In this document: positions 1-64,000 of the stretch, piece by piece
How positions within the stretch are numbered: position 1 is the first letter of the stretch
Layout of the letters: each line of letters starts with the position of its first letter
Source: an uncultured Bacteroides sp.
Lineage (GTDB): Bacteria > Bacteroidota > Bacteroidia > Bacteroidales > Bacteroidaceae
Assembly: GCF_963666545.1 (NCBI RefSeq)
Contig: NZ_OY762899.1
Span: forward strand, 744,001 to 808,000
DNA: 64,000 nt
Direction of reading: 5' to 3'
Translations under genes and position numbers: made by a program
The notes under the pieces: generated by a model
Databases searched by the model: none
Told to the model about the DNA's origin: nothing
What the model saw: the letters and a program-made list of their open reading frames with translations, nothing else

Positions 1-2361
1 TCCTTTGTTAGTCAGCTCACCCGAGTTAAAATACTTAATAGTCGTATATCCCGTACTCGAAGGTACATTCACGTCTTTCTGCAAGAGGTCTTTTACGTAT
101 TTTTCATAATATTCAAACGTAAACCTCAATTTTCCTCTAAGAAGACCCAAGTCTATACCGTAATTATATTCGGTAGAGGTTGCCCACTTCAGATTATCCA
201 ACTGCATACGCAATGGTCTGATAGCAGCCATATTCATATATTCGCCCAATGAACTAAAAGCTCCCAGATAAATAGAAGCACCACTTGGCGCATCACCACT
301 CTGGCCCACACTAGCACGGAGTTTAAGTTCGTCCAGCCAATTTTGTTTTTTCAAAAACTTTTCATTGTGGACGTTCCATGAAATTCCCACCCCGGGGAAG
401 TAGCCCATACGATGAGATTTACCCATAGCTGAGTTGCCTTCCATATTGATAGAACCCTGCAATACATATCGTTCCAGAAGCGTATAGTTTAATAAACCAA
501 TGCTCGATACGCTTCTTACTTCTGAGTCGCCCGATCCTATACTTTCTACCGAACTTCCCACAATAGGATCTGATAAGCCCGACGATGCATTACCCGAAGT
601 CGTACTCGAGTAGCTCGATTTCTGTGTCTGAGATGTTCTTACCAAGATATTGGCTATCAAATTATGCCTTCTGTTCCAATCTTTAATAAAAATAAGCTTG
701 TTTTCTGTTTGCAAAGAGAATTGGTCGGAAGTCGCATCCGTGCTTTGGTTGGCATATTTGCTAGTCCATACCACTCCTGTAGCTACCTGAGGCAGAAACA
801 TGCGCGTTTTCGTAGTACGCATGTTCATAGAAGCCCATCCTTTATAGGAGAGTCCTTTCATCAACTCATAATCCATACGGAAGGTGATTTTTCCTTCTCG
901 CTGCATCGTGTTGTTTTTGCTCTCCTTTCCCATCGCAACCGGATTAAAATTCTCTTTGCCATTAAATTCACCTTCAAAGTCAGGAGTCTGATAAGAAAAA
1001 TATTGCGTAGAGCGTTCTCCCGTTGTTGGATCAATCCAATAAGGTGATTTATTAGGCATTTTGGTGAAAGCCTCACTACGCAAATTCGCCCAGTTGGCAT
1101 CTTTATCCGTCTGAGAATAAGCAAAATCAGCACCAAACTTCAACTTCTTTGAGAATTGATAATTTATGTTCATTGAACTGTTCAGTCGCTTCAATCCGGT
1201 GCCAATAGTAGTACCGCCATCAGAAAGATATCCGAGCGACAAACGATAGTTTGCCTTTTCACCACCACCAGACATCGAGAAATTGTTATCCCAGGTCAAC
1301 GCCGTTTGTCTTACTTCACTCAACCAGTCGGTATCTTGATTGTATTCATCGAAATATTTCCAGTCCGTATTATAACCTATTTCAGGCGTATCAAATAATA
1401 ATTTCAGGTATTTGTTTGTACTTCCCATTCCAGTGTAGTTGGCACTATTCCAAATAGATTCCTGTATCATCGCCACATATTCATTACCGCTTAGCATCGG
1501 AATACTTTCCGGCTCAATCTTTGCAGTAAACTTGCTGGAGAAAGAAAAATTAGTCTTTCCCGTTGAACCTTTTTTCGTTGTAATCATCAACACCCCATTG
1601 GCACCTTTAGTACCCCAAATAGCAGTGGCCGAGGCATCTTTCAATACCTCTATAGACTCAATGTCAGTTGGCGCAATGTTTAATAACGCACCCAAATCAT
1701 CATTATTAGCAGTAGAGAAATCAAAATCTTCGTCAATATTGGTGGTATAAGGAACTCCATCAATAACGATCAATGGTTCAGAAGACGAGTTAAGAGAGTT
1801 CGTGCCACGAATGTGGATAGAACCTCGAGCACCCGGATCACCACCACCCGAAATAATATCTACGCCACCAAGTCTACCTTGCAACGCTTCTTCCACCGAT
1901 GATACCGGTGATGCCGCAATCAAATCTTCCATTTTTATTTTTTGGGTTGCAGAGACTTGTTCTTTTTGCGTAATACCCATATCGTTCCGGTCAATACGTT
2001 TGGCTACGACTGCTACTTCGTCCAATGTTTCCACATTCGACTCCAAGACCACGTTCACCACTTTTTGACTGGCATACTTCACTCTTTTGGTTTTCATACC
2101 AATAAAAGAATAAACCAGAGTCAGGTTTTTATCCTGCGTAGGTACACTCAGGTTATAGACGCCATCTAAGTTTGTAATGGTACCTCCCACCGAGCGGTTC
2201 TGGCTGTTCACCACGTTTACATTCACGCCAACAATGGGTTCATTCTGGCCGCCAATATCCTCAGTTACTTTTCCGGACACGACCAGCCTTTGTGCGTATG
2301 CGTCTCCCACGATGAGCAGCAACATAGCAACAAACACATATTTTAGTAATTTCATATTCAT
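1..2361 (-). CDS. SusC-like TonB-dependent outer-membrane receptor, 3' end cut by window edge
   Basis: This is the first 787 codons of a SusC/RagA receptor read from 2361 down past position 1. It starts MNMKLLKYVFVAMLL with a signal peptide ending near DAYAQ, followed by a carboxypeptidase-D-like regulatory domain (SGKVTEDIGGQNEPIVGVNV) and then a plug domain with the SusC hallmarks LDEVAVVAK, IRGTNSLN, PLIVIDGVPY and IEVLKDASATAIWGTKGANG. The following part is beta-barrel sequence. The family imports oligosaccharides across the outer membrane with a SusD lipoprotein, which is probably encoded just outside the window. An alternative start is at 2355. Only 14 nt separate it from the FAS1 gene upstream, so they are very likely co-transcribed. 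Confidence 0.95.
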   Translation of the reverse strand, partial: MNMKLLKYVFVAMLLLIVGDAYAQRLVVSGKVTEDIGGQNEPIVGVNVNVVNSQNRSVGGTITNLDGVYNLSVPTQDKNLTLVYSFIGMKTKRVKYASQKVVNVVLESNVETLDEVAVVAKRIDRNDMGITQKEQVSATQKIKMEDLIAASPVSSVEEALQGRLGGVDIISGGGDPGARGSIHIRGTNSLNSSSEPLIVIDGVPYTTNIDEDFDFSTANNDDLGALLNIAPTDIESIEVLKDASATAIWGTKGANGVLMITTKKGSTGKTNFSFSSKFTAKIEPESIPMLSGNEYVAMIQESIWNSANYTGMGSTNKYLKLLFDTPEIGYNTDWKYFDEYNQDTDWLSEVRQTALTWDNNFSMSGGGEKANYRLSLGYLSDGGTTIGTGLKRLNSSMNINYQFSKKLKFGADFAYSQTDKDANWANLRSEAFTKMPNKSPYWIDPTTGERSTQYFSYQTPDFEGEFNGKENFNPVAMGKESKNNTMQREGKITFRMDYELMKGLSYKGWASMNMRTTKTRMFLPQVATGVVWTSKYANQSTDATSDQFSLQTENKLIFIKDWNRRHNLIANILVRTSQTQKSSYSSTTSGNASSGLSDPIVGSSVESIGSGDSEVRSVSSIGLLNYTLLERYVLQGSINMEGNSAMGKSHRMGYFPGVGISWNVHNEKFLKKQNWLDELKLRASVGQSGDAPSGASIYLGAFSSLGEYMNMAAIRPLRMQLDNLKWATSTEYNYGIDLGLLRGKLRFTFEYYEKYVKDLLQKDVNVPSSTGYTTIKYFNSGELTNKG

Positions 2362-2375
2362 ATCGATTCAATTTA

Positions 2376-4619
2376 TCATAGAACTGCGTCAATCAGATGA
2401 AAGCATCCGTCGTAATACGCAAATGGGAAATAATAGTATTTCGAAATCACATGACCCATGCGGCTATATCCTGCCAAATTCACACTCAGGCTACTGCCAT
2501 TGTCTGTATACATCAGTGCGCTCATGCCCGGAGTCTGATAAGAAGCACTCTTCATGGGCGATCCGGGATACGGATAAGTAGTTAGCACATTCAGTTCCGA
2601 AGTAATGAAGTATGAGCGTAAGTAACTACTCAACAAAATTGCATTCACCGTGCCTTCCAGCACACCATTGGTAAACTTGCCATTGGTAATTCCCGGGATA
2701 ACTCCGGCAGCTAATCCGGCTTCCACTGCCTCATTGGTAGGAATAAAAGCCGCAAATCGTCCTCCAAGTCCCTGAATAAAAGTACCCGAAATCATTCCGG
2801 CCTTCTTCATCAATTGCACAAATGCATAATACGGATAACGTTGGTCGTTGCAAGCAGCCAAATCATGTTTCAAACCATCTGAATTGTCTGCTTCGAAAAG
2901 AGCATTATAATTATACGCATACGCTTTTCCGTTGCTCCAAGCTGTGCCGTTATTGGTTATTTCCGTGAAAGGAACAAACGGATCACCGTTATATTCGGGC
3001 TCGATGCATTGATTAAACAAAGCGTTGCAGGTAATTCGTCCATCTTTTACAAACCAATAATTAAAGGCCGATTGCAACGGACAAACCTGTGTACCAGTGG
3101 TTTTCAGTCCAGCCACAGCATTCACACTATGCATATTTACAATCTGTTGCATTGCAGCACTACCCAAATTACTCCATCCATCAGTAGTCTGAATCTGCAA
3201 CATACTCCCTGTGCTATAATTCATCAAGTAAATCCCACTCTCTTGCAGCTGCTGATTCGTAGGAATCAATACTGTAAAATTAGCATCATCAGATACAAGT
3301 GAATTCATGAGTGACGATCCATCCAATACATATAAGTAGTTCGCACTGTTCTTGTCACGAAATGCCGGACCAGCTACCGAAGCAAACAATGGAGGCGTAT
3401 CCATGCTGTTCATTCCATAAAGACTCCCGTTCACACACATCACCCGGTCGGTAATGCTAGCTGTATTAAATGAGATTTTCATTCCGTATGCATTTTTAAT
3501 TTCCCCTTTATTTATTTCCTCGGGAAATACCACCGATCCTCCATATACAAATTGGTTAAGCAAATGCTTCATCACAAGTGGATCTATATCATTCAGTGAT
3601 TCGTAGCCACCCTTATCCCAAAACCGGGTAAAGAAATCATTCAAAGCCTTGTTAGATGGAGCAAAGACGCTATAAGAAATCGCCGACAAAGAGCGTACAT
3701 ACTGGTACGAAGAAACTGGCCACTCCATAGCAATAGGAGGCAAAGAAATGCCGTGTTTATGGAGATAAAGTGAATCAACCCCAATGGCTTTTCCATAGTC
3801 ATCAGACAACGTTTTGTCATATTCGTAAGTAGAATATATATCATATAAATTGAGGAATTCAGAATAATTATCCCGTTTTTCAAGCTCGGTATAAATCGTT
3901 TCGAGCGGTTCCAACACTTGGTCAATAGAATAAATATATCCGTTATCGGCTATAATTGCATATTCACTTACCGACGCATTCGATACATTGAAGCCATTAT
4001 CTCCTTTCCAAGTAGAGTTCGGATAAAAATACTCATAATTCGTTTTGGCGTCAATGCCTTTCGTCTGAAAGAAATAATGTGAGAATACCGGTAAAAAGCG
4101 TTCCAGATGATAAATGGTCATCTTCTTGCCCGTCGTACCGTCTTGTTCCACCGTTGGCTTACTAGAACTACGAGTACGAAATTTGTAATACAAACCAGCA
4201 TTTACCAGTTTGTCTTCATCCGATTCAGAATCTCCGTCAGGACGGAAGTTTTCCATTCTTTCTTTATTATACGAATAATACAGCAAGTGGAAGCCAATGA
4301 GCTTTTTCAGTTCAACCTCTTCAATATCAGCCACCGAAGTATAAGCATGTCCTTTCAGATACGTCGTGAATACAGCATCATCAGGGGCCATCACGGTAAG
4401 GATACTTTTCCCTTCCATCAAAGGTCGATAACCGGCCTTTTCAATTGCTTCCAAGAAGATGGTGTAATTCCCCTTCTCCTCAAGTACTTCCCAAGCACTA
4501 CCTTTCAGCCAGGTTGGCACTTCATAATGCTCGGACATCTTGTCATCGCATCCCCAGAGCGACAACAAAGGCAAAAGCAACACCCAAAGCATTCTTTTTG
4601 TGAGTGTAATGTTTTTCAT
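2376..4619 (-). CDS. Four-FAS1-repeat (fasciclin) surface lipoprotein
   Basis: This 747-residue protein has a lipoprotein signal peptide with lipobox LSLWGC (Cys24). Four fasciclin-type signatures are visible: LTVMAPDDAVF near 74-84, YSVFAPSNKALNDFF near 316-330, FTVLIPTNQQL near 448-458 and FAAFIPTNEAV near 621-632. FAS1 domains are adhesion or carbohydrate-binding folds, and in Bacteroides such lipoproteins occur in SusC/SusD loci. It lies between the pectate lyase gene (29 nt upstream) and susC (14 nt downstream). I infer an outer-membrane glycan-binding partner of the transporter; the ligand cannot be read from sequence. The two middle domains look more degenerate than the first and last. 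Confidence 0.88.
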   Translation of the reverse strand: MKNITLTKRMLWVLLLPLLSLWGCDDKMSEHYEVPTWLKGSAWEVLEEKGNYTIFLEAIEKAGYRPLMEGKSILTVMAPDDAVFTTYLKGHAYTSVADIEEVELKKLIGFHLLYYSYNKERMENFRPDGDSESDEDKLVNAGLYYKFRTRSSSKPTVEQDGTTGKKMTIYHLERFLPVFSHYFFQTKGIDAKTNYEYFYPNSTWKGDNGFNVSNASVSEYAIIADNGYIYSIDQVLEPLETIYTELEKRDNYSEFLNLYDIYSTYEYDKTLSDDYGKAIGVDSLYLHKHGISLPPIAMEWPVSSYQYVRSLSAISYSVFAPSNKALNDFFTRFWDKGGYESLNDIDPLVMKHLLNQFVYGGSVVFPEEINKGEIKNAYGMKISFNTASITDRVMCVNGSLYGMNSMDTPPLFASVAGPAFRDKNSANYLYVLDGSSLMNSLVSDDANFTVLIPTNQQLQESGIYLMNYSTGSMLQIQTTDGWSNLGSAAMQQIVNMHSVNAVAGLKTTGTQVCPLQSAFNYWFVKDGRITCNALFNQCIEPEYNGDPFVPFTEITNNGTAWSNGKAYAYNYNALFEADNSDGLKHDLAACNDQRYPYYAFVQLMKKAGMISGTFIQGLGGRFAAFIPTNEAVEAGLAAGVIPGITNGKFTNGVLEGTVNAILLSSYLRSYFITSELNVLTTYPYPGSPMKSASYQTPGMSALMYTDNGSSLSVNLAGYSRMGHVISKYYYFPFAYYDGCFHLIDAVL

Positions 4620-4648
4620 AATAGTAGTAGTTAATAGATAAAATATCG

Positions 4649-6163
4649 TTATTTATATAGATCAGGAAATTCAAGAGAGAACGCATAATTCTCTAAATTA
4701 GTGTAACCGTTAGACGCTTTTTTCAGCGCATCGCTGCCATCATTTTTGTCTAGCTTCCATTTATCTTCAAACTCATCGGGCATACCGTCGTTATCAGTAT
4801 CCAAATGTGTAGTACCCGATTTGAAGGTACCGGGACCTCCCAATGAGAATTGAGTTGTATTGGTTTCATTTCTTATAATAGTACCCTTTCCTCCCAGTGA
4901 AGTAAGCTCATCAACCAGGTATGCATCCACTTGATCACGAGCGGGTAAATTAGCTCCTACGTTTTTAACCACCCAATTATAAGCTTCTTCAGCCGTCGTT
5001 TGATTTGAAATAAGTGGGTGCAATGCCGAGCGTATTTCCAAGAAGGTAGGAGTTCCGGTACATTCTGTAGCCAAATCAACAGGCCGTCCATTTAGAGTTC
5101 CATTCTTATCTGTATCATAATAGTTACCTACACAATACGTACGAAACAATTGATTTCCATCCACAAAAGGTTTGGTCGGAGTTAGATAGCTAAATACAAT
5201 TGCCCCTGTTCCGTCATCCATCCAGTTACCGCCCGGGCCCACAATGAAGTAATTGTTTTCAATAGCCGTTTCTGATGGGCCTTCTGAGTCTCCACCCATA
5301 TTGTATGCCGCGCCATTTCCCCAGTTGTAAAGCACATTGTTCACAAACTGATTTAGTCCTTTGACCTTAGGGTTTCGAGTTTTATTATCAATATACAAAT
5401 TCCGATAAATAGTAACTCCCTCAGTAATACCAGTCTGCAATAATCCTCCGCAAGAATGGTTTTGCAACCCTTGACCAATAATTGAATTCTGAATAGTAAT
5501 ATTTTGAGGAGCAGTACCTTTTCCGTCACTATTAACAGAAAAATTCTCGTCTTTTCCCCAAGTTATAGAACAATGATCGAAAATGATATTCGAACCGTTG
5601 GCAATACCGCATGCATCAGCTTGTTTAGAATATCCCGCTCCCATGCGTATACGCAAATAACGCACAATGGTGTTCGATGCTCCCGAAGCAGACACACGCC
5701 CACCGTAAAGCACTACTCCATCACCCGGTGCTGTTTGCCCTAAAATAGTTTGATTATTTTTTAGTACAATAGGTTCAGAGCCTAATTTAATCACTCCCGA
5801 TACATCAAAGATGATAATACGGTATGCTTTACTTACAGCATCACGAAAAGAACCTTTTCCTTCATCATTAAGATTTGTTACATGGTAGATTTCACCATCT
5901 CTTCCTCCTACCGCATACCTTCCGTATCCTTCAGCTCCGGGGAAAGCTTTTACTTGGCCGAAAGAAGGAAACTGTCCTTCCGTATTAACAGGAGGAGTAG
6001 TAGGGTCATCATCATCGTAACCAGGGTTTACCGGATTTTCTGCCGGCGGAAGCGGATTCAAGTCATCTTCCGCATTCTTATTAACACACGAAGTAAATAG
6101 AAGAGCGAGAATAGGCAAAAAGATGCCACAACACATTCTCCTCAAAAGATTTGTGCTTTTCAT
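4649..6163 (-). CDS. Pectate lyase-like polysaccharide lyase, lipoprotein
   Basis: The protein is about 504 residues from the ATG at 6163; an in-frame ATG four codons earlier (6175) is less likely because MKSTNLLRR gives a normal lipoprotein signal peptide with lipobox LFTSC (Cys26). After an acidic, proline-rich linker comes FPGAEGYGRYAVGGRDG, the usual opening of the secreted pectate lyase (PL1-like) family of Bacteroides, then right-handed beta-helix sequence with many N/D ladders (IIFDHCSITWGKDENFS, ENNYFIVGPGGNW). The C-terminus carries a calcium-binding type stretch, DTDNDGMPDEFEDKW. The family cleaves pectate by beta-elimination. It is the first gene of the minus-strand PUL, followed by FAS1 and SusC genes. 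The exact PL family was not verified. Confidence 0.88.
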   Translation of the reverse strand: MKSTNLLRRMCCGIFLPILALLFTSCVNKNAEDDLNPLPPAENPVNPGYDDDDPTTPPVNTEGQFPSFGQVKAFPGAEGYGRYAVGGRDGEIYHVTNLNDEGKGSFRDAVSKAYRIIIFDVSGVIKLGSEPIVLKNNQTILGQTAPGDGVVLYGGRVSASGASNTIVRYLRIRMGAGYSKQADACGIANGSNIIFDHCSITWGKDENFSVNSDGKGTAPQNITIQNSIIGQGLQNHSCGGLLQTGITEGVTIYRNLYIDNKTRNPKVKGLNQFVNNVLYNWGNGAAYNMGGDSEGPSETAIENNYFIVGPGGNWMDDGTGAIVFSYLTPTKPFVDGNQLFRTYCVGNYYDTDKNGTLNGRPVDLATECTGTPTFLEIRSALHPLISNQTTAEEAYNWVVKNVGANLPARDQVDAYLVDELTSLGGKGTIIRNETNTTQFSLGGPGTFKSGTTHLDTDNDGMPDEFEDKWKLDKNDGSDALKKASNGYTNLENYAFSLEFPDLYK

Positions 6164-6453
6164 TATTATATACATTTAAAGTTAGTACAGGTAGCCGTTA
6201 TCCAACACGGCACTTAAGAAAAAAAATAGTTTTATCAAGAAACAGATCAAGATCATTTCCCTATTTACAGAGATAAAACAAACGTTCATTTTTAGCTCAT
6301 CATATTCATAATAGATTAATTTAAATTAAGATTATAGATAAATAACAGTGTTTCAAGGGAATATTTTTGCCTGAATAGGCTTTAAAATGGCATTTATAGA
6401 TGTTGGAAGTAAGTGTTTCATGTTTTTTTTAAGATTAACGTTTTTTCAGTTCT

Positions 6454-6523
6454 CAAAAGTAGGGCATTCTTATCCAACAAACAATATAGATTTTGACTTT
6501 AGGGCTGTTTCTTTTGACCTTAG
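6454..6523 (-). promoter_or_regulatory. Candidate PUL promoter with 12-bp direct repeat upstream
   Basis: On the minus strand a -7 box TACTTTTG (6461-6454) follows a TTTG (6481-6478) by 16 nt, shorter than the usual 19-21. Just upstream are two direct copies of CTAARGTCAAAA, at 6523-6512 and 6502-6491, 21 bp apart and 11/12 identical. Direct repeats two helical turns apart next to the -33 box suit an AraC-type activator domain such as that of a hybrid two-component regulator. The assignment is inference. Confidence 0.5.
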
Positions 6524-6707
6524 CTATAATTAAGTTCATTTTTTTAGTTGTGAACGTTTATTTATTTATTAAAACAGTTCTCATTCCCTAGGAAAGGTTC
6601 GATGATTCGATCATTATCAGCCCCAAAAGTGCTGTTTTGTTATCCGCTAAAGGTATATATAGAGAGAGGCAGAAGTGTCACAAGCAATTGCTCTGTGAAA
6701 GATGCAA

Positions 6708-6741
6708 GAAAAAACCCCGGAGGTGGTGATACACTCCGAGG
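6708..6741 (-). terminator. Rho-independent terminator of the FadL-like gene
   Basis: On the minus strand, CCTCGGAG (6741-6734) pairs with CTCCGGGG (6722-6715) as an 8-bp stem with one G-T pair. It is followed directly by six T residues and starts 40 nt after the stop codon at 6782. Confidence 0.8.
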
Positions 6742-6781
6742 TTCAGACACTAAAAAAATTATCTATGGAAACTTGTCTGTT

Positions 6782-8386
6782 TTAGAATCTCATGCCTAAG
6801 GTTAATAGAACCTGACTCTTTGTATTTGTTACTTTGGTTGCATTAGGAGCCACAATACCATCAGTAGATTTGTTATAGAATGGATAGAAATCTTCCTTAT
6901 AGGTATTGTATTGGTAAGCTAAATCGGTATAAAAGACCGCCCCACGATATCCAACACCTATCGTATAATTATTTATTGCTTTTATATTCGAAAATTCGGT
7001 ATCCGTGCGTATACTATTCAATGCTAACGGCTTAAACGTATCATTAGACATTGATGAAGTAATATAGTTATAACCTAAACGAAACGCAAACTCCGGAATA
7101 ATCTTAAATTCGGCTCCAAGGCGCATTGTATGTAGCCCTTTTAAGTATGTCTTTATGTCATTTGTCTCAGAAGCCATTTTTACTCCATCATCATATTTGA
7201 GTTTAGCTGTAGAGTAATCGCTATATTCATATTCTGCACCCAAAGCTACAGATTTACCAATGGTATAGCCTAAACTCAAATTATATTTCCAGGGAGTAGT
7301 CAGCTCATATTTTGTTCTTCCTTCCATTTCATCTCCATACTCATTTTGAGTATATGCTGTTCCGGTAAGAAACTTATCTTGCTCTTTGTTATAAGTATCA
7401 TAGTCAAGATAAGCCATCCCATTTTCTTCTAACGAATAGAATATTGGAGTATGTATTGCCATTCCTATGCGCAAAGGAGATTCTTCAAATGGTCGAGCAA
7501 TAAAGCCTAGTTTAAAATCGACTCCCGATCCGTCCAATTTATAGTTATTTCTCAATGTGTAATTTCCATCATCCTTATTATCGGCCGCAATAAAAGCTTC
7601 CGAATAAGAAGTGTTTCGGGTATAGTCGATACTATAAGCAGTTAAAGTAGCCCCCAGATAAAATCGGTCATATAAATTCAACGCAACATTAAAATCATAA
7701 GCATTCAATCCTCCCCTTTCTTTGGAATGATACTGACCATTCACTGTATGTCTGCTCTCAAGATACGGATCGTACTTATTTGAAGAGTTAGGGATAATCA
7801 AATTAGCTTCATAAGCTAAGGCCCCCAACCATGGCACGTCTGATTGAGAATATGCATTCTTGCCTATCAAAATATCCGGTGCCAAGAACGCATTATAATA
7901 GTCTGAATTGTCATTCACAGTAGAGGCAAATAAGTTCGTTTGCGACATCTTGTAACTATCATTCATCGTCATATCTTTATCAAACGATTTCAGCTTATGA
8001 TAGTTAAAGCCAAAATTAACAAATCTCAGCCCGCCGTTATTACTTATTTTATTCGTGATCACAAACCCTGCATTATCAAATGAGCCATGAATCTTATTCA
8101 TTTCCATTGTACTCTGGCTTGAGACTGACTTGGCATTTGTATTATTAAAGCCAAAAGACATCATTACATCATTGCTTCTATAGATACCAATACCTGCAGG
8201 GTTGGTGCCCATTGTCGAGATATCACCACCTAAAGCTCCCATCGCACCACCCATACCAACAAAACGGGCAGTACCATTCAAATCACTTCCCATAAGTCGG
8301 TTAGCATCATACAACGTTTGAGCACTTAAGGCAGAAATTCCTCCTAAGGCACATACTGCTGCTATTATTAGTTTTATCCTTTTCAT
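6782..8386 (-). CDS. FadL/OMPP1-like outer-membrane transport protein
   Basis: The 534-residue protein has a signal peptide (MKRIKLIIAAVCALGGISALSAQ). It is followed by LNGTARFVGMGGAMGALGG and STMGTNPAGIGIYRSND, the N-terminal plug-like signature of the OMPP1/FadL/TodX family in Bacteroidota. The rest is beta-barrel sequence rich in aromatic, Gly and Asn residues, ending in a terminal Phe (LLTLGMRF) as expected for an outer-membrane barrel. The family carries hydrophobic substrates across the outer membrane; the substrate here is unknown. It lies 59 nt downstream of the Ser/Arg-tailed secreted protein gene, so they probably form a two-gene transcript ending at the 6708-6741 terminator. Confidence 0.85.
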   Translation of the reverse strand: MKRIKLIIAAVCALGGISALSAQTLYDANRLMGSDLNGTARFVGMGGAMGALGGDISTMGTNPAGIGIYRSNDVMMSFGFNNTNAKSVSSQSTMEMNKIHGSFDNAGFVITNKISNNGGLRFVNFGFNYHKLKSFDKDMTMNDSYKMSQTNLFASTVNDNSDYYNAFLAPDILIGKNAYSQSDVPWLGALAYEANLIIPNSSNKYDPYLESRHTVNGQYHSKERGGLNAYDFNVALNLYDRFYLGATLTAYSIDYTRNTSYSEAFIAADNKDDGNYTLRNNYKLDGSGVDFKLGFIARPFEESPLRIGMAIHTPIFYSLEENGMAYLDYDTYNKEQDKFLTGTAYTQNEYGDEMEGRTKYELTTPWKYNLSLGYTIGKSVALGAEYEYSDYSTAKLKYDDGVKMASETNDIKTYLKGLHTMRLGAEFKIIPEFAFRLGYNYITSSMSNDTFKPLALNSIRTDTEFSNIKAINNYTIGVGYRGAVFYTDLAYQYNTYKEDFYPFYNKSTDGIVAPNATKVTNTKSQVLLTLGMRF

Positions 8387-8445
8387 GATTTCGAACTTTT
8401 ATCGATTAAAAATAGAGAATATTTAAACTTTGTTCCAACTAAATT

Positions 8446-9762
8446 TTATCTTCTACGACTGCTACCACCTGAAGATGAGTTACTTCCGCTCGAACGAGAT
8501 GAGCTACTGGAAGAACTACCGCTTGAATAACTTCCACTTGAACGAGAAGAACTGCTACTGCTACTCGGCGAATAACTTCTGGAAGAAGAAGAACCGCTAT
8601 CATAAGAAGAGCGTCTGCTACTTTCACCCGAAGAATAAGTACGGGCCGGACTAGAAGAGGAACTTCCGCGAGAATAAGAAGAGCTTCTTGCAGTACCTTC
8701 AGAATTACTGCGCGTTGGGGTGTATGTTGACGAAGAAGATCTGCGAGAGCTACTATTACTTCCACCGCCTCCTACTTCTTCATAAGTAATGCGAGTGCTA
8801 CTAGGGCGAGTATAAGTTGTTCTCCGCGATGAAGATGCGTCTGTACGGGTGGTCACACCCGGACGTTCACCCGTTTCACGTGTTCCAATGACTCTACGAG
8901 AGGTACCTGATTGGTAAACTCTAGTATCACGGGATTGAGAGTCTCTGCTATAGCTATTGCGACGACTGCTAGTAGAGATACCACTATTTCCTCTATCATT
9001 GGCGTATACAGCACGACGATTATTATAATAAACGTTACGATTATTATTAGCCCAATGACCGCCTCCATTCCAATAGCCTGGATAATAACCGGGATAATAG
9101 CCGTGTCCCCATGAGCCTCCCCAGCCCCAAGAGCTACCATAATAGCCACCCCAATAGCCGGAATACCATCCTCCATAATAAGAAGGATATCCCCAACCAT
9201 ATCCAAAAGAGTTATAACGCCAGTCCCACCAAAGCCTGTTGGTGAATGTTGGGAATGCGTAAGCATACATGCCATCAGTATATACATTCCAGTCCCATGA
9301 ATTGGTACCGTAAACAATATCCCAATAAAGTGGACTGCTGATCGATATCGCATAACGAGGATTGCGGAAACGGATAATACGCTCGGCATATTCATAATCA
9401 TCACCTGAACCATTGAAGCCATTTACCCATTCGCCATCCAAATCGGATTGCTCCTTTTCCTTCACATACAAAGTATCATCCTCCATCACAAACTCATTGT
9501 CAGAAGAGTCATAACGACGGTTATATTCATCCACATCGCGCGCATTTCCCTTACGATCCTGAACCACCACAGTGGTACCCGGAGTTGTGTAAACACGCGT
9601 AGTAGTGTTAACTCCTTTCTTTTTTTGTACTGAAGAAGTTTTTTCTTCCTGAACCGCTTTATCATCCTTTTTGGGGGTATAATAAAGGTCGTCATAGCTC
9701 TGCGCCATCATAGCCAAAGGTAGGCACAAGGCAATTAGCAGTAAAAAAACAATCTTTTTCAT
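8446..9762 (-). CDS. Secreted low-complexity protein with aromatic/Gly core and Ser/Arg tail
   Basis: I do not recognise a family. The 438-residue product has a signal peptide ending LAMMAQ, then a Lys/Thr-rich segment. A folded-looking part (about 100-175) contains YEYAERIIRFRNPRYAIS. From about 175 to 235 the sequence is almost entirely Gly, Tyr, Trp, Ser and Pro. The last 190 residues are Ser/Arg-rich, ending in long Ser runs and a terminal Arg triplet. Two other minus-strand frames are open across parts of this gene only because of the biased composition; the signal peptide and upstream promoter support this frame. Envelope association is inference. Confidence 0.8.
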   Translation of the reverse strand: MKKIVFLLLIALCLPLAMMAQSYDDLYYTPKKDDKAVQEEKTSSVQKKKGVNTTTRVYTTPGTTVVVQDRKGNARDVDEYNRRYDSSDNEFVMEDDTLYVKEKEQSDLDGEWVNGFNGSGDDYEYAERIIRFRNPRYAISISSPLYWDIVYGTNSWDWNVYTDGMYAYAFPTFTNRLWWDWRYNSFGYGWGYPSYYGGWYSGYWGGYYGSSWGWGGSWGHGYYPGYYPGYWNGGGHWANNNRNVYYNNRRAVYANDRGNSGISTSSRRNSYSRDSQSRDTRVYQSGTSRRVIGTRETGERPGVTTRTDASSSRRTTYTRPSSTRITYEEVGGGGSNSSSRRSSSSTYTPTRSNSEGTARSSSYSRGSSSSSPARTYSSGESSRRSSYDSGSSSSRSYSPSSSSSSSRSSGSYSSGSSSSSSSRSSGSNSSSGGSSRRR

Positions 9763-9806
9763 AATCTCACGGTTTATATAGTTACTAATTCTATTTCTTC
9801 ACGTTA

Positions 9807-9814
9807 CAAAGATA
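9807..9814 (-). promoter_or_regulatory. -7 box of the secreted low-complexity gene
   Basis: The minus strand reads TATCTTTG, a perfect Bacteroides -7 box, about 44 nt upstream of the ATG at 9762. No clear TTTG -33 box is present. Confidence 0.6.
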
Positions 9815-9879
9815 AATAAGGTATATCCCATAACTAAGAGATTTTCCCCAATTAATTATAGGGATTTCCCTAAATACCC

Positions 9880-9887
9880 TATCTTTG
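9880..9887 (+). promoter_or_regulatory. -7 box of prmA
   Basis: TATCTTTG on the plus strand, about 84 nt upstream of the prmA ATG. It is divergent from the box at 9807-9814; no convincing -33 element is visible. Confidence 0.55.
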
Positions 9888-9970
9888 CAATTGATGGCAA
9901 GCTTTCTTTCTCAAAAAGAATAACACAAGGTCTATAAGCTTGTTTATTAACGATTAATAAAATTCTCTCA

Positions 9971-10840
9971 ATGAAGTATTTAGAATTTATCTTCCATACG
10001 AATCCTTGTACCGAAACTGCAAATGATGTGTTATCAGCTGTTTTAGGCGAAGTGGGATTTGAAAGTTTCATAGAATCCGAAGGTGGATTGACAGGGTATA
10101 TTCAACAAAATATCTTTGATGAAAAAACGCTAAAAGAAGCGATTGCTTGTTTCCCGATAGAAAATGTGATCATTGACTACTCTTGGCGAGAAGCAGAAGA
10201 TAAAAATTGGAATGAAGAATGGGAGAAGAACTTTTTTCAGCCGATAGTGATTGACGACAGATGTGTGATTCACAGTACCTTCCACCAGGATGTTCCACAA
10301 GCGGAATATGACATTCTTATCAATCCTCAAATGGCATTCGGAACGGGACACCACGAGACAACAAGCCTCATCATCAGTGAATTGCTTGATGGTGATTTGA
10401 GTGAGAAGTCGTTGCTCGACATGGGATGTGGCACTTCCATCTTGTCCATCTTGGCACGCATGCGTGGAGCACACCCCATTACCGCCATCGACATTGACTC
10501 ATGGTGCGTAAATAACTCAGAAGAAAATATTGCTTTGAACGGCTTGACAGACATCACCGTAGAATTGGGAGACGCATCCACACTAAAAGGCAAAGGTCCC
10601 TTTGATGTGGTCATCGCAAATATCAACCGAAATATACTACTCAACGATATGGAAGCTTACGTAGCTTGCATGAAAGCACAAGGCGAACTCTATATGAGCG
10701 GATTTTATACCGAAGATATTCCTTTGATCAGAGAAGAAGCCGAAAGTCTGGGGCTACAGTTTATTGAAAGCAAAGAAAAGAATAATTGGGCGGCTGTGAA
10801 ATTTCTGCTGACACAGGTGGATTCATGTACTAATTTATAA
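9971..10840 (+). CDS. prmA: Ribosomal protein L11 methyltransferase
   Basis: The 289-residue protein carries the PrmA signatures NPQMAFGTGHHETT (about 118-131) and LLDMGCGTSILSI (148-160), the S-adenosylmethionine-binding motif I, followed by the acidic strand AIDIDSWCV and VVIANINRNIL. PrmA methylates lysines and the N-terminus of ribosomal protein L11 in the cytoplasm. Its length is near the family norm. It appears monocistronic: its own -7 box lies upstream and a long hairpin (10871-10936) follows 30 nt after the stop. The next gene is convergent. Confidence 0.93.
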   Translation: MKYLEFIFHTNPCTETANDVLSAVLGEVGFESFIESEGGLTGYIQQNIFDEKTLKEAIACFPIENVIIDYSWREAEDKNWNEEWEKNFFQPIVIDDRCVIHSTFHQDVPQAEYDILINPQMAFGTGHHETTSLIISELLDGDLSEKSLLDMGCGTSILSILARMRGAHPITAIDIDSWCVNNSEENIALNGLTDITVELGDASTLKGKGPFDVVIANINRNILLNDMEAYVACMKAQGELYMSGFYTEDIPLIREEAESLGLQFIESKEKNNWAAVKFLLTQVDSCTNL

Positions 10841-10870
10841 CCATTGGCTATAGGCGCTGTGAGAGGGGTT

Positions 10871-10936
10871 TGTTGAACGTCCGCGATCAGCGTGTTGAAT
10901 GCACGCTTTCAACATACTGATCGCGGACGTTCAACA
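10871..10936. repeat. 66-nt palindromic element of three 22-nt modules
   Basis: Perfect 20-nt inverted arms (10871-10890 and 10917-10936) enclose a second inverted repeat, TGTTGAA/TTCAACA. The whole can fold into one long hairpin with an 8-nt loop. Read linearly it is three 22-nt modules: the third is the inverse complement of the first except at two bases, and the middle one has palindromic ends. It lies between convergent prmA and the GH25 gene, so it may end transcription from both sides, but the GC-rich stem has no clear T run. The remnant CGCTGAA follows the right arm. Confidence 0.85.
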
Positions 10937-10994
10937 CGCTGAAGTTATGACATCCACAGAGAGCAAGTAGTTTGTTAGAATTTAAGACTATTAT

Positions 10995-11858
10995 TTATTG
11001 GATAGCAAGCGCTCTAAGCTCATCTATCGAACCATTGAAGACATTTAAATCGACCTCCTCTTTTATTCCCTTTACAGTACCCACATCGGTATGTTGCCAA
11101 AAATCCCATTTACCTTTATAAGCAACGGAATCTACATAATAGTGTGCAATCCAATACGGGTAAGCATCAAATGAAGGGTCATCCAGATACTTTGTTTTAA
11201 ATTTATAAGAAGTATAAAGAATCGGTTTCACTCCGTAATGAGCTTCTATGCGGTTGAGCCAAATTTTGAGACTTTCTTGCAACTCTTTCTTGTTTTTTCG
11301 ACCGGTCAATTCCACATCAAGTACCGGAGGTAGATCTCCCGGTCTAAGTTTCACCGTTCGAATAAAGAAATTAGCTTGCTTCAGGGCGTCCGCTTTGGGA
11401 GAAAAGAAGTGATAAGCTCCACGAATAAAGCCGTACTTACGGGCAAGGGCGAAGTTTTGTTCAAAGGCATCGTCAGCCAACATTCTCCCTTCAGTGGCTT
11501 TCATGAAGATAAATTGTATCGGGTAATCAGTTTCATTGGTTAAGAGCAATTTCTCCCAATCAATTCTACCCTGATAATGCGACACATCAATGCCGTGCAC
11601 ATCGTAACAGCAAGGCATACATACTCCGTACTCTTTTTGAGTATGGCACGGCTTCCATCTATATGCATACGGACGAATAAAAAAGTAATAGAAACCGGCG
11701 GCAAAGGCAAACACAACCACAATAGCAAGCAAATTGCGAAACCACACCGGCATGGTGCGAACTGCCTTCTTCCGCTTACGTTTATTGGTAGAACGTGGCT
11801 TAGCAACCACTTTTTTCTTGGGTGCACGTCCGCGTGATGTCGTTGTTGGTCCGGTCAT
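10995..11858 (-). CDS. GH25 family lysozyme, membrane-anchored
   Basis: The 287-residue protein has a strongly basic N-terminus, one membrane segment (about 39-61, FRNLLAIVVVFAFAAGFYYF) and a glycoside hydrolase family 25 domain. The domain shows GIDVSHYQGRIDW (catalytic-type Asp91), FIFMKATEG (Glu123), GAYHFFSP and PPVLDVEL (Asp181, Glu183), the acidic residues expected for GH25. These enzymes cut the MurNAc-GlcNAc bond of peptidoglycan. With its N-terminus inside, the catalytic domain would face the periplasm, so wall remodelling is more likely than an attack role. It follows pfp by 80 nt with a hairpin between. Confidence 0.9.
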   Translation of the reverse strand: MTGPTTTSRGRAPKKKVVAKPRSTNKRKRKKAVRTMPVWFRNLLAIVVVFAFAAGFYYFFIRPYAYRWKPCHTQKEYGVCMPCCYDVHGIDVSHYQGRIDWEKLLLTNETDYPIQFIFMKATEGRMLADDAFEQNFALARKYGFIRGAYHFFSPKADALKQANFFIRTVKLRPGDLPPVLDVELTGRKNKKELQESLKIWLNRIEAHYGVKPILYTSYKFKTKYLDDPSFDAYPYWIAHYYVDSVAYKGKWDFWQHTDVGTVKGIKEEVDLNVFNGSIDELRALAIQ

Positions 11859-11881
11859 ATATAATAAGGTAGCAACATAAG

Positions 11882-11921
11882 AGCCGATAACAAGCTGAAT
11901 TATTTCTGCTCGTTATCGGCT
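11882..11921 (-). terminator. Hairpin after pfp
   Basis: AGCCGATAAC (11882-11891) and GTTATCGGCT (11912-11921) form a perfect 10-bp stem that can extend inward by AGC/GCT after one mismatch. It begins 18 nt after the pfp stop. No T run follows, so it may be a partial terminator or 3' stabiliser before the GH25 gene. Confidence 0.6.
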
Positions 11922-11938
11922 ACTTAGTATCAATAAAT

Positions 11939-13585
11939 TTATTTAGCTTGTTCTAATTGCAAAGTCTTGGTAGGCTGATCGCAAACTTCCGTCGGACCAA
12001 AATATTGTATCGGACCTGGATAAACATAAGCTGTTTCAATGGCCCAATTATCGCGTTTAGCAACAAATTCCTTGAATGGAGCACCATCAAGCTTCACCAA
12101 TGCTTTTTGTATCACTGATTTCATTTCGCCATGGCGACGTTCCATATTCATCATCATTGTGATGGGCACACCTCCTGCAATCCATTCAGCAGCAGGTGCT
12201 GTTGTATTACGCACTGAAGACATATAACCTGTTTTTCCGTTAGCTATCAACATGGAAGCAGTGTAACCTAATGAATAACAGTAGTCGGCATCATAGTTAG
12301 ACGGAGCTGCGCAACGTCCTTCGTAACCGAAGAAGTGATGTTGAGCTGCAAACTTTCCAACGAATTTACCTTCAGCTTTCCACTGTGTAAGTTTAGTTGC
12401 CACCATTTCAGACAATAACTTTTCTGTTTCGATCAATGAAACTTGCACGTTTCCATGAGGATCTCTATCCAATGTCAACTGACGGGCAACACCTTCGGGC
12501 AGACTAGCATAAATTTCTGCATTGGTTGCTGAAAGTTTAGAGATAATATAGTCGCGTTGATGAGATTTCTTAATATGAGAAAATTCTTCAGCATTGACGG
12601 CAAGAAAGTCATTCAGTTCCGAAATCAGTCTCTTCATGGCCGGAATAAACTCAATCAGACCTTCCGGAATCAGAACCGTACCGAAGTTATTGCCTTGAGC
12701 AGCTCTGTTGGCTACAATTTGAGCGATGTATGTAACAACATCATCCAAAGACATATCCTTTGCCTCTACCTCTTCAGAAACAATGCAAACATTGGGTTGT
12801 ACCTGCAGAGCACACTCCAAAGCGATATGAGAAGCCGAACGTCCCATCAACTTAATGAAGTGCCAGTATTTACGAGCCGAGTTACAGTCGCGTTGAATGT
12901 TTCCGATCACTTCAGAATAAACCTTGCAAGCAGTATCAAAACCAAAAGAAGCCTCGATCATTTCATTCTTCAAATCACCGTCAATGGTTTTGGGACAACC
13001 GATTACCTGTACGCCATACTTCTTGGCAGCATAATATTCGGCCAATACGCAAGCATTTGTATTCGAATCATCTCCACCGATAATCACAAGTGCTTTAATA
13101 CCTAATTCCTTTAATATCTCGTATCCTTTGTCAAACTGATCTTCAGCCTCCAGTTTGGTACGGCCTGAACCAATGATGTCAAAACCTCCCGTGTTACGAT
13201 ATTCATCAATGATGTCTCCAGTCAGTTCCATGTAGTTATGATCAACCAATCCGCCGGGACCAAGGATAAAACCATAAAGTTTGCTGTCGCCATTGAGTTT
13301 TTTAATGCCGTCAAACAGACCTGAAATAACATTATGTCCACCCGGTGCTTGTCCACCGGACAGAATTACACCGACATTCACTGCAGGGAAATTAATGGCT
13401 TCAGCTGATTCAACAAACTGAATCAATGGCATTCCGTATGTGTTGGGAAATAATTCTTTGATGGCCTCCTGATCGGCCACCGATTGAGTTGCAGCACCTT
13501 CGCTCACTTTGACAGTTCCTTTCAAAGCTTTTGGAAGCTTAGGCTGATACGCAGCCCTTGCAATTTGCAATGCACTTTTAGTCAT
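11939..13585 (-). CDS. pfp: Diphosphate-dependent 6-phosphofructokinase
   Basis: The 548-residue protein matches the long PPi-dependent phosphofructokinase type. It has [15 protein letters not shown] (about 75-89), [23 protein letters not shown] (168-178) and [11 protein letters not shown] (197-207). The Asp after GGD (GGDDSN in place of the ATP-enzyme GGDGS) and the Lys in PKTIDGD are the residues that specify pyrophosphate instead of ATP. It reversibly phosphorylates fructose-6-phosphate in glycolysis, sparing ATP in anaerobes. No clear TAnnTTTG box was found upstream, but the divergent intergenic region has AACAAC/GTTGTT palindromes. Confidence 0.93.
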
Positions 13586-13754
13586 CTTTTCTATTTTATT
13601 TAAAGGGGTTAGTAAGTTCTACCTAAATAACTCTGGCAAATTTCGCTTTTTTTTCTGGATTATAAAAGCATGAACGACTCAAAACAGAATATTTGCACAA
13701 GAAAAAGTATACAACACAACTAATTTGTAATACACAGATGGCATATCAGAACAA

Positions 13755-13777
13755 AACAACGTTGTTAAAAAAACAAC
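13755..13777. promoter_or_regulatory. AACAAC/GTTGTT alternating palindromes between pfp and a small gene
   Basis: AACAAC (13755-13760), GTTGTT (13761-13766) and AACAAC (13772-13777) form a perfect 12-bp palindrome plus a second inverted pair. They lie in the divergent region between pfp and the gene at 13856. It may be an operator, but the sequence is low in complexity. Confidence 0.35.
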
Positions 13778-13806
13778 AAACATTCGCCAAAACCAAAGAA
13801 AGTCTC

Positions 13807-13814
13807 TATCTTTG
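13807..13814 (+). promoter_or_regulatory. -7 box of the 13856-15519 gene group
   Basis: TATCTTTG, preceded 20 nt earlier by TTCG (13783-13786) as a weak -33 box, lies 41 nt before the ATG at 13856. Confidence 0.6.
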
Positions 13815-13855
13815 CCTAATTATATTTTTAATCAATCACATTAAACGTAAAGATT

Positions 13856-14125
13856 ATGGCAAGCAGAAGAGAACTTAAAAAGAATGTAAACTATATCATT
13901 GGTGAGCTATTCAGTGAATGCGTAGTAAGTGTCAACTGCATACCGGGCACTGACAAGACAAAAGCTGATGAACTAATGTTGAACATTCTAAAGGTTCAAG
14001 ATGATTTTATCAGTCGTATCAGCCACACCGAACCAGGAAACGTAAAAGGATTCTACAAGAAATTCCGCGAAGATTTCAATGCTAAAGTCAATGATATCAT
14101 TGAAGCAATAGGAAAACTTAACTGA
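13856..14125 (+). CDS. Conserved-looking small cytoplasmic protein, unknown function
   Basis: This 89-residue protein has no signal peptide or membrane segment and appears mostly helical: a basic N-terminus (MASRRELKKNVNYIIGEL), a short loop with Cys (SECVVSVNCIPGTDK), and an amphipathic C-terminal half ending IIEAIGKLN. I do not recognise a domain. A good -7 box stands upstream, and the acyltransferase gene begins 13 nt after its stop, so the two are probably co-transcribed. A 61-codon plus-strand frame at 13693-13878 overlaps its start and promoter and is not credible. Confidence 0.75.
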   Translation: MASRRELKKNVNYIIGELFSECVVSVNCIPGTDKTKADELMLNILKVQDDFISRISHTEPGNVKGFYKKFREDFNAKVNDIIEAIGKLN

Positions 14126-14138
14126 ACAAAAAGTTAGA

Positions 14139-14696
14139 ATGAGAAAGGCAATCTACGGTTTTATCTATCACCGCATATTGGGATGGAAAGAAAAAGCAAC
14201 CGCACTCGATTTTGATAAATGCATTGTTTGCGCCGCACCCCATACTACCAATTGGGACTTGTTTATTGGTAAGCTTTTTTATGGCACTATTGGCAAGAAA
14301 ACCAGCTTCATGATGAAAAAAGAATGGTTCTTCTTTCCTGTAGGCATTCTCTTTAGAGCTGTAGGAGGCATTCCGGTCAACAGAGGACGCAAATCATCAT
14401 TAGTAGATCAAATGGTGGCGCACTTTGCAAATAGCGAAAGATTTCACTTGGCCATCACTCCGGAAGGTACCCGCAAAGCCAACCCAAATTGGAAAAAAGG
14501 ATTTTATTATATCGCATTAAAGGCTCAGATTCCCATTGTTTTGGTAGCCATTGACTATCAAACGAAAACAATCACTGCCGAAAAATCCATCTTCCCGTCG
14601 GGTGATATAGAGAAAGATATGCGAGAAATTAAGTTGTACTACAAACAATTCAGAGGTAAACATCCTGAAAATTTCTCCATAGGAAATATAGAATAA
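14139..14696 (+). CDS. PlsC-like lysophospholipid acyltransferase family protein
   Basis: The 185-residue protein carries the acyltransferase motif HTTNWD (His35 to Asp40, the HX4D signature), GGIPVNRG (about 75-82) and TPEGTRK (106-112, the PEGTR motif). It is short for PlsC and lacks a long N-terminal membrane segment, as in the compact glycerol-acyltransferase group of Bacteroidota. The family moves a fatty acyl chain to a lysophospholipid or related hydroxyl at the inner membrane. It is flanked closely by the small unknown gene (13 nt) and the nitrilase-family gene (19 nt). The actual acceptor is not determined. Confidence 0.85.
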   Translation: MRKAIYGFIYHRILGWKEKATALDFDKCIVCAAPHTTNWDLFIGKLFYGTIGKKTSFMMKKEWFFFPVGILFRAVGGIPVNRGRKSSLVDQMVAHFANSERFHLAITPEGTRKANPNWKKGFYYIALKAQIPIVLVAIDYQTKTITAEKSIFPSGDIEKDMREIKLYYKQFRGKHPENFSIGNIE

Positions 14697-14715
14697 CGTT
14701 CAATATAACAGAACG

Positions 14716-15519
14716 ATGTCTTCCGATCAACTAAGAATATCAATGCTGCAAACAGATATTGTTTGGCAGGACAAAGAAGAAAATCTCCGTTTGCTCCGCG
14801 GCAAGTTGCAAAAACTCCGCGGAGAGACGGATCTTGTTATACTACCCGAAATGTTTTCTACCGGATTTAGCATGCAAAGTCATTCTTTGGGAGAGCCCGT
14901 TACCGGAAAAACAATCACGACTCTACAAGCTTGGGCCAACGAATATACTGTGGCCATCGCAGGCAGTTATATCGCATCCGATCATTCGACCTATTACAAT
15001 CGTGCCTTTTTTCTTACTCCCGAAGGAGATTCTTATTACTACGACAAACGACATCTTTTCCGAATGGGTGGCGAATATGATTCGTTCTCTTCCGGAAATA
15101 AAAGACTGATAGTGTCTTATCATGGATGGAACATCTGTCTGCTGGTCTGCTACGACCTTCGTTTCCCCGTATGGAGCAGAAATAGGAAGAACGAATACGA
15201 CCTACTTATTTATGTAGCCAATTGGCCCGCTTCTCGCCGCCACGTATGGGACGCATTACTAAAAGCAAGAGCACTTGAAAATATGAGCTACGTTTGTGGA
15301 GTCAATCGCATAGGTAGTGATGGAAACGGCTTAAGTCACGATGGAGGAAGCGTACTCTACTCGGCCAAAGGCGAAACACTTACAGTCATTCCCGATAATG
15401 AAGAGCATATCTCTACAACAAAAATTGACCTTCAGACCCTACACCAATTCCGAGAAAAATTCCCCGCATGGAGAGACGCCGATAGCTTCCGATTAGAGGA
15501 TTCTTCCGAAAGTCTTTAA
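14716..15519 (+). CDS. Nitrilase-superfamily amidohydrolase, omega-amidase (YafV)-like
   Basis: The 267-residue protein has the complete nitrilase catalytic triad: Glu45 in LPEMFSTGF, Lys111 in DKRHLFRMGGE and Cys145 in CYDLRFPVW. GVNRIGSDGNG and SHDGGS near the C-terminus are typical of the YafV/Nit2 omega-amidase branch, which hydrolyses alpha-ketoglutaramate or alpha-ketosuccinamate to the keto acid and ammonia. The length is normal. It ends the small operon beginning at 13856. It could instead be another deaminated-metabolite repair amidase. Confidence 0.86.
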   Translation: MSSDQLRISMLQTDIVWQDKEENLRLLRGKLQKLRGETDLVILPEMFSTGFSMQSHSLGEPVTGKTITTLQAWANEYTVAIAGSYIASDHSTYYNRAFFLTPEGDSYYYDKRHLFRMGGEYDSFSSGNKRLIVSYHGWNICLLVCYDLRFPVWSRNRKNEYDLLIYVANWPASRRHVWDALLKARALENMSYVCGVNRIGSDGNGLSHDGGSVLYSAKGETLTVIPDNEEHISTTKIDLQTLHQFREKFPAWRDADSFRLEDSSESL

Positions 15520-15564
15520 ATGTTAAAACCCTCTTCCTCCTACAACAATATGCTAAAAAAGACG

Positions 15565-15594
15565 TTTCCATAAAGAACATCTTTTGTATATTTG
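15565..15594 (+). promoter_or_regulatory. Promoter of the NagB-like/PIG-L gene
   Basis: TTTC (15565-15568), 18 nt, then TATATTTG (15587-15594), a good Bacteroides -7 box, 50 nt before the ATG at 15645. Confidence 0.6.
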
Positions 15595-15644
15595 TCGTTG
15601 AAAACAGTCACACGACTTTAATTTTAAATAACTTAAAGGAACTT

Positions 15645-17636
15645 ATGAAGACAAATCTTAGTTCTCAAATCACTCTCAACAGGGTCTCCCCCAGATACTA
15701 CAGACCCGAGAATGCATTTGAGAAATCGGTATTAACCCGATTTGAGAAAATTCCTACAGACATTTATGAATCTGTAGAAGAAGGTGCTAAACACGTTTCA
15801 AACGAAATAGCCCAAGTCATTCGCGAAAAACAAAAGGCAGGGCGCTTTTGCGTATTGGCACTCACCGGTGGAAGCTCTCCACGTAATGTCTACTCCGAAT
15901 TGATTCGCTTGCACAAAGAAGAAAACCTTAGTTTCCGCAACGTAATCGTATTCAATCTGTACGAATACTATCCACTTAGTCCGGATGCCATAAACAGCAA
16001 TTTCAATGCATTAAAAGAGATGTTTCTGGATCATGTCGACATTGACAAACAGAACATCTTTACTCCCGATGGTACTATTGCCAAAGATACCATTTTTGAA
16101 TATTGCCGCCTCTACGAACAACGCATCGAGAGCTTTGGAGGGATTGATATTGTACTGTTGGGCATCGGACGTGTAGGTAACATTGCGTTCAATGAACCGG
16201 GTTCGCGTCTAAACTCTGCTACCAGACTGATTTTGCTCGACAACGCCTCACGCGATGAAGCAGCAAAAACATTCGGCAGCATAGAAAGCACACCTATCAG
16301 CTCCATCACTATGGGAGTATCGACTATCCTTGCTGCAAAGAAAATCTTACTTATGGCATGGGGAGAAGATAAAGCCGGTATGATCAAAGAATGTGTGGAA
16401 GGAGCTGTGATAGATACCATACCGGCATCTTATCTGCAGACTCACAACAATGCACAAGTGGCGATAGACCTTTCTGCGGCAGCCAATCTGACTCGCATTC
16501 AGCGTCCATGGTTGGTTACCGCTTGCGAGTGGAACGATAAACTGATCCGTAGTGCCATTGCATGGCTTTGCTCGCTAACCGGAAAACCTATACTGAAATT
16601 AACCAATAAGGACTATAACGAAAACGGTCTGAGTGAATTATTAGCATTGTATGGTTCTGCCTACAACGTGAATATCAAGATATTCAATGATTTGCAGCAC
16701 ACTATTACCGGATGGCCCGGAGGTAAACCTAATGCAGACGATACGTATCGTCCTGAGCGTGCAAAACCTTACCCCAAACGTATCATTGTCTTTTCACCGC
16801 ATCCTGACGATGATGTGATTTCAATGGGTGGAACAATCAGACGCCTCGTAGAACAGAAGCATGAAGTACACGTGGCTTATCAAACTTCGGGAAACATTGC
16901 TGTAGGTGATGAAGAAGTAATACGCTTTCTTCATTTCATCAATGGTTTCAACCAGTTGTTCATGAACAGTGAAGATAAGGTTATCAGTGAGAAGTATGCC
17001 GAAATCCGTGATGTCTTGAAAGACAAAAAAGATGGAGATATCGACACGCGCGACATCTTAACTATCAAAGGATTGATTCGTCGGGGCGAAGCACGCACAG
17101 CTTGTACATACAATAATATCCCGCTGAATCGTTGCCACTTCCTCGATTTACCCTTCTACGAGACAGGTAAAATACAGAAAGATCCGATTAGCGAAGCCGA
17201 TGTGCTTATCGTTCAGAAACTACTTCAGGAAGTAAAACCTCATCAGATATTTGTAGCAGGAGACCTAGCCGACCCACACGGAACTCACCGTGTTTGCACC
17301 GACGCCGTATTTGCAGCCATTGATTTGGAAAAAGAAGCAGGAGCCAAATGGTTGAAAGAATGCCGCATCTGGATGTATCGAGGTGCATGGGCTGAATGGG
17401 AAATAGAAAATATAGAAATGGTCGTTCCTATTAGTCCGGAAGAGTTGCGCGCCAAACGAAATTCTATCCTGAAACATCAATCACAGATGGAGAGTGCACC
17501 GTTTATGGGTAATGACGAACGCTTGTTCTGGCAACGTAGTGAAGACCGTAACCACGGCACAGCCGCTTTGTATGATAGTTTGGGGCTGGCTTCTTACGAA
17601 GCAATGGAAGCTTTTGTAGAGTACATACCGTTATAA
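15645..17636 (+). CDS. NagB-like domain fused to PIG-L (LmbE) deacetylase domain
   Basis: The 663-residue protein has two domains. Residues about 50-290 resemble glucosamine-6-phosphate deaminase NagB (GGSSPRNVYSELI, IAFNEPGSRLNS, DTIPASYLQTH). About 378-660 is a PIG-L/LmbE deacetylase with the zinc motifs SPHPDDD (384-390) and DPHGTH. Aligned by eye with E. coli NagB, Asp72 is Tyr106, Asp141 is Val177 and His143 is Asn179; only the Glu of FNEPG (Glu184) is kept. The deaminase step is therefore probably lost and the domain may only bind an amino-sugar phosphate, while the deacetylase looks intact. It precedes the composite amidase-like gene, with a terminator and a new promoter between. Confidence 0.88.
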   Translation: MKTNLSSQITLNRVSPRYYRPENAFEKSVLTRFEKIPTDIYESVEEGAKHVSNEIAQVIREKQKAGRFCVLALTGGSSPRNVYSELIRLHKEENLSFRNVIVFNLYEYYPLSPDAINSNFNALKEMFLDHVDIDKQNIFTPDGTIAKDTIFEYCRLYEQRIESFGGIDIVLLGIGRVGNIAFNEPGSRLNSATRLILLDNASRDEAAKTFGSIESTPISSITMGVSTILAAKKILLMAWGEDKAGMIKECVEGAVIDTIPASYLQTHNNAQVAIDLSAAANLTRIQRPWLVTACEWNDKLIRSAIAWLCSLTGKPILKLTNKDYNENGLSELLALYGSAYNVNIKIFNDLQHTITGWPGGKPNADDTYRPERAKPYPKRIIVFSPHPDDDVISMGGTIRRLVEQKHEVHVAYQTSGNIAVGDEEVIRFLHFINGFNQLFMNSEDKVISEKYAEIRDVLKDKKDGDIDTRDILTIKGLIRRGEARTACTYNNIPLNRCHFLDLPFYETGKIQKDPISEADVLIVQKLLQEVKPHQIFVAGDLADPHGTHRVCTDAVFAAIDLEKEAGAKWLKECRIWMYRGAWAEWEIENIEMVVPISPEELRAKRNSILKHQSQMESAPFMGNDERLFWQRSEDRNHGTAALYDSLGLASYEAMEAFVEYIPL

Positions 17637-17669
17637 AGACAAAGGATAACTATCCTAAAAACAAGTATT

Positions 17670-17750
17670 AAACACAGATCACACCGGTAGTTCAGATTTC
17701 TTGTTAAAGAAGAAAATGATCTAAGCTATTTGTGTAATCTGTGTTTTTTT
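17670..17750 (+). terminator. Long-stem terminator after the NagB-like/PIG-L gene
   Basis: AAACACAGAT (17670-17679) pairs with ATCTGTGTTT (17737-17746), extended inward by ACAC/GTGT after one mismatch, and runs into a T tract. The loop is about 45 nt. Confidence 0.6.
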
Positions 17751-17785
17751 AACCTATCAGCCTTCATTTTTCAGTTCTTAACTGA

Positions 17786-17793
17786 TACTTTTG
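17786..17793 (+). promoter_or_regulatory. -7 box setting the start of the amidase-like gene
   Basis: TACTTTTG lies 18 nt before the ATG at 17812. It overlaps an in-frame TTG at 17791, which would lie at or before the transcript start and so cannot be the translation start. Confidence 0.65.
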
Positions 17794-17811
17794 CACTATA
17801 ATTTGCAAAGC

Positions 17812-20727
17812 ATGAAAAAATTGGTTCTATTTTCTATTCTAGCGTTACTTTTCGTCCATCACACTTTGGCCCAGGATGTGGAACAGAACACATCTGAACG
17901 ATTAAGAAATTACTTCAGACAATATGCTTGTTCTTCAACGAATATCGGAACTTGCCAACTAGACAGTTTTAGGATTGATTACAACCGAAAGAAGCTATTG
18001 ATTTATGCCAATAGCAATTTTGGCTACCAACCTTTTCTACCTGAAATAACAGAGAACATCTATCATCAATTGAAACAACTACTCCCGGGACCGGTTTGTT
18101 TTTTCGACATGACGGTGATCGCCGACGGCAAGTCGATTGATGAGTTAATCCCCAATATCTACCGAAAAAACAAGAAAGATAAATCTCGTCTGTATGAAGA
18201 TATAGACTACACAGACGCGCCATGGGTCACAAATACATCACGTCCGTATAACGTTAATCGGGGGCTCAACGGGCGGCACATCGCCTTGTGGCAAAGTCAT
18301 GGGAAATATTACATCAACGACAGGAAAGAATGGGGCTGGCAACGTCCACGCTTATTCTCTACGACAGAAGATCAGTTCACGCAATCCTTCATTCTGCCTT
18401 ATATCATCCCAATGCTCGAAAATGCGGGAGCCAATGTGTTTACACCCCGCGAAAGGGATACGCAAAAGAATGAGGTGATAGTAGACAATGATAGTCGGCG
18501 AAGCGGTTCTATGTATCTGGAAATAAAAAGTCGCAAAGCGCGTTGGGAAACCACCGGTGCATTGGGGTTTGCTCAGAAAAAACGGATCTACAACGATGGG
18601 GAGAACCCGTTTCTTGAAGGTACTGCCCGCTATGCGCAAACAGAAAAGAAAAAAGAGAAAGCTTTTGCCGAGTGGGTGCCCGACATCCCCGAGACGGGAA
18701 GTTATGCCGTATACGTATCTTATCAGACACTACCCAATAGCGTAAGTGATGCCAAATATCTGGTGTTTCACAAAGGTGGGGTAACGGAATTTAAAGTCAA
18801 CCAAAAGATAGGAAGTGGCACGTGGGTATATCTAGGCACATTTGAATTTGATAAAGGTAATTACGACTACGGTATGGTGGCCTTGAGTAATGAAAGCAAA
18901 GAAAAAGGGGTCGTATGTGCTGATGCTGTTCGTTTTGGAGGCGGAATGGGGAATATTTCGCGTGGAGGCAGCACCAGTGGACTGCCTCGCTATCTGGAAG
19001 GTGCACGTTATGCTGCCCAATGGGCAGGAATGCCTTATGAAGTATATGGAGGCCGAAAAGGCTCCAACGACTATGTAGACGACATTAACACACGTGCCAA
19101 CACAATCAATTATCTATCGGGCGGCTCTGTGTACAATCCGAAGCAAAAAGGATTGGGAGTGCCCATGGAAATGGCCGTAGCGCTGCATACAGATGCAGGA
19201 TTTAGTAAAGAAAATAGCATTATCGGCTCATTGGGCATCTATACCACCGACTCTAATAACGGGTTACTCAATTCGGGTGTCAGTCGTTATGCCTCACGTG
19301 ATCTGGCGGACATTATGCTAACGCAATTGCAAAAAGATATCCCTTCTAAATTTGATGTGCAATGGACACGACGCCATTTGTGGGACAGGAATTATAGCGA
19401 GACCCGCCTACCCGCTGTGCCGTCCGCTATCATTGAATTGTTAGCTCATCAAAACTTTACTGATATGAAACTGGGACACGATCCGAACTTCAAATTCACA
19501 GTAGGGCGCTCCATGTATAAATCGATTCTCCGCTTTGTATGCACACAGCACAACAAAGAATATGTAGTGCAACCCTTACCTGTGAGTCATTTTGCCATTG
19601 CGTTTGGAAAGAAGAAGAATACTTTGGAACTAAAATGGAGAGAGGTAGAGGATCCGTTAGAGCCTAGTGCGAAAGCCAAAGAATACATGGTTTACACCAG
19701 AGTAGGACGCGGAGGTTTTGACAATGGTGCATTGGTAAATGCCCCGTCACATACCATAAAGATAGAACCCGGGCTGGTTTACTCATTCAAAGTAACAGCA
19801 GTCAACCATGGTGGTGAAAGTTTTCCTTCCGAAATACTTGCGGCTTATAAAGCCAAACATGAAAAAGGGCAAGTGCTCATTGTCAACGGATTCGACCGCA
19901 TCAGTGGTCCGGCTGTAGTAGACAATGCCAACGAAGCAGGGTTCGACCTCGAAGAAGATCCGGGGGTTCCTTATCTGTACGATATTTCTTATAGCGGCGT
20001 TCAAATAGGTTTTGACCGAAAGAAAGCCGGCAAAGAAGGAAAGGGAAGTTTGGGATACAGCACTGGTGAATTAGAAGGAATGAAGATTATGGGCAATACC
20101 TTCGACTATCCATTCATTCACGGAAAAGCCATACAAGCGGCAGGCAATTACAGCTTTGTGTCGTGCAGCAACGAAGCTGTTGAAAGCGGCGATGTCCGAT
20201 TGGAACGCTATCCCATCGTCGATCTCATTCTTGGTTTGGAAAAAGAAGATATGGAAAGCAATCCTTCACGCAATGCTTATTACAAAACATTCTCCTCATC
20301 CATGCAGCGGCTTATCACAGCTTTCTGCCAAGCAGGAGGAAACTTGTTGGTCAGTGGGTCATACATTGGTAGCGACATGAACGATTCGCAAGGAAACCGT
20401 GAATTTACAGCCAAAATACTAAAATATGGATACCAAACTTCCTTGCGAGATAACCGCTCGGGAAGAATTAGCGGATTAGGACGCACAGTCACCATTCCAC
20501 GTCTGCCTAATGAACGAAGTTATGCCGTGAGTCGTCCGGACTGCATCGTACCTGTAGCTCCCGCCTTTCCCACCTTTCTTTACTCACCAAGCAATCAAGG
20601 CGCAGGTATTGCTTACAAAGGAGACTACCGCACGTTTGTTTTAAGCTTCCCCTTCGAGAGTATCGAATCTGAGGTTGATAGGGCAAACATCATGGCATCT
20701 GCCCTGAAGTTCTTCTCAGACCGCTAA
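17812..20727 (+). CDS. Secreted Amidase_3-like protein with golvesin-type and Fn3-like domains ('xanthan lyase' type)
   Basis: From the ATG at 17812 the product has 971 residues and a signal peptide (MKKLVLFSILALLFVHHTLAQ). Parts resemble an N-acetylmuramoyl-L-alanine amidase fold: GRHIALWQSHGKYY, PMLENAGANVFTPRERD, MAVALHTDAGF and PAVPSAIIELLAHQNFTDM supply His, Glu, His and Glu in the order of Amidase_3. A golvesin-C-terminal-type beta domain (FAEWVPDIPETGSYAVYVS) is inserted in the fold. An Fn3-like segment (EYMVYTRVGRGG) and an unassigned C-terminal domain follow. Bacteroides homologues are often labelled xanthan lyase, but nothing here looks like a polysaccharide lyase. A role on peptidoglycan or a wall-like polymer is inference. 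Confidence 0.8.
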   Translation: MKKLVLFSILALLFVHHTLAQDVEQNTSERLRNYFRQYACSSTNIGTCQLDSFRIDYNRKKLLIYANSNFGYQPFLPEITENIYHQLKQLLPGPVCFFDMTVIADGKSIDELIPNIYRKNKKDKSRLYEDIDYTDAPWVTNTSRPYNVNRGLNGRHIALWQSHGKYYINDRKEWGWQRPRLFSTTEDQFTQSFILPYIIPMLENAGANVFTPRERDTQKNEVIVDNDSRRSGSMYLEIKSRKARWETTGALGFAQKKRIYNDGENPFLEGTARYAQTEKKKEKAFAEWVPDIPETGSYAVYVSYQTLPNSVSDAKYLVFHKGGVTEFKVNQKIGSGTWVYLGTFEFDKGNYDYGMVALSNESKEKGVVCADAVRFGGGMGNISRGGSTSGLPRYLEGARYAAQWAGMPYEVYGGRKGSNDYVDDINTRANTINYLSGGSVYNPKQKGLGVPMEMAVALHTDAGFSKENSIIGSLGIYTTDSNNGLLNSGVSRYASRDLADIMLTQLQKDIPSKFDVQWTRRHLWDRNYSETRLPAVPSAIIELLAHQNFTDMKLGHDPNFKFTVGRSMYKSILRFVCTQHNKEYVVQPLPVSHFAIAFGKKKNTLELKWREVEDPLEPSAKAKEYMVYTRVGRGGFDNGALVNAPSHTIKIEPGLVYSFKVTAVNHGGESFPSEILAAYKAKHEKGQVLIVNGFDRISGPAVVDNANEAGFDLEEDPGVPYLYDISYSGVQIGFDRKKAGKEGKGSLGYSTGELEGMKIMGNTFDYPFIHGKAIQAAGNYSFVSCSNEAVESGDVRLERYPIVDLILGLEKEDMESNPSRNAYYKTFSSSMQRLITAFCQAGGNLLVSGSYIGSDMNDSQGNREFTAKILKYGYQTSLRDNRSGRISGLGRTVTIPRLPNERSYAVSRPDCIVPVAPAFPTFLYSPSNQGAGIAYKGDYRTFVLSFPFESIESEVDRANIMASALKFFSDR

Positions 20728-20792
20728 GAAACAATTTAGCAACAAATTAAGTTAAGAAAATAGGTTTTTTATGGATTATCCGATATAAATTC

Positions 20793-20800
20793 TATCTTTG
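20793..20800 (+). promoter_or_regulatory. -7 box of the two-gene small operon
   Basis: TATCTTTG, 31 nt before the ATG at 20832. A T run at 20765-20770 precedes it, with no clean TTTG. Confidence 0.6.
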
Positions 20801-20831
20801 CCTATAGTAATAACCTAAAAACAGAAGCACT

Positions 20832-21161
20832 ATGTACACAATACAGGCAAATACATCCGGCACAAGATGCATGGAAGTTTCAAAAAAGAATCTGGCAACC
20901 ATAGAAAAATATGCTCTGTTCCGGCACCTCATCGATAGTACAGGAATCATAGACGAAGACGTACTCGAGAAGTTAAGACTCAACATCCGCTCCTTGATAG
21001 CCACACAAGCAGAAGACAGCAGAGATTTGCTAGATCTTTGCATTGACGTCATCTACCATAATAATATGAAGGCCTTCGGACTGCAACAACTGATCAAGCT
21101 ATACTTAAGTTGGCTATCCAAAGACGATGAATTAGAAGAAGAAGAAGAAGATGATAAGTAA
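20832..21161 (+). CDS. Small helical protein with acidic tail, unknown function
   Basis: This 109-residue cytoplasmic protein has no recognisable domain. It is predicted helical (KNLATIEKYALFRHLIDS, LDLCIDVIYHNNMKAFGLQQ) and ends in a run of Glu and Asp. Its stop codon overlaps the start of the next gene by one base (TAATG), indicating translational coupling to the TusA-like protein and probably a functional link. It has its own -7 box at 20793-20800. Confidence 0.78.
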   Translation: MYTIQANTSGTRCMEVSKKNLATIEKYALFRHLIDSTGIIDEDVLEKLRLNIRSLIATQAEDSRDLLDLCIDVIYHNNMKAFGLQQLIKLYLSWLSKDDELEEEEEDDK

Positions 21162-21376
21162 TGAAAACGATTGATACTTGCGAAGAAACAAAATACAGTC
21201 CGCTAATTCCGGCTATGGTTGCCATCTGTCATGCAAAGGCAGGTGAAAGTCTTAAAATCATCATCAATGATGCCAATGTATTCAGCGATCTGAAAGCCTA
21301 TTTATCCGAACAAGACATCGGCTTTCGGGAGATATATGACGGAGATCAGATGAGCTTAGAGTTCACCATTTCATGA
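21161..21376 (+). CDS. Small TusA/SirA-fold-like protein lacking the Cys-Pro motif
   Basis: The 71-residue protein has the size and pattern of a TusA/SirA-like alpha-beta sandwich: SPLIPAMVAICHAKAGESLKIIINDANVFSDLKAYLSEQDIGF resembles the family layout of helix, Gly-Glu turn, beta strand with Asp, helix, final strands. The N-terminal CPxP sulfur-carrying motif is absent (KYSPLIP takes its place), so it is unlikely to relay sulfur as TusA does. The resemblance is by eye and only moderately secure. Its start codon overlaps the stop of the upstream gene. Confidence 0.6.
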   Translation: MKTIDTCEETKYSPLIPAMVAICHAKAGESLKIIINDANVFSDLKAYLSEQDIGFREIYDGDQMSLEFTIS

Positions 21377-21418
21377 ACGACTAGCGAGTAAGTTGCTGCA
21401 TGTAAGCAGAATTATCCG

Positions 21419-21426
21419 TATCTTTG
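21419..21426 (+). promoter_or_regulatory. -7 box of ygiQ, implying a leaderless or nearly leaderless mRNA
   Basis: TATCTTTG ends five nt before the ATG at 21432. Since Bacteroides transcripts start a few bases after this box, the transcript would begin at or beside the start codon. It also excludes the in-frame codon at 21393 as start. Confidence 0.6.
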
Positions 21427-21431
21427 CGCCC

Positions 21432-23282
21432 ATGAAAGAATACAGACTGACCGACTGGTTGCCTACAACCAAGAAAGAAGTGGAACTCCGAGGCTGGAGT
21501 GAACTGGACGTAATCATTTTCAGCGGCGACGCTTATGTAGATCATCCATCGTTTGGTGGAGCTGTGATCGGACGCATACTCGAAGCTGAAGGACTGCGTG
21601 TAGGCATTGTGCCACAACCAAATTGGCGGGACGATCTGCGTGATTTCAAAAAGCTGGGTCGTCCCCGTCTTTTCTTCGGCATTAGTGCCGGGTGCATGGA
21701 TTCGATGGTCAACAAATACACGGCCAACAAACGCCTGCGCAGTGAAGACGCTTATACTCCCGACGCACGTCCGGACATGCGTCCCGAATATCCAAGCATT
21801 GTTTATACACAGATACTCAAACAACTTTGGCCCGACGTACCCGTTGTTTTGGGAGGCATCGAAGCATCTATGCGCCGTCTTACGCATTATGACTATTGGC
21901 AAGATAGCGTACGAAAAAGCATATTGTGCGATAGCGGAGCCGATCTGCTCATCTACGGCATGGGCGAAAAACCCATCATAGAGATTACCCACCGCCTGAA
22001 TGAAACACTTGCCGGCCAGCCCGATATGCAGGCTACCAATACATTACTGCAAACCTTTACAGACATTCCGCAAACATCCTATATAGCGCCAAACTATAGT
22101 GCTGAAAAAGGAGATATCGCTCTTTACAGTCACGAGGAGTGTCTGCGCGACAAGAAAAAGCAAGCAGCCAACTTTCGCCACATAGAAGAAGAGAGCAATA
22201 AATATGCCGCAGCACGCATTACCCAACAAGTAGGCAGCGAAACGATTGTAGTCAACCCGCCTTATCCGCCCATGACGCAAACGGAACTCGATCATTCATT
22301 CGATCTGCCTTACACCCGTCTGCCCCACCCCAAATACAAAAATAAGCGCATTCCCGCTTATGATATGATTAAGTTCTCTGTCAACATTCACCGTGGATGT
22401 TTTGGCGGATGTGCCTTTTGCACCATCTCCGCCCACCAAGGCAAATTCATTGTAAGCCGCAGCAAGCAAAGCATCCTGAATGAAGTAAAAGAAGTCACCA
22501 ACCTACCCGACTTCAAAGGATACCTAAGCGACCTGGGAGGCCCGTCAGCCAACATGTATATGATGGGAGGACGAGACGAAGCCGTATGCCGCAAATGCAA
22601 ACGGCCATCGTGCATTCATCCCAAAATATGTCCCAATCTGAACACCGACCACCGTCCTTTGCTCGACATCTATCACACCGTAGATGCCATGCCCGGCATC
22701 AAGAAAAGCTTTATCGGCAGTGGCGTACGCTACGACTTATTGCTTCACCAAAGCAAAGATGCTGAGGTAAACCGCAGCACAGCGGAATACACACGCGAAC
22801 TAATCGCCAATCACGTTAGTGGACGGCTCAAAGTTGCCCCCGAACATACCAGCGATGCTGTACTCTACATCATGCGTAAACCCTCCTTTGAGCAATTCGG
22901 AGCTTTCAAGAAGATCTTTGATCGCATCAATAGCGAACAGAATCTGCGTCAGCAACTCATCCCCTATTTCATCAGCAGCCATCCCGGATGTAAAGAGGAA
23001 GACATGGCCGAACTCGCTATCGCTACCAAGCAATTGGATTTCCATCTGGAGCAGGTACAGGACTTTACTCCTACACCCATGACCGTAGCCACCGAGGCCT
23101 GGTATACAGGCTACCATCCCTATACACTAGAACCCGTTTTCAGTGCCAAAACGCCTCGTGAAAAGTTGGCCCAACGACAATTCTTCTTCTGGTACAAACC
23201 CGAAGAACGCCGGAACATTATCAATGAGCTAAAGAAGCTTTCACGCCAAGATTTGATTGACAAACTTTATGGAAAACGATAA
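21432..23282 (+). CDS. ygiQ: YgiQ family radical SAM protein
   Basis: From the ATG at 21432 (MKEYRLTDWLPTTKKEVELR) the protein has 616 residues, within the YgiQ range. The N-terminal half has the expected GWSELDVIIFSGDAYVDHPSFG and GGIEASMRRLTHYDYW. The radical SAM cluster motif is CFGGCAFC (CxxxCxxC) near residue 321. A second group of Cys (CRKCKRPSCIHPKICPN) follows, and SGRLKVAPEHTSD and FFWYKPEERRN lie near the end. The reaction of YgiQ is not established to my knowledge. The last 81 nt are duplicated at 26124-26204, behind an inserted gene cassette. Confidence 0.93.
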   Translation: MKEYRLTDWLPTTKKEVELRGWSELDVIIFSGDAYVDHPSFGGAVIGRILEAEGLRVGIVPQPNWRDDLRDFKKLGRPRLFFGISAGCMDSMVNKYTANKRLRSEDAYTPDARPDMRPEYPSIVYTQILKQLWPDVPVVLGGIEASMRRLTHYDYWQDSVRKSILCDSGADLLIYGMGEKPIIEITHRLNETLAGQPDMQATNTLLQTFTDIPQTSYIAPNYSAEKGDIALYSHEECLRDKKKQAANFRHIEEESNKYAAARITQQVGSETIVVNPPYPPMTQTELDHSFDLPYTRLPHPKYKNKRIPAYDMIKFSVNIHRGCFGGCAFCTISAHQGKFIVSRSKQSILNEVKEVTNLPDFKGYLSDLGGPSANMYMMGGRDEAVCRKCKRPSCIHPKICPNLNTDHRPLLDIYHTVDAMPGIKKSFIGSGVRYDLLLHQSKDAEVNRSTAEYTRELIANHVSGRLKVAPEHTSDAVLYIMRKPSFEQFGAFKKIFDRINSEQNLRQQLIPYFISSHPGCKEEDMAELAIATKQLDFHLEQVQDFTPTPMTVATEAWYTGYHPYTLEPVFSAKTPREKLAQRQFFFWYKPEERRNIINELKKLSRQDLIDKLYGKR

Positions 23283-23350
23283 GCACTTCCACATATCAAT
23301 ATTTAGTGAAAACATATAAGACATTTTAATTTCAGGTATAGTCTCAAAAA

Positions 23351-23456
23351 GATTAGCTCACAGAATACTTTTATAGCTCAAAAGCAACGCAAAATGAGCT
23401 AAATTGAAATGTTATAAAAAGATAGACTGGAATAGCCAACTTTAGCTGGGTATTCC
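23351..23456. repeat. Palindromic AGCTCA array and hairpin downstream of ygiQ
   Basis: TAGCTCA occurs in direct orientation at about 23354 and 23374 and inverted as TGAGCTA at 23395-23401; the AGCT cores are 20 and 22 nt apart. The second and third copies form a 7-bp stem with a 14-nt loop. Further on, GGAATAGCCA (23429-23438) and TGGGTATTCC (23447-23456) make a 10-bp stem with one mismatch. It lies between convergent ygiQ and the AraC gene. Confidence 0.6.
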
Positions 23457-23572
23457 CAATATTCATAATCGTTAAGTCCTTTGGAAACAGTTAGGGCGTA
23501 TATTTACTACCATAAACGTCTTTTCTTGAAAAAAATCGCTTACCTCAAGAAAGTCTCTTTGTATAGCGACAT

Positions 23573-24451
23573 CTACATGTCATGCATATTCTTGGAATCT
23601 AAGATCAATTGCCCTTGTGTTTCCTTTCTTATTTCCCGCATCCCCTTTCCCGCGTATTTTTTCATCATCCGGTTAAGGTGGCTACTATCAGTGAAACCTA
23701 ATTCCACAGCAATTACCTGGAAGGGTGCATCAGTAAACTTAGCCCGTGATTTGGCAATTCTCAATTTTGATTGCAATACAAAATCTTGAAACTTTTCCGA
23801 AGCATTGCGTTTGAAATACTCACTGAAGTAGTTCTCCGAAATATGAAATTTCTCCGATAGATATTTGACTGATAATCTTTCGGGCTCGAGAATGTTAAAA
23901 CTGATAAAATTGAGTAGATCGGTAAATTTTTTATCGGTAAATGTACGGCCGCCAATCGTCTTGACCTGAATATTCCGGCAAATAATTGCCAGCACTGAAA
24001 CCAGCGTATTCTGAATGATGAAAGGGCTACAGACTTCCCTCTTGTTGTATTCGTAAAGTATGATGTCCAATAACCTTTTAAGCTGTGTTTTATCATCCTG
24101 GTTATCGACAACTTCACCAGAAAGAGAGTTATGGTTCCCCATGATGAAATTCAACTGATTAAACCATTTGCTATAATCAACGGTATCATTTGAATTAGGC
24201 AGAAAATAATTACCCATAAACCGCAGAAACAGGAAGCGTGTTTTTCTCTCTATAATATACATGTGACACCGTGCTGCCGGTAGCAGGAAAATACTGTTTA
24301 TGCTATATTTATGCTGAGTGTAATTAGCACTGTGTATTCCTTCTCCATCCAGCACATATACCAACTCGAAAAAGTTGTTCTTTCGAGTTCTTTCTTGCCA
24401 TTCACTGTATTCTGCAATTTCTATGGCAAAGGTATTGTGTATCTGTTCCAT
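23573..24451 (-). CDS. AraC family transcriptional regulator
   Basis: The 292-residue protein has an N-terminal cupin-like sensing region (FFELVYVLDGEGIHSANYTQHKY, IFLLPAARCHMYIIE). Its C-terminal AraC double helix-turn-helix contains LSVKYLSEKFHISENYFSEYFKR, then FQDFVLQSKLRIAKSRA and VIAVELGFTDSSHLNRMMKKYAG. It is divergent from the AhpD-like and oxidoreductase genes, sharing a 137-nt intergenic region with back-to-back -7 boxes, and so is the likely regulator of that pair. Its own -7 box ends four nt before the ATG, suggesting a leaderless transcript. The three genes form an apparent insertion behind ygiQ. Confidence 0.9.
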   Translation of the reverse strand: MEQIHNTFAIEIAEYSEWQERTRKNNFFELVYVLDGEGIHSANYTQHKYSINSIFLLPAARCHMYIIERKTRFLFLRFMGNYFLPNSNDTVDYSKWFNQLNFIMGNHNSLSGEVVDNQDDKTQLKRLLDIILYEYNKREVCSPFIIQNTLVSVLAIICRNIQVKTIGGRTFTDKKFTDLLNFISFNILEPERLSVKYLSEKFHISENYFSEYFKRNASEKFQDFVLQSKLRIAKSRAKFTDAPFQVIAVELGFTDSSHLNRMMKKYAGKGMREIRKETQGQLILDSKNMHDM

Positions 24452-24455
24452 GATG

Positions 24456-24463
24456 CAAAGATA
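24456..24463 (-). promoter_or_regulatory. -7 box of the AraC gene (leaderless type)
   Basis: The minus strand reads TATCTTTG followed by four nt and the ATG at 24451, so the transcript should start at or next to the start codon. Confidence 0.6.
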
Positions 24464-24550
24464 ATATTTTAAAATTCTAAAAACACATGCTTTCCAATTA
24501 AGATACCGTTTTTTCCTTTTTATTTACGGGCAGATAAAAATTAAGTCGAC

Positions 24551-24558
24551 TACCTTTG
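24551..24558 (+). promoter_or_regulatory. -7 box of the AhpD-like/oxidoreductase pair
   Basis: TACCTTTG, 30 nt before the ATG at 24589. TTTA at 24523-24526 is a poorly spaced -33 candidate. Confidence 0.55.
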
Positions 24559-24588
24559 CTCTTATAATTCTAAATAATATAATAGAAT

Positions 24589-25005
24589 ATGGATTACAAA
24601 GAAATATCTAAAAAGACAATTGGATATCTATACCAGTCGCACACAAGTATACGGCAGTCGGGAATAGATAACAAATTGATTGCATTGGCAGAATTGAGGG
24701 TTTCGCAGCTCAACGGATGTGCCTATTGCTGCGCTTTTCACGCCAGTGAACTACGAAAAATGGGGATAGAACAAAGCCTTATTGACAAAATACCCGGTTA
24801 TAAACATTCCAGTTCCTTTGATAAAAAACAGGTACTGATCTTACGCTGGACGGATGCCGTAAGTTTTCTTTCCAATGATCTGGAAGATATTAAAGAAGAA
24901 TTAGGAAACAATTTTACAGAAAGAGAATTGGTTGATCTCACGGCAAGCATTTCTTTGATGAATGCACTCAATCGGCTTCGCATTGCATTAGGAGATAAAA
25001 TTTAA
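24589..25005 (+). CDS. Carboxymuconolactone decarboxylase (AhpD-like) family protein
   Basis: The 138-residue protein has the AhpD-like redox motif AELRVSQLNGCAYCCAFHA with Glu35, Cys44, Cys47 and His51, the CxxC and following His of alkylhydroperoxidase-type CMD proteins. These small all-helical proteins act as thiol peroxidase partners or related redox enzymes in the cytoplasm. An extra Cys48 follows the CxxC pair. Twelve nt separate it from the oxidoreductase gene, so the two are co-transcribed, probably under the divergent AraC regulator, as a stress or electrophile detoxification unit (inference). Confidence 0.9.
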   Translation: MDYKEISKKTIGYLYQSHTSIRQSGIDNKLIALAELRVSQLNGCAYCCAFHASELRKMGIEQSLIDKIPGYKHSSSFDKKQVLILRWTDAVSFLSNDLEDIKEELGNNFTERELVDLTASISLMNALNRLRIALGDKI

Positions 25006-25017
25006 CAAATAAAAAAA

Positions 25018-26031
25018 ATGAAAGCAGTACAATTGGAACAGTTCGGAATTGAACATTTAATCGTAAGGGAAATCACAAAACCAAGCCCCCAAAGAGGGGA
25101 AGTGTTAGTACACATAAAAGCCGTATCACTCAATTATCTTGATGTAATATTGGCAAACGGAAGTTTTGATAAGAACTTGTCTTTTCCATATACGCCGGCA
25201 TCTGATGGTTCTGGTGTGGTAGAAGCCATCGGAGAAGATGTTACACAATGGAAAGTGGGTGATCGTGTTGCTATCCAATATGTTCAAAATTGGATAAAAG
25301 GAAAAATTGACAGGGAAAGTAATCGTGTCAGAGTAGCTTGGCAAACGCCTGGTGTAATGGCAGAATACGCTTGCCTGCCGGAACATGGGTTGGTAAAAGC
25401 ACCAAAAAATCTTAGTTTTGAGGAGACAGCTACGCTTCCCATTGCGGCACTTACAGCTTGGCATGCTTTGATCAATCAGGCAAATCTACAAGTAGGGCAA
25501 ACAGTGTTGGTACAGGGAACAGGCGGGGTTTCGCTTTTTGCGCTACAAATTGCAAAAGCTGCCGGAGCAAGGGTAATCGCCACCACCAGCACTAAACAAA
25601 AAGCGGAGAAGTTGAAGACCTTAGGAGCTGATGCCGTGATCAATTATAGTGAGTATCCCCAATGGCAGGAACAAGTTCTGTCCTTAACGAATGGCGAAGG
25701 TGTGGATATCACACTCGATATCGCAGGGACAAAAACAATTGCAAAATCTTTGCTTTCTGTCAAAGAAAATGGCTTTGTCGGAACTACCGGATTTATTTCA
25801 GGAGCTGACCTGCCTTTGAATATACATGAGCATAAGATCAATATGTCCTTTTTGCGTATACAGGGAGTTGCCGTAGGTAGCGCAGAGAGTTTTGCCGCTT
25901 TAAACCGTGCCATTGAAGTCAATAATATTCATCCGGTGATTGATACGGTATACGAACTGGAGCAAGTTCAGAAAGCCTATGGAAGAATTGAAAAAGGCGA
26001 TATGGTCGGAAAGATTGTCATTTCTATTTAA
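25018..26031 (+). CDS. Zinc-independent medium-chain dehydrogenase / quinone oxidoreductase-like
   Basis: The 337-residue protein belongs to the medium-chain dehydrogenase/reductase superfamily. It has a GroES-like N-terminus (PSPQRGEVLVHIKAVSLNYLD, DGSGVVEAIGEDV, WKVGDRVAI) and a Rossmann domain with the nucleotide motif QGTGGVSLFALQIAKAAGA near 160. I see no structural-zinc Cys cluster, and NYLD stands where quinone reductases usually have NYRD, so a zinc-free NAD(P)H-dependent quinone or enone reductase is more likely than an alcohol dehydrogenase. It follows the AhpD-like gene by 12 nt. The substrate is unknown. Confidence 0.88.
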   Translation: MKAVQLEQFGIEHLIVREITKPSPQRGEVLVHIKAVSLNYLDVILANGSFDKNLSFPYTPASDGSGVVEAIGEDVTQWKVGDRVAIQYVQNWIKGKIDRESNRVRVAWQTPGVMAEYACLPEHGLVKAPKNLSFEETATLPIAALTAWHALINQANLQVGQTVLVQGTGGVSLFALQIAKAAGARVIATTSTKQKAEKLKTLGADAVINYSEYPQWQEQVLSLTNGEGVDITLDIAGTKTIAKSLLSVKENGFVGTTGFISGADLPLNIHEHKINMSFLRIQGVAVGSAESFAALNRAIEVNNIHPVIDTVYELEQVQKAYGRIEKGDMVGKIVISI

Positions 26032-26114
26032 CATTACGAAGGAGAAGCAGGAATACTCTCTCTCGGCAAAAAAGCTTATCTTAAGTTTGCTACATATCTC
26101 CATTGTGGAGCTGC

Positions 26115-26204
26115 AGCCCCGAGGAAGAACGACGCAACATCATCAATGAGCTAAAGAAGCTCTCACGCCAAGATTTGATTGACAAACTTTACGGGAAACG
26201 ATAA
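26115..26204 (+). pseudogene. Orphan 3' end of a second ygiQ allele
   Basis: Codons from 26124 to 26204 encode the last 26 residues of YgiQ plus stop (EERRNIINELKK then LSRQDLIDKLYGKR). The 81 nt differ from the intact ygiQ end (23202-23282) at six positions, all third codon positions and all synonymous; the flanking codons also resemble it (SPEEE against KPEE). Similarity stops upstream at about 26118. The remnant therefore comes from a functional ygiQ of a related lineage, displaced when the 23283-26114 cassette arrived. No start or promoter is associated with it. Confidence 0.85.
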
Positions 26205-26292
26205 ATAGAGCAAGCAGAATCGTCTTTTCGCAGAGCTGCCTACACTCTGAAATTTTCAATTACCCGAAAAATCCGCACTATGCAATAGCGCC

Positions 26293-26421
26293 AAGAGAAC
26301 CGTTCTTTCTAAGCAACTGAACGGTTCTCTTTCACCAACTGAACGGTTCTCTTGAAATAACTACACGGCTATCTGTTTACCAACAACCACACCCTTTCGT
26401 TGAAGCAATTGCATGGCTCTG
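26293..26421. repeat. Degenerate 22-bp-period palindromic array
   Basis: GAGAACCGTTC (26295-26305) is followed by its inverse GAACGGTTCTC at 26319-26329 and 26341-26351, exactly 22 nt apart. Weaker copies follow at 26363-26373 (ACACGGCTATC) and 26411-26421 (GCATGGCTCTG). The first two copies form an 11-bp stem, extendable by two pairs. It sits 90 nt after the ygiQ remnant and before a convergent pseudogene. Confidence 0.7.
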
Positions 26422-26440
26422 TTTAGAGCTCCACAAATGC

Positions 26441-27485
26441 CTAAGCAAAGCCCCCACTAAAGTATAAAAACAGCTTTTTATGCCAGACATAAGGCGAAGG
26501 TGGTGGTCGTGGCGTTAAGCAAGAAATTGGGCTTGAGTGCAGCAAGTGAAATCGTTGGTCTTTGCAATCACCATCGAAGTAGTTCGAAACAAGAAGTGAG
26601 CTTATTGCAGGCTGGTTTGTCATCTCCCCAATATCGCCATCAAAGCAATTTGAAACGAGAAGCTTGGAAGTTGGCTTTCTGCTTCTTTCCTTTTTGCGGC
26701 AAACTAAAAATGGAAGAATAGAAACTTGGCAATTGTTTGTGGTTGTGGATGTGATTACGCGCGCAGTTGTTGTACCACAACAACCATACTCTCCTTTATC
26801 TTTTTCTACTTTACTTTCCTCTTCTAGAGAACACCTTGCAACTCCTTCATTATCAGCGTTTTGCAAACATGTATTTTTCGTTGTTTTTGCACTGTTTTGC
26901 ACATTGTTTTGCATGCTATTTTGCGCATTGTTTTGTGCACTTTGAAACAATTCGTTTGCACTCTTTTGCATTACTTCTGAACTAGTTATTTCAGATTCTT
27001 TTGCCGGAGAATCGACAATTATTGGAATGATAGTTCCAACAATTGATGTATTCACTTCCGGTGCATACTCCTGCTGCGAATCAACCATCGGAACCGTTTT
27101 TTTCGTCTCTGCATTCTTTTTGGCAATTTGTCTAAAGGTGTAAACTCGGATGCTTGATTCTTTTTCGCTGCCATTGTCTTACGCTTTTCGTCAAGCGGCT
27201 TCATTCGTTTGTTGAGTCCGGGGGACGAAAAGTACTGTTCATCATCCAGCACAAACAAGTAGTACTTCCGGATAATATCAGATAAATACTCCGTCGAAAG
27301 ACCAAACTCCCGAGCCAAGACAGGAGCAGAGAGAGTGGCATCGAATAATTTTTCTGCATGCGCAGATATTCCAATAAGCTCCAATAAACGCCGTATCCCT
27401 CAAGACCTTTATCGGCTTTGAGGCGTAACAGTTTAATGTTATTGTGCGCTGTTACATCGTGTGGAAAGTACTGATCATTCTTCAT
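26441..27485 (-). pseudogene. DUF4373-type (Lin1244/Lin1753-like) gene with two frameshifts
   Basis: Three minus-strand frames join into one product. The first (from 27485) gives MKNDQYFPHDVTAHNNIKLL and GLEGYGVYWSLLEYLRMQKNY, the opening of a replication-initiator-like domain common on Bacteroides mobile elements. The second continues TLSAPVLAREFGLSTEYLSDI and IRKYYLFVLDDEQYFSSPG. The third begins near 27117 with VDSQQEYAPEV and a Gln/Asn-rich segment. Adding one base near 27344 and one in the five-T run 27117-27121 would restore a single frame. The C-terminal third looks unrelated to the family and contains an imperfect internal repeat. Either decay or homopolymer sequencing errors would explain it. 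The start lies four nt after a CCTTTG box. Confidence 0.75.
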
Positions 27486-27517
27486 TCCGCAAAGGTCACG
27501 AAAAAAAAGAGGTATCT

Positions 27518-27537
27518 TGTTGCGTAATAACGCAACA
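27518..27537. promoter_or_regulatory. 8-bp inverted repeat upstream of the DUF4373-type gene
   Basis: TGTTGCGT (27518-27525) and ACGCAACA (27530-27537) are perfectly inverted with a 4-nt spacer, 33 nt upstream of the start at 27485. It could be an operator or a short hairpin; no T run follows on either strand. Confidence 0.5.
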
Positions 27538-27739
27538 GAGAATTAAAAAACTCATAATTAAAGCTGAAAAGACAATACGTTAAACTCTGAAACAATTAAA
27601 TAAATGCCTCACCTTGTAAAATTCAAAGAGTAGTATTACATTTGGGCGAATTTTGGAATAAAAAAAGTGCAAAGAATAAATAACTAGTTGGATAACAAAA
27701 AACATCTGATAATTATTATTTTAGCCTTACAGCAGACGA

Positions 27740-28660
27740 CTACATCTTATGTGGTGGCAAAACCTTTATCAATTTATCGAAAAGCTCTGTTTTAATAATC
27801 TCTTTCTTCTCCATTCCAAAGCGTCTTTCTTCATCTATTTCTATAAGTCCCAAATGCAGTAATAAATGGTCGAACGTGCGTATCGAGTAGCAAGATGATG
27901 CCATGTTTTCAACCGTTTGATATGCTGGTACTATACCATCAAGAAGCAGAGGGAATGCTTTGAAATATTTATCTGAGTAATATTTATCTAAACGTTTTTC
28001 TGCACCATATTTACTTAGTAATAATAACGTAAAACCAATGCCCATATTTCCAATCTGCTCTGCCCCATACCCATCAAAATATGACTTATTAAACTTACAG
28101 CAAAAAGTGATCATTATATTCTTCATCAGGAGTTCATCATTTGCCATAATCTTCTCCCCTTCTTTAGTAAGCGTCAATACGTTATTACGAACTTTTGCAA
28201 CCCGCATAAGTTTGACCAAAATTTTGCTCAACTCCACTGCAATAGAATCGGTTTCCTTAGAGAGCTTTGAAAATTCACACTTTATAAAAGGATCTTCAAC
28301 TCCTAATGGATATAATTCCTTAACGATACGTAGCGGGAGATTTCCAATACTTGTCAGTTTGATTTTCCCCTCTTTCTGTATGGCTTGAGCAAGATGCTTA
28401 ATTTGGCGTAAGATTGGGATTTGAGCATAATCATCTTCTGAAAGTCGCTGTAACTTAATTGGCGAACAATCATCAAAAGCATAATCCAAAATCCGGTGCA
28501 TCTCTGCAGAAGAATAACCCTCAAACCCTTCTCGTGAACTATTGTTATAAACTTCCATATAAGCGGCAATATAAGCATTCAGTTCCTCCATAGAGGATGG
28601 CGTCTTATCTCCGCTTTTTACTCGCTCATCGATGTATTTCTGTATATCTTTAGCATCCAT
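27740..28660 (-). CDS. Uncharacterised 306-residue protein, possibly winged-helix
   Basis: I know similar proteins from Bacteroides genomes only as hypotheticals. The N-terminus (MDAKDIQKYIDERVKSGDKT, ELNAYIAAYMEVYNN) is helical. The middle has IPILRQIKHLAQAIQKEG followed by IKLTSIGNLPLRIVKELYP, and LTLTKEGEKIMAND, which look like winged-helix elements. The C-terminal half is helical with conserved-looking aromatic stretches (KFNKSYFDGYGAEQIGNMG) and ends in a basic tail. No signal peptide or membrane segment is visible. It has a near-ideal promoter with a palindrome in its spacer, suggesting repressor control. It lies between the DUF4373 pseudogene and mfd. Confidence 0.8.
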   Translation of the reverse strand: MDAKDIQKYIDERVKSGDKTPSSMEELNAYIAAYMEVYNNSSREGFEGYSSAEMHRILDYAFDDCSPIKLQRLSEDDYAQIPILRQIKHLAQAIQKEGKIKLTSIGNLPLRIVKELYPLGVEDPFIKCEFSKLSKETDSIAVELSKILVKLMRVAKVRNNVLTLTKEGEKIMANDELLMKNIMITFCCKFNKSYFDGYGAEQIGNMGIGFTLLLLSKYGAEKRLDKYYSDKYFKAFPLLLDGIVPAYQTVENMASSCYSIRTFDHLLLHLGLIEIDEERRFGMEKKEIIKTELFDKLIKVLPPHKM

Positions 28661-28752
28661 AATCCTTGAAATTCATATAATTATTTCAAACCCTGAATAA
28701 ATGCTCCAATATGTGAAGAATCCGCACACTATTGTTTTCTCTTATTATGCAT

Positions 28753-28783
28753 CAAATATAATACGTATTAGAATGAAAACAAA
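28753..28783 (-). promoter_or_regulatory. Consensus promoter with palindromic operator candidate
   Basis: On the minus strand TTTG (28783-28780), exactly 19 nt, then TATATTTG (28760-28753): an ideal Bacteroides promoter for the gene at 28660, with a leader of about 85 nt. The perfect 12-bp palindrome TAATACGTATTA (28759-28770) fills the end of the spacer and touches the -7 box, where a bound repressor would block RNA polymerase. Confidence 0.75.
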
Positions 28784-28830
28784 ATATTTATTTGAGCAAT
28801 AAGTTTTGCTTCATTACTTCCTCACATTAG

Positions 28831-31800
28831 CTAAGAAGCCTCCATTGCTGTAATTTCCTGCAACACACTAACGGCTGTCTCTACATTTGTTACAGATTTC
28901 ACCACCATAGAGCGTTTGCCGTTCTGATCGCGCAAATCGCAACGGCGGGTATAGGCCATCATATAACTGATCACCTTGCCGAAGGCTGCGCTCTGGAAGT
29001 AGGGACTTTCAGAATTGGAAACAAAGAAAAGTGTCATGCGACCTGCTTTGAGGAAAACTCTCTCCGCACCAAGCTTAGCTGCCAGACGACGAAGCGGAAC
29101 AATGCGAAGTAACTCTTCCGTTTCGGGAGGTATTAGACCGAAACGGTCTTCGAGACGGACACGGAAAGCAGCCACATCGGAGTCGAGTGTCAATTTATCG
29201 AGTTCGCGATAAAGCAGCATACGCTCGCTACTGCCTGTTACATAATCGGCAGGCAAGAGCAATTCCAAATCGCTTTCTACTGTGCACTCTTCCACAAACT
29301 GTTCACCGCTGATAATTCCGTCTGCTTGTATCTCTTGGGCATACAGTTCGGCAAACTCGTCGGTCTTCAACTCGTGTACTGCTTCGGTCAATATCTTCTG
29401 ATAGGTCTCGTATCCAAGATCGGCAATAAAGCCGCTTTGTTCGGCTCCGAGCATGTTACCCGCCCCACGAATGTCAAGGTCTTGCATGGCAATGTGTATG
29501 CCGCTACCCAAATCACTAAAGTTTTCGATGGCCTGCAAGCGTCGACGGGCTTCAGGTGTAAGTCCGGAAAGCGGAGGAGCCAACAGATAACAAAAAGCTT
29601 TCTTGTTGCTACGTCCCACACGTCCACGCATCTGATGCAGGTCGCTCAAACCGAAGTTCTGCGCCTGATTGATGATAATGGTGTTCGCATTCGGAATATC
29701 GATGCCACTCTCAATGATGGTCGTGGCAATAAGTACATCGAAGTCATAATTCACAAAGCCATAAATCACCTGTTCCAATTCAGCCGGTTCCATTTGTCCG
29801 TACCCGATGGTAATGCGACAATCAGGTATATGACGAAGAATCATTGCTTTCAATTCAGGCAAATTAGAGATACGATTGTTGACAAGAAATACCTGTCCGT
29901 TGCGGCTCATCTCGAAATTGATGGCATCGGTTATCACGTCTTCGTTAAACGTATGTAATTCAGTTTGTATGGGGTATCGGTTGGGCGGCGGAGTAGAAAT
30001 CACACTAAGATCGCGGGCGCCAAGCAATGAGAATTGCAGAGTACGGGGAATGGGTGTTGCAGTCATGGTAAGCGTATCCACGTTTACCTTCAACTGCCGA
30101 AGTTTCTCTTTCACACTCACACCAAACTTCTGTTCTTCGTCAATAATGAGTAGTCCTAAATCATTGAATTCCACATCTTTACCCAATATGCGGTGCGTAC
30201 CAATAAGTATATTCACACTTCCCTCTTTCAAGCCTTTAAGAACAGAACGAACCTGAGTAGAGGTACGGGCACGGCTCAGATAATCGACCCTACAGGGAAG
30301 TTCTTTCAACCGCTCACGAAAGGTCTGATAGTGTTGATAAGCCAATACCGTGGTAGGGACCAATACTGCTACTTGCTTATTGTCGGCCACTGCCTTAAAA
30401 GCGGCACGCATAGCAATTTCCGTCTTACCAAACCCCACATCACCGCATACCAAGCGATCCATCGGAACATCCCGTTCCATGTCTTTCTTCACATCAGCTG
30501 TAGCCTTGCCCTGATCCGGAGTATCTTCGTAGATGAAGCTGGCTTCGAGTTCGCGCTGCAAAAAACTGTCGGGACTGTAAGCAAAACCCTTCTCATCACG
30601 TCGTTGTGAATAAAGCTTTATCAAGTCGCGCGCAATATCTTTAATCTTCGACTTAGTGCGTTCTTTCAGCTTTTCCCAAGCACCCGTACCCAACTTATTC
30701 AGTCGGGGTGCTTCGCCTTCTTTGCCTTTATATTTTGAAACTTTGTGTAACGAATGAATGGATACAAAGACGACGTCTTCATTCTGATAAACAAGTTTGA
30801 TGACCTCCTGCGTTGTGTCGCCGTTGGGCATGCGCACCAAGCCCGCAAAGCGCCCTACTCCATGATCAGTGTGCACCACAAAATCGCCGGGGGTAAATTG
30901 ATTCAATTCTTTAAGTGACAATGCCACCTTACCCGAACGTGCTTTGTCGCTCTTGAGATTGTATTTATGAAAACGATCGAACAACTGGTGATCGGTAAAG
31001 ACACATATCTTCAACACGTGGTCGGCAAAACCTTCGTGTAGAGTACGCTCCACTCCGATAAAAGAAATTTTATCTCCCCTATCTTCAAAGATAGAACGAA
31101 TACGATCCGTCTGCTTTGTGCTATCGCTACAGATGTAAAGGGTATAGCCATTCTCTAAAAAGTCATTGAACGAGTCGGCCACCATATCGAAATTCTTATG
31201 AAAGATAGGCTGTGCAGCAACGTTGAACGTAATGCTGGCATCCGGTGTGCCGGTAGGTTTATTGCCAAACTCTATGCGACGAAAATCGAGTGCCCGAAGG
31301 GTAAATTCACTGCCGTCAATCAACCGTCCTTCGAGGCTGAAGCCGCCCCCTTCTTCACTCTCTTGCGAAAGAATAGCCTGTGGAGTTAAAGCCTCATCGT
31401 GCACAGCCTGTATACGCTCACGTACCCAAAGAAAATCACGCATAGCCAGTATCGTGTCGGCGGGAATGAAATCGAGAAAGGAGGTGTCATCATCATTAGC
31501 CAAGCCCAAATCGGGCACAATCGCAATGTTTTCCTTTTTTTCTTTCGACAATTGCGATTCGACTTCAAACGTACGGATACTTTCCACCTCATCACCAAAG
31601 AAGTCAATACGAAAAGGGTATTCGGAGGAAAAAGAGAATACGTCGATAATGCTACCACGAACAGCATATTGACCCGGTTCGTACACATAATCTACATACT
31701 CAAATCCATAACTATGCAACATATCAGTGATGAATCCTGTATCTACACGCTCAGCCACGCTAAGTTTCAATGTTTTATCTTTCAGCCCCTTACGGGAAAC

Positions 31801-32199
31801 CACTTTCTCGGCCAACGCATCCGGATACGTCACGATGCAAAGTGACGTATCTCCCTTCTGCAAACGGCTGAGGACTTCAGTACGTAATATTTCGTTAGCA
31901 GCATCTTTCTGTCCATACTTCGCAGCTCTTCGAAAAGAGGAGGGGAAGAACAAAACATTCTCCGCACCCAGTACTTGCGTGAGGTCATGGTAAAAATAAC
32001 CTGCTTCTTCAAGATCACCTAACACAAAAACGAAAGGGTAAGCAGTGCGTTGCACTAAAGTTGACGAAAAGAAAGAGGCTGCGGAAGCACATAGCCCTCC
32101 GCAAAAAAGATGTTTTATAGAAGAATCTTTCAGTAATTTGTTCACTGCTTCCGTATTCGGATGAGCAGCGTATTGTTGTTGCAGTTGCGTTATTGTCAT
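28831..32199 (-). CDS. mfd: Transcription-repair coupling factor
   Basis: The 1122-residue protein is full-length Mfd. The UvrB-homology region is N-terminal (YPFVFVLGDLEEAGYF, AVRGSIIDVFSF). The RNA polymerase-interaction domain follows near 440-500 (FTPGDFVVHTDHGVGRFAGL). The RecG-like motor then has GDVGFGKTEIAMRAAFKAV (Walker A, near 590), LLIIDEEQKFGV (DEEQ, near 680) and TMTATPIPRTLQFSL, and a TRCF domain closes the protein. Mfd pushes stalled RNA polymerase off damaged DNA and recruits UvrA. A -7 box TACTTTTG lies 33 nt upstream. It is divergent from the mannosyltransferase-like operon. Confidence 0.96.
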   Translation of the reverse strand: MTITQLQQQYAAHPNTEAVNKLLKDSSIKHLFCGGLCASAASFFSSTLVQRTAYPFVFVLGDLEEAGYFYHDLTQVLGAENVLFFPSSFRRAAKYGQKDAANEILRTEVLSRLQKGDTSLCIVTYPDALAEKVVSRKGLKDKTLKLSVAERVDTGFITDMLHSYGFEYVDYVYEPGQYAVRGSIIDVFSFSSEYPFRIDFFGDEVESIRTFEVESQLSKEKKENIAIVPDLGLANDDDTSFLDFIPADTILAMRDFLWVRERIQAVHDEALTPQAILSQESEEGGGFSLEGRLIDGSEFTLRALDFRRIEFGNKPTGTPDASITFNVAAQPIFHKNFDMVADSFNDFLENGYTLYICSDSTKQTDRIRSIFEDRGDKISFIGVERTLHEGFADHVLKICVFTDHQLFDRFHKYNLKSDKARSGKVALSLKELNQFTPGDFVVHTDHGVGRFAGLVRMPNGDTTQEVIKLVYQNEDVVFVSIHSLHKVSKYKGKEGEAPRLNKLGTGAWEKLKERTKSKIKDIARDLIKLYSQRRDEKGFAYSPDSFLQRELEASFIYEDTPDQGKATADVKKDMERDVPMDRLVCGDVGFGKTEIAMRAAFKAVADNKQVAVLVPTTVLAYQHYQTFRERLKELPCRVDYLSRARTSTQVRSVLKGLKEGSVNILIGTHRILGKDVEFNDLGLLIIDEEQKFGVSVKEKLRQLKVNVDTLTMTATPIPRTLQFSLLGARDLSVISTPPPNRYPIQTELHTFNEDVITDAINFEMSRNGQVFLVNNRISNLPELKAMILRHIPDCRITIGYGQMEPAELEQVIYGFVNYDFDVLIATTIIESGIDIPNANTIIINQAQNFGLSDLHQMRGRVGRSNKKAFCYLLAPPLSGLTPEARRRLQAIENFSDLGSGIHIAMQDLDIRGAGNMLGAEQSGFIADLGYETYQKILTEAVHELKTDEFAELYAQEIQADGIISGEQFVEECTVESDLELLLPADYVTGSSERMLLYRELDKLTLDSDVAAFRVRLEDRFGLIPPETEELLRIVPLRRLAAKLGAERVFLKAGRMTLFFVSNSESPYFQSAAFGKVISYMMAYTRRCDLRDQNGKRSMVVKSVTNVETAVSVLQEITAMEAS

Positions 32200-32231
32200 C
32201 GTTCGATACTATCAAAAAGCTAATTAGGCGA

Positions 32232-32239
32232 CAAAAGTA
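32232..32239 (-). promoter_or_regulatory. -7 box of mfd
   Basis: The minus strand reads TACTTTTG, 32 nt before the mfd ATG at 32199. No clear -33 box. Confidence 0.6.
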
Positions 32240-32270
32240 CTAAATTATCCTTAGTTTTATTGCCCAATAT

Positions 32271-32300
32271 TTTATAAGTACAGGAAAAACGTTACTTTTG
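32271..32300 (+). promoter_or_regulatory. Promoter of the mannosyltransferase-pyrC-MetH-activation operon
   Basis: TTTA (32271-32274), 18 nt, then TACTTTTG (32293-32300), 25 nt before the ATG at 32326. Confidence 0.6.
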
Positions 32301-32325
32301 TTTCTGAAATTAACAAAACTCCTAT

Positions 32326-33069
32326 ATGCAAACATCGGATAGCATTGTAATCATCCCCACTTACAATGAGCGGGAAAATATCGAAAGTATCATCCGAGCC
32401 GTGTTCGGGCTTGAAAAAATATTCCACATTCTTATCATAGAAGACGGTTCGCCGGATGGAACTGCTGCAATAGTAAAGACTTTGCAGCAAGAATTTCCTG
32501 AACGACTGTTTATGATGGAACGAAAAGGCAAACTAGGACTGGGGACAGCCTACATCACCGGATTTAAATGGTCATTAAAGCGGGATTATGATTATATCTT
32601 CGAGATGGATGCGGACTTTTCGCATAGCCCTGCCGATTTACCTTACCTATACAAAGCTTGTAGTGAAGAAGGTGGAGATGTGGCTATCGGTTCCCGTTAT
32701 GTGAGCGGAGTAAATGTAGTGAACTGGCCTATGGGACGTGTATTGATGTCTTATTTTGCCTCGAAATATGTACGCATCATTACCGGATTGCCGGTGCACG
32801 ATACTACAGCCGGATTCAAATGTTATCGCCGTCAGGTACTCGAAACAATCGATCTCGATGCTATCCGTTTTAAAGGTTATGCTTTTCAGATAGAAATGAA
32901 GTTCACAGCTTTTAAGTGCGGATTTAAAGTTGTTGAAGTGCCGGTTATCTTTATCAATAGAAAGCTGGGAACGTCAAAGATGGACAGCAGCATTTTTGGA
33001 GAAGCTGTTTTCGGAGTGATTAAATTGAAAATAAACAGTTGGTTCTACAAATATCCACAAAAAAAATGA
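32326..33069 (+). CDS. Polyprenol-phosphate mannosyltransferase-like GT2 glycosyltransferase
   Basis: The 247-residue protein is a GT-A fold family 2 transferase of the dolichol-phosphate mannose synthase type: VIIPTYNERENIE (N-terminal nucleotide-sugar site), LIIEDGSPDGTA, EMDADFSHSPADLP (the DxD motif), GSRYVSGVNVVNWP and DTTAGFKCYRRQVL. It lacks C-terminal membrane helices, like the soluble bacterial enzymes. The family transfers mannose or another sugar from a nucleotide to polyprenyl phosphate at the inner membrane for glycan assembly. Its stop overlaps the pyrC start (ATGA at 33066-33069), so it is the first gene of a translationally coupled three-gene operon. Confidence 0.9.
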   Translation: MQTSDSIVIIPTYNERENIESIIRAVFGLEKIFHILIIEDGSPDGTAAIVKTLQQEFPERLFMMERKGKLGLGTAYITGFKWSLKRDYDYIFEMDADFSHSPADLPYLYKACSEEGGDVAIGSRYVSGVNVVNWPMGRVLMSYFASKYVRIITGLPVHDTTAGFKCYRRQVLETIDLDAIRFKGYAFQIEMKFTAFKCGFKVVEVPVIFINRKLGTSKMDSSIFGEAVFGVIKLKINSWFYKYPQKK

Positions 33070-34409
33070 AACGAACACTCATCAAAAACGCCATTATTGT
33101 AAACGAAGGAAAAAGTTTCGAAGGTTCTGTAGTAATAGAAAATGAGAAAATCATTGAAATACTGACTGCGGGACAAGCACCTGTTCCTCCTTGTGACGAA
33201 ACCATTGATGCTTCAGGTTGTTACTTGCTCCCCGGGGTCATTGATGACCATGTGCATTTTCGTGATCCGGGATTGACTCACAAAGCCGATATATCGACTG
33301 AGAGCTGTGCTGCGGCAGCCGGAGGAGTTACTTCTTTCATGGATATGCCAAATACCAACCCACTTGTTACAACTATTGATGCACTCAATGATAAGTTCGA
33401 CCTGATGGCTCAAAAATCAGTAGTCAACTACTCTTGCTATTTTGGTGCTACCAACACCAATTATAAATACTTTGGGCACTTAGACTCTCACAAAGTATGC
33501 GGCATCAAGCTATTTATGGGTTCAAGCACAGGAAACATGTTAGTAGAACGAATGAAAAGCTTAATGAAAATATTCTCGGAGACTGACCTGCTCATTGCTA
33601 CCCACTGCGAAAGTCAGGAGATCATCAAAGCAAATATTGAGAAATACAAGAAAAAATATAGTGAAGTAGAAGATTTATCGGTACGCTACCATCATCTGAT
33701 TCGGTCAGTAGAAGCCTGCTATAAATCGTCTAGACTAGCTATAAAACTGGCTAAGAGAACAGGTGCCCGATTGCACATTCTGCACATTTCTACGGAAAAA
33801 GAACTAAAATTGTTTGAGGACAAACCGTTGGTAGAAAAACGAATTACCGCGGAAGCTTGTATTCCACATCTGCTATTCACTTCAGCAGACTACCGCACAA
33901 TGAAAACTCGCATCAAGTGCAATCCTGCCATCAAACGTGAAGGTAATCGTGAAGCTCTCAGAGCCGGCATCAATTCCGGATTGATCGATGTTATCGCTAC
34001 TGACCACGCCCCTCATTTGCTCAGTGAAAAAGAAGGCGGTGCTCTAAAAGCTGCTTCGGGAATGCCTATGGTGCAATTCTCGTTGGTCAGCATGCTTCAG
34101 CTCGTTAATGAAGGTGTATTTACCATCGAAAAGATAGTAGAGAAGATGTGTCACGCACCTGCCGAAATTTATAATATTAACCACCGCGGATACATCCGAC
34201 CCGGATATCAAGCCGATCTCGTACTTGTTCGTCCCAATACGAAGTGGGAGCTGACCAAAGATTCCATTTTGAGCAAATGCCAATGGAGTCCGCTAGAAGG
34301 CAGAAGCTTTGACTGGCGTGTGGAAAAAACCTTTGCCAATGGCCATTTGGTTTATTCCGAAGGACAAGTAGATAAAAGCTACCGTGGACAACAACTTAAT
34401 TTTAGATGA
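33066..34409 (+). CDS. pyrC: Dihydroorotase
   Basis: From the ATG at 33066 (MKRTLIKNAIIVNEGKSFEG), which overlaps the preceding stop, the protein has 447 residues. An earlier in-frame ATG at 33039 lies inside the previous gene and is not needed. Zinc-ligand motifs of the larger dihydroorotase class are present: DDHVHFRDPG (His62, His64), LLIATHCESQE, LHILHISTEKE and ATDHAPH near 312. The enzyme closes carbamoyl-aspartate to dihydroorotate in pyrimidine synthesis. It overlaps the next gene by four nt (ATGA at 34406-34409). Confidence 0.92.
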   Translation: MKRTLIKNAIIVNEGKSFEGSVVIENEKIIEILTAGQAPVPPCDETIDASGCYLLPGVIDDHVHFRDPGLTHKADISTESCAAAAGGVTSFMDMPNTNPLVTTIDALNDKFDLMAQKSVVNYSCYFGATNTNYKYFGHLDSHKVCGIKLFMGSSTGNMLVERMKSLMKIFSETDLLIATHCESQEIIKANIEKYKKKYSEVEDLSVRYHHLIRSVEACYKSSRLAIKLAKRTGARLHILHISTEKELKLFEDKPLVEKRITAEACIPHLLFTSADYRTMKTRIKCNPAIKREGNREALRAGINSGLIDVIATDHAPHLLSEKEGGALKAASGMPMVQFSLVSMLQLVNEGVFTIEKIVEKMCHAPAEIYNINHRGYIRPGYQADLVLVRPNTKWELTKDSILSKCQWSPLEGRSFDWRVEKTFANGHLVYSEGQVDKSYRGQQLNFR

Positions 34410-35296
34410 TAGTAACTTACAAGATACATCAAGTAGCGTCTTACGTTAATTGGATCTATTTTTTCCATGCATGGGGCTTCCAACCAAGGTTTGCCGCCAT
34501 TGCCGATATTCATGGATGTGATTCCTGTCGTGCTTCATGGCTCACGAATTTCGCCGAAGATGAACGAGAAAAAGCGTCCGAGGCCATGCAGTTATTCAAA
34601 GAAGCCAATCGCATGCTCGACGAACTGGATGAAGATTTCGAAGTAAAAACGCTCTTTAAACTTTGTCCGGCCAACGGAGACGGAGATAACCTGATCATTG
34701 ACGGAATTGTATTTCCGCTACTGCGCCAACAAACGAAGAAGAAAGACAATAGTCCCTTCCTTTGTTTGAGCGACTTTGTACGTCCACTCTCATCGGGTAT
34801 CACCGACACTGTGGGTGTTTTTGCCGCATGCATTGATGCCGACATGGAAGGTTTATACGAAAAGGATCCCTATAAACATCTTCTTGTACAAACACTCTCC
34901 GACCGCTTGGCCGAAGCTGCCACAGAAAAAATGCATGAACACATACGCAAAGAAGTTTGGGGATATGCAAAAGACGAAAACTTATCGATGAAGGATCTTA
35001 TGCTGGAGAAATATCAAGGTATACGGCCTGCTGTAGGCTACCCTTCCCTACCCGATCAGTCGATAAACTTTCTGCTCAATGAGGTGCTCGACATGAGCCA
35101 AATAGGTATCAACCTCACAGAAAACGGTGCAATGTATCCGCATGCCTCAGTTTGTGGGATGATGTTCTCCCATCCAGCCTCTCACTATTTTGCTGTTGGA
35201 AAAATAGGTGAAGATCAGCTGGTAGACTATGCCGCCAGAAGAGGTATGAGCGTGGAAGAAACGAAGAAATTTCTGGCTGCTAATCTCAGTCTCTAG
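34406..35296 (+). CDS. Stand-alone MetH activation-domain protein
   Basis: The 296-residue protein matches the C-terminal reactivation domain of cobalamin-dependent methionine synthase: KYQGIRPAVGYPSLPDQ near 205-221, then IGINLTENGAMYPHASVCGM and SHYFAVGKIGEDQLVDYA. It lacks the catalytic, folate and cobalamin domains, so it is a separate polypeptide. In full-length MetH this domain binds S-adenosylmethionine and remethylates oxidised cobalamin; here it would act in trans on a shorter MetH encoded elsewhere (inference). The start overlaps pyrC by four nt. Confidence 0.88.
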   Translation: MIVTYKIHQVASYVNWIYFFHAWGFQPRFAAIADIHGCDSCRASWLTNFAEDEREKASEAMQLFKEANRMLDELDEDFEVKTLFKLCPANGDGDNLIIDGIVFPLLRQQTKKKDNSPFLCLSDFVRPLSSGITDTVGVFAACIDADMEGLYEKDPYKHLLVQTLSDRLAEAATEKMHEHIRKEVWGYAKDENLSMKDLMLEKYQGIRPAVGYPSLPDQSINFLLNEVLDMSQIGINLTENGAMYPHASVCGMMFSHPASHYFAVGKIGEDQLVDYAARRGMSVEETKKFLAANLSL

Positions 35297-35395
35297 GCAG
35301 AAAGAATAGGAAACAAACCCATAAATTAAAATGGGGCAACTCTGTGATTTTTATACGCCGATAACGACTAACCTATTAAAAGGAATCTGAAAGAA

Positions 35396-35893
35396 ATGAA
35401 TGTGAATGTAGAACGAGAGTTCGTGTCGGTTATCAAGGAGTACGAGCGGGTCATCTATAAGGTCTGCTACCTTTACACCACAAAGAATGCAACGCTCAAC
35501 GACCTTTATCAGGAAGTGACTCTCAACTTATGGAAAGCTTATCCAAAGTTCCGGCATGAATGCAAGATTTCTACATGGATCTATCGAATCGCTCTGAATA
35601 CCTGTATCAGTTTCATTCGAAAAGAGAAAAATGTGCCAGAGATAGTGACTTTGACACAAAATGAGGCTGAATGGATGACCGAAGAGCAAGACGAGCTACA
35701 GATTATGCTCAAAGAGTTGTATCTGTTAATCAGTCAGTTAGGCCAACTCGATAAATCCATCATTCTGCTCTATCTGGAAGAAAAGAGCTATGAAGAGATT
35801 GCCGAAATAACCGGACTGACGGTGACCAATGTGGCCACCAAGCTAAGTCGCATTAAGGACAAGCTTAAGAAGATGAAACAGAACAACCAATAA
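35396..35893 (+). CDS. ECF-type RNA polymerase sigma factor
   Basis: The 165-residue protein is a sigma-70 family ECF factor. Region 2 contains LNDLYQEVTLNLWKAYPKF and ISTWIYRIALNTCISFIRKE. Region 4 contains LDKSIILLYLEEKSYEEIAE and TGLTVTNVATKLSRIKDKL. It is followed 19 nt later by a membrane-protein gene that may act as its partner. The genes upstream are unrelated. I could not find a convincing autoregulated ECF promoter. It is immediately upstream of the hybrid regulator of the second PUL, but nothing in the sequence ties it to glycan use. Confidence 0.9.
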   Translation: MNVNVEREFVSVIKEYERVIYKVCYLYTTKNATLNDLYQEVTLNLWKAYPKFRHECKISTWIYRIALNTCISFIRKEKNVPEIVTLTQNEAEWMTEEQDELQIMLKELYLLISQLGQLDKSIILLYLEEKSYEEIAEITGLTVTNVATKLSRIKDKLKKMKQNNQ

Positions 35894-35912
35894 CAAAATA
35901 ATAATTAGCTAT

Positions 35913-36566
35913 ATGGAACTGGATGATTTGAAAAAATCGTGGAATGCACTGGATGAACAGCTACAAAAAGATAAGCTGATTGATGAAGATAAGCTGGCAG
36001 AACTGATTTCCAAATACAAAAGCGGCACTAGCAAGAGTATAAGGAGCATCACCGGCTGGCAAAGATTTTCTATCGTTGTAGGAATCATAGCTATTGTAAT
36101 TGTTTCCTTGCTATGGTGCATACTACCTTCTGTTGTATCCGATAATGAGACGAAGAAACAATCAACCATTCTTTGCCTGTTCTTTGGTCTAACACTCATT
36201 GCCGGAATCGGATGGGACTTCAAAACCTACTTGTGGAGTAAAAAGACCAAAGTCGATGAAATGCCTATTCTCGTTGTGGCCGAACGCATGAACAAGTTTA
36301 GCCGTTGGATGAAGTATGAAGTAATTGCCATATCCGTATGGGCTGTGGCCTTCACTGCACTATACTACTGGGTCATGGGATTATATAATCAGTCATACCT
36401 TTTTCAACTCATGATTATATCCCTATTGGTTGCAATGGATATTATTATCATCTATTTCGTCTACAAAAAACTAATATACACCCATCTTGATGCTATAAAA
36501 AGAAACATTGATGAGCTGAAAGGATTAAATAACACAGAGACACCGAACAACAGCGAAGAAGCATAA
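35913..36566 (+). CDS. Membrane protein, possible anti-sigma or sigma-partner
   Basis: The 217-residue protein begins with a soluble segment (MELDDLKKSWNALDEQLQKD) and has about four membrane helices: FSIVVGIIAIVIVSLLWCIL, STILCLFFGLTLIAGIG, VIAISVWAVAFTALYYWVMG and LFQLMIISLLVAMDIIIIY. A polar C-terminus follows. The N-terminal segment is typical of membrane proteins encoded behind ECF sigma genes in Bacteroidota, but it lacks a recognisable zinc-binding anti-sigma motif. Co-transcription with the sigma gene is likely (19-nt gap). The anti-sigma role is inference. Confidence 0.8.
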   Translation: MELDDLKKSWNALDEQLQKDKLIDEDKLAELISKYKSGTSKSIRSITGWQRFSIVVGIIAIVIVSLLWCILPSVVSDNETKKQSTILCLFFGLTLIAGIGWDFKTYLWSKKTKVDEMPILVVAERMNKFSRWMKYEVIAISVWAVAFTALYYWVMGLYNQSYLFQLMIISLLVAMDIIIIYFVYKKLIYTHLDAIKRNIDELKGLNNTETPNNSEEA

Positions 36567-36668
36567 TCACTTCATTGAAAAGCGTATTTCTTTACTCTTC
36601 GTAAAAGAGGTGCACTCTGTGTTATTTTACACTTCCGGCTATTCCTTATTCTGATATAAACCTCTTCT

Positions 36669-39600
36669 ATGAAAAAAGCTCTTTTGTTGATTTTGCTTTT
36701 TACAATCCATCAACTTAGCGATGCCCAAGTATCATCGCGTAAGCTGATGGATCAATATAGCTTTTCGGCAATAACCATAAAAGATGGCTTACTTCATAAT
36801 TTCATTGACGATATTTATAAAGATAGTCGGGGTTTTTTGTGGCTCTCTACCCAAAACGGACTTTCCCGATACGATGGGTATAGTTTTACTCATTACAATA
36901 TCTCGTCGAATGGTGTTCAGCTAAAGAATAATTTCATTAATCAAGTATGCGAAGATAATTTTAATCGCCTTTGGATTGTTTCGGAAGCAGGCTTTGAAGT
37001 ACTCAATCTGAAAACAAATATACTGGAGGCCATCGATTTATCAACTTTTCAGGCAAGCGAGCTAATGCAATCTGCCATCTATTTTGTTCGTAAAGACCAT
37101 CAAGGGCATATTTGGCTAGCTACACAGGACAATCTTTTTATGCTTTCTTTTGATAAAGCGGGTAAATTGAGCAAACTGACTTCGCTCTACTCGACTTATG
37201 AAAGACACTCTGCTCCCATCACCGCATTAAAAGAGATCAATAATGAGATGTGGATCGGTTATAATCGCAATGTATACGTAGTTAAAGAGGGAGGTGCCAA
37301 CAAATTATCTTTGAAGCGAGCGTTTGCCAAACAACTTTTTGATGCGACTACCCGCATTCACTGCTTTTGTAAAAGGGATGGAGATGTTTGGATGGGGACT
37401 AATCGCGGTTTGTATCGTTACAATCTTCAGAGCAATGAATATCGGCATTATCAGTTTGTGGAAGAAAACCCAAACTCATTAAGCCAAAGCTACATCACAG
37501 ATTTGGCTTTGACCCATAAGAATGAGTTGGTAGTAGGCACACTGAAAGGATTAAACTTCTATGACCCGCTGACTAATGGCTTTGTGCGCATTATTCATAC
37601 CGGACAGTCGTCCGACAAGACCATTAACTGCAACTTCATCAATTGCCTTTATTCCGATGGGAATATTGTTTGGATAGGTACCGAAATTGGTGGATTAAAC
37701 AAAATGGTAAACCGCAACTTACAGATGCAAACTTATATGCACCACCCTTACGATCAGTCATCGTTAGCTGATAATCCGGTTAATGCAATTTTTGAAGATA
37801 ATCACAATAATCTATGGGTAGGAAATGTAGAAGGGGGACTTAACCTACGTAAAAAAGGAACAGAGGCTTTTATACATTTCACTCATCAACCGGGGAATCC
37901 TAGTAGTTTGAGTCACAACTCGGTTTGCGCCATTACGCAAGACAATCGTAATCAACTCTGGGTAGGTACATGGGGACATGGCATCAGTGTACTTAATTTG
38001 GACCATCTCTCGTCCAATGCCTCATTTAAGCGCTATGGCGTAGAAAATAGTGCCCTCAAAAACGACTTTGTGAGTATACTGGCTTTCGATAAATTGAATG
38101 ATGGCATTTGGGTAGGCACATCGGAAGGATTAAACTTCTTTGATTTGAAGAGCCAACGTTTTTTGAATATCACACTACCCACAGATAAGTTTCCAAATAA
38201 TTCAATGACAGGTATGCTCATTGATAGTAAATCCCGCTTGTGGATAGGTACACGCCACGGCCTGATCGTAATCAATTTATTCTCTTTTGCCAAGCGACGT
38301 TCCGACATTCGCTATCGTTATATGGAATATAAGTTGGATAATCAAGAGACTCGTCTGATAGAAAAAATAAATTGTATTTATGAAGACAGAAAGGGCACTA
38401 TTTGGCTGGGTAGTAATGGCTACGGCATGTATAAATTGGAATCCGATGCTAAGTATCCGTATGTTTTCTCTAACATGACGACTAAGAACGGATTACCGGA
38501 TAATACAGTTTTTGGTATTTTGGATGACAAAGCCGGTAATCTTTGGCTAAGTACTAATTTCGGACTATCTCATTATAATACAAAAGCTCGCAATTTCACC
38601 AACTATACTGAAGCAGATGGCTTGTTGTCTGATCAATTTTATTGGAATGCTTATTGCAAATCAGCCAGTGGAACTCTTTTCTTTGGTTGTGCGAATGGCA
38701 TGATAGGAATAGAAGGTGTGCTCAGACCTTCAAAAGTGGAGAAACACAAAGTCGTTTTCACCAATCTATCTATTCTGAATGAAAACATTGTGCAGGGTAA
38801 TAATAAATACCTGAAATACAATATTGCATGGGCCAAGAAGCTTTCTCTACACGAACGTGATAAATCTTTTTCAATCGAATTCTCTGCTCTCAACTTCGAA
38901 AATTCGGATAAGCTAAAGTATCTCTACCGTTTGAAAGGATTTGATAATAACTGGATTGAAGCGGATGCCAAACGTCATTTTGCCAGCTACACCAACTTAC
39001 GGGCAGGTAAGTATATTTTTGAAGTGAAGATATTAGATTATTCGCATCCAGAAACAAGCGAAGTGACAGAATTGCCTATCAATATTACTCCTTTTTTCTA
39101 TAAAACGTGGTGGTTTTTTCTGCTTGTTCTATTTGCTATTGGTCTGGCTGCTGCTTACTTCTACCAACGTAGAATAGCCTCCTATAAAGAGCAAAGACGT
39201 ATCTTAACCGAAAAGGTTAAAGAACGCACCTTGACGTTGGAAGAAAAGATGGAAGTGCTTTCACAACAAAATGAACTACTCACGCAGCAGAAGAAACAAT
39301 TAATTGAACTCTCCAAGAAAATTCAGGAGATTACGGCCGATAAAATATCCTTCTTCACAAACATCACGCATGAGTTCCGCACTCCCATTACCTTAATTAT
39401 GGGCCCTATAGAGCGCGCACTAAAACTAAGCAATAATCCCGTAGTTATAGAGCAATTAAACATTGTGGAGCGCAACTCCAAATCACTCCTGGCTTTGGTC
39501 AATCAATTACTTGATTTCCGCAAAGTAGAGTCTGGCAAAATTACAATCACTAAGAAGAGTAACGAGCTACTCTCCTTCATTGACAATCTCGTGTTACCTT

Positions 39601-40943
39601 TTCAAGCTTTTGCCAAGGAACGGAGGATCGAAATCCGCAAGATCATTCATCTGCGACATTCACATTATTATTATGATGAAGAATGGATACGTAAAGTATT
39701 AGTCAATTTATTGTCGAACGCGGTAAAATTTACTCCCGACGGTGGCTCAGTAACGCTTTACCTCTATTCATACATTAGCCGCGAAGGTGTAGAATCTCTT
39801 TATATAGCTGTCTCTGATTCTGGAGTGGGTATCTTAGAAAAGGATTTAACTCGTATCTTCGATCGCTTCTACCAATCGCGCCAGCACGTCAAGTTCCCGG
39901 TCTACGGACAAAGTGGAACAGGTATCGGACTTTATCTTTGCAAACGTATTGTTCAACAGCATGGCGGCAGTATCTATGCGCGTAACAATCACAGTAAAGG
40001 CGCTTCAGTGAGAGTTATGCTATCCCTGCAACCCGATTATGACATTGAGCAACAAGAATTGGCGGTACCGCTCAACGCTCCATCACCCACCGAATACTCA
40101 GACAAGTTGATTATAAAGGAGAAAGAGGAGATTAGTGTAGGCAAAAAGCAAGAAGTTCCAACGATTTTAATAGTAGAAGATAATGCTGACATGCGTATCT
40201 ATGTACGCTCTATTCTCTCATCTGAGTATCATATCTTAGAAGCCGGAAATGGTGCCGAAGCGTTAATCGTATTGGAAAACAACACTGTTGACTTTATCGT
40301 GAGCGATTTGATGATGCCTGTGATGGATGGGATGGAATTCTCTAAACGAGTAAAAGAAAACCTGGCTACTTCTCATATTCCTTTGTTAATACTTACAGCC
40401 AAGATCTCAGAAGAAGTACGACTTGAGAGTTATCGGGTTGGAGTAGATGAATATCTGCAGAAACCATTCGACGAAGAATTGCTGATCGTACGTATTCGGA
40501 ATATTTTCAATAATCGCAAGCAAAACCAAACACGTTTTGCTCTTCAGCTTGATCCGGCAACTTTGCAGATTGACGAGGAATCGCGCGACAGTAAATTTAT
40601 GGCTTCTATTCTCTCTGTGATTGAAGCAAACTATAAGAACCCGGATTTTGAAGTGAGCAACTTTGCATCGGCCATGGGCATTAGTAAAACTTTGCTAAAC
40701 CAAAAGCTACAAAATTTAGTAGGGCAACCAAGCGTTAAACTCATCAGCACTTATCGGCTCAAAAAAGCATGGGAGTTGGTACAAGTCAATAAGGTAACAA
40801 AGAATCTTAATATTTCGGAAATAGCTTATGAAGTAGGCTTCAACGACCCAAAATATTTTTCTCGTTGCTTCCAAAAGGAATTTGGTATGTTGCCTAGTAC
40901 TATTCTCTCTTTTCAGTCTAATGAAGCTGATAGTTTTCAATAA
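36669..40943 (+). CDS. Hybrid two-component system regulator (HTCS) of the second PUL
   Basis: The 1424-residue protein combines sensor and response regulator. A signal peptide (MKKALLLILLFTIHQLSDAQ) precedes about 700 residues of periplasmic beta-propeller repeats (Reg_prop: DSRGFLWLSTQNGLSRYDG, NLWVGNVEGGLNL) and a Y_Y_Y domain. One membrane helix lies near 812 (WWFFLLVLFAIGLAAAYFYQ). Then come a histidine kinase with FTNITHEFRTPI (His near 901) and ATPase boxes, a receiver with VEDNADMR and SDLMMPVMDGMEF (Asp near 1211), and an AraC helix-turn-helix (about 1310-1415). HTCS proteins bind a glycan fragment in the periplasm and activate the adjacent PUL, here the genes from 41026 to 53410. 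Confidence 0.96.
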   Translation: MKKALLLILLFTIHQLSDAQVSSRKLMDQYSFSAITIKDGLLHNFIDDIYKDSRGFLWLSTQNGLSRYDGYSFTHYNISSNGVQLKNNFINQVCEDNFNRLWIVSEAGFEVLNLKTNILEAIDLSTFQASELMQSAIYFVRKDHQGHIWLATQDNLFMLSFDKAGKLSKLTSLYSTYERHSAPITALKEINNEMWIGYNRNVYVVKEGGANKLSLKRAFAKQLFDATTRIHCFCKRDGDVWMGTNRGLYRYNLQSNEYRHYQFVEENPNSLSQSYITDLALTHKNELVVGTLKGLNFYDPLTNGFVRIIHTGQSSDKTINCNFINCLYSDGNIVWIGTEIGGLNKMVNRNLQMQTYMHHPYDQSSLADNPVNAIFEDNHNNLWVGNVEGGLNLRKKGTEAFIHFTHQPGNPSSLSHNSVCAITQDNRNQLWVGTWGHGISVLNLDHLSSNASFKRYGVENSALKNDFVSILAFDKLNDGIWVGTSEGLNFFDLKSQRFLNITLPTDKFPNNSMTGMLIDSKSRLWIGTRHGLIVINLFSFAKRRSDIRYRYMEYKLDNQETRLIEKINCIYEDRKGTIWLGSNGYGMYKLESDAKYPYVFSNMTTKNGLPDNTVFGILDDKAGNLWLSTNFGLSHYNTKARNFTNYTEADGLLSDQFYWNAYCKSASGTLFFGCANGMIGIEGVLRPSKVEKHKVVFTNLSILNENIVQGNNKYLKYNIAWAKKLSLHERDKSFSIEFSALNFENSDKLKYLYRLKGFDNNWIEADAKRHFASYTNLRAGKYIFEVKILDYSHPETSEVTELPINITPFFYKTWWFFLLVLFAIGLAAAYFYQRRIASYKEQRRILTEKVKERTLTLEEKMEVLSQQNELLTQQKKQLIELSKKIQEITADKISFFTNITHEFRTPITLIMGPIERALKLSNNPVVIEQLNIVERNSKSLLALVNQLLDFRKVESGKITITKKSNELLSFIDNLVLPFQAFAKERRIEIRKIIHLRHSHYYYDEEWIRKVLVNLLSNAVKFTPDGGSVTLYLYSYISREGVESLYIAVSDSGVGILEKDLTRIFDRFYQSRQHVKFPVYGQSGTGIGLYLCKRIVQQHGGSIYARNNHSKGASVRVMLSLQPDYDIEQQELAVPLNAPSPTEYSDKLIIKEKEEISVGKKQEVPTILIVEDNADMRIYVRSILSSEYHILEAGNGAEALIVLENNTVDFIVSDLMMPVMDGMEFSKRVKENLATSHIPLLILTAKISEEVRLESYRVGVDEYLQKPFDEELLIVRIRNIFNNRKQNQTRFALQLDPATLQIDEESRDSKFMASILSVIEANYKNPDFEVSNFASAMGISKTLLNQKLQNLVGQPSVKLISTYRLKKAWELVQVNKVTKNLNISEIAYEVGFNDPKYFSRCFQKEFGMLPSTILSFQSNEADSFQ

Positions 40944-40952
40944 TCCTCCTTT

Positions 40953-40998
40953 CCTTTTCTTTTTTCACCTTCTATTAGCGAGAATTAACCTATTTTTG
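40953..40998 (+). promoter_or_regulatory. Promoter region of the GH92 operon
   Basis: TATTTTTG (40991-40998) is a -7 box 28 nt before the ATG at 41026. A pyrimidine tract CCTTTTCTTTTT begins 38 nt upstream of it; the same 12-mer precedes the susC promoter of this PUL. Confidence 0.5.
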
Positions 40999-41025
40999 CC
41001 CTATAAACCTTTATTTAGATGTGTA

Positions 41026-43311
41026 ATGAATAGACCTCTTTATCTATTTTTAATCGCTACCTTATCTACTTTACCTCTGCATGTATTCTCGCAGACTCAA
41101 ACAAACTATGGACAATATGTTAATCCGATGATTGGATCAGAAGGATTAGGTCGCGTGTTTATTGGCCCGTCATGCCCCTTTGGCATGGTAAAGCCTAGTC
41201 CCGATTGCACCTCAAAGCCCAATAGTGGTTGGTTGCCCATGCCTACAGAAGTAACCGGTTTTAGCCAGGTGCATGTCAGCGGCACAGGTGGTGGACCCAA
41301 ATATGGCAACATTCAGGTGATGCCTTTTAGCGGACCGTTAACTCAACTAGATCAGTCGGCGCTTCGAAAAGAAGAGAAGAGCACATTAGGCTATTATCAA
41401 ACAAAGTTTGAAGGTAATAACATCGAAACAGAGATCACTACAGCCGAACGTGCCGCTTTCTATCGCTTCTCATATCCTCAAACAGCACAAAAAGCAATAA
41501 AGATTGATGCCGCCTTTTTCCTGGGAGAGAGTCCGATACCTAATACCAGAGAAGCTCAGCAATTCATTGGTTCTGAAATAGAGATATTGTCGGATCGTGA
41601 GGTAAGAGGCCATAGTCGCATTCGTGGAGGATGGAACAATGGAAAAGCTTATACAGTCTATTTTTATGCGATCTTTGATCACCCTTTTGATGCGTTTACT
41701 TCGTGGAAAGATAGTTTGCTAATGCCCAATCAAAAAGCTCAGTACGACGCAGGTAAAAAGACCGGAGTCTTGCTCTCTTTCAAAGATGCCTCTTATCAGA
41801 AACTCCAAATGAAGATTGGCATTTCGTTTGTCAGCTACTTGAAAGCGAAAGAGAATGTAGAGACAGAAATTGCCCACTGGGACTTCAAAACAACATATTC
41901 GGAACTTTTAGAAAAATGGGAGCAGTTATTGAGCCGGATTGAAATCGATCCAAAAGCTACTCTTTCTCAAAAGCGAATGTTCTATACCGGTCTGTATCAT
42001 ACGATGCTAATGCCGGTTGATCGTACAGGCGAAAACCCATTGTGGTTCAGTGAGGCTCCTTATTATGATGATTTCTATGCCATCTGGGATACGTATCGCA
42101 GCTCAAATCCGCTCATTACACTCATTGCCCCACAGCGAGAAGTGGATATTATAAACTCTTTGATCGATATTTATAAGCAGGATGGCTATATGCCCGACGC
42201 TCGGAGTGGTAACTCCAATGGACGTACACAGGGTGGTTCGAACGCAGAAGTACTAATTGCCGATGCTTATGTAAAAGGCTTAAAAGGGATCAATTACCAA
42301 GAGGGTCTTCAGGCAATGTTGAAAGATGCATTGGTGCCTCCGGGTGGTAACGAAGAACAAGAAGGACGTGGCGGATTAGTAGAATACAATCGATTAGGGT
42401 ATGTACCTTATGGCATTGACCGGGCAGGTAATCGAACGGTTGAATATTCATACAACGACTATAACATTGCTACGGTAGCCAAAGGATTAGGCGAAGAGGA
42501 GGTTTACAAGCGTTTTATCAAACAGTCGGCCAATTGGAAAAATTTATGGCGCGATAACTATGAAAATAACGGCGCTAAAGGATTCATCATGCCTCGGGAT
42601 GCCAATGGTAATTGGTTAGACGAAATTCCTTTCGGTTCCTCGAAAGTATATAGTCCTACCTTTCTTTATCATCCGCTAATCAGTGAAGCACCATGGTACC
42701 TTCCTTGGTGGAGTGCTTTCTTGTACGAGGGTACTTCTTGGGAATATTCGTTGAGCATTCCTCAGGATGTTCAGGGTTTAATAGAGAAATCGGGTGGTAA
42801 GGAGGCTTTCCAAAAACGATTGGACATCTTCTTTGATCGTAGTTATTATAATGTAAACAATGAGCCTTCATTTCTTACTCCTTGCTTGTATCATTGGATT
42901 GGGAAACCGTATTTAAGCAGCAACAGAATCCACCAGATTATATCCACTCACTTCAATGATTCAAACGTGGGACTCCCTGGAAATGATGATTCGGGTGCCA
43001 TGTCCTCGTGGCTGGCTTTTCACATGTTGGGGCTTTATCCAAATGCAGGTCAGGGTTATTATCTACTCAATACTCCATTCTTAAAAGAGTCGGTGATTCA
43101 TCTGGACAATGGAAACTCGTTCAAGATTAGTGCGCAGCAATTATCGGACAAAAAGCGATACGTAGGCAAGGCTTTATTGAACGGTAAACAATTAAGTCGG
43201 GCATGGATTTCGCATGATGAGTTAATGAAAGGTGGTGAATTGGTATTGGAAATGGTTGCCAAGCCGACTAAATGGGGAGCTCAGGAATTACCTCCACAAC
43301 AACTAAAATGA
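41026..43311 (+). CDS. GH92 alpha-mannosidase, secreted
   Basis: The start is set at 41026 (MNRPLYLFLIATLSTLPLHVFSQ, a signal peptide), because the earlier in-frame codons lie inside the HTCS gene and before the -7 box. The 761-residue protein opens with YVNPMIGSEGLGRVFIGPSCPFG, the usual GH92 beginning. It contains YDDFYAIWDTYRSSNPLITL, GRGGLVEYNRLGYVP and NDDSGAMSSWLAFHMLGLYP, the region with catalytic-type acidic residues. Calcium-dependent exo-alpha-mannosidases of this family trim alpha-mannose from host or yeast glycans. The GH89 operon follows with 7-nt spacing. Confidence 0.93.
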   Translation: MNRPLYLFLIATLSTLPLHVFSQTQTNYGQYVNPMIGSEGLGRVFIGPSCPFGMVKPSPDCTSKPNSGWLPMPTEVTGFSQVHVSGTGGGPKYGNIQVMPFSGPLTQLDQSALRKEEKSTLGYYQTKFEGNNIETEITTAERAAFYRFSYPQTAQKAIKIDAAFFLGESPIPNTREAQQFIGSEIEILSDREVRGHSRIRGGWNNGKAYTVYFYAIFDHPFDAFTSWKDSLLMPNQKAQYDAGKKTGVLLSFKDASYQKLQMKIGISFVSYLKAKENVETEIAHWDFKTTYSELLEKWEQLLSRIEIDPKATLSQKRMFYTGLYHTMLMPVDRTGENPLWFSEAPYYDDFYAIWDTYRSSNPLITLIAPQREVDIINSLIDIYKQDGYMPDARSGNSNGRTQGGSNAEVLIADAYVKGLKGINYQEGLQAMLKDALVPPGGNEEQEGRGGLVEYNRLGYVPYGIDRAGNRTVEYSYNDYNIATVAKGLGEEEVYKRFIKQSANWKNLWRDNYENNGAKGFIMPRDANGNWLDEIPFGSSKVYSPTFLYHPLISEAPWYLPWWSAFLYEGTSWEYSLSIPQDVQGLIEKSGGKEAFQKRLDIFFDRSYYNVNNEPSFLTPCLYHWIGKPYLSSNRIHQIISTHFNDSNVGLPGNDDSGAMSSWLAFHMLGLYPNAGQGYYLLNTPFLKESVIHLDNGNSFKISAQQLSDKKRYVGKALLNGKQLSRAWISHDELMKGGELVLEMVAKPTKWGAQELPPQQLK

Positions 43312-43318
43312 TACGAAG

Positions 43319-43891
43319 ATGAAACAAACGAGAAAAATGATAGGAATGATGTTGCTGGCTATCTGCCTTTTTCAACAACTAGCTGCTCAGGCTGACAATC
43401 AGGCCGTTGAGAAAAGTGATACATTGCATTATGTATTCAAACTGCATGGGCAAACACGTAGTTACAATGTGGTTATAGAGCAAAAAGAGGGCACTATGTA
43501 TTGGCAATGGTCTATCGTCAGGAACTTGAAGACACATACAGGTTGCATTGTTACTACGGCTCAAGGTTTATCACACGGAACCATGCTAAGTTTCTCTCAG
43601 CCAAATGATGGGGAACAACTGTTTTTGAAAGAACATGAAACTTTTGGGTGCATTTCTCAGGCAGCATTTCAATCTCTGATAACTGAAAAAAAATTCGTCT
43701 ACAATCATACCACCTTTCGTCTCCAAAATGAAGAAGGTTCGTTTGAGTTTTGTGGGACACGCTGTCCTCTGTTGAAAGTAGTGGCCGATATCGATGGAAC
43801 AGAGCTTTGGATTAGTAAGAATGCCACGCTCCCACTTATATGTAAAGCCTCAAAAAGTCCATTAGGTATTGACTGGATAATTAATAAATAA
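43319..43891 (+). CDS. Small secreted PUL protein of unknown function
   Basis: This 190-residue protein has a signal peptide ending LAAQA and otherwise no recognised domain. It looks beta-rich (LHYVFKLHGQTRSYNVVIEQ, GTMYWQWSIVR) and has five Cys residues in the mature part, including FCGTRCPLL. It lies 7 nt after the GH92 gene and 13 nt before the GH89 gene, so it is co-transcribed with them. A periplasmic accessory role in glycan handling is possible, but nothing in the sequence proves it. Confidence 0.8.
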   Translation: MKQTRKMIGMMLLAICLFQQLAAQADNQAVEKSDTLHYVFKLHGQTRSYNVVIEQKEGTMYWQWSIVRNLKTHTGCIVTTAQGLSHGTMLSFSQPNDGEQLFLKEHETFGCISQAAFQSLITEKKFVYNHTTFRLQNEEGSFEFCGTRCPLLKVVADIDGTELWISKNATLPLICKASKSPLGIDWIINK

Positions 43892-43904
43892 ACACCATAG
43901 AAAA

Positions 43905-46070
43905 ATGAAAAAGTATATAATCTGTTTTTTATTGGCTTCTGTATCCTCCTTATTCTCATTTGCTAATAATCCTATCAAGGGATTATTGGAACGTATTGAT
44001 CAAGGGGCTTCTAAGAAATTTATAGTTGAGGTGGTTAATCAACCAAACAACGATTTTTTTGAATTAGACCAAAAAGGTTCAAAGGTCGTGATTCGAGGTA
44101 ACAATTATGTCAGCATTGCTACGGGACTAAATTGGTACCTGAAATATTATGCAGGCATTCAATTATCGTGGAACGGTATGTCAGCTAAGTTGCCGGACAT
44201 TCTGCCTGCAGTAAAGGAAAAAAAACATTTTGAAACTCCGTTGAAGTTACGTTATGATTTCAATTATTGCACTTATTCTTATTCCATGGCCTTTTGGGAT
44301 TGGCAGCGTTGGGAGCAAGAGATTGATTGGATGGCGCTACATGGTGTAAATCTTCCATTAACTATTGTGGGAGAAGAATGCGTCTGGTTTAATATGCTTA
44401 AGAAGCTAGGTTACAGCAAGAAGGAAATCAATGAATTTATTGCCGGTCCGGCTTTTCTGGCTTGGTGGGAAATGAATAACCTCGAAGGCTGGGGTGGCCC
44501 AAATCCCGACAGTTGGTATACTCAGCAAACGATCTTACAGAAAAAGATATTGAAGCGCATGCGTGAATATGGCATTGAACCGGTTTTTCCCGGATATTCG
44601 GGCATGCTTCCTCACAATGCGAAAGAAAAACTGGGATTGAATGTAGCAGATGCTGAACTATGGAATGGGTATATTCGCCCGACTTTTCTTCAACCTACCG
44701 ATAGCCGCTTCCAAGAGATTGCGGCACTTTACTACAAAGAACTGGAGAGTTTATTTGGCAAAGCCAACTACTATTCAATGGATCCTTTTCACGAAGCAAA
44801 AGGTATTGAAAGTGTCGATTTGGATGCAGCAGGAAAAGCGGTTATGGATGCCATGAAGAAGGTCAACCCGAAAGCTGTTTGGGTAGTGCAGGGCTGGACA
44901 GAGAATCCTCGTGACGAGATGATCAAAAACATGAAAAACGGTGATTTGTTGATACTCGATTTATTTAGTGAATGCCGACCTATGTGGGGAATGCAACCTT
45001 CACTCTGGTATCGCGAACAGGGTTATCATCAACATGATTGGCTATTCTGCATGTTAGAGAACTTTGGTGCGAATGTGGGACTTCATGGGCGCATGGACCA
45101 GTTATTGAACAATTTCTACCAAACAAAAGATAATCCATTGGCAGCACACCTAAAAGGTATCGGTTTTACCATGGAAGGTATAGAGAATAATCCGGTAATG
45201 TTTGAACTGATGTCAGAGCTTCCTTGGCGTACAAAGAAAATCACCAAAGAGAGCTGGATAAAGGAATATGCAGCAGCTCGTTATGGCACAAGAAACAAAG
45301 CGATTGATGAAAGTTGGAACATTTTGATCAATGGCATCTACAATTGTCCGCAAGGAAATAATCAACAAGGTACTCACGAATCTATCTTCTGCGGACGCCC
45401 TTCGCTAAATAACTTCCAAGCCTCTAGTTGGTCAAAGATGCAGAACTATTATGATCCCACAACGACAGCTGATGCGGCCCGATTGTTACTGAGTATTGCC
45501 GATCAATATCGCGGGAATAATAACTTTGAATATGACTTGGTTGACATTGTTCGTCAGGCCATCTCTGATCAAGCAAGAATCGTTTATAACAGAACCATTG
45601 CCGATTTCAAAAGTTTCGATAAGAAGAGTTTTGAGGCGGATTCAAAAGAATTTTTAGATCTGCTGCTGGCACAGGATAAACTGCTTGGTACCCGAAAAGA
45701 GTTCCGTGTAGGCAACTGGATTCAGCAGGCACGCGCTTTAGGAAACACTGAAGAAGAAAAAAATCTGTATGAATGGAATGCACGCGTACAAATCACCACA
45801 TGGGGTAACCGTTTCTCTGCCAATGACGGCGGACTGCGTGACTATGCTCACAAAGAATGGAATGGAATTTTAAAAGATTTCTACTATAAAAGATGGAGTG
45901 CTTATTGGCAAGTACTACGAGATGTATTAGCCGGTAAACCAATGGTTGAACTAGATTATTACGCCATGGAAGAACCTTGGACAAAAGCAACGAACATCTA
46001 CACCGCTGAGCCTGAAGGCGATTGCGTTACAACAGCCGAAGAAGTTTTCAAGAAAGCTTTCGGCAAATAA
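43905..46070 (+). CDS. GH89 alpha-N-acetylglucosaminidase, secreted
   Basis: The 721-residue protein has a signal peptide (MKKYIICFLLASVSSLFSFA) and the NAGLU/GH89 sequence: RYDFNYCTYSYSMAFWDWQR, EIDWMALHGVNLPLTIVGEE, AFLAWWEMNNLEGWGGPNPD, FPGYSGMLPHNAKEKL, GWTENPRDEM and GFTMEGIENNPVMFEL. Its length is close to that of the human lysosomal enzyme. Family members remove terminal alpha-linked GlcNAc, as in heparan sulfate or gastric mucin alpha1,4-GlcNAc caps. It is followed 29 nt later by an HGSNAT/NagX-like gene, an intriguing pairing because both activities act in order in lysosomal heparan sulfate breakdown. Confidence 0.94.
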   Translation: MKKYIICFLLASVSSLFSFANNPIKGLLERIDQGASKKFIVEVVNQPNNDFFELDQKGSKVVIRGNNYVSIATGLNWYLKYYAGIQLSWNGMSAKLPDILPAVKEKKHFETPLKLRYDFNYCTYSYSMAFWDWQRWEQEIDWMALHGVNLPLTIVGEECVWFNMLKKLGYSKKEINEFIAGPAFLAWWEMNNLEGWGGPNPDSWYTQQTILQKKILKRMREYGIEPVFPGYSGMLPHNAKEKLGLNVADAELWNGYIRPTFLQPTDSRFQEIAALYYKELESLFGKANYYSMDPFHEAKGIESVDLDAAGKAVMDAMKKVNPKAVWVVQGWTENPRDEMIKNMKNGDLLILDLFSECRPMWGMQPSLWYREQGYHQHDWLFCMLENFGANVGLHGRMDQLLNNFYQTKDNPLAAHLKGIGFTMEGIENNPVMFELMSELPWRTKKITKESWIKEYAAARYGTRNKAIDESWNILINGIYNCPQGNNQQGTHESIFCGRPSLNNFQASSWSKMQNYYDPTTTADAARLLLSIADQYRGNNNFEYDLVDIVRQAISDQARIVYNRTIADFKSFDKKSFEADSKEFLDLLLAQDKLLGTRKEFRVGNWIQQARALGNTEEEKNLYEWNARVQITTWGNRFSANDGGLRDYAHKEWNGILKDFYYKRWSAYWQVLRDVLAGKPMVELDYYAMEEPWTKATNIYTAEPEGDCVTTAEEVFKKAFGK

Positions 46071-46099
46071 TGATTATAATCAATTAATTGAATATCAAG

Positions 46100-47185
46100 A
46101 TGGATCTATCACAAAAGAAGCAAAGATTACTATCCTTGGATGTACTGCGCGGATTGACCGTTGCAGGGATGATATTGGTCAACAATGGCGGAGGAGACTC
46201 CTCGTATGAACCTTTGCGCCATTCGGCTTGGAATGGTCTCTCAATTGCTGATCTCGTTTTTCCTTTCTTTCTTTTTATGGTAGGCATCTCCACCTATATT
46301 TCATTGCGGAAATATCAATTTGAGTGGTCTGGTCCGTTAATTTTGAAGATTTTAAAACGTACTTGCATCATTTTATTGATAGGATGTGCCATTCATTGGT
46401 TTGAAGCATGTTGCAAAGGAGATTTTTTTCCCTTTGATCATTTACGATTCACAGGCGTCTTGCAGCGAATAGGTCTCTGCTATGGCATTGTTTCCATCAT
46501 AGCTATTACCATGAAACATAAATGGACATTGTGGTTATGCGGTGCATTGTTAGTAGGATATACAGCCATTCTTTACTGGGGCAATGGCTATTCCTGTGAT
46601 GTCACCAATATTTTATCTATCACAGACCGTTTAATCTTTGGAGAAGCACACCTCTATCATAAAAGTCCGATTGACCCTGAAGGATTACTAGGCATCATTC
46701 CTTCCATTGCTCACACCCTTATCGGCTTCTGGTGTGGTAAATTGATCATAGAGAAGCAAACATTGGATCAAAAAATCATGCATTTGCTTCTCTTCGGCTT
46801 TGTACTAATGATTATTGGCTTGGCCTTCTCATATGGTATGCCTATCAATAAAAGAATATGGTCACCTACATTGGTATTGTTCACCTGTGGCATGGCAGCT
46901 AGTCTGTTAGCCTTCCTCATGTATATCATAGACGCCAAAGAGCATAAAAACTGGACGCCCTTCTTCGTCTGTTTTGGTGTGAATCCTCTTTTCATTTACG
47001 TGATGAGTGAATTATTATCAATTGTTTTCGGACAGTATGGTGTTTCAAACAACTTATATAGCGAAATTCATTCTTTCATAGCAGATGCCCAAGTATCATC
47101 ATTAGTATATGCCGTCATCTTTGTCTTTTTGAACTGGGGAATTGGCTATCCTCTCTATAAAAAAGAAGTCTATATTAAAATATGA
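46100..47185 (+). CDS. HGSNAT/NagX-like multi-pass membrane acyltransferase
   Basis: Starting at the ATG at 46100 (an earlier in-frame TTG at 46088 is less likely), the protein has 361 residues and about nine or ten membrane helices. The opening RLLSLDVLRGLTVAGMILVN and RHSAWNGLSIADLVFPFFLF match the heparan-alpha-glucosaminide N-acetyltransferase and NagX (DUF5009) family, including the His (His41) that corresponds to the active-site His of the human enzyme. In the inner membrane it may acetylate or otherwise handle an amino sugar. It ends the GH92-GH89 operon; the 123 nt to susC contain a new -7 box. Confidence 0.86.
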   Translation: MDLSQKKQRLLSLDVLRGLTVAGMILVNNGGGDSSYEPLRHSAWNGLSIADLVFPFFLFMVGISTYISLRKYQFEWSGPLILKILKRTCIILLIGCAIHWFEACCKGDFFPFDHLRFTGVLQRIGLCYGIVSIIAITMKHKWTLWLCGALLVGYTAILYWGNGYSCDVTNILSITDRLIFGEAHLYHKSPIDPEGLLGIIPSIAHTLIGFWCGKLIIEKQTLDQKIMHLLLFGFVLMIIGLAFSYGMPINKRIWSPTLVLFTCGMAASLLAFLMYIIDAKEHKNWTPFFVCFGVNPLFIYVMSELLSIVFGQYGVSNNLYSEIHSFIADAQVSSLVYAVIFVFLNWGIGYPLYKKEVYIKI

Positions 47186-47215
47186 TGAATAAATAGGGGA
47201 GTGTTCAAAAATACA

Positions 47216-47266
47216 CCTTTTCTTTTTGATTTTCCCCCTACCCTATCCAGCCAACCTTTACATTTG
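47216..47266 (+). promoter_or_regulatory. Promoter region of the susC-susD-GH28 operon
   Basis: TACATTTG (47259-47266) is a -7 box 41 nt before the ATG at 47308. The 12-mer CCTTTTCTTTTT begins 43 nt upstream, as at the GH92 promoter (38 nt there). No well-spaced TTTG, which would suit activator dependence. Confidence 0.5.
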
Positions 47267-47307
47267 CCTACAATAAAATGTTTTTATTAACCTTTAATTA
47301 TCACATT

Positions 47308-50289
47308 ATGCGAAAAACTTTTTTTTTGAATCTATTCGTCTTTCTGATAACTAGCATTTCCGCTTTTGCTCAAAGCAGCATATCCGGAAAAGTAAAAGAC
47401 GAGAAAGGAGAGACACTTGTTGGTGTAAATGTCCTTGTAAAAGGAACAACCATTGGTACAATTACCGATATGGATGGTTCTTTTGAAATTAAGGCTGCTT
47501 CCGGGAAGACTCTTACATTTACTTATATAGGATACATCCCTCAAGAAGTAAAAGTCACTAATCAATCCTCTATGACTGTCATATTGAAAGAGGACAATAA
47601 AACATTGGATGAAGTAGTAGTGATAGGCTACGGCAGTATGACCCGTAAGGATGTCACCAGTTCTATTACTACAGTGAAAGCTGACAAACTGAATACCGGT
47701 GTTTATACCGATCCCGGACAGTTGCTGCAAGGCAAGGTCCCCGGATTAACGGTCGTTCAGAGCAGTGATCCTACATCTGGAACAACTTCAATCTCTCTTC
47801 GTGGCGCATCTTCTTTTCGTACAGGTGAAGCGATGGAGCCTTATTATGTTGTTGACGGTATTCCCGGTATGTCTTTGAATCTTATAGCTCCAGAGGACAT
47901 TGAATCCATTGATGTACTTCGCGACGCATCTGCAACTGCTATTTACGGTTCTAAGGCTGCCAATGGTGTGATTGTTATCACAACAAAGAAAGGAAGCAAA
48001 AGTGATCGTTCATCTGTTTCATATAGTGGCTATGTTGGATTTGATAACATTGCCAAACGTCTTGATATGATGACAGCCAGTGACTTGCTTTCTTATGCGT
48101 CGGCTAACAATATTACGCTGCCTAATAATAAAGGTTACAATACGAATTGGAATGATGAAGTGCTTCGTACGGCAGTCAGCCACAATCATAATATTTCTAT
48201 TAACGGAGGAAATGAACGTTCCAGTTACAATGCAAGTTTAAATTATTTAAACAAGGAAGGTATCGTGCGTGGTACTGAATTTGAGCGTATTTCAGGTCGT
48301 GCTTATGTGCAGACAAAATGTTTAAATGATCGTTTGGCCTTATCTTTCAATATTAATGCAGTACAGAGTAAAGGCAAAAGCGTTTCATCAAATAAAGATG
48401 GGCAAAGTGTATTTGATGCCATGAACTATTATTCACCCTTACTTCCTACAAAAAATGAAGATGGAACGTGGTATAATTACACATCGGCAAGTCAATATTA
48501 CAACCCGCTGTCCATGATTAACGAGGACACTTATGAAACGGTTAAGAAAGTTATTCAGGGAACGGGTAAGGCCACTTTAGAAATCAATAAGGGTTTGTTT
48601 TGGAACTTGAATCTTTCTTATGAAAACGAACAAGTCAACTATAATAATTACAATACTATACAGTCTCAGATCGTTACTGCTAATGGACAGGCTTATCGTG
48701 GAACTTTTGAGAATAAAAAGAAAGTGATGGAAACCTATTTCAATTATGATCATACATTTGCTAATGTTCATAAATTAGGTCTGATGGCCGGTTATTCTTA
48801 TGACCAAAAGGATAATAACGATGGATTGGGTCTTACGGTTTATCATTTCTATAGCAATGCTACTTCATACTATAACCTTGCTATTGCTAACAAAATGGAT
48901 ATGAGTGGTATAACTGCCTATCCATTGGAAACACTCCGTATGATTTCTTTCTATGGCCGTTTGAATTATTCATATAATAGCAAATATATGCTTCAGGCTA
49001 CAGTTCGTCGTGATGGTTCTTCTGCTTTCGGTGCGAACAATCGTTGGGGAACATTCCCTTCCGCATCTCTTGCATGGCGTATGAGCGAAGAGAAATTCAT
49101 TAAAGATTTGAACGTGTTTGATGATTTGAAATTCCGCGTAGGTTATGGTGTCAGCGGTAACTCTTTGGGATTTGGCGCTTTCCAGGCAATTCAAACTTAT
49201 GGTCCTTCCGGATGGTTCACCTACACAGACGCTAATGGAAAGTCAAGCCTTTACCGTACAATAGCTGCTCAATCAAATGCAAATGCAAATTTGAAATGGG
49301 AACGAACTGCAATGCTCAATGCAGGCTTTGATTTTAGTTTCTTCGGAGGGCGCCTGGGTGGTACAATCGAATATTATGATAAGCGTACAAGCGATTTGAT
49401 TTATTCATATAAAGTATCAACAAACCGCTATCCTTATGGCACTATGATTGCAAATGTGGGTGATATTACCAATAGAGGTATTGAATTTACAATCAATGCA
49501 ACCCCTATCAGTACAAAGAAATTCACTTGGGATACAAGCTTGAACCTTTCACACAACAAAAATAATGTGAAGAGTATTTCCAACAGTAATTATTCTGTAG
49601 CTTATATTGCAACAGGTGATCCCGAAATTGCAGGTTATTCATCAAACGCAGATGTAGAGCGTATTATGGAAGGCCAACCACTTGGAACGTTTTATACTTA
49701 TGAATGGGCCGGTTATAACTCAGACGGCGTATCAGTATTCTACAAACATAATCCGGAAACCGGCGAACGCACCGGTGAAACGACAAAAGACCCGGTTGAT
49801 ACAGACCGTACCATTACAGGCAATGCGCAACCTAAATTAAATTTGGGTTGGACAAACAACTTCAAATATAAGAATTGGAGTTTGGACCTGTTCTTTACAG
49901 GAGTCTTTGGCAATAAAATTTATAATGCAACTAACGAGCAATATAGTAATGTGGGGTTTGTTACCGAAGGTAGAAATGTATTGAAATCAGTAGCAACAGA
50001 ACAAAAAGCTACAGATATTCAGTCACAAGCTCCTTCTGATCGTTGGTTAGAGAATGGAGACTATTTCCGTTTGTCAACCCTCTCTTTGGGTTACTCTTTC
50101 GGAAAGATGGGTAATTGGGCGAATTCACTCAAGGTATATGCAACCTGCAATAACTTGTTTACAATTACCGGCTATTCCGGTCGTGATCCTGAAATTAATC
50201 TTGGTGGCTTGGATCCTGGAATTGATAGACGTACTAGCTATTATCCTCGTACCCGTACATTTATGTTAGGTGTAAATGTTAATTTCTAA
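47308..50289 (+). CDS. SusC-like TonB-dependent receptor of the second PUL
   Basis: From the ATG at 47308 (MRKTFFLNLFVFLITSISAFAQ, signal peptide) the protein has 993 residues. It shows a carboxypeptidase-D-like domain (ISGKVKDEKGETLVGVNVLV), the plug signatures LDEVVVIGYGSMTRKDVTS, LRGASSFRTGE and YYVVDGIPG, then IDVLRDASATAIYGSKAANG, and a beta barrel ending in the aromatic VNVNF. An earlier in-frame ATG (47278) would place about ten residues ahead of the signal peptide. SusC imports oligosaccharide under the SusD lid. susD follows after 22 nt. Confidence 0.96.
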   Translation: MRKTFFLNLFVFLITSISAFAQSSISGKVKDEKGETLVGVNVLVKGTTIGTITDMDGSFEIKAASGKTLTFTYIGYIPQEVKVTNQSSMTVILKEDNKTLDEVVVIGYGSMTRKDVTSSITTVKADKLNTGVYTDPGQLLQGKVPGLTVVQSSDPTSGTTSISLRGASSFRTGEAMEPYYVVDGIPGMSLNLIAPEDIESIDVLRDASATAIYGSKAANGVIVITTKKGSKSDRSSVSYSGYVGFDNIAKRLDMMTASDLLSYASANNITLPNNKGYNTNWNDEVLRTAVSHNHNISINGGNERSSYNASLNYLNKEGIVRGTEFERISGRAYVQTKCLNDRLALSFNINAVQSKGKSVSSNKDGQSVFDAMNYYSPLLPTKNEDGTWYNYTSASQYYNPLSMINEDTYETVKKVIQGTGKATLEINKGLFWNLNLSYENEQVNYNNYNTIQSQIVTANGQAYRGTFENKKKVMETYFNYDHTFANVHKLGLMAGYSYDQKDNNDGLGLTVYHFYSNATSYYNLAIANKMDMSGITAYPLETLRMISFYGRLNYSYNSKYMLQATVRRDGSSAFGANNRWGTFPSASLAWRMSEEKFIKDLNVFDDLKFRVGYGVSGNSLGFGAFQAIQTYGPSGWFTYTDANGKSSLYRTIAAQSNANANLKWERTAMLNAGFDFSFFGGRLGGTIEYYDKRTSDLIYSYKVSTNRYPYGTMIANVGDITNRGIEFTINATPISTKKFTWDTSLNLSHNKNNVKSISNSNYSVAYIATGDPEIAGYSSNADVERIMEGQPLGTFYTYEWAGYNSDGVSVFYKHNPETGERTGETTKDPVDTDRTITGNAQPKLNLGWTNNFKYKNWSLDLFFTGVFGNKIYNATNEQYSNVGFVTEGRNVLKSVATEQKATDIQSQAPSDRWLENGDYFRLSTLSLGYSFGKMGNWANSLKVYATCNNLFTITGYSGRDPEINLGGLDPGIDRRTSYYPRTRTFMLGVNVNF

Positions 50290-50311
50290 TCATCTAAAAA
50301 TTGAACTTACA

Positions 50312-51943
50312 ATGAAAAGCTATATCAAAAATACCTTATTTGCAGGTTTGCTGTTATCATCAGCAACAGCCTGCACCGATTTGGATGTAAAGATCATGTC
50401 CACTTATACTTCTTATCCGAGTTCCGAAATTGCAACTGAAGCAAAGATGGCAGATTTATACTATGGATTCCGTGGCCCTTTGGGACGTCGTTATGTTGAA
50501 GCCACATGTTTATCTTCCGATGAACTTACGGCAGTTACTTATGGCAATAACTGGTATGACGCAGGTAATTATGTCCACTCTTCACTTCATATGACTAATC
50601 CGGATGATGCACATATCGATTGGCTAGGTGATATCACCGGAACCATTACCAAGTGTAATCAGGCTATTGTAGACCTTGGAGGTGACGGCGCAACTGATGA
50701 GTCTATCGCAAAAGCTTTGACAATGCGTGCTTTCTATCATTTCATCTTTATGGATATGTTCGGCAATACTCCTATTTTGGATCATGTTATTGGAGAGAAT
50801 GAGGCAATTAATCGTTCTCCACGTGCTGAAGTAGCAGCCTTTATAGAAAACGATCTACTTCGTGCCATTAATTCCGGCGGCTTATCCGAAAAGGTTGATG
50901 CCTCTACTTATGGAAAACCAACTAAATGGATGGCTGAAGCTCTTCTTGTGAAACTATATCTAAACTGGGCTGTTTACACTTCCGGTGATGTTGCTACTTA
51001 TGCGCCCACTTTGGCAAATTCCAAACTTAATGATGCAGTGAAATACTGTGATGAACTAATTAATAGCGGTAAGTTTAATCTGAGCGATAGTTATCGCAAG
51101 AAGTTCATGCCGGATAATGATTACCTGATTAAAGATTTCATCTATGCAATGCCTTATGATAATGCCACAGCAAAAGGTATGACGTACGCCCGATTCCAAT
51201 TCTGGCCTAAATTCAACAACGATGGAGGAAGTGGCACTGGTTTACTCGGCGTAACTCTTTCAAAGAATGCAGGTGGTATTTTTACAGTTACACCCGAAGC
51301 AGCCGATCGTTTCAACTTGGAAGGAGACGAACGTAATGATATCATTTTGAAAGAATCTCTTTATAAGTATAATATTTCAACATTTGCTAAAACCACAACG
51401 CCTTATATGTATAATGGACAGCGTGTGGTGCTTACCAAAAACGTTACTTTACTTAAATCGAATGATACCTCTATGAATGTAGGTGATGATTTCAATGGTT
51501 GGAATCAGGGTTACCGTTGCATCAAGTGGGCCATACAGGCTGCCGACTATGACACCTATGAGCGTAACCAAAGTAACGATGTGCCTATTTTCCGTTATGC
51601 AGATATTCTGCTGATGAAAGCTGAAGCTATTCTTCGCGGTGCAACAGCTACCAATAACGATACTCCTATGAGTTTATTCAACCAGATTCGCAGTTATGTG
51701 AAAGCTCCTACAATGACCACATCTCCTACTTTGCAAGATGTTCTTGACGAACGTGGACGTGAGTTCTTTACTGAGATGTGGCGTCGCAATGACTTGATCC
51801 GTTTCGGTCAATTCGAAAATGATTGGGGGTTGAAACATGTTGTGAATCCAGCTGCCAAGACTCAGACATGGCGCCGTATATTCCCGATTCCTAAAAATGT
51901 GATGAATTCTAATACCAACTGGACACAGAATACCGGATACTAA
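50312..51943 (+). CDS. SusD/RagB-like surface glycan-binding lipoprotein
   Basis: The start at 50312 (MKSYIKNTLFAGLLLSSATAC) gives a lipoprotein signal peptide with Cys21; an earlier in-frame ATG (50276) overlaps susC. The 543-residue product has the SusD layout: LDVKIMSTYTSYPSS, the helical repeats (AKALTMRAFYHFIFMDMFGN, WMAEALLVKLYLNWAVY), FRYADILLMKAEAILRG, and LQDVLDERGREFFTEMWRRNDLIRFGQFE near the end. SusD caps SusC and delivers glycan. Tandem with susC (22 nt) and the GH28 gene (30 nt). Confidence 0.95.
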   Translation: MKSYIKNTLFAGLLLSSATACTDLDVKIMSTYTSYPSSEIATEAKMADLYYGFRGPLGRRYVEATCLSSDELTAVTYGNNWYDAGNYVHSSLHMTNPDDAHIDWLGDITGTITKCNQAIVDLGGDGATDESIAKALTMRAFYHFIFMDMFGNTPILDHVIGENEAINRSPRAEVAAFIENDLLRAINSGGLSEKVDASTYGKPTKWMAEALLVKLYLNWAVYTSGDVATYAPTLANSKLNDAVKYCDELINSGKFNLSDSYRKKFMPDNDYLIKDFIYAMPYDNATAKGMTYARFQFWPKFNNDGGSGTGLLGVTLSKNAGGIFTVTPEAADRFNLEGDERNDIILKESLYKYNISTFAKTTTPYMYNGQRVVLTKNVTLLKSNDTSMNVGDDFNGWNQGYRCIKWAIQAADYDTYERNQSNDVPIFRYADILLMKAEAILRGATATNNDTPMSLFNQIRSYVKAPTMTTSPTLQDVLDERGREFFTEMWRRNDLIRFGQFENDWGLKHVVNPAAKTQTWRRIFPIPKNVMNSNTNWTQNTGY

Positions 51944-51973
51944 TAAAAGAAAGAACAGTAAAACATACTATTT

Positions 51974-53410
51974 ATGAGAAAGAAAAGTACACTCCTTTTA
52001 TTGCTGCTAGTTGGATTTTTAGTATCCTGCCAAAGCAATAAATCGGCAGAAAAAGTTTTTAATATAGTCGATTATGGAGCTAAAGGAGACAGCTTAACCG
52101 ATAATGTTGAAGCGATTCAGGAAGCCATTGATGCCTGTAACAAAGCGGGTGGCGGACAAGTAGTGGTTCCATCCGGTGGTGTCTATATGACAAGCCCTAT
52201 TACTCTTGCTTCCTTTGTCGATTTACATGTTGAGGCTAATGCTAAGTTATTAGCTAATCCGAATGAGAGTGTATATACAAAAAGTGCCTTCAAAAAGAAT
52301 CGTGGAGAAGGAATGATGTGGATCAGTGGTGAGAATCTTAAAGATGTCAGTATTTCCGGCCAGGGAGAAATCAATGGCAATGGGGTGGCGTTTATGGGCA
52401 AAGAATTGAGTGACTCTTATGAACTGAAACCGGTTCATCAATTTGATCCCAGACCTCATCTTATCACCATTATAGGAGGAAAGAACATTCGTATTCAGGA
52501 TGTCAACATTACTAATTCAGCTTATTGGGCTCTTCATTTGGTCGGGTGCAATGACGTAGTGGTGCAAGGTATAACCTTACTCAATAATCTTAAAGTGCGC
52601 AATGGCGATGGCATTGATGTGGATCATTCAAAAAATGTGCGCATCAGTGACTGCTATATTGAGTCCGGCGATGATTGCATTTGCCTGAAGAATAGACGAG
52701 AATATGAAGAATGGGGACCTTGTGAAAACATCACAGTAACCAATTGCATCATGACCTCCCGTTCTTGTGCCATTAAGATTGGTTCGGAAAATATGGATCG
52801 TATCAGTCACGTTGTGTTTGATAATTGTATCATTAAAGCGAGCAATCGGGGTATAGGTATTCAAAACCGTGATGAAGGCGTAGTGGAGAATGTGGTATTC
52901 TCAAACATCACCATTGATTGCCAATTCTTCTCTGATGTTTGGTGGGGTAAATCAGAGCCCATCTATGTGACAGCTTATCCTCGCAAAGCGGGAGATCACA
53001 AGGATGCCGGCTGGCGTTTCCCAAAAGGCACCACAGAGTGTAATGTAGGTGCCGTTACAAACATCTACTTCAGTAACATTAAGTGTGAAAGTGAGAATGG
53101 AGTATTTGTGGGTGGTGATTCGAAAGAAAAGATTAAGAACATCTATTTCGATCAAGTAGATTTATATATCTTCAAACGTACCAATTTCATTGGTGGAGTT
53201 TATGACAAACGTCCTTGCGATGGTGATCAGTTCGTGAAAGGAACTACGGCCGGGTTCTACTTTGATACAGCCTCAGATATTGTGATCCGTAACTCATCTG
53301 TTCGCTGGGGAGATGTTCGTCCACCGTATTTCGGAGAAGTGCTAGAGCAACATAACGTCGACAATCTAACAACGTTCAACTTAATGGGTAAGAAGGCAAC
53401 AAGTAATTAA
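51974..53410 (+). CDS. GH28 polygalacturonase-like lipoprotein
   Basis: The 478-residue protein has a lipoprotein signal peptide (VGFLVSCQ, Cys19) and a right-handed beta helix of the glycoside hydrolase 28 type: FNIVDYGAKGDSLTDNVEAIQ, VVPSGGVYMTSPI, then the active-site strings NGDGIDVDHS (about 210) and SGDDCICLKN (about 230), which supply the expected Asp residues. The usual GHG and RIK motifs are replaced by RSCAIKIGSE and RGIGIQ, as in exo-acting or rhamnogalacturonan-type members. It probably removes galacturonate from pectic oligosaccharides. It ends the susCD operon; a terminator follows 24 nt later. Confidence 0.91.
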   Translation: MRKKSTLLLLLLVGFLVSCQSNKSAEKVFNIVDYGAKGDSLTDNVEAIQEAIDACNKAGGGQVVVPSGGVYMTSPITLASFVDLHVEANAKLLANPNESVYTKSAFKKNRGEGMMWISGENLKDVSISGQGEINGNGVAFMGKELSDSYELKPVHQFDPRPHLITIIGGKNIRIQDVNITNSAYWALHLVGCNDVVVQGITLLNNLKVRNGDGIDVDHSKNVRISDCYIESGDDCICLKNRREYEEWGPCENITVTNCIMTSRSCAIKIGSENMDRISHVVFDNCIIKASNRGIGIQNRDEGVVENVVFSNITIDCQFFSDVWWGKSEPIYVTAYPRKAGDHKDAGWRFPKGTTECNVGAVTNIYFSNIKCESENGVFVGGDSKEKIKNIYFDQVDLYIFKRTNFIGGVYDKRPCDGDQFVKGTTAGFYFDTASDIVIRNSSVRWGDVRPPYFGEVLEQHNVDNLTTFNLMGKKATSN

Positions 53411-53433
53411 TTAGAGTTTACAACTCACATCAG

Positions 53434-53480
53434 AACTCCGGGCATTATGCAATTATTGATTGTTGATGCCTGGAGTTTTT
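53434..53480 (+). terminator. Rho-independent terminator of the second PUL
   Basis: AACTCCGGGCAT (53434-53445) pairs with ATGCCTGGAGTT (53466-53477), 12 bp with one G-T pair, followed by T residues. It starts 24 nt after the GH28 stop. Confidence 0.82.
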
Positions 53481-53548
53481 CTTTCATAGCAATGAACAAC
53501 CCCAAGTGTTTCGCTGTTATTTCTAGTTAAGAAACGAAGCATTGATTT

Positions 53549-54718
53549 ATGATACAACGAATATTAGCCATTCTGGCAATCGCTCTTATTATTCCTGACA
53601 TCTATATTTATCGGATACATATCATCCGATTAACAGATAGTTTATTTTTGCGTACGCTCTATTTTGTCCCTTCTTTACTCCTTTTAGCGGGACTGGTTTT
53701 TCTCATTCTCTCCGCGGAAGGTTCGTTTATAAGCCAGCACAGTCGCTGGGTAGGTTGGTTCGCAGTCCTCTTTTTCCTATTTACATTGCCCAAGATACTC
53801 TTTATGCTTTGCTCACTCATCGGACTACCTTTCAAATTTGCACTCCACTGGCCTCAAACGCCTTTTATTTATGCGGGATTGATACTGGCTGCTTCACTTG
53901 CAGGCATTATACTATACGGTTCGTTCGTGGGCAAAACACGTTTTGAAGTCAAAGAGGTAAACTTTGCCTCTTCCAAACTACCAAAAGCCTTCAACGGTTA
54001 TCGCATCGTGCAATTATCGGATATTCACATCGGTAGTTGGGAGGGCAATGAAAAGGCAATGCAAGAAGCGGTGAACAAAGTGAACGCATTGAATCCTGAT
54101 TTGATTGTATTCACCGGCGATTTAGTGAATAACCGTGCCGACGAACTCGATGGTTTTCAGGATATTCTAGCCAAACTGAAAGCTAAAGATGGTATTTATT
54201 CCATCTTAGGTAATCATGATTACGGCCCCTACTATCGTTGGAAAAGTAAGATTGATCAAGCAAAGAATCTGGTTGAACTGGAAAAAAGGCAAAAGCAATT
54301 GGATTGGAAACTGCTAAATAATTCTCATGCTATTCTGCACAAGGCTAATGATAGTATTGCATTAATAGGAGTAGAAAATGAAGGAGAGCCCCCTTTCTCT
54401 CAGCATGGTGATTTACCCAGAGCCTCAGAAGGTACAGAAAACATGTTTCAATTATTACTTAGTCATAACCCGACTCACTGGAGAAGAGAAGTTCTTCCGA
54501 AGTCAAATGTGGATCTGATGCTTGCCGGACATACACACGCTATGCAGATGGCATGGGGACACCACTCGCCTTCTTCATTCGTTTACCCGGAATGGAGCGG
54601 AATGTACAAAGAAGGGGAACGTGGATTGTATGTCAATGTGGGGCTAGGCTTCGTGGGAATACCTTTCCGCTTTGGTGCATGGCCGGAGATTACCGTGATT
54701 ACTCTTCAAGCTAACTGA
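53549..54718 (+). CDS. Membrane-anchored calcineurin-like metallophosphoesterase
   Basis: The 389-residue protein has about four N-terminal membrane helices (IQRILAILAIALIIPDIYIY, LYFVPSLLLLAGLVFLIL, WFAVLFFLFTLPKILFMLC, TPFIYAGLILAASLAGIILY). A metallophosphoesterase domain follows with the metal ligands QLSDIHIGS (about 151), VFTGDLVNNRADE, LGNHDYG, LSHNPTH and AGHTHAMQM. This YkuE-like arrangement is seen in envelope phosphodiesterases; the substrate (a lipid-linked or nucleotide phosphate) is unknown. Its 3' end overlaps the convergent sbcC gene by eight nt. Confidence 0.88.
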   Translation: MIQRILAILAIALIIPDIYIYRIHIIRLTDSLFLRTLYFVPSLLLLAGLVFLILSAEGSFISQHSRWVGWFAVLFFLFTLPKILFMLCSLIGLPFKFALHWPQTPFIYAGLILAASLAGIILYGSFVGKTRFEVKEVNFASSKLPKAFNGYRIVQLSDIHIGSWEGNEKAMQEAVNKVNALNPDLIVFTGDLVNNRADELDGFQDILAKLKAKDGIYSILGNHDYGPYYRWKSKIDQAKNLVELEKRQKQLDWKLLNNSHAILHKANDSIALIGVENEGEPPFSQHGDLPRASEGTENMFQLLLSHNPTHWRREVLPKSNVDLMLAGHTHAMQMAWGHHSPSSFVYPEWSGMYKEGERGLYVNVGLGFVGIPFRFGAWPEITVITLQAN

Positions 54719-57700
54719 TTTCAATCCGGCTTTTACCATTGACTGATTTATGAACTCGTACCTGCACGGCAATTCGTTCGCTCATCTCCTGTACATGAGA
54801 GATGACTCCGATCTTACGTCCTTGCATTTGCAACATTTCAAGGGCTTCCATGGCAGTGCGCAAACTATCAGCGTCAAGTGATCCGAATCCTTCATCAATA
54901 AACAAGGATTCTACCTGCAAATTATTGCTTGATAAGGAAGACAAACCCAGTGCTAAAGCCAACGAAATAAGGAACGACTCACCACCCGAGAGCGAATAAA
55001 CCGTGCGTACTTCGTCGCACATGTCACCATCTACCACTTGCAAGGCAAGAGTTTCGGGTACTTGCTGCAACTTATAACGACGAGACAAGTAAGAAAGGTG
55101 TTTATTGGCGTGAAGCAATAGCAAATTGAGCGTGTAACTTTGGGCTATCACTTTAAATTTATTGCCATCCGCACTCCCTATGAGCTTATTTAGTTTTTCC
55201 CATCGTACCGCTATTTCCTGCTTCTCTTTCAGTTCTTTCTCAATGCTTTGCAAACGAATGCGATTTTGTTCTTGCTGCAACAGTTTTGCCTCCAACAGAG
55301 AAAACTTCCGGTCGTTTTCCTCATTCGCCGTTTGCTGTACAGCAATTGTTTCAGGCAGACTGTCGGGTGATTCAATCAATGCTTTTTTCTCAGCCAGTTC
55401 CTGAATCGTACTATTTAGTTGCCGCATTTCGCCTTGCAAACCGGCTATACGACTACGACAAAGTTCCACTTCTTTGCGATCGGTATCCAACAAAGTATTT
55501 AGTTCGGTTTCTTTATGACGCACAGCTGCTTCAGCCGCATCCACGGTCTTGCCTCGTAACAATGCTCCACGTTCTGTTCGATAGCGTTGCAACTCTTCGC
55601 TTGCCGTGGTAAATCGCTTTTGTTCTTTTTCCTCCGAAGCTAGTAGTAAACTCAACTTTTCCTTGGCTGCTTCCACTTCCTGCAACAACAGATGACTCGC
55701 TGAAATAGTGCTACGTAGCGCCTCGCAACTGTTGCGCAATCGCTTCACCTTTCCATCCTGTTGTTGCCACTCAGTATAGAGTTGTTGGTATTGGTGTAGT
55801 TTCACTGAAAGTTCGTGAAGATGCAACTTTACACCTTCCAGTTGTTCCTCAAAGGATTTGAATAATCGCTCAGCTTCTTGCTTACGAGCAGCAAACAGAA
55901 TAGAGAGATCTTTCGCTTCCTGCCGTTCCACCGAAAGCGAAAGAGCAAATTCATTTCCGGCCTGCTGCATTAGTTGTGCCGAGAGTGCACTTTCTTGCTC
56001 CTGCCGTGCACCGAACTGAGAAGATAATTGTCCTTCTTCCCGCTGCAAATGAATGAGTTCACTCTTCAAGGAAATCGTGCGATTATTTAATTGTTGCAAT
56101 TCCGCCGAAGCTGCCTGATACTCCTGTTCTATGCCCCGATAGATTGTATCGGCCACTTCGCCGTGCCCGCCGTAAGGATGTTCCTTACTGCCACATACAG
56201 GACAAGCCTCTCCCTCAAGAAGTTGGCCACGCAACTCTGATACACTCTGATTCATAGCCATGCGTGCATTATCATACACTCGTTGGAGCGTCTTAACCTG
56301 CGTCTCTTTGAGAGTAAACTGCTGAGCCAACCCGTCCATTTCTTTTTCCGAATTCTCTCTCTTGACACGCAATGCGGAAAGTTGAACGGTTAGTTCTTGC
56401 AACTCGTGAAGTACCTTGCTCCAGTCCAAAGCTGTCTGCCGGACTTGCTGCAAGCGAGTTTGTTCTTGCGTCAGGCGAGTTTGCTCCTTGCCCAATGCTT
56501 CGATACCAAAAGCATTCAGGCGAACCTGCAACTCATCATCTGCTTGCTGAAGCAGTAAGAGCAATTTTTCAGCCTGAAATAAAGTCATTTCTGCCTGCTG
56601 CAATTCAGATTCTATGCTGGGTACAGCTCCAGCGACATCACTTGATTCTGTATTTTCTCTTGCAACCACACCGTGGGTTTCCCCTCTCAATTCCTCAGCA
56701 GCCATAATCTGACGCAAATCAGGCGAATGCAATTCTCCCCGATAAGCCAGCATACGTTTCTCCTTCGCCACCACTACTGCCCTGCCCTCTTCAGTCTGTT
56801 TGTGTACGGTTTGCAAAGAATCATTAGCCTGAGCATAAACCTTTTGCGCTGTTTGTATCTGTACATCCAATGCACGTGCCTTGTTCAACTCCGGTTGCAA
56901 AGCCACACATTGTTGCCGGAAAGTTTCTATGTTTTGTATGCGAATTCCCAATCCTGCTTCTAATTCTTTCAACTTGGTACTTTGTGCCCCTTCTTCTTGT
57001 TGCTTCTTAGCAAATAGTTCCTGTTGAAGAACGAAAGTACGAAGCGTAGTGAGCTGCTCCTTTAGTGCTGAGAGCTGCTTCACTCCTGCTTCACGAAGCA
57101 CAATAAGTTCTCCCTTTTCTCTCATCAAGATGTCTACTTCCTCTTGAGGCAACAATTCGATGAGCCCCACACTCTCCTTCACTCGCCTGAAAGCCTCATC
57201 GGCTGCCTTGCTATGCGCATACACCTCGCGAGAGATACGTGAGTAAATCTCCGTTCCTGTCAATTTTTCCAAAAGTTCCGCCTTTGCCGATTCCTTTGAT
57301 TTCAGAAAGGTAGCAAAATCGTTCTGAGCTAACAATACCGTACGGGTAAACTGATCATAAGTCAACCCCACCAATACAGTCAACTGCGCAAGTAGTTCTG
57401 TTTTTGTACCTTGCAACTCCTCTTCAGTATCCAGATCAATGATCTCCATCACCTGGGGCTGCAATGAACCTGTCGATTTGCTTCTGGCTCTGCGCACCGA
57501 CCAACGAGAACGATAGCGACGCCCCGTAGCCGCCAGAAAATCAACCTCAGCGAATCCCTCTCCTGTGCCTCTTCGCAATATATTCCGGACATCCGACTGA
57601 TTGATTAAGTTATCGCCCACATCCTGCAGATAGAGGCTCTCACCCGAAGCAGCAAAGCGGGGTGCTTTGTCGTAAAGTGCCAGACAAAGCGCATCAAGTA

Positions 57701-57836
57701 TCGTCGACTTTCCTGCACCCGTAGGTCCGGATATTGCAAAGATACCGGCTGATAAAAGAGGTTCTGCGGTAAAATCAACTTCAAACATTCCTTCTATGGA
57801 TGCCAGATTCTTTAATCGGATAGAGAGTATTTTCAT
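54711..57836 (-). CDS. sbcC: SbcC exonuclease subunit (Rad50-like ATPase)
   Basis: The 1041-residue protein has an N-terminal Walker A GPTGAGKSTILDALCLALY (Gly37 onward) and long coiled coils. A zinc hook GEACPVCGSKEHPYGG lies near the middle, and the C-terminal ABC part has YSLSGGESFLISLALALG and SLFIDEGFGSLDADSLRT (Walker B). With SbcD it forms the Mre11/Rad50-type nuclease that opens hairpins and processes DNA ends. It lies 20 nt downstream of sbcD in one operon. The stop codon overlaps the convergent metallophosphoesterase gene. Confidence 0.95.
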   Translation of the reverse strand: MKILSIRLKNLASIEGMFEVDFTAEPLLSAGIFAISGPTGAGKSTILDALCLALYDKAPRFAASGESLYLQDVGDNLINQSDVRNILRRGTGEGFAEVDFLAATGRRYRSRWSVRRARSKSTGSLQPQVMEIIDLDTEEELQGTKTELLAQLTVLVGLTYDQFTRTVLLAQNDFATFLKSKESAKAELLEKLTGTEIYSRISREVYAHSKAADEAFRRVKESVGLIELLPQEEVDILMREKGELIVLREAGVKQLSALKEQLTTLRTFVLQQELFAKKQQEEGAQSTKLKELEAGLGIRIQNIETFRQQCVALQPELNKARALDVQIQTAQKVYAQANDSLQTVHKQTEEGRAVVVAKEKRMLAYRGELHSPDLRQIMAAEELRGETHGVVARENTESSDVAGAVPSIESELQQAEMTLFQAEKLLLLLQQADDELQVRLNAFGIEALGKEQTRLTQEQTRLQQVRQTALDWSKVLHELQELTVQLSALRVKRENSEKEMDGLAQQFTLKETQVKTLQRVYDNARMAMNQSVSELRGQLLEGEACPVCGSKEHPYGGHGEVADTIYRGIEQEYQAASAELQQLNNRTISLKSELIHLQREEGQLSSQFGARQEQESALSAQLMQQAGNEFALSLSVERQEAKDLSILFAARKQEAERLFKSFEEQLEGVKLHLHELSVKLHQYQQLYTEWQQQDGKVKRLRNSCEALRSTISASHLLLQEVEAAKEKLSLLLASEEKEQKRFTTASEELQRYRTERGALLRGKTVDAAEAAVRHKETELNTLLDTDRKEVELCRSRIAGLQGEMRQLNSTIQELAEKKALIESPDSLPETIAVQQTANEENDRKFSLLEAKLLQQEQNRIRLQSIEKELKEKQEIAVRWEKLNKLIGSADGNKFKVIAQSYTLNLLLLHANKHLSYLSRRYKLQQVPETLALQVVDGDMCDEVRTVYSLSGGESFLISLALALGLSSLSSNNLQVESLFIDEGFGSLDADSLRTAMEALEMLQMQGRKIGVISHVQEMSERIAVQVRVHKSVNGKSRIEIS

Positions 57837-57856
57837 CTATTGAAAAGTTTCATTCG

Positions 57857-59101
57857 TTATTGATTGTCGCCTACAGACAATGCCTGATAAGCCTCTTGAA
57901 AAAGAGCAACCATATCATCGGGCATCTCAGCCTGATAAATTCTTTCGAAAGCAGATCGGGCTATTTGCAAAGGATCCATAGCCTCCAAGCCTTCCGTCAT
58001 CTGCTGTTCAGTTGAGTCAGAACCTTGCTCTTTGCGGTAAGCGGAAACAATACGGGCCAAGCGAACATGCTTGTCTTGCAGCACCTCCTCTACCTGATTG
58101 CGGAACATCGGTTCGGGTTCAGTAAGCAACACTTTTACTTCCAGATAAGGAGCAAGGTTCGAATCCGTTTTTGCAGGAAGATTCCTCAATAGTTCCAACA
58201 CTTCTTCCGGTGAAACAGCTTCACCCAAGGGCACGCTAAGCAAGGAAACAAGCGGAATATATTCCCTCCTCTCTATGGATTGAAGCTTTCCATCAGCCAA
58301 TGTTACCAACACCGCACCCTGTTTGTAGTTTCGCTCGGCAAACGACATAGGCAGCGGACTGCCGGCATAGCGTACATTCTCCCTACCGGACACACGTTGC
58401 GCTTTGTGTGTATGTCCCAGAGCCGTATAAGCAATCCGTTCATCGAACGTTTCGGGTGATACACATTCCAAGCCTCCAATAATGGTTCTCTCACTATAAT
58501 CTCGTTCGGCTATTTCAGAGCCTGTGGCTTGTAAATGTCCGATGGCCACCACGGCCTGCTTGTCACTCTTCCGCAACAAGGCATGTTCCAAGAGTTGTTT
58601 ATAAAACTCCTTCACGCCCGCAGCATACGGATTTCCTTCCGTCTCTACCGAAGGATAATCACCTTGGCGCAAAAAAGGCACAGCCATGCACAACGCTTCC
58701 ACTTCGCCGGCTGCATTCTTTAACTCCACAATGAGCTCATCATAGAGCAACACGCCTTCCTTTTTAGGTACAACACCCTTAATCTCCGTACGCATCTCCT
58801 GTAGCAACGGCAGGGGTGCTTCCAAACGTGCCGCCGAGTCATGATTGCCGGCAACAATCACTAATTGCAGTGAAGGGTTCTCGCTAGTAACGCGACTGAG
58901 AAAACGATAGAACATCCGTTGGGAAGCCGCAGAAGGGTTGGATACATCAAACACATCGCCCGCTATAATAAGCACATCAATGTTGTTCTGTTTCAGTTCA
59001 ACAGCGAGCCAATCGAGAAAGTGTTGATGTTCCTCCGCACGCTCAAAGCCAAAGAAACTTTGTCCCAAATGCCAGTCGGCAGTATGCAGTATACGTACCA
59101 T
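57857..59101 (-). CDS. sbcD: SbcD exonuclease subunit (Mre11-like)
   Basis: The 414-residue protein has the Mre11/SbcD metal-binding series: ILHTADWHLGQSFFG, DVLIIAGDVFDVSNP, VIVAGNHDSAARL, AIGHLQATGSE and TALGHTHKAQRV. It is the nuclease partner of SbcC, acting as manganese-dependent 3'-5' exonuclease and hairpin endonuclease. It is the first gene of the sbcDC pair. The PerR gene ends 17 nt upstream on the same strand, so the three may share a transcript, which would tie end repair to peroxide stress (inference). Confidence 0.95.
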   Translation of the reverse strand: MVRILHTADWHLGQSFFGFERAEEHQHFLDWLAVELKQNNIDVLIIAGDVFDVSNPSAASQRMFYRFLSRVTSENPSLQLVIVAGNHDSAARLEAPLPLLQEMRTEIKGVVPKKEGVLLYDELIVELKNAAGEVEALCMAVPFLRQGDYPSVETEGNPYAAGVKEFYKQLLEHALLRKSDKQAVVAIGHLQATGSEIAERDYSERTIIGGLECVSPETFDERIAYTALGHTHKAQRVSGRENVRYAGSPLPMSFAERNYKQGAVLVTLADGKLQSIERREYIPLVSLLSVPLGEAVSPEEVLELLRNLPAKTDSNLAPYLEVKVLLTEPEPMFRNQVEEVLQDKHVRLARIVSAYRKEQGSDSTEQQMTEGLEAMDPLQIARSAFERIYQAEMPDDMVALFQEAYQALSVGDNQ

Positions 59102-59118
59102 TACTTTCCATTAATTAG

Positions 59119-59547
59119 TCACTTATTATTTAAACAATTCTTACAGACCCCTTTATAGTAGTAATGAATTTCAGTCACCTGATGTCCCTCTATATCGTTT
59201 GCCACCACCTCTTTCATATCCACTTGAAGGAATAGATCATAAATCTTGCCACACTTCTTACATAAGAAATGTGAATGAGGAGTGATGTCGCCATCAAAAC
59301 AAACATTTCGCTCATCAATTGTGAGCATCTGTGCTGCCCCTTGATCAACCAATAGTCTTAATGTATTGTAAACCGTTGTTTTTGACAGCGTAGGTATTGC
59401 AGGAGAGAGTGCCGAATAGATTTCTTCAACAGAAGGGTGAGTTTTATGTTCCAACAAATACTCCATAATTGCCATGCGTTGCACAGATGGTTTTACCTGG
59501 TGGTTAAGTAGATATTCTACTGCGTTTGTCATATTATAAATTTTCAA
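59119..59547 (-). CDS. perR: PerR-type Fur family peroxide-sensing regulator
   Basis: The 142-residue Fur-fold protein has a winged-helix N-terminus (SVQRMAIMEYLLEHKTHPSV, TLSKTTVYNTLRLLVDQGAA). It has every regulatory ligand of Bacillus PerR at the same number: His37, Asp85, His91, His93 and Asp104, with structural-zinc pairs Cys96/Cys99 and Cys135/Cys138. Asp85 (FDG), where Fur has Glu, is the residue that marks PerR and peroxide sensing by metal-catalysed oxidation. An alternative start at 59532 would shorten it by five residues and shift these numbers. A near-ideal promoter lies upstream (59571-59601). Confidence 0.85.
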   Translation of the reverse strand: MKIYNMTNAVEYLLNHQVKPSVQRMAIMEYLLEHKTHPSVEEIYSALSPAIPTLSKTTVYNTLRLLVDQGAAQMLTIDERNVCFDGDITPHSHFLCKKCGKIYDLFLQVDMKEVVANDIEGHQVTEIHYYYKGVCKNCLNNK

Positions 59548-59570
59548 TCATTATATCTTGTTTCCGCAGG

Positions 59571-59601
59571 CAAAGGTAAAAAAACATTTTACCCGAACAA
59601 A
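59571..59601 (-). promoter_or_regulatory. Consensus promoter of perR
   Basis: On the minus strand TTTG (59601-59598), 19 nt, then TACCTTTG (59578-59571), an exact Bacteroides promoter, 24 nt before the ATG at 59547. Confidence 0.8.
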
Positions 59602-59604
59602 TGC

Positions 59605-59641
59605 TTTAAAGAACTTTTTCTTTAATGAAAAAAGCTTTAAA
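59605..59641. promoter_or_regulatory. Nested inverted repeat between perR and nadE promoters
   Basis: TTTAAAG-aac-TTTTTC and GAAAAA-ag-CTTTAAA are inverted around a six-nt centre: two nested perfect arms of 7 and 6 bp. The element starts four nt beyond the perR -33 box and about 46 nt before the nadE -7 box. It could be an autoregulatory operator; it does not match the Bacillus PerR box closely. Confidence 0.5.
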
Positions 59642-59686
59642 CACAGGTATTTCGGGGTTTTAGCAAACTTATTGAATAATATTTTC

Positions 59687-59694
59687 TATTTTTG
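59687..59694 (+). promoter_or_regulatory. -7 box of nadE
   Basis: TATTTTTG, 53 nt before the ATG at 59748. No well-placed TTTG. Confidence 0.6.
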
Positions 59695-59747
59695 CATGAA
59701 TAGATATTGCAACCGGAAACAGATTGCAGCAAATTGACTAAAGAATT

Positions 59748-61679
59748 ATGGTGAATCATGGATTTGTGAAAGTAGCAGCAGCAGTGCCTCACGTAAAGGT
59801 TGCCGACTGCAAAACGAACGCCCAACAAATAGAAAACATTATTGTTAATGCTGAAAAAGAAGGTGTACAACTCGTTGTATTTCCTGAACTGTGCATTAGT
59901 GGATATACGTGTGGGGATCTTTTCGCACAACAATTACTTATCGAAGAAGCCGAAATGGCTCTTGTACAGATACTGAACAACACCCGTCAACTTGGTATTA
60001 TCTCTGTCCTGGGTATGCCGCTAGGTGTCGATTCGATGCTATTAAATGCAGCAGTGGTCATTCAAAGAGGGAAAATATTAGGAATCGTTCCTAAAACTTA
60101 TCTACCTAATTATAAAGAATTCTACGAACAACGATGGTTCACCTCGGCTGCCGCCGCCGCAACGCTAACAAGCATGCGCCTTTGCGGAGAAAGAGTACCT
60201 CTTGGAGTCAACCTCGTATTTGACGCTTGCGGCACCACTTTTGGAATTGAGATTTGCGAAGATCTGTGGTCAGCTATTCCTCCAAGCTCAGCACTCGCTT
60301 TGCAAGGTGCCGAAATATTACTGAATCTTTCGGCCAGCAACGAAAGCATCGGCAAGCATACTTACCTGCGTTCACTTATCAGTCAGCAGTCTGCCCGATG
60401 CATAGCAGGTTATGTGTTTGCTTCATGCGGATTTGGTGAGTCTACCACCGATATCGTCTTTTCCGGTAACGGACTTATCTACGAAAACGGTACATTATTG
60501 GCAGGTAGCCAGCGATTCTCGCACGAAGAACAACTCATTATCAGTGAAATAGATGCAGAACGCCTGCGTTCAGAACGACGTACCAATACCACTTTTGCTA
60601 CCAACCGATCTTTGTTCGTCATTAAAGAGCCCATTCATGTTCAGGCAGAATTGGTAAATACCAAGGAATTGAACTTAACCCGTACGCTCGATGCACATCC
60701 GTTTGTGCCGCAAGGAGAAGCATTGAAAGAACGTTGCGAAGAAATCTTTTCCATTCAGGTGGGCGGATTGTCACAACGCATTGTGCATACCGCAGCAAAA
60801 ACAGCCGTCATAGGTATCTCCGGTGGATTGGATTCTACACTTGCCCTGCTCGTTTGCGTCAAAACATTCGATAAACTGGGGCTTTCTCGTGATGGCATTC
60901 TGGGAATTACCATGCCCGGCTTCGGCACAACCGATCGAACCTATAACAATGCTTTGGATTTGATGCGGTCACTCGGTGTCTCCATCCGTGAGATAGACAT
61001 CAAAGCGGCCTGCATCCAACACTTTGCGGACATAGGGCACGATATCAATGTGCACGATGTGACATACGAAAATTCTCAGGCTCGGGAACGCACGCAAATC
61101 TTGATGGACATAGCCAATCAAACCAATGGAATGGTGATCGGCACAGGAGATCTTTCGGAACTGGCACTGGGATGGGCTACGTACAACGGCGACCACATGT
61201 CGATGTATGGCGTTAACTCCAGCATCCCTAAAACATTAGTAAAATACTTGGTGCAATGGGTGGCAGAAAACGGAGTGGACGAAGCATCTCGCATCACCTT
61301 ATTAGATATAGTCGATACTCCTATCAGTCCCGAGTTGATTCCAGCCGATGAGAATGGCAATATCATACAAAAGACGGAAGATCTTGTCGGCCCTTACGAA
61401 TTGCACGACTTCTTTCTCTATCACTTTATGCGTTTCGGATTTCGCCCCGCCAAAATACTCTATCTGGCTTCCCTCGCTTTTAAAGAGGTGTACGACCGTG
61501 ATACGATAAAGAAATGGCTGCATACATTCTTCCGCCGTTTCTTCGCCCAACAGTTCAAGCGTTCTTGCTTGCCCGACGGTCCGAAAGTAGGAAGCATCTC
61601 CATCAGTCCCCGTGGCGACTGGCGTATGCCAAGTGACGCCTCATCGGCCGCCTGGTTACAGGAGATTGAAGAGCTATAA
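59748..61679 (+). CDS. nadE: Glutamine-dependent NAD(+) synthetase
   Basis: The 643-residue protein is the two-domain glutamine-dependent type. The N-terminal nitrilase-like glutaminase has VVFPELCISGYTCGDLF, PKTYLPNYKEFYE and GIEICEDLWS (Glu, Lys, Cys triad; Cys near 170). The C-terminal ATP-pyrophosphatase has VIGISGGLDSTLALLV (PP-loop, near 357) and GTGDLSELALGWATYNGDH. It amidates nicotinate adenine dinucleotide to NAD with ammonia from glutamine. It appears monocistronic, with its own -7 box and a hairpin after the stop. Confidence 0.95.
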   Translation: MVNHGFVKVAAAVPHVKVADCKTNAQQIENIIVNAEKEGVQLVVFPELCISGYTCGDLFAQQLLIEEAEMALVQILNNTRQLGIISVLGMPLGVDSMLLNAAVVIQRGKILGIVPKTYLPNYKEFYEQRWFTSAAAAATLTSMRLCGERVPLGVNLVFDACGTTFGIEICEDLWSAIPPSSALALQGAEILLNLSASNESIGKHTYLRSLISQQSARCIAGYVFASCGFGESTTDIVFSGNGLIYENGTLLAGSQRFSHEEQLIISEIDAERLRSERRTNTTFATNRSLFVIKEPIHVQAELVNTKELNLTRTLDAHPFVPQGEALKERCEEIFSIQVGGLSQRIVHTAAKTAVIGISGGLDSTLALLVCVKTFDKLGLSRDGILGITMPGFGTTDRTYNNALDLMRSLGVSIREIDIKAACIQHFADIGHDINVHDVTYENSQARERTQILMDIANQTNGMVIGTGDLSELALGWATYNGDHMSMYGVNSSIPKTLVKYLVQWVAENGVDEASRITLLDIVDTPISPELIPADENGNIIQKTEDLVGPYELHDFFLYHFMRFGFRPAKILYLASLAFKEVYDRDTIKKWLHTFFRRFFAQQFKRSCLPDGPKVGSISISPRGDWRMPSDASSAAWLQEIEEL

Positions 61680-61694
61680 CTTTCATAAATAGCA

Positions 61695-61729
61695 AAGAGG
61701 AGAGCATTCTTTAACGAAACTCTCCTCTT
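61695..61729. terminator. Bidirectional hairpin between convergent nadE and aldolase genes
   Basis: AAGAGGAGAG (61695-61704) and CTCTCCTCTT (61720-61729) form a perfect 10-bp stem with a 15-nt loop, 15 nt after the nadE stop and 33 nt after the aldolase stop. T residues follow on the plus strand. Confidence 0.75.
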
Positions 61730-61762
61730 ACTTTTATACTATAACAAATACGAACTTTTGCT

Positions 61763-62821
61763 TTAAGCAATCGTTACCGTAGAATCCAAATAAACATCCT
61801 GAATGGTATTCAGCAGTTCCACTCCATCTTTCATTGGTTTCTGGAATGCCTTTCGTCCGCTGATCAATCCCATGCCACCGGCTCTCTTGTTGACTACAGC
61901 CGTAATTACAGCGTCTTTCAAATCTGAAGCACCGTTTGATTCTCCACCGGAATTAATCAAACCAACTCTGCCCATATAGCCATTGGCTACCTGATAACGA
62001 CATAAATCAATAGGGTGTTCTGAACTCAGTTGCGTATAAACCCGTTTATCCGTCTTGGCAAAGTTAATAGCCGAGAATCCACCATTATTGGTAGGCAGTT
62101 TTTGTTTCACAATATCCGCCTGAATGGTCACTCCCAAATGATTAGCCTGCCCGGTGAGGTCGGCTGCTGAATGATAATCCACACCATCTTTCTTAAAACC
62201 GCTATTCCTCAGATAACACCACAAGATGGTTGCCATACCCAGTTCATGTGCATACTCAAAAGCTTCAGACACCTCGATCAATTGTCGCCTGCTTTCTTCA
62301 GAACCAAAATAAATGGTTGCACCAACAGCCACAGCTCCCATATTCCATGCCTCTTTTACCGTGCCAAACATAACCTGATCGTACGTGTTCGGATAAGTCA
62401 GCAACTCATTGTGATTCAACTTCACGATAAAAGGTATCTTGTGCGCATATTTACGTGCCACAGATCCCAAAACGCCATACGTTGAAGCAACTGCGTTACA
62501 TCCGCCTTCAATGGCTAATTTCACAATATTTTCCGGATCAAAGTAGAGCGGATTGGGTGCAAAAGAAGCACCTGCAGTATGCTCTATACCCTGATCAACA
62601 GGCAAAATAGACAAATAACCCGTATTGGCCAACCTACCGTGACCGAGCAATGCCTGCAAGCTATTCAATGTAGGAAGATTTCTATCCGAAGAGATCCAAA
62701 CATCATCTATAATAGTTGGAGAAGGAACATGAATAAGAGATTTCTCTATTGTTTTACTAACGTGACCAAGATAATATTCGGCTTGGTCGCCCAACAAATT
62801 ACTAATTTTAGTACTACTCAT
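61763..62821 (-). CDS. Class I (DhnA-type) fructose-bisphosphate aldolase
   Basis: The 352-residue protein matches the bacterial/archaeal DhnA-type class I aldolase: LPVDQGIEH (73-81), [15 protein letters not shown] (132-146), [19 protein letters not shown] and [20 protein letters not shown]. The catalytic Schiff-base Lys is expected in the C-terminal part of the barrel; GRKAFQKP marks the sugar-phosphate binding end. It cleaves fructose-1,6-bisphosphate and fits with pfp as part of glycolysis. It is convergent with nadE. A 7-bp inverted repeat lies 13 nt upstream of the ATG. Confidence 0.9.
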
Positions 62822-62834
62822 AATTTAAAGGTTT

Positions 62835-62855
62835 TAGTGTTCTACTATAACACTA
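62835..62855. promoter_or_regulatory. Inverted repeat in the aldolase leader
   Basis: TAGTGTT (62835-62841) and AACACTA (62849-62855) are perfectly inverted around seven nt, immediately upstream of the aldolase start. It could be an operator or an RNA hairpin near the ribosome binding region. No TAnnTTTG box for the aldolase was found. Confidence 0.4.
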
Positions 62856-62950
62856 CCGAAGCAAGATTAGTTTAGAATGATTCTATCTATTCAATGAATA
62901 AGCGAAGCTCTTTTGATAGGTAAAAGTCACAAAGAATAAGCCACTAATAT

Positions 62951-63061
62951 GTTTTCTAGTGATAAAACAAAAGGTTTCTCAGGTTGAAACAAAATGTTTA
63001 ACACGTTGAAACTAAATGTTTTCAAGTATGAAAACAAAAGTTTTATAGTATAGAAATCTGA
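62951..63061. repeat. Five-unit 22-bp palindromic tandem array
   Basis: Five units start GTTT at 62951, 62974, 62996, 63018 and 63040; the first is 23 nt and the rest 22 nt. Each of the first four can form a short stem with different but matched arms: GTTTT/AAAAC, GTTTC/GAAAC, GTTT/AAAC and GTTTTC/GAAAAC. The fifth is degenerate. It lies in the 412-nt gap between the divergent aldolase and GNAT-DinB genes; apart from it, the inverted repeat at 62835 and the -7 box at 63181, I see nothing in that gap. Confidence 0.75.
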
Positions 63062-63180
63062 TGAAACTATCGTTCTCTAGACACGTATTAAGTGAGGATA
63101 TATTATGCTTTAAGTGGAGATAGATTAGCTATTAAGCAAAAAAGTAGAAGAACAAAGCGACAACATTCACATTATATTCC

Positions 63181-63188
63181 TATTTTTG
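63181..63188 (+). promoter_or_regulatory. -7 box of the GNAT-DinB gene
   Basis: TATTTTTG, 45 nt before the ATG at 63234. Confidence 0.55.
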
Positions 63189-63233
63189 AAAAATCATTGA
63201 AGAAGATGACTGATTATATTATATAACTGATTT

Positions 63234-64000
63234 ATGGAAATAAGAAAGAGCCAACCGGAAGACCTCGATACATTAATGGATATATACGCTCAAGCAAAAC
63301 TGTTTATGCGAAATAGCGGTAACAAAAATCAATGGATTGACGGCTATCCCTCGCGTGAAATAGTGCTGAAAGATATTACGAACGGAAACAGCTACGCCTG
63401 CATTGACGATGACAAGGAAATAATTGCTACCTTTTGCTTCCTGCAAGGTGAGGATCCCAACTATGCCCGAATAGAAAATGGACAATGGCTGAACGACGAA
63501 CCATACGGCGTTGTGCATCGCCTGGCCGGAACAGGGAAAAGGAAAAATATCGGCACCTACTGCCTGCAATGGTGTTTTGAACAATGTTCAGACATTCGGG
63601 TGGATACCCATCACGACAATCTGGTAATGCAGAATATATTAAAGAGGAATGGTTATACTACTTGCGGTATCATTTATATTTCGAATGGAACACCAAGAAT
63701 TGCCTTTCAAAAATCTTTAGAAAGCATTGATTTTTCTCACATCACAGATGGAGTTTCGAAGGTTATAGCAACCGAAGAACAAGTATTGATTGGTTTATCA
63801 CAAGAAACAATCACGTTAAAACGCAACAAGCAAAACAGAACCATCAAACAAATCCTTGGTCATCTGGTCGACTCGGCATCCAACAATCACCAACGGATGA
63901 TCCGGTTGCAATACACAGAACATTTAGTCTTCCCCGACTATCGTCAAGATAATGACTTGTGGATTGCCTTGCAGGACTATCAACATACTAATTGGAAAGA
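63234..64000 (+). CDS. GNAT acetyltransferase fused to DinB-like domain, cut by window edge
   Basis: The first 255 codons are in the window. Residues 1 to about 165 are a GNAT fold: MEIRKSQPEDLDTLMDIYAQ, GDDKEIIATFCFLQGE-like beta core, a degenerate acetyl-CoA loop (RLAGTGKRKNIGTYCLQW) and the typical end HHDNLVMQNILKRNGYTTCG. After a linker, RTIKQILGHLVDSASNNHQRM and HLVFPDYRQDN match the beginning of a DinB/DfsB-type four-helix domain with its metal-binding style His (GHLVDSASNNH). DinB-fold proteins include thiol-dependent transferases. The fusion's substrate is unknown. Confidence 0.8.
   Translation, partial: MEIRKSQPEDLDTLMDIYAQAKLFMRNSGNKNQWIDGYPSREIVLKDITNGNSYACIDDDKEIIATFCFLQGEDPNYARIENGQWLNDEPYGVVHRLAGTGKRKNIGTYCLQWCFEQCSDIRVDTHHDNLVMQNILKRNGYTTCGIIYISNGTPRIAFQKSLESIDFSHITDGVSKVIATEEQVLIGLSQETITLKRNKQNRTIKQILGHLVDSASNNHQRMIRLQYTEHLVFPDYRQDNDLWIALQDYQHTNWK

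Follow-up and report, generated by a model that had tools for sequence, protein, structure and literature searches.

Near-constant length and exchanged repeat units in 22-bp intergenic arrays of a Bacteroides genome

Described repeat systems and the arrays of the window

REP, BIME and REPIN elements, which go together with RAYT transposases (PMC2817692), are dispersed intergenic palindromes; a genome has tens of them, frequently behind genes, and their units alternate in orientation. A different kind of repeat has been described by Subirana and Messeguer (PMC8161180); in these bacterial, non-coding tandem repeats the size is constant and the sequence variable. According to that article, a genome can contain several families, unrelated in sequence, that share one repeat size, which is 20–21 nt in Bacillus and, across many groups, 20–23 nt within single species; the search was set to a minimum of four repeats per array. 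The function of the repeats is given there as unexplained, and protein polymerisation or a small RNA has been suggested. Within the Bacteroidales, the BrickBuilt MITE of Porphyromonas gingivalis (PMC4596501) is an intergenic element in which a leader and a tail enclose a minisatellite with units of 23 nt; it has IS5-like terminal inverted repeats and a single repeat family.

The window analysed here is a stretch of 64,000 nucleotides from an uncultured Bacteroides sp., a relative of Bacteroides ihuae. An earlier note on this DNA had proposed a 22-bp design at four intergenic sites, three between convergent genes and one between divergent genes. The gene context agrees with the list of open reading frames, and autocorrelation and lag matches confirm the period at three sites (10871, 26293 and 62951) but not at the fourth (23351); the listing by lag matches took in arrays with at least 23 of 40.

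The first site, S1 (10871–10936), has its strongest autocorrelation at lag 22 (0.58), 25/40 matches at that lag and inverted arms of 32 nt (10871–10902 and 10905–10936) that are 91% complementary. It lies between a prmA-like gene for ribosomal protein L11 methyltransferase upstream (9971–10840, plus strand; Pfam PF06325, E 2.4e-46) and a convergent glycosyl hydrolase family 25 gene (10995–11858, minus strand; PF01183, E 3.4e-51). About three units plus border dyads make up the element, all on the plus strand. The left border (10851–10872), located by its pattern, is CARGCCTYSTGAGAGGGGTTTG with 3 mismatches in the window copy. The interior (10871–10938), delimited by lag 22, inverted repeat and fold, holds three 22-bp GC-type units (GTCCGCGATC / GATCGCGGAC) and forms as a whole the palindrome with 32-nt arms. 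The right outer part (10939–10990), defined by the consensus over collected copies, runs from CTGAAGTTAT toward a TTTGTAAATA-like end; in the copy of the window itself, no right anchor was recognised. In the consensus, TGTAAA-like motifs flank both sides in the same direction.

S3 (26293–26421) reaches 33/40 matches at lag 22 and S4 (62951–63061) 32/40, and Tandem Repeats Finder assigns period 22 to both. S3 consists of 22-bp units around GAACGGTTC (26292–26353, plus strand) and a decayed continuation (26354–26424, plus strand) that belongs to repeat family D1, with copies of 68–77%. In S4 (62949–63056, plus strand; 62951–63056 in Tandem Repeats Finder) the units have the form GTTT...AAAC with short spacers. 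Arrays in the window comprise 2.2–4.7 copies by Tandem Repeats Finder. The period of 20 and 22 claimed for 23351–23416 did not hold: the top lags are 34, 33 and 5 (0.38), and lag 20 reaches only 0.36. As an array this site was rejected, being below the listing threshold with a fold z of −0.12; it had no second copy among the collected loci, and what it contains is an 8-nt inverted repeat, TTAGCTCA / TGAGCTAA (23353–23402, no strand assigned). An additional array, overlooked in the note, adjoins S4 and is unrelated to it (63081–63142, plus strand; 24/40 at lag 22; 63086–63136 with period 22 in Tandem Repeats Finder); other copies were absent among the collected loci.

Nor are the sites isolated designs; the three real ones are copies of dispersed families. 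The S1 left border has 54 matches in the window genome, 56 in B. ihuae (the backwards pattern gives 0 in both) and 32 in a third genome. S4 recurs at 15 genome places with E ≤ 1.1e-11 and S3 at 11 with E < 1e-4, themselves included. Plasmids, phages and viral contigs gave no match, and Rfam gave 0 matches at gathering thresholds for the window plus five loci.

Like the constant-size, variable-sequence repeats, those of the window genome are non-coding, measure about 20–23 nt and form several families without shared sequence. They differ from what PMC8161180 describes in that they occur in Bacteroidales, have mostly 2–4 degenerate units and are in part dyad-symmetric; moreover, S1 has long single-copy borders, and its orthologs reveal replacement of units in place. 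With REP and REPIN elements the arrays share that they are short, dispersed extragenic palindromes in many copies. However, S1 has a fixed 22-bp phasing and changes unit type in place, and membership was rejected because none of the three S1 species has a RAYT-type transposase that passes the cut-off; a Y1 (IS200-type/RAYT) transposase, PF01797, was over the cut-off in 0/5 genomes, these three included, with a positive E. coli control, and a separate search likewise gave none. BrickBuilt resembles the arrays as a Bacteroidales intergenic element with a minisatellite, whereas in S1 no terminal inverted repeats of that kind were recognised, and one and the same site can carry different units in different species. 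The word ‘Bacteroid’ is absent from PMC8161180 and PMC6749651, and the literature searched, subscription papers being outside its scope, held no account of 22-bp arrays in Bacteroides. The earlier statement that no named element of this kind is known is partly wrong, since bacterial tandem repeats whose size is constant while their sequence varies are published (PMC8161180). Constant size with variable sequence is known; turnover in place in Bacteroidales is new.

Periodicity and dyad symmetry beyond the window

The comparison with shuffled intergenic DNA that the earlier note had proposed was carried out on 20 segments of the window genome, each 20 kb long (44.8 kb intergenic in all), with five dinucleotide shuffles as control. 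It gave 17 periodic events, 8 at lag 22 and 11 at lags 21–23, against 0 in the shuffles; this is an excess, and the idea was not refuted. Coding DNA gave 3 events at a slightly higher threshold. Distinct array families step at 22, 23 and 24 bp. Across 79 loci of other Bacteroidaceae there were 27 events, 21 of them at 21–23 and 4 at 42–44 (0.2 per shuffle run), and the units are unrelated in sequence despite the 21–23 period. Repeats of 22/44 or 52 nt are reportedly the subject of a 2020 J. Bacteriol. abstract by Subirana and Messeguer. Other Bacteroidales families show scattered cases at 21–23 bp (37 kb intergenic sampled), and 200 kb of E. coli (28.2 kb intergenic) gave 0 events. A common spacing without a common sequence is thus found in the window genome and in other Bacteroidaceae, and is nearly absent from shuffles. 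Within S1, dyad-to-dyad distances in two species are 22 in 127/140 cases and 44 in the other 13/140.

Dyad symmetry, the other part of the supposed common design, is enriched, yet only a minority of arrays carries it: 11/35 at p ≤ 0.05 in one test and 6/35 in a stricter one. Selection on dyads is therefore not general, and a dimeric protein does not fit every array. In sum, the interpretation in the earlier note is right about spacing, while one site, general dyad selection, the isolated designs and part of the novelty fall away.

Orthologous S1 sites in three species

The S1 family is found at orthologous sites of the window genome, B. ihuae and the third species, G116. A 100-bp core is free of gaps in 24/29 ortholog pairs, compared with 12/29 and 10/29 for the two 100-bp flanks (p 0.0025 and 0.0004). 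Both anchors were found in 15 pairs, of which 13 measure 120 bp from left border to right anchor; the other two (L281/L289 and L029/L192) have 120 versus 98 bp, an exact gain or loss of one 22-bp unit. The letters behave differently. Between the window genome and B. ihuae the unit type differs in 14 of 29 pairs with both flanks matched, with types called from short letter patterns and L038 and L042 appearing intermediate. Between the window genome and G116, 7/18 pairs differ as TA to GC, in flanks that are mostly 95–98% identical (86 and 94% at L207). The GC type accounts for 27/59 copies in the window genome, 3/57 in B. ihuae and 21/24 in G116, a draft of about 180 contigs and 87% completeness in which 2/24 copies are masked or N. 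TTAACTA units make up 51/57 copies in B. ihuae and 28/59 in the window genome. Three apparent mosaics of unit types (L191, L291 and L302) are ordinary copies of the TTAACTA type, in which the flagged letters form part of the dyads.

In S1, locus-specific flanks are inherited vertically and the length hardly varies, while at single loci the unit is almost always exchanged as a whole or not at all; one unit type has come to predominate across many loci of one genome. Because this best-studied family keeps place and length while its letters are swapped wholesale, length may outweigh sequence. The lack of gaps could also reflect repeated copying of intact arrays, free of selection.

Constant repeat size with variable sequence is on record in bacteria as unexplained. 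Following three close species site by site distinguishes the inherited part of an array (site, borders and length) from its exchangeable part, the unit, and same-site comparison across species makes the puzzle testable. For such regions, conservation should not be judged by sequence similarity. If a dedicated copying system overwrites arrays in place, an improbable reading, position and length of an array would be a heritable trait and its letters exchangeable content.

Competing explanations and gene context

Tentatively, and at somewhat less than even probability, the arrays are regarded as satellite-like, with length and in part dyads being kept while the letters turn over through conversion-type copying, and with phased protein binding underlying the period. 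The unit length is about two helical turns, kept together with dyad symmetry in part of the arrays. A new unit type may spread from locus to locus by gene-conversion-like copying, for which shared borders and dyads would supply homology. The period would reflect phased binding of a putative multimeric DNA-binding protein, or family of proteins, at gene ends, for which helix face would matter more than exact letters. In favour of this reading are the preferred period, the rigid dyad spacing, the unit swaps at kept length and the preference of S1 for gaps between convergent genes. On the other side, it is unusual for a protein to accept letters this different; the reading would require a set of paralogues or recognition of shape. 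The copying itself is deduced from its outcome, the unit types at orthologous loci. A dedicated system that overwrites palindromic arrays in place, genome-wide and with exact length kept, seems improbable; the window genome would then be in mid-sweep, with GTCCG replacing an older TTAACTA, B. ihuae still nearly all TTAACTA and the third species completed.

It is unlikely that the arrays act as RNA 3'-end hairpins, with transcription entering from one side or both, a protective or termination-linked role, and selection on pairing rather than sequence. S1 does fold very stably (−50.9 kcal/mol versus −21.4 on average for shuffles; z −10.5 and −9.2 on the two strands), and it is enriched between convergent genes (40/116, and 15/116 divergent, versus 17/97 and 23/97 of background gaps; p 0.008 and 0.049). 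Eight GC/GC ortholog pairs have 11 paired positions compensated at the true axis versus 0–2 at slid axes. But the same pairs have 16 positions mispaired through one-sided change, and TA/TA pairs have lost 46 pairings, gained 51 and compensated 11. When the left half of one S1 copy is combined with the right half of another, little pairing is lost (0.82, 0.79 and 0.80 versus 0.72, 0.74 and 0.78), and pairing therefore stems mainly from the consensus that the copies share. S3 and S4 fold only moderately (z −2.4 to −2.9), dyads are missing from many arrays with this period, and an exact 22-bp spacing is more than a hairpin requires. A central hairpin as common denominator of the arrays, judged by dyad tests, half-mixing and compensation counts, was weak. 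Selfish, REPIN-like palindromes, of which the resident arrays would be traces after an enzyme copied hairpin DNA into existing sites, are given a similarly low probability: border matches are dispersed through three genomes, a unit type sweeps through existing sites and long perfect palindromes arise within some copies of S4 (L055 and L056, for example), whereas no Y1 transposase passes the cut-off in the five genomes searched, plasmids, phages and viral contigs have no match, many sites are common to several species and no empty site turned up incidentally. Neutral satellites, in which short palindromic repeats arise and are kept uniform through replication slippage and template switching and the period is a functionless by-product, are likewise doubtful. 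They would account for the exact unit gains and losses, for units in either orientation and for a placement mostly away from promoters, as expected of merely tolerated DNA; but the preference for 21–24 bp among unrelated sequences and families would have to be explained separately, gaps are scarcer in arrays than in flanks, and slippage does not swap whole arrays of units between distant loci.

In tandem gene contexts the orientation of S1 is unbiased (32 versus 27, p 0.60), a comparison with little discrimination for a palindrome. Unrelated arrays recur at the prmA 3' end (9/36 versus 15/203 other gaps, p 0.004); a special role of this position was dismissed, its frequency being indistinguishable from that of other convergent gaps (6/34, p 0.56). 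At the orthologous prmA site of B. ihuae (L067), the element equals the window S1 in length and carries TTAACTA-type units.

Window arrays and their dispersed families

The earlier note proposed four intergenic palindromic arrays built on a 22-bp module, unrelated in their letters and alike in spacing and dyad design. At three of the sites autocorrelation indeed peaks at lag 22, namely S1 (10871-10936; 0.58), S3 (26293-26421; 0.49) and S4 (62951-63061; 0.64). S2 (23351-23416) is ruled out as an array; it has no lag-22 signal and reaches only 0.36 at lag 20. Its fold is not significant (z -0.12), and no second copy occurs among the collected loci. A scan of the gaps between ORFs in the window (23/40 matches) lists lag-22 arrays at 10871, 26292 and 62960, an extra one at 63081, and three further weak matches at lags 18, 23 and 41.

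The window spans 744001-808000 of a 4,445,687-bp single-contig genome, whose prmA protein has its closest named record found in Bacteroides ihuae (88% identity). S4 recurs at 15 places in this genome (E <= 1.1e-11) and S3 at 11 (E < 1e-4). For S1, a border pattern of 22 letters, at most three of them mismatched, gives 54 copies here and 56 in B. ihuae; the same pattern written backwards, as a control, gives none in either. In S1 a conserved left border precedes about three 22-bp units, which are followed by a right part; in the consensus of collected copies border and dyads are strong and outer flanks weak. At least one array of another species, that at locus L084, is also dispersed in its own genome (18 matches, both strands, about ten places).

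S2 lies inside a segment bounded by an 80-bp near-identical direct repeat (window 23203-23282 and 26125-26204) that ends with the stop codon of a radical-SAM (PF08497) gene; S3 lies outside, past it. The segment holds an AraC-type regulator, a CMD-family gene and an alcohol dehydrogenase-like gene, and looks like an insertion at the 3' end of the radical-SAM gene with duplication of the gene end. The ORF beyond S3 (window 26441-27088) has no Pfam match; its end was found again, by eye, next to other S3 copies (L018, L021, L060), and it is possibly a multi-copy gene. At seven places S3-like matches, some of them weak, have an S1 copy no more than about 600 bp away (for example genome positions 3858291/3858641, 1888188/1887938 and 3749094/3748735), so the two families may share neighbourhoods. 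Visual inspection of loci L013, L032, L041 and L046 shows a multi-copy cassette, then an S3-like array with a conserved tail, ATGCTTATTTGTTATCGGAATAACTCC, behind it. This cassette looks like a small-RNA gene, with a promoter-like start and then ...CGGGGGAAGTTGTTGCTTCCCCCGTTTTTT; no Rfam model matched L013 or L032.

Many unrelated arrays prefer a period of 21-24 bp

Periodic windows were defined by at least 27/40 matches at some lag from 12 to 45. In 20 stretches of 20 kb taken at round coordinates of the genome (44.8 kb between ORFs), 17 were found: 11 at lags 21-23, including 8 at lag 22, two at 24, and one each at 15, 38, 44 and 45. Five dinucleotide shuffles gave none, which bears out the suggested excess of 21-23 bp periodicity over shuffled intergenic DNA. 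Coding DNA of the same sample gave 3 periodic windows at a threshold of 28. Among 79 loci around prmA in other Bacteroidaceae (80.7 kb) there were 27, at lags 22 (11), 23 (8), 21 (2), 42-44 (4), 14 (1) and 25 (1), compared with 0.2 per shuffled run. Ten genomes of other Bacteroidales families (two stretches each, 37.2 kb between ORFs in total, one genome contributing just 2.4 kb of DNA) gave five, at lags 22, 23, 23, 23 and 39, in 4 of the genomes. E. coli K-12, sampled in four 50-kb stretches that include 28.2 kb between ORFs, gave none. Between most species the array units show no sequence relation. Many unrelated arrays thus prefer a period of 21-24 bp.

Dyad symmetry was assessed in 35 arrays of period 21-24, 21 from the loci and 14 from the genome sample, window included. 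The unit is more palindromic than 95% of its own shuffles in 11 of them (p 7e-7), and 6 pass a stricter test that preserves periodicity (p 0.007). Both counts exceed expectation, but most arrays fail both tests, so the shared dyad design holds for S1 and several others and not for the class as a whole.

With genes called on ORF length only, the 116 collected S1 copies of this genome and B. ihuae fall into 40 convergent, 59 tandem and 15 divergent gaps, with 2 overlapping an ORF; the 97 background gaps of at least 150 bp in the genome sample divide into 17, 57 and 23. Convergent gaps are thus more frequent (p 0.008) and divergent ones less (p 0.049), related copies being counted as independent. 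In the 79 loci, arrays occupy 6/34 convergent, 7/85 tandem and 2/84 divergent gaps, and 9/36 of the prmA-downstream gaps, which were counted separately.

Inherited sites and exchanged content

Units of S1 were typed by letter pattern as TTAACTA (TA), GTCCG-like (GC) or TTCACTA (TC). The 59 collected copies of this genome comprise 28 TA, 27 GC, 2 TC and 2 of no type; the 57 collected from B. ihuae comprise 51, 3, 2 and 1. Matching of both flanks joins them into 29 pairs, of which 15 are TA in both species and 14 differ (GC vs TA 12, GC vs TC 1, TC vs TA 1); looser pairing on 250 bp of flank gives 35 pairs (flanks 89.4% identical on average), 17 of them differing. The 100-bp core aligns without gaps in 24/29 pairs, the adjoining, partly coding flanks in 12/29 and 10/29. 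Dyad-to-dyad spacing is 22 (127 times) or 44 (13 times) and nothing else, copies with dyads missed by the pattern being left out. The left border lies 120 bp from the right anchor in both species in 13 of the 15 pairs with both anchors found (the remaining 14 have no recognised anchor on one or both sides); in the other two the distances are 120 and 98 bp, a difference of one unit. The copies L325 and L300, orthologous-looking by their flanks, also differ in length by exactly one 22-bp unit, possibly a recent tandem gain or loss.

Across the genus (158 genomes), the number of border matches at two mismatches exceeds two only in this genome (42), B. ihuae (43, the coordinates of genome G093 being identical to those of G061) and a third species, G116 (32). 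Flank identity averages 94.4% between G116 and this genome (18 pairs) and 88.2% between G116 and B. ihuae (16 pairs), which places G116 closer to this genome. The 24 copies collected from G116 are GC (21), N-masked (2) or unclassified (1). In its 18 pairs with this genome, 7 are TA here and GC there, 8 are GC in both, and one each is TC here, unclassified here or masked in G116. Four example pairs (L326/L374, L321/L371, L323/L375 and L049/L372) have flanks of 95-98% identity and different interiors; in L049/L372 the array of this genome also has fewer units. The GC/GC pairs carry species-specific subtypes, GTCCGCGATC in this genome (13; other arm 15) and GTCCGAGATC in G116 (6; other arm 6). 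In these 8 pairs, 11 positions are altered on both arms yet still paired, compared with 0-2 double changes on slid axes; one-sided change abolished pairing at 16 positions, and 8 positions gained pairing. A similar border with unrelated units and a lag-22 maximum occurs at L381 and L382 (G158) and L384 (G025); L383 (G162), whose border is also similar, lacks this pattern.

Across the three species, then, site, borders and length of S1 are inherited and content is exchanged. The exchange could proceed by conversion, template switching or an enzyme, and length might be retained by a phased protein, an RNA or merely the copying process. The closest known work concerns the repeats of Subirana and Messeguer, described as constant in size, not conserved in sequence and of unknown function (PMC8161180); constant size without conserved sequence is common to them and the arrays here.

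Seven S4 pairs between this genome and B. ihuae, matched on both flanks, were inspected by eye. Some are near-identical; in L003/L336 another palindrome stands in place of half the array, and in L057/L339 an inner palindrome differs in step on both its arms. The S4 copies L055, L056 and L057 have unchanged outer units and, elsewhere in the array, a long and nearly perfect palindrome of the kind expected had one arm been overwritten with a copy of the other.
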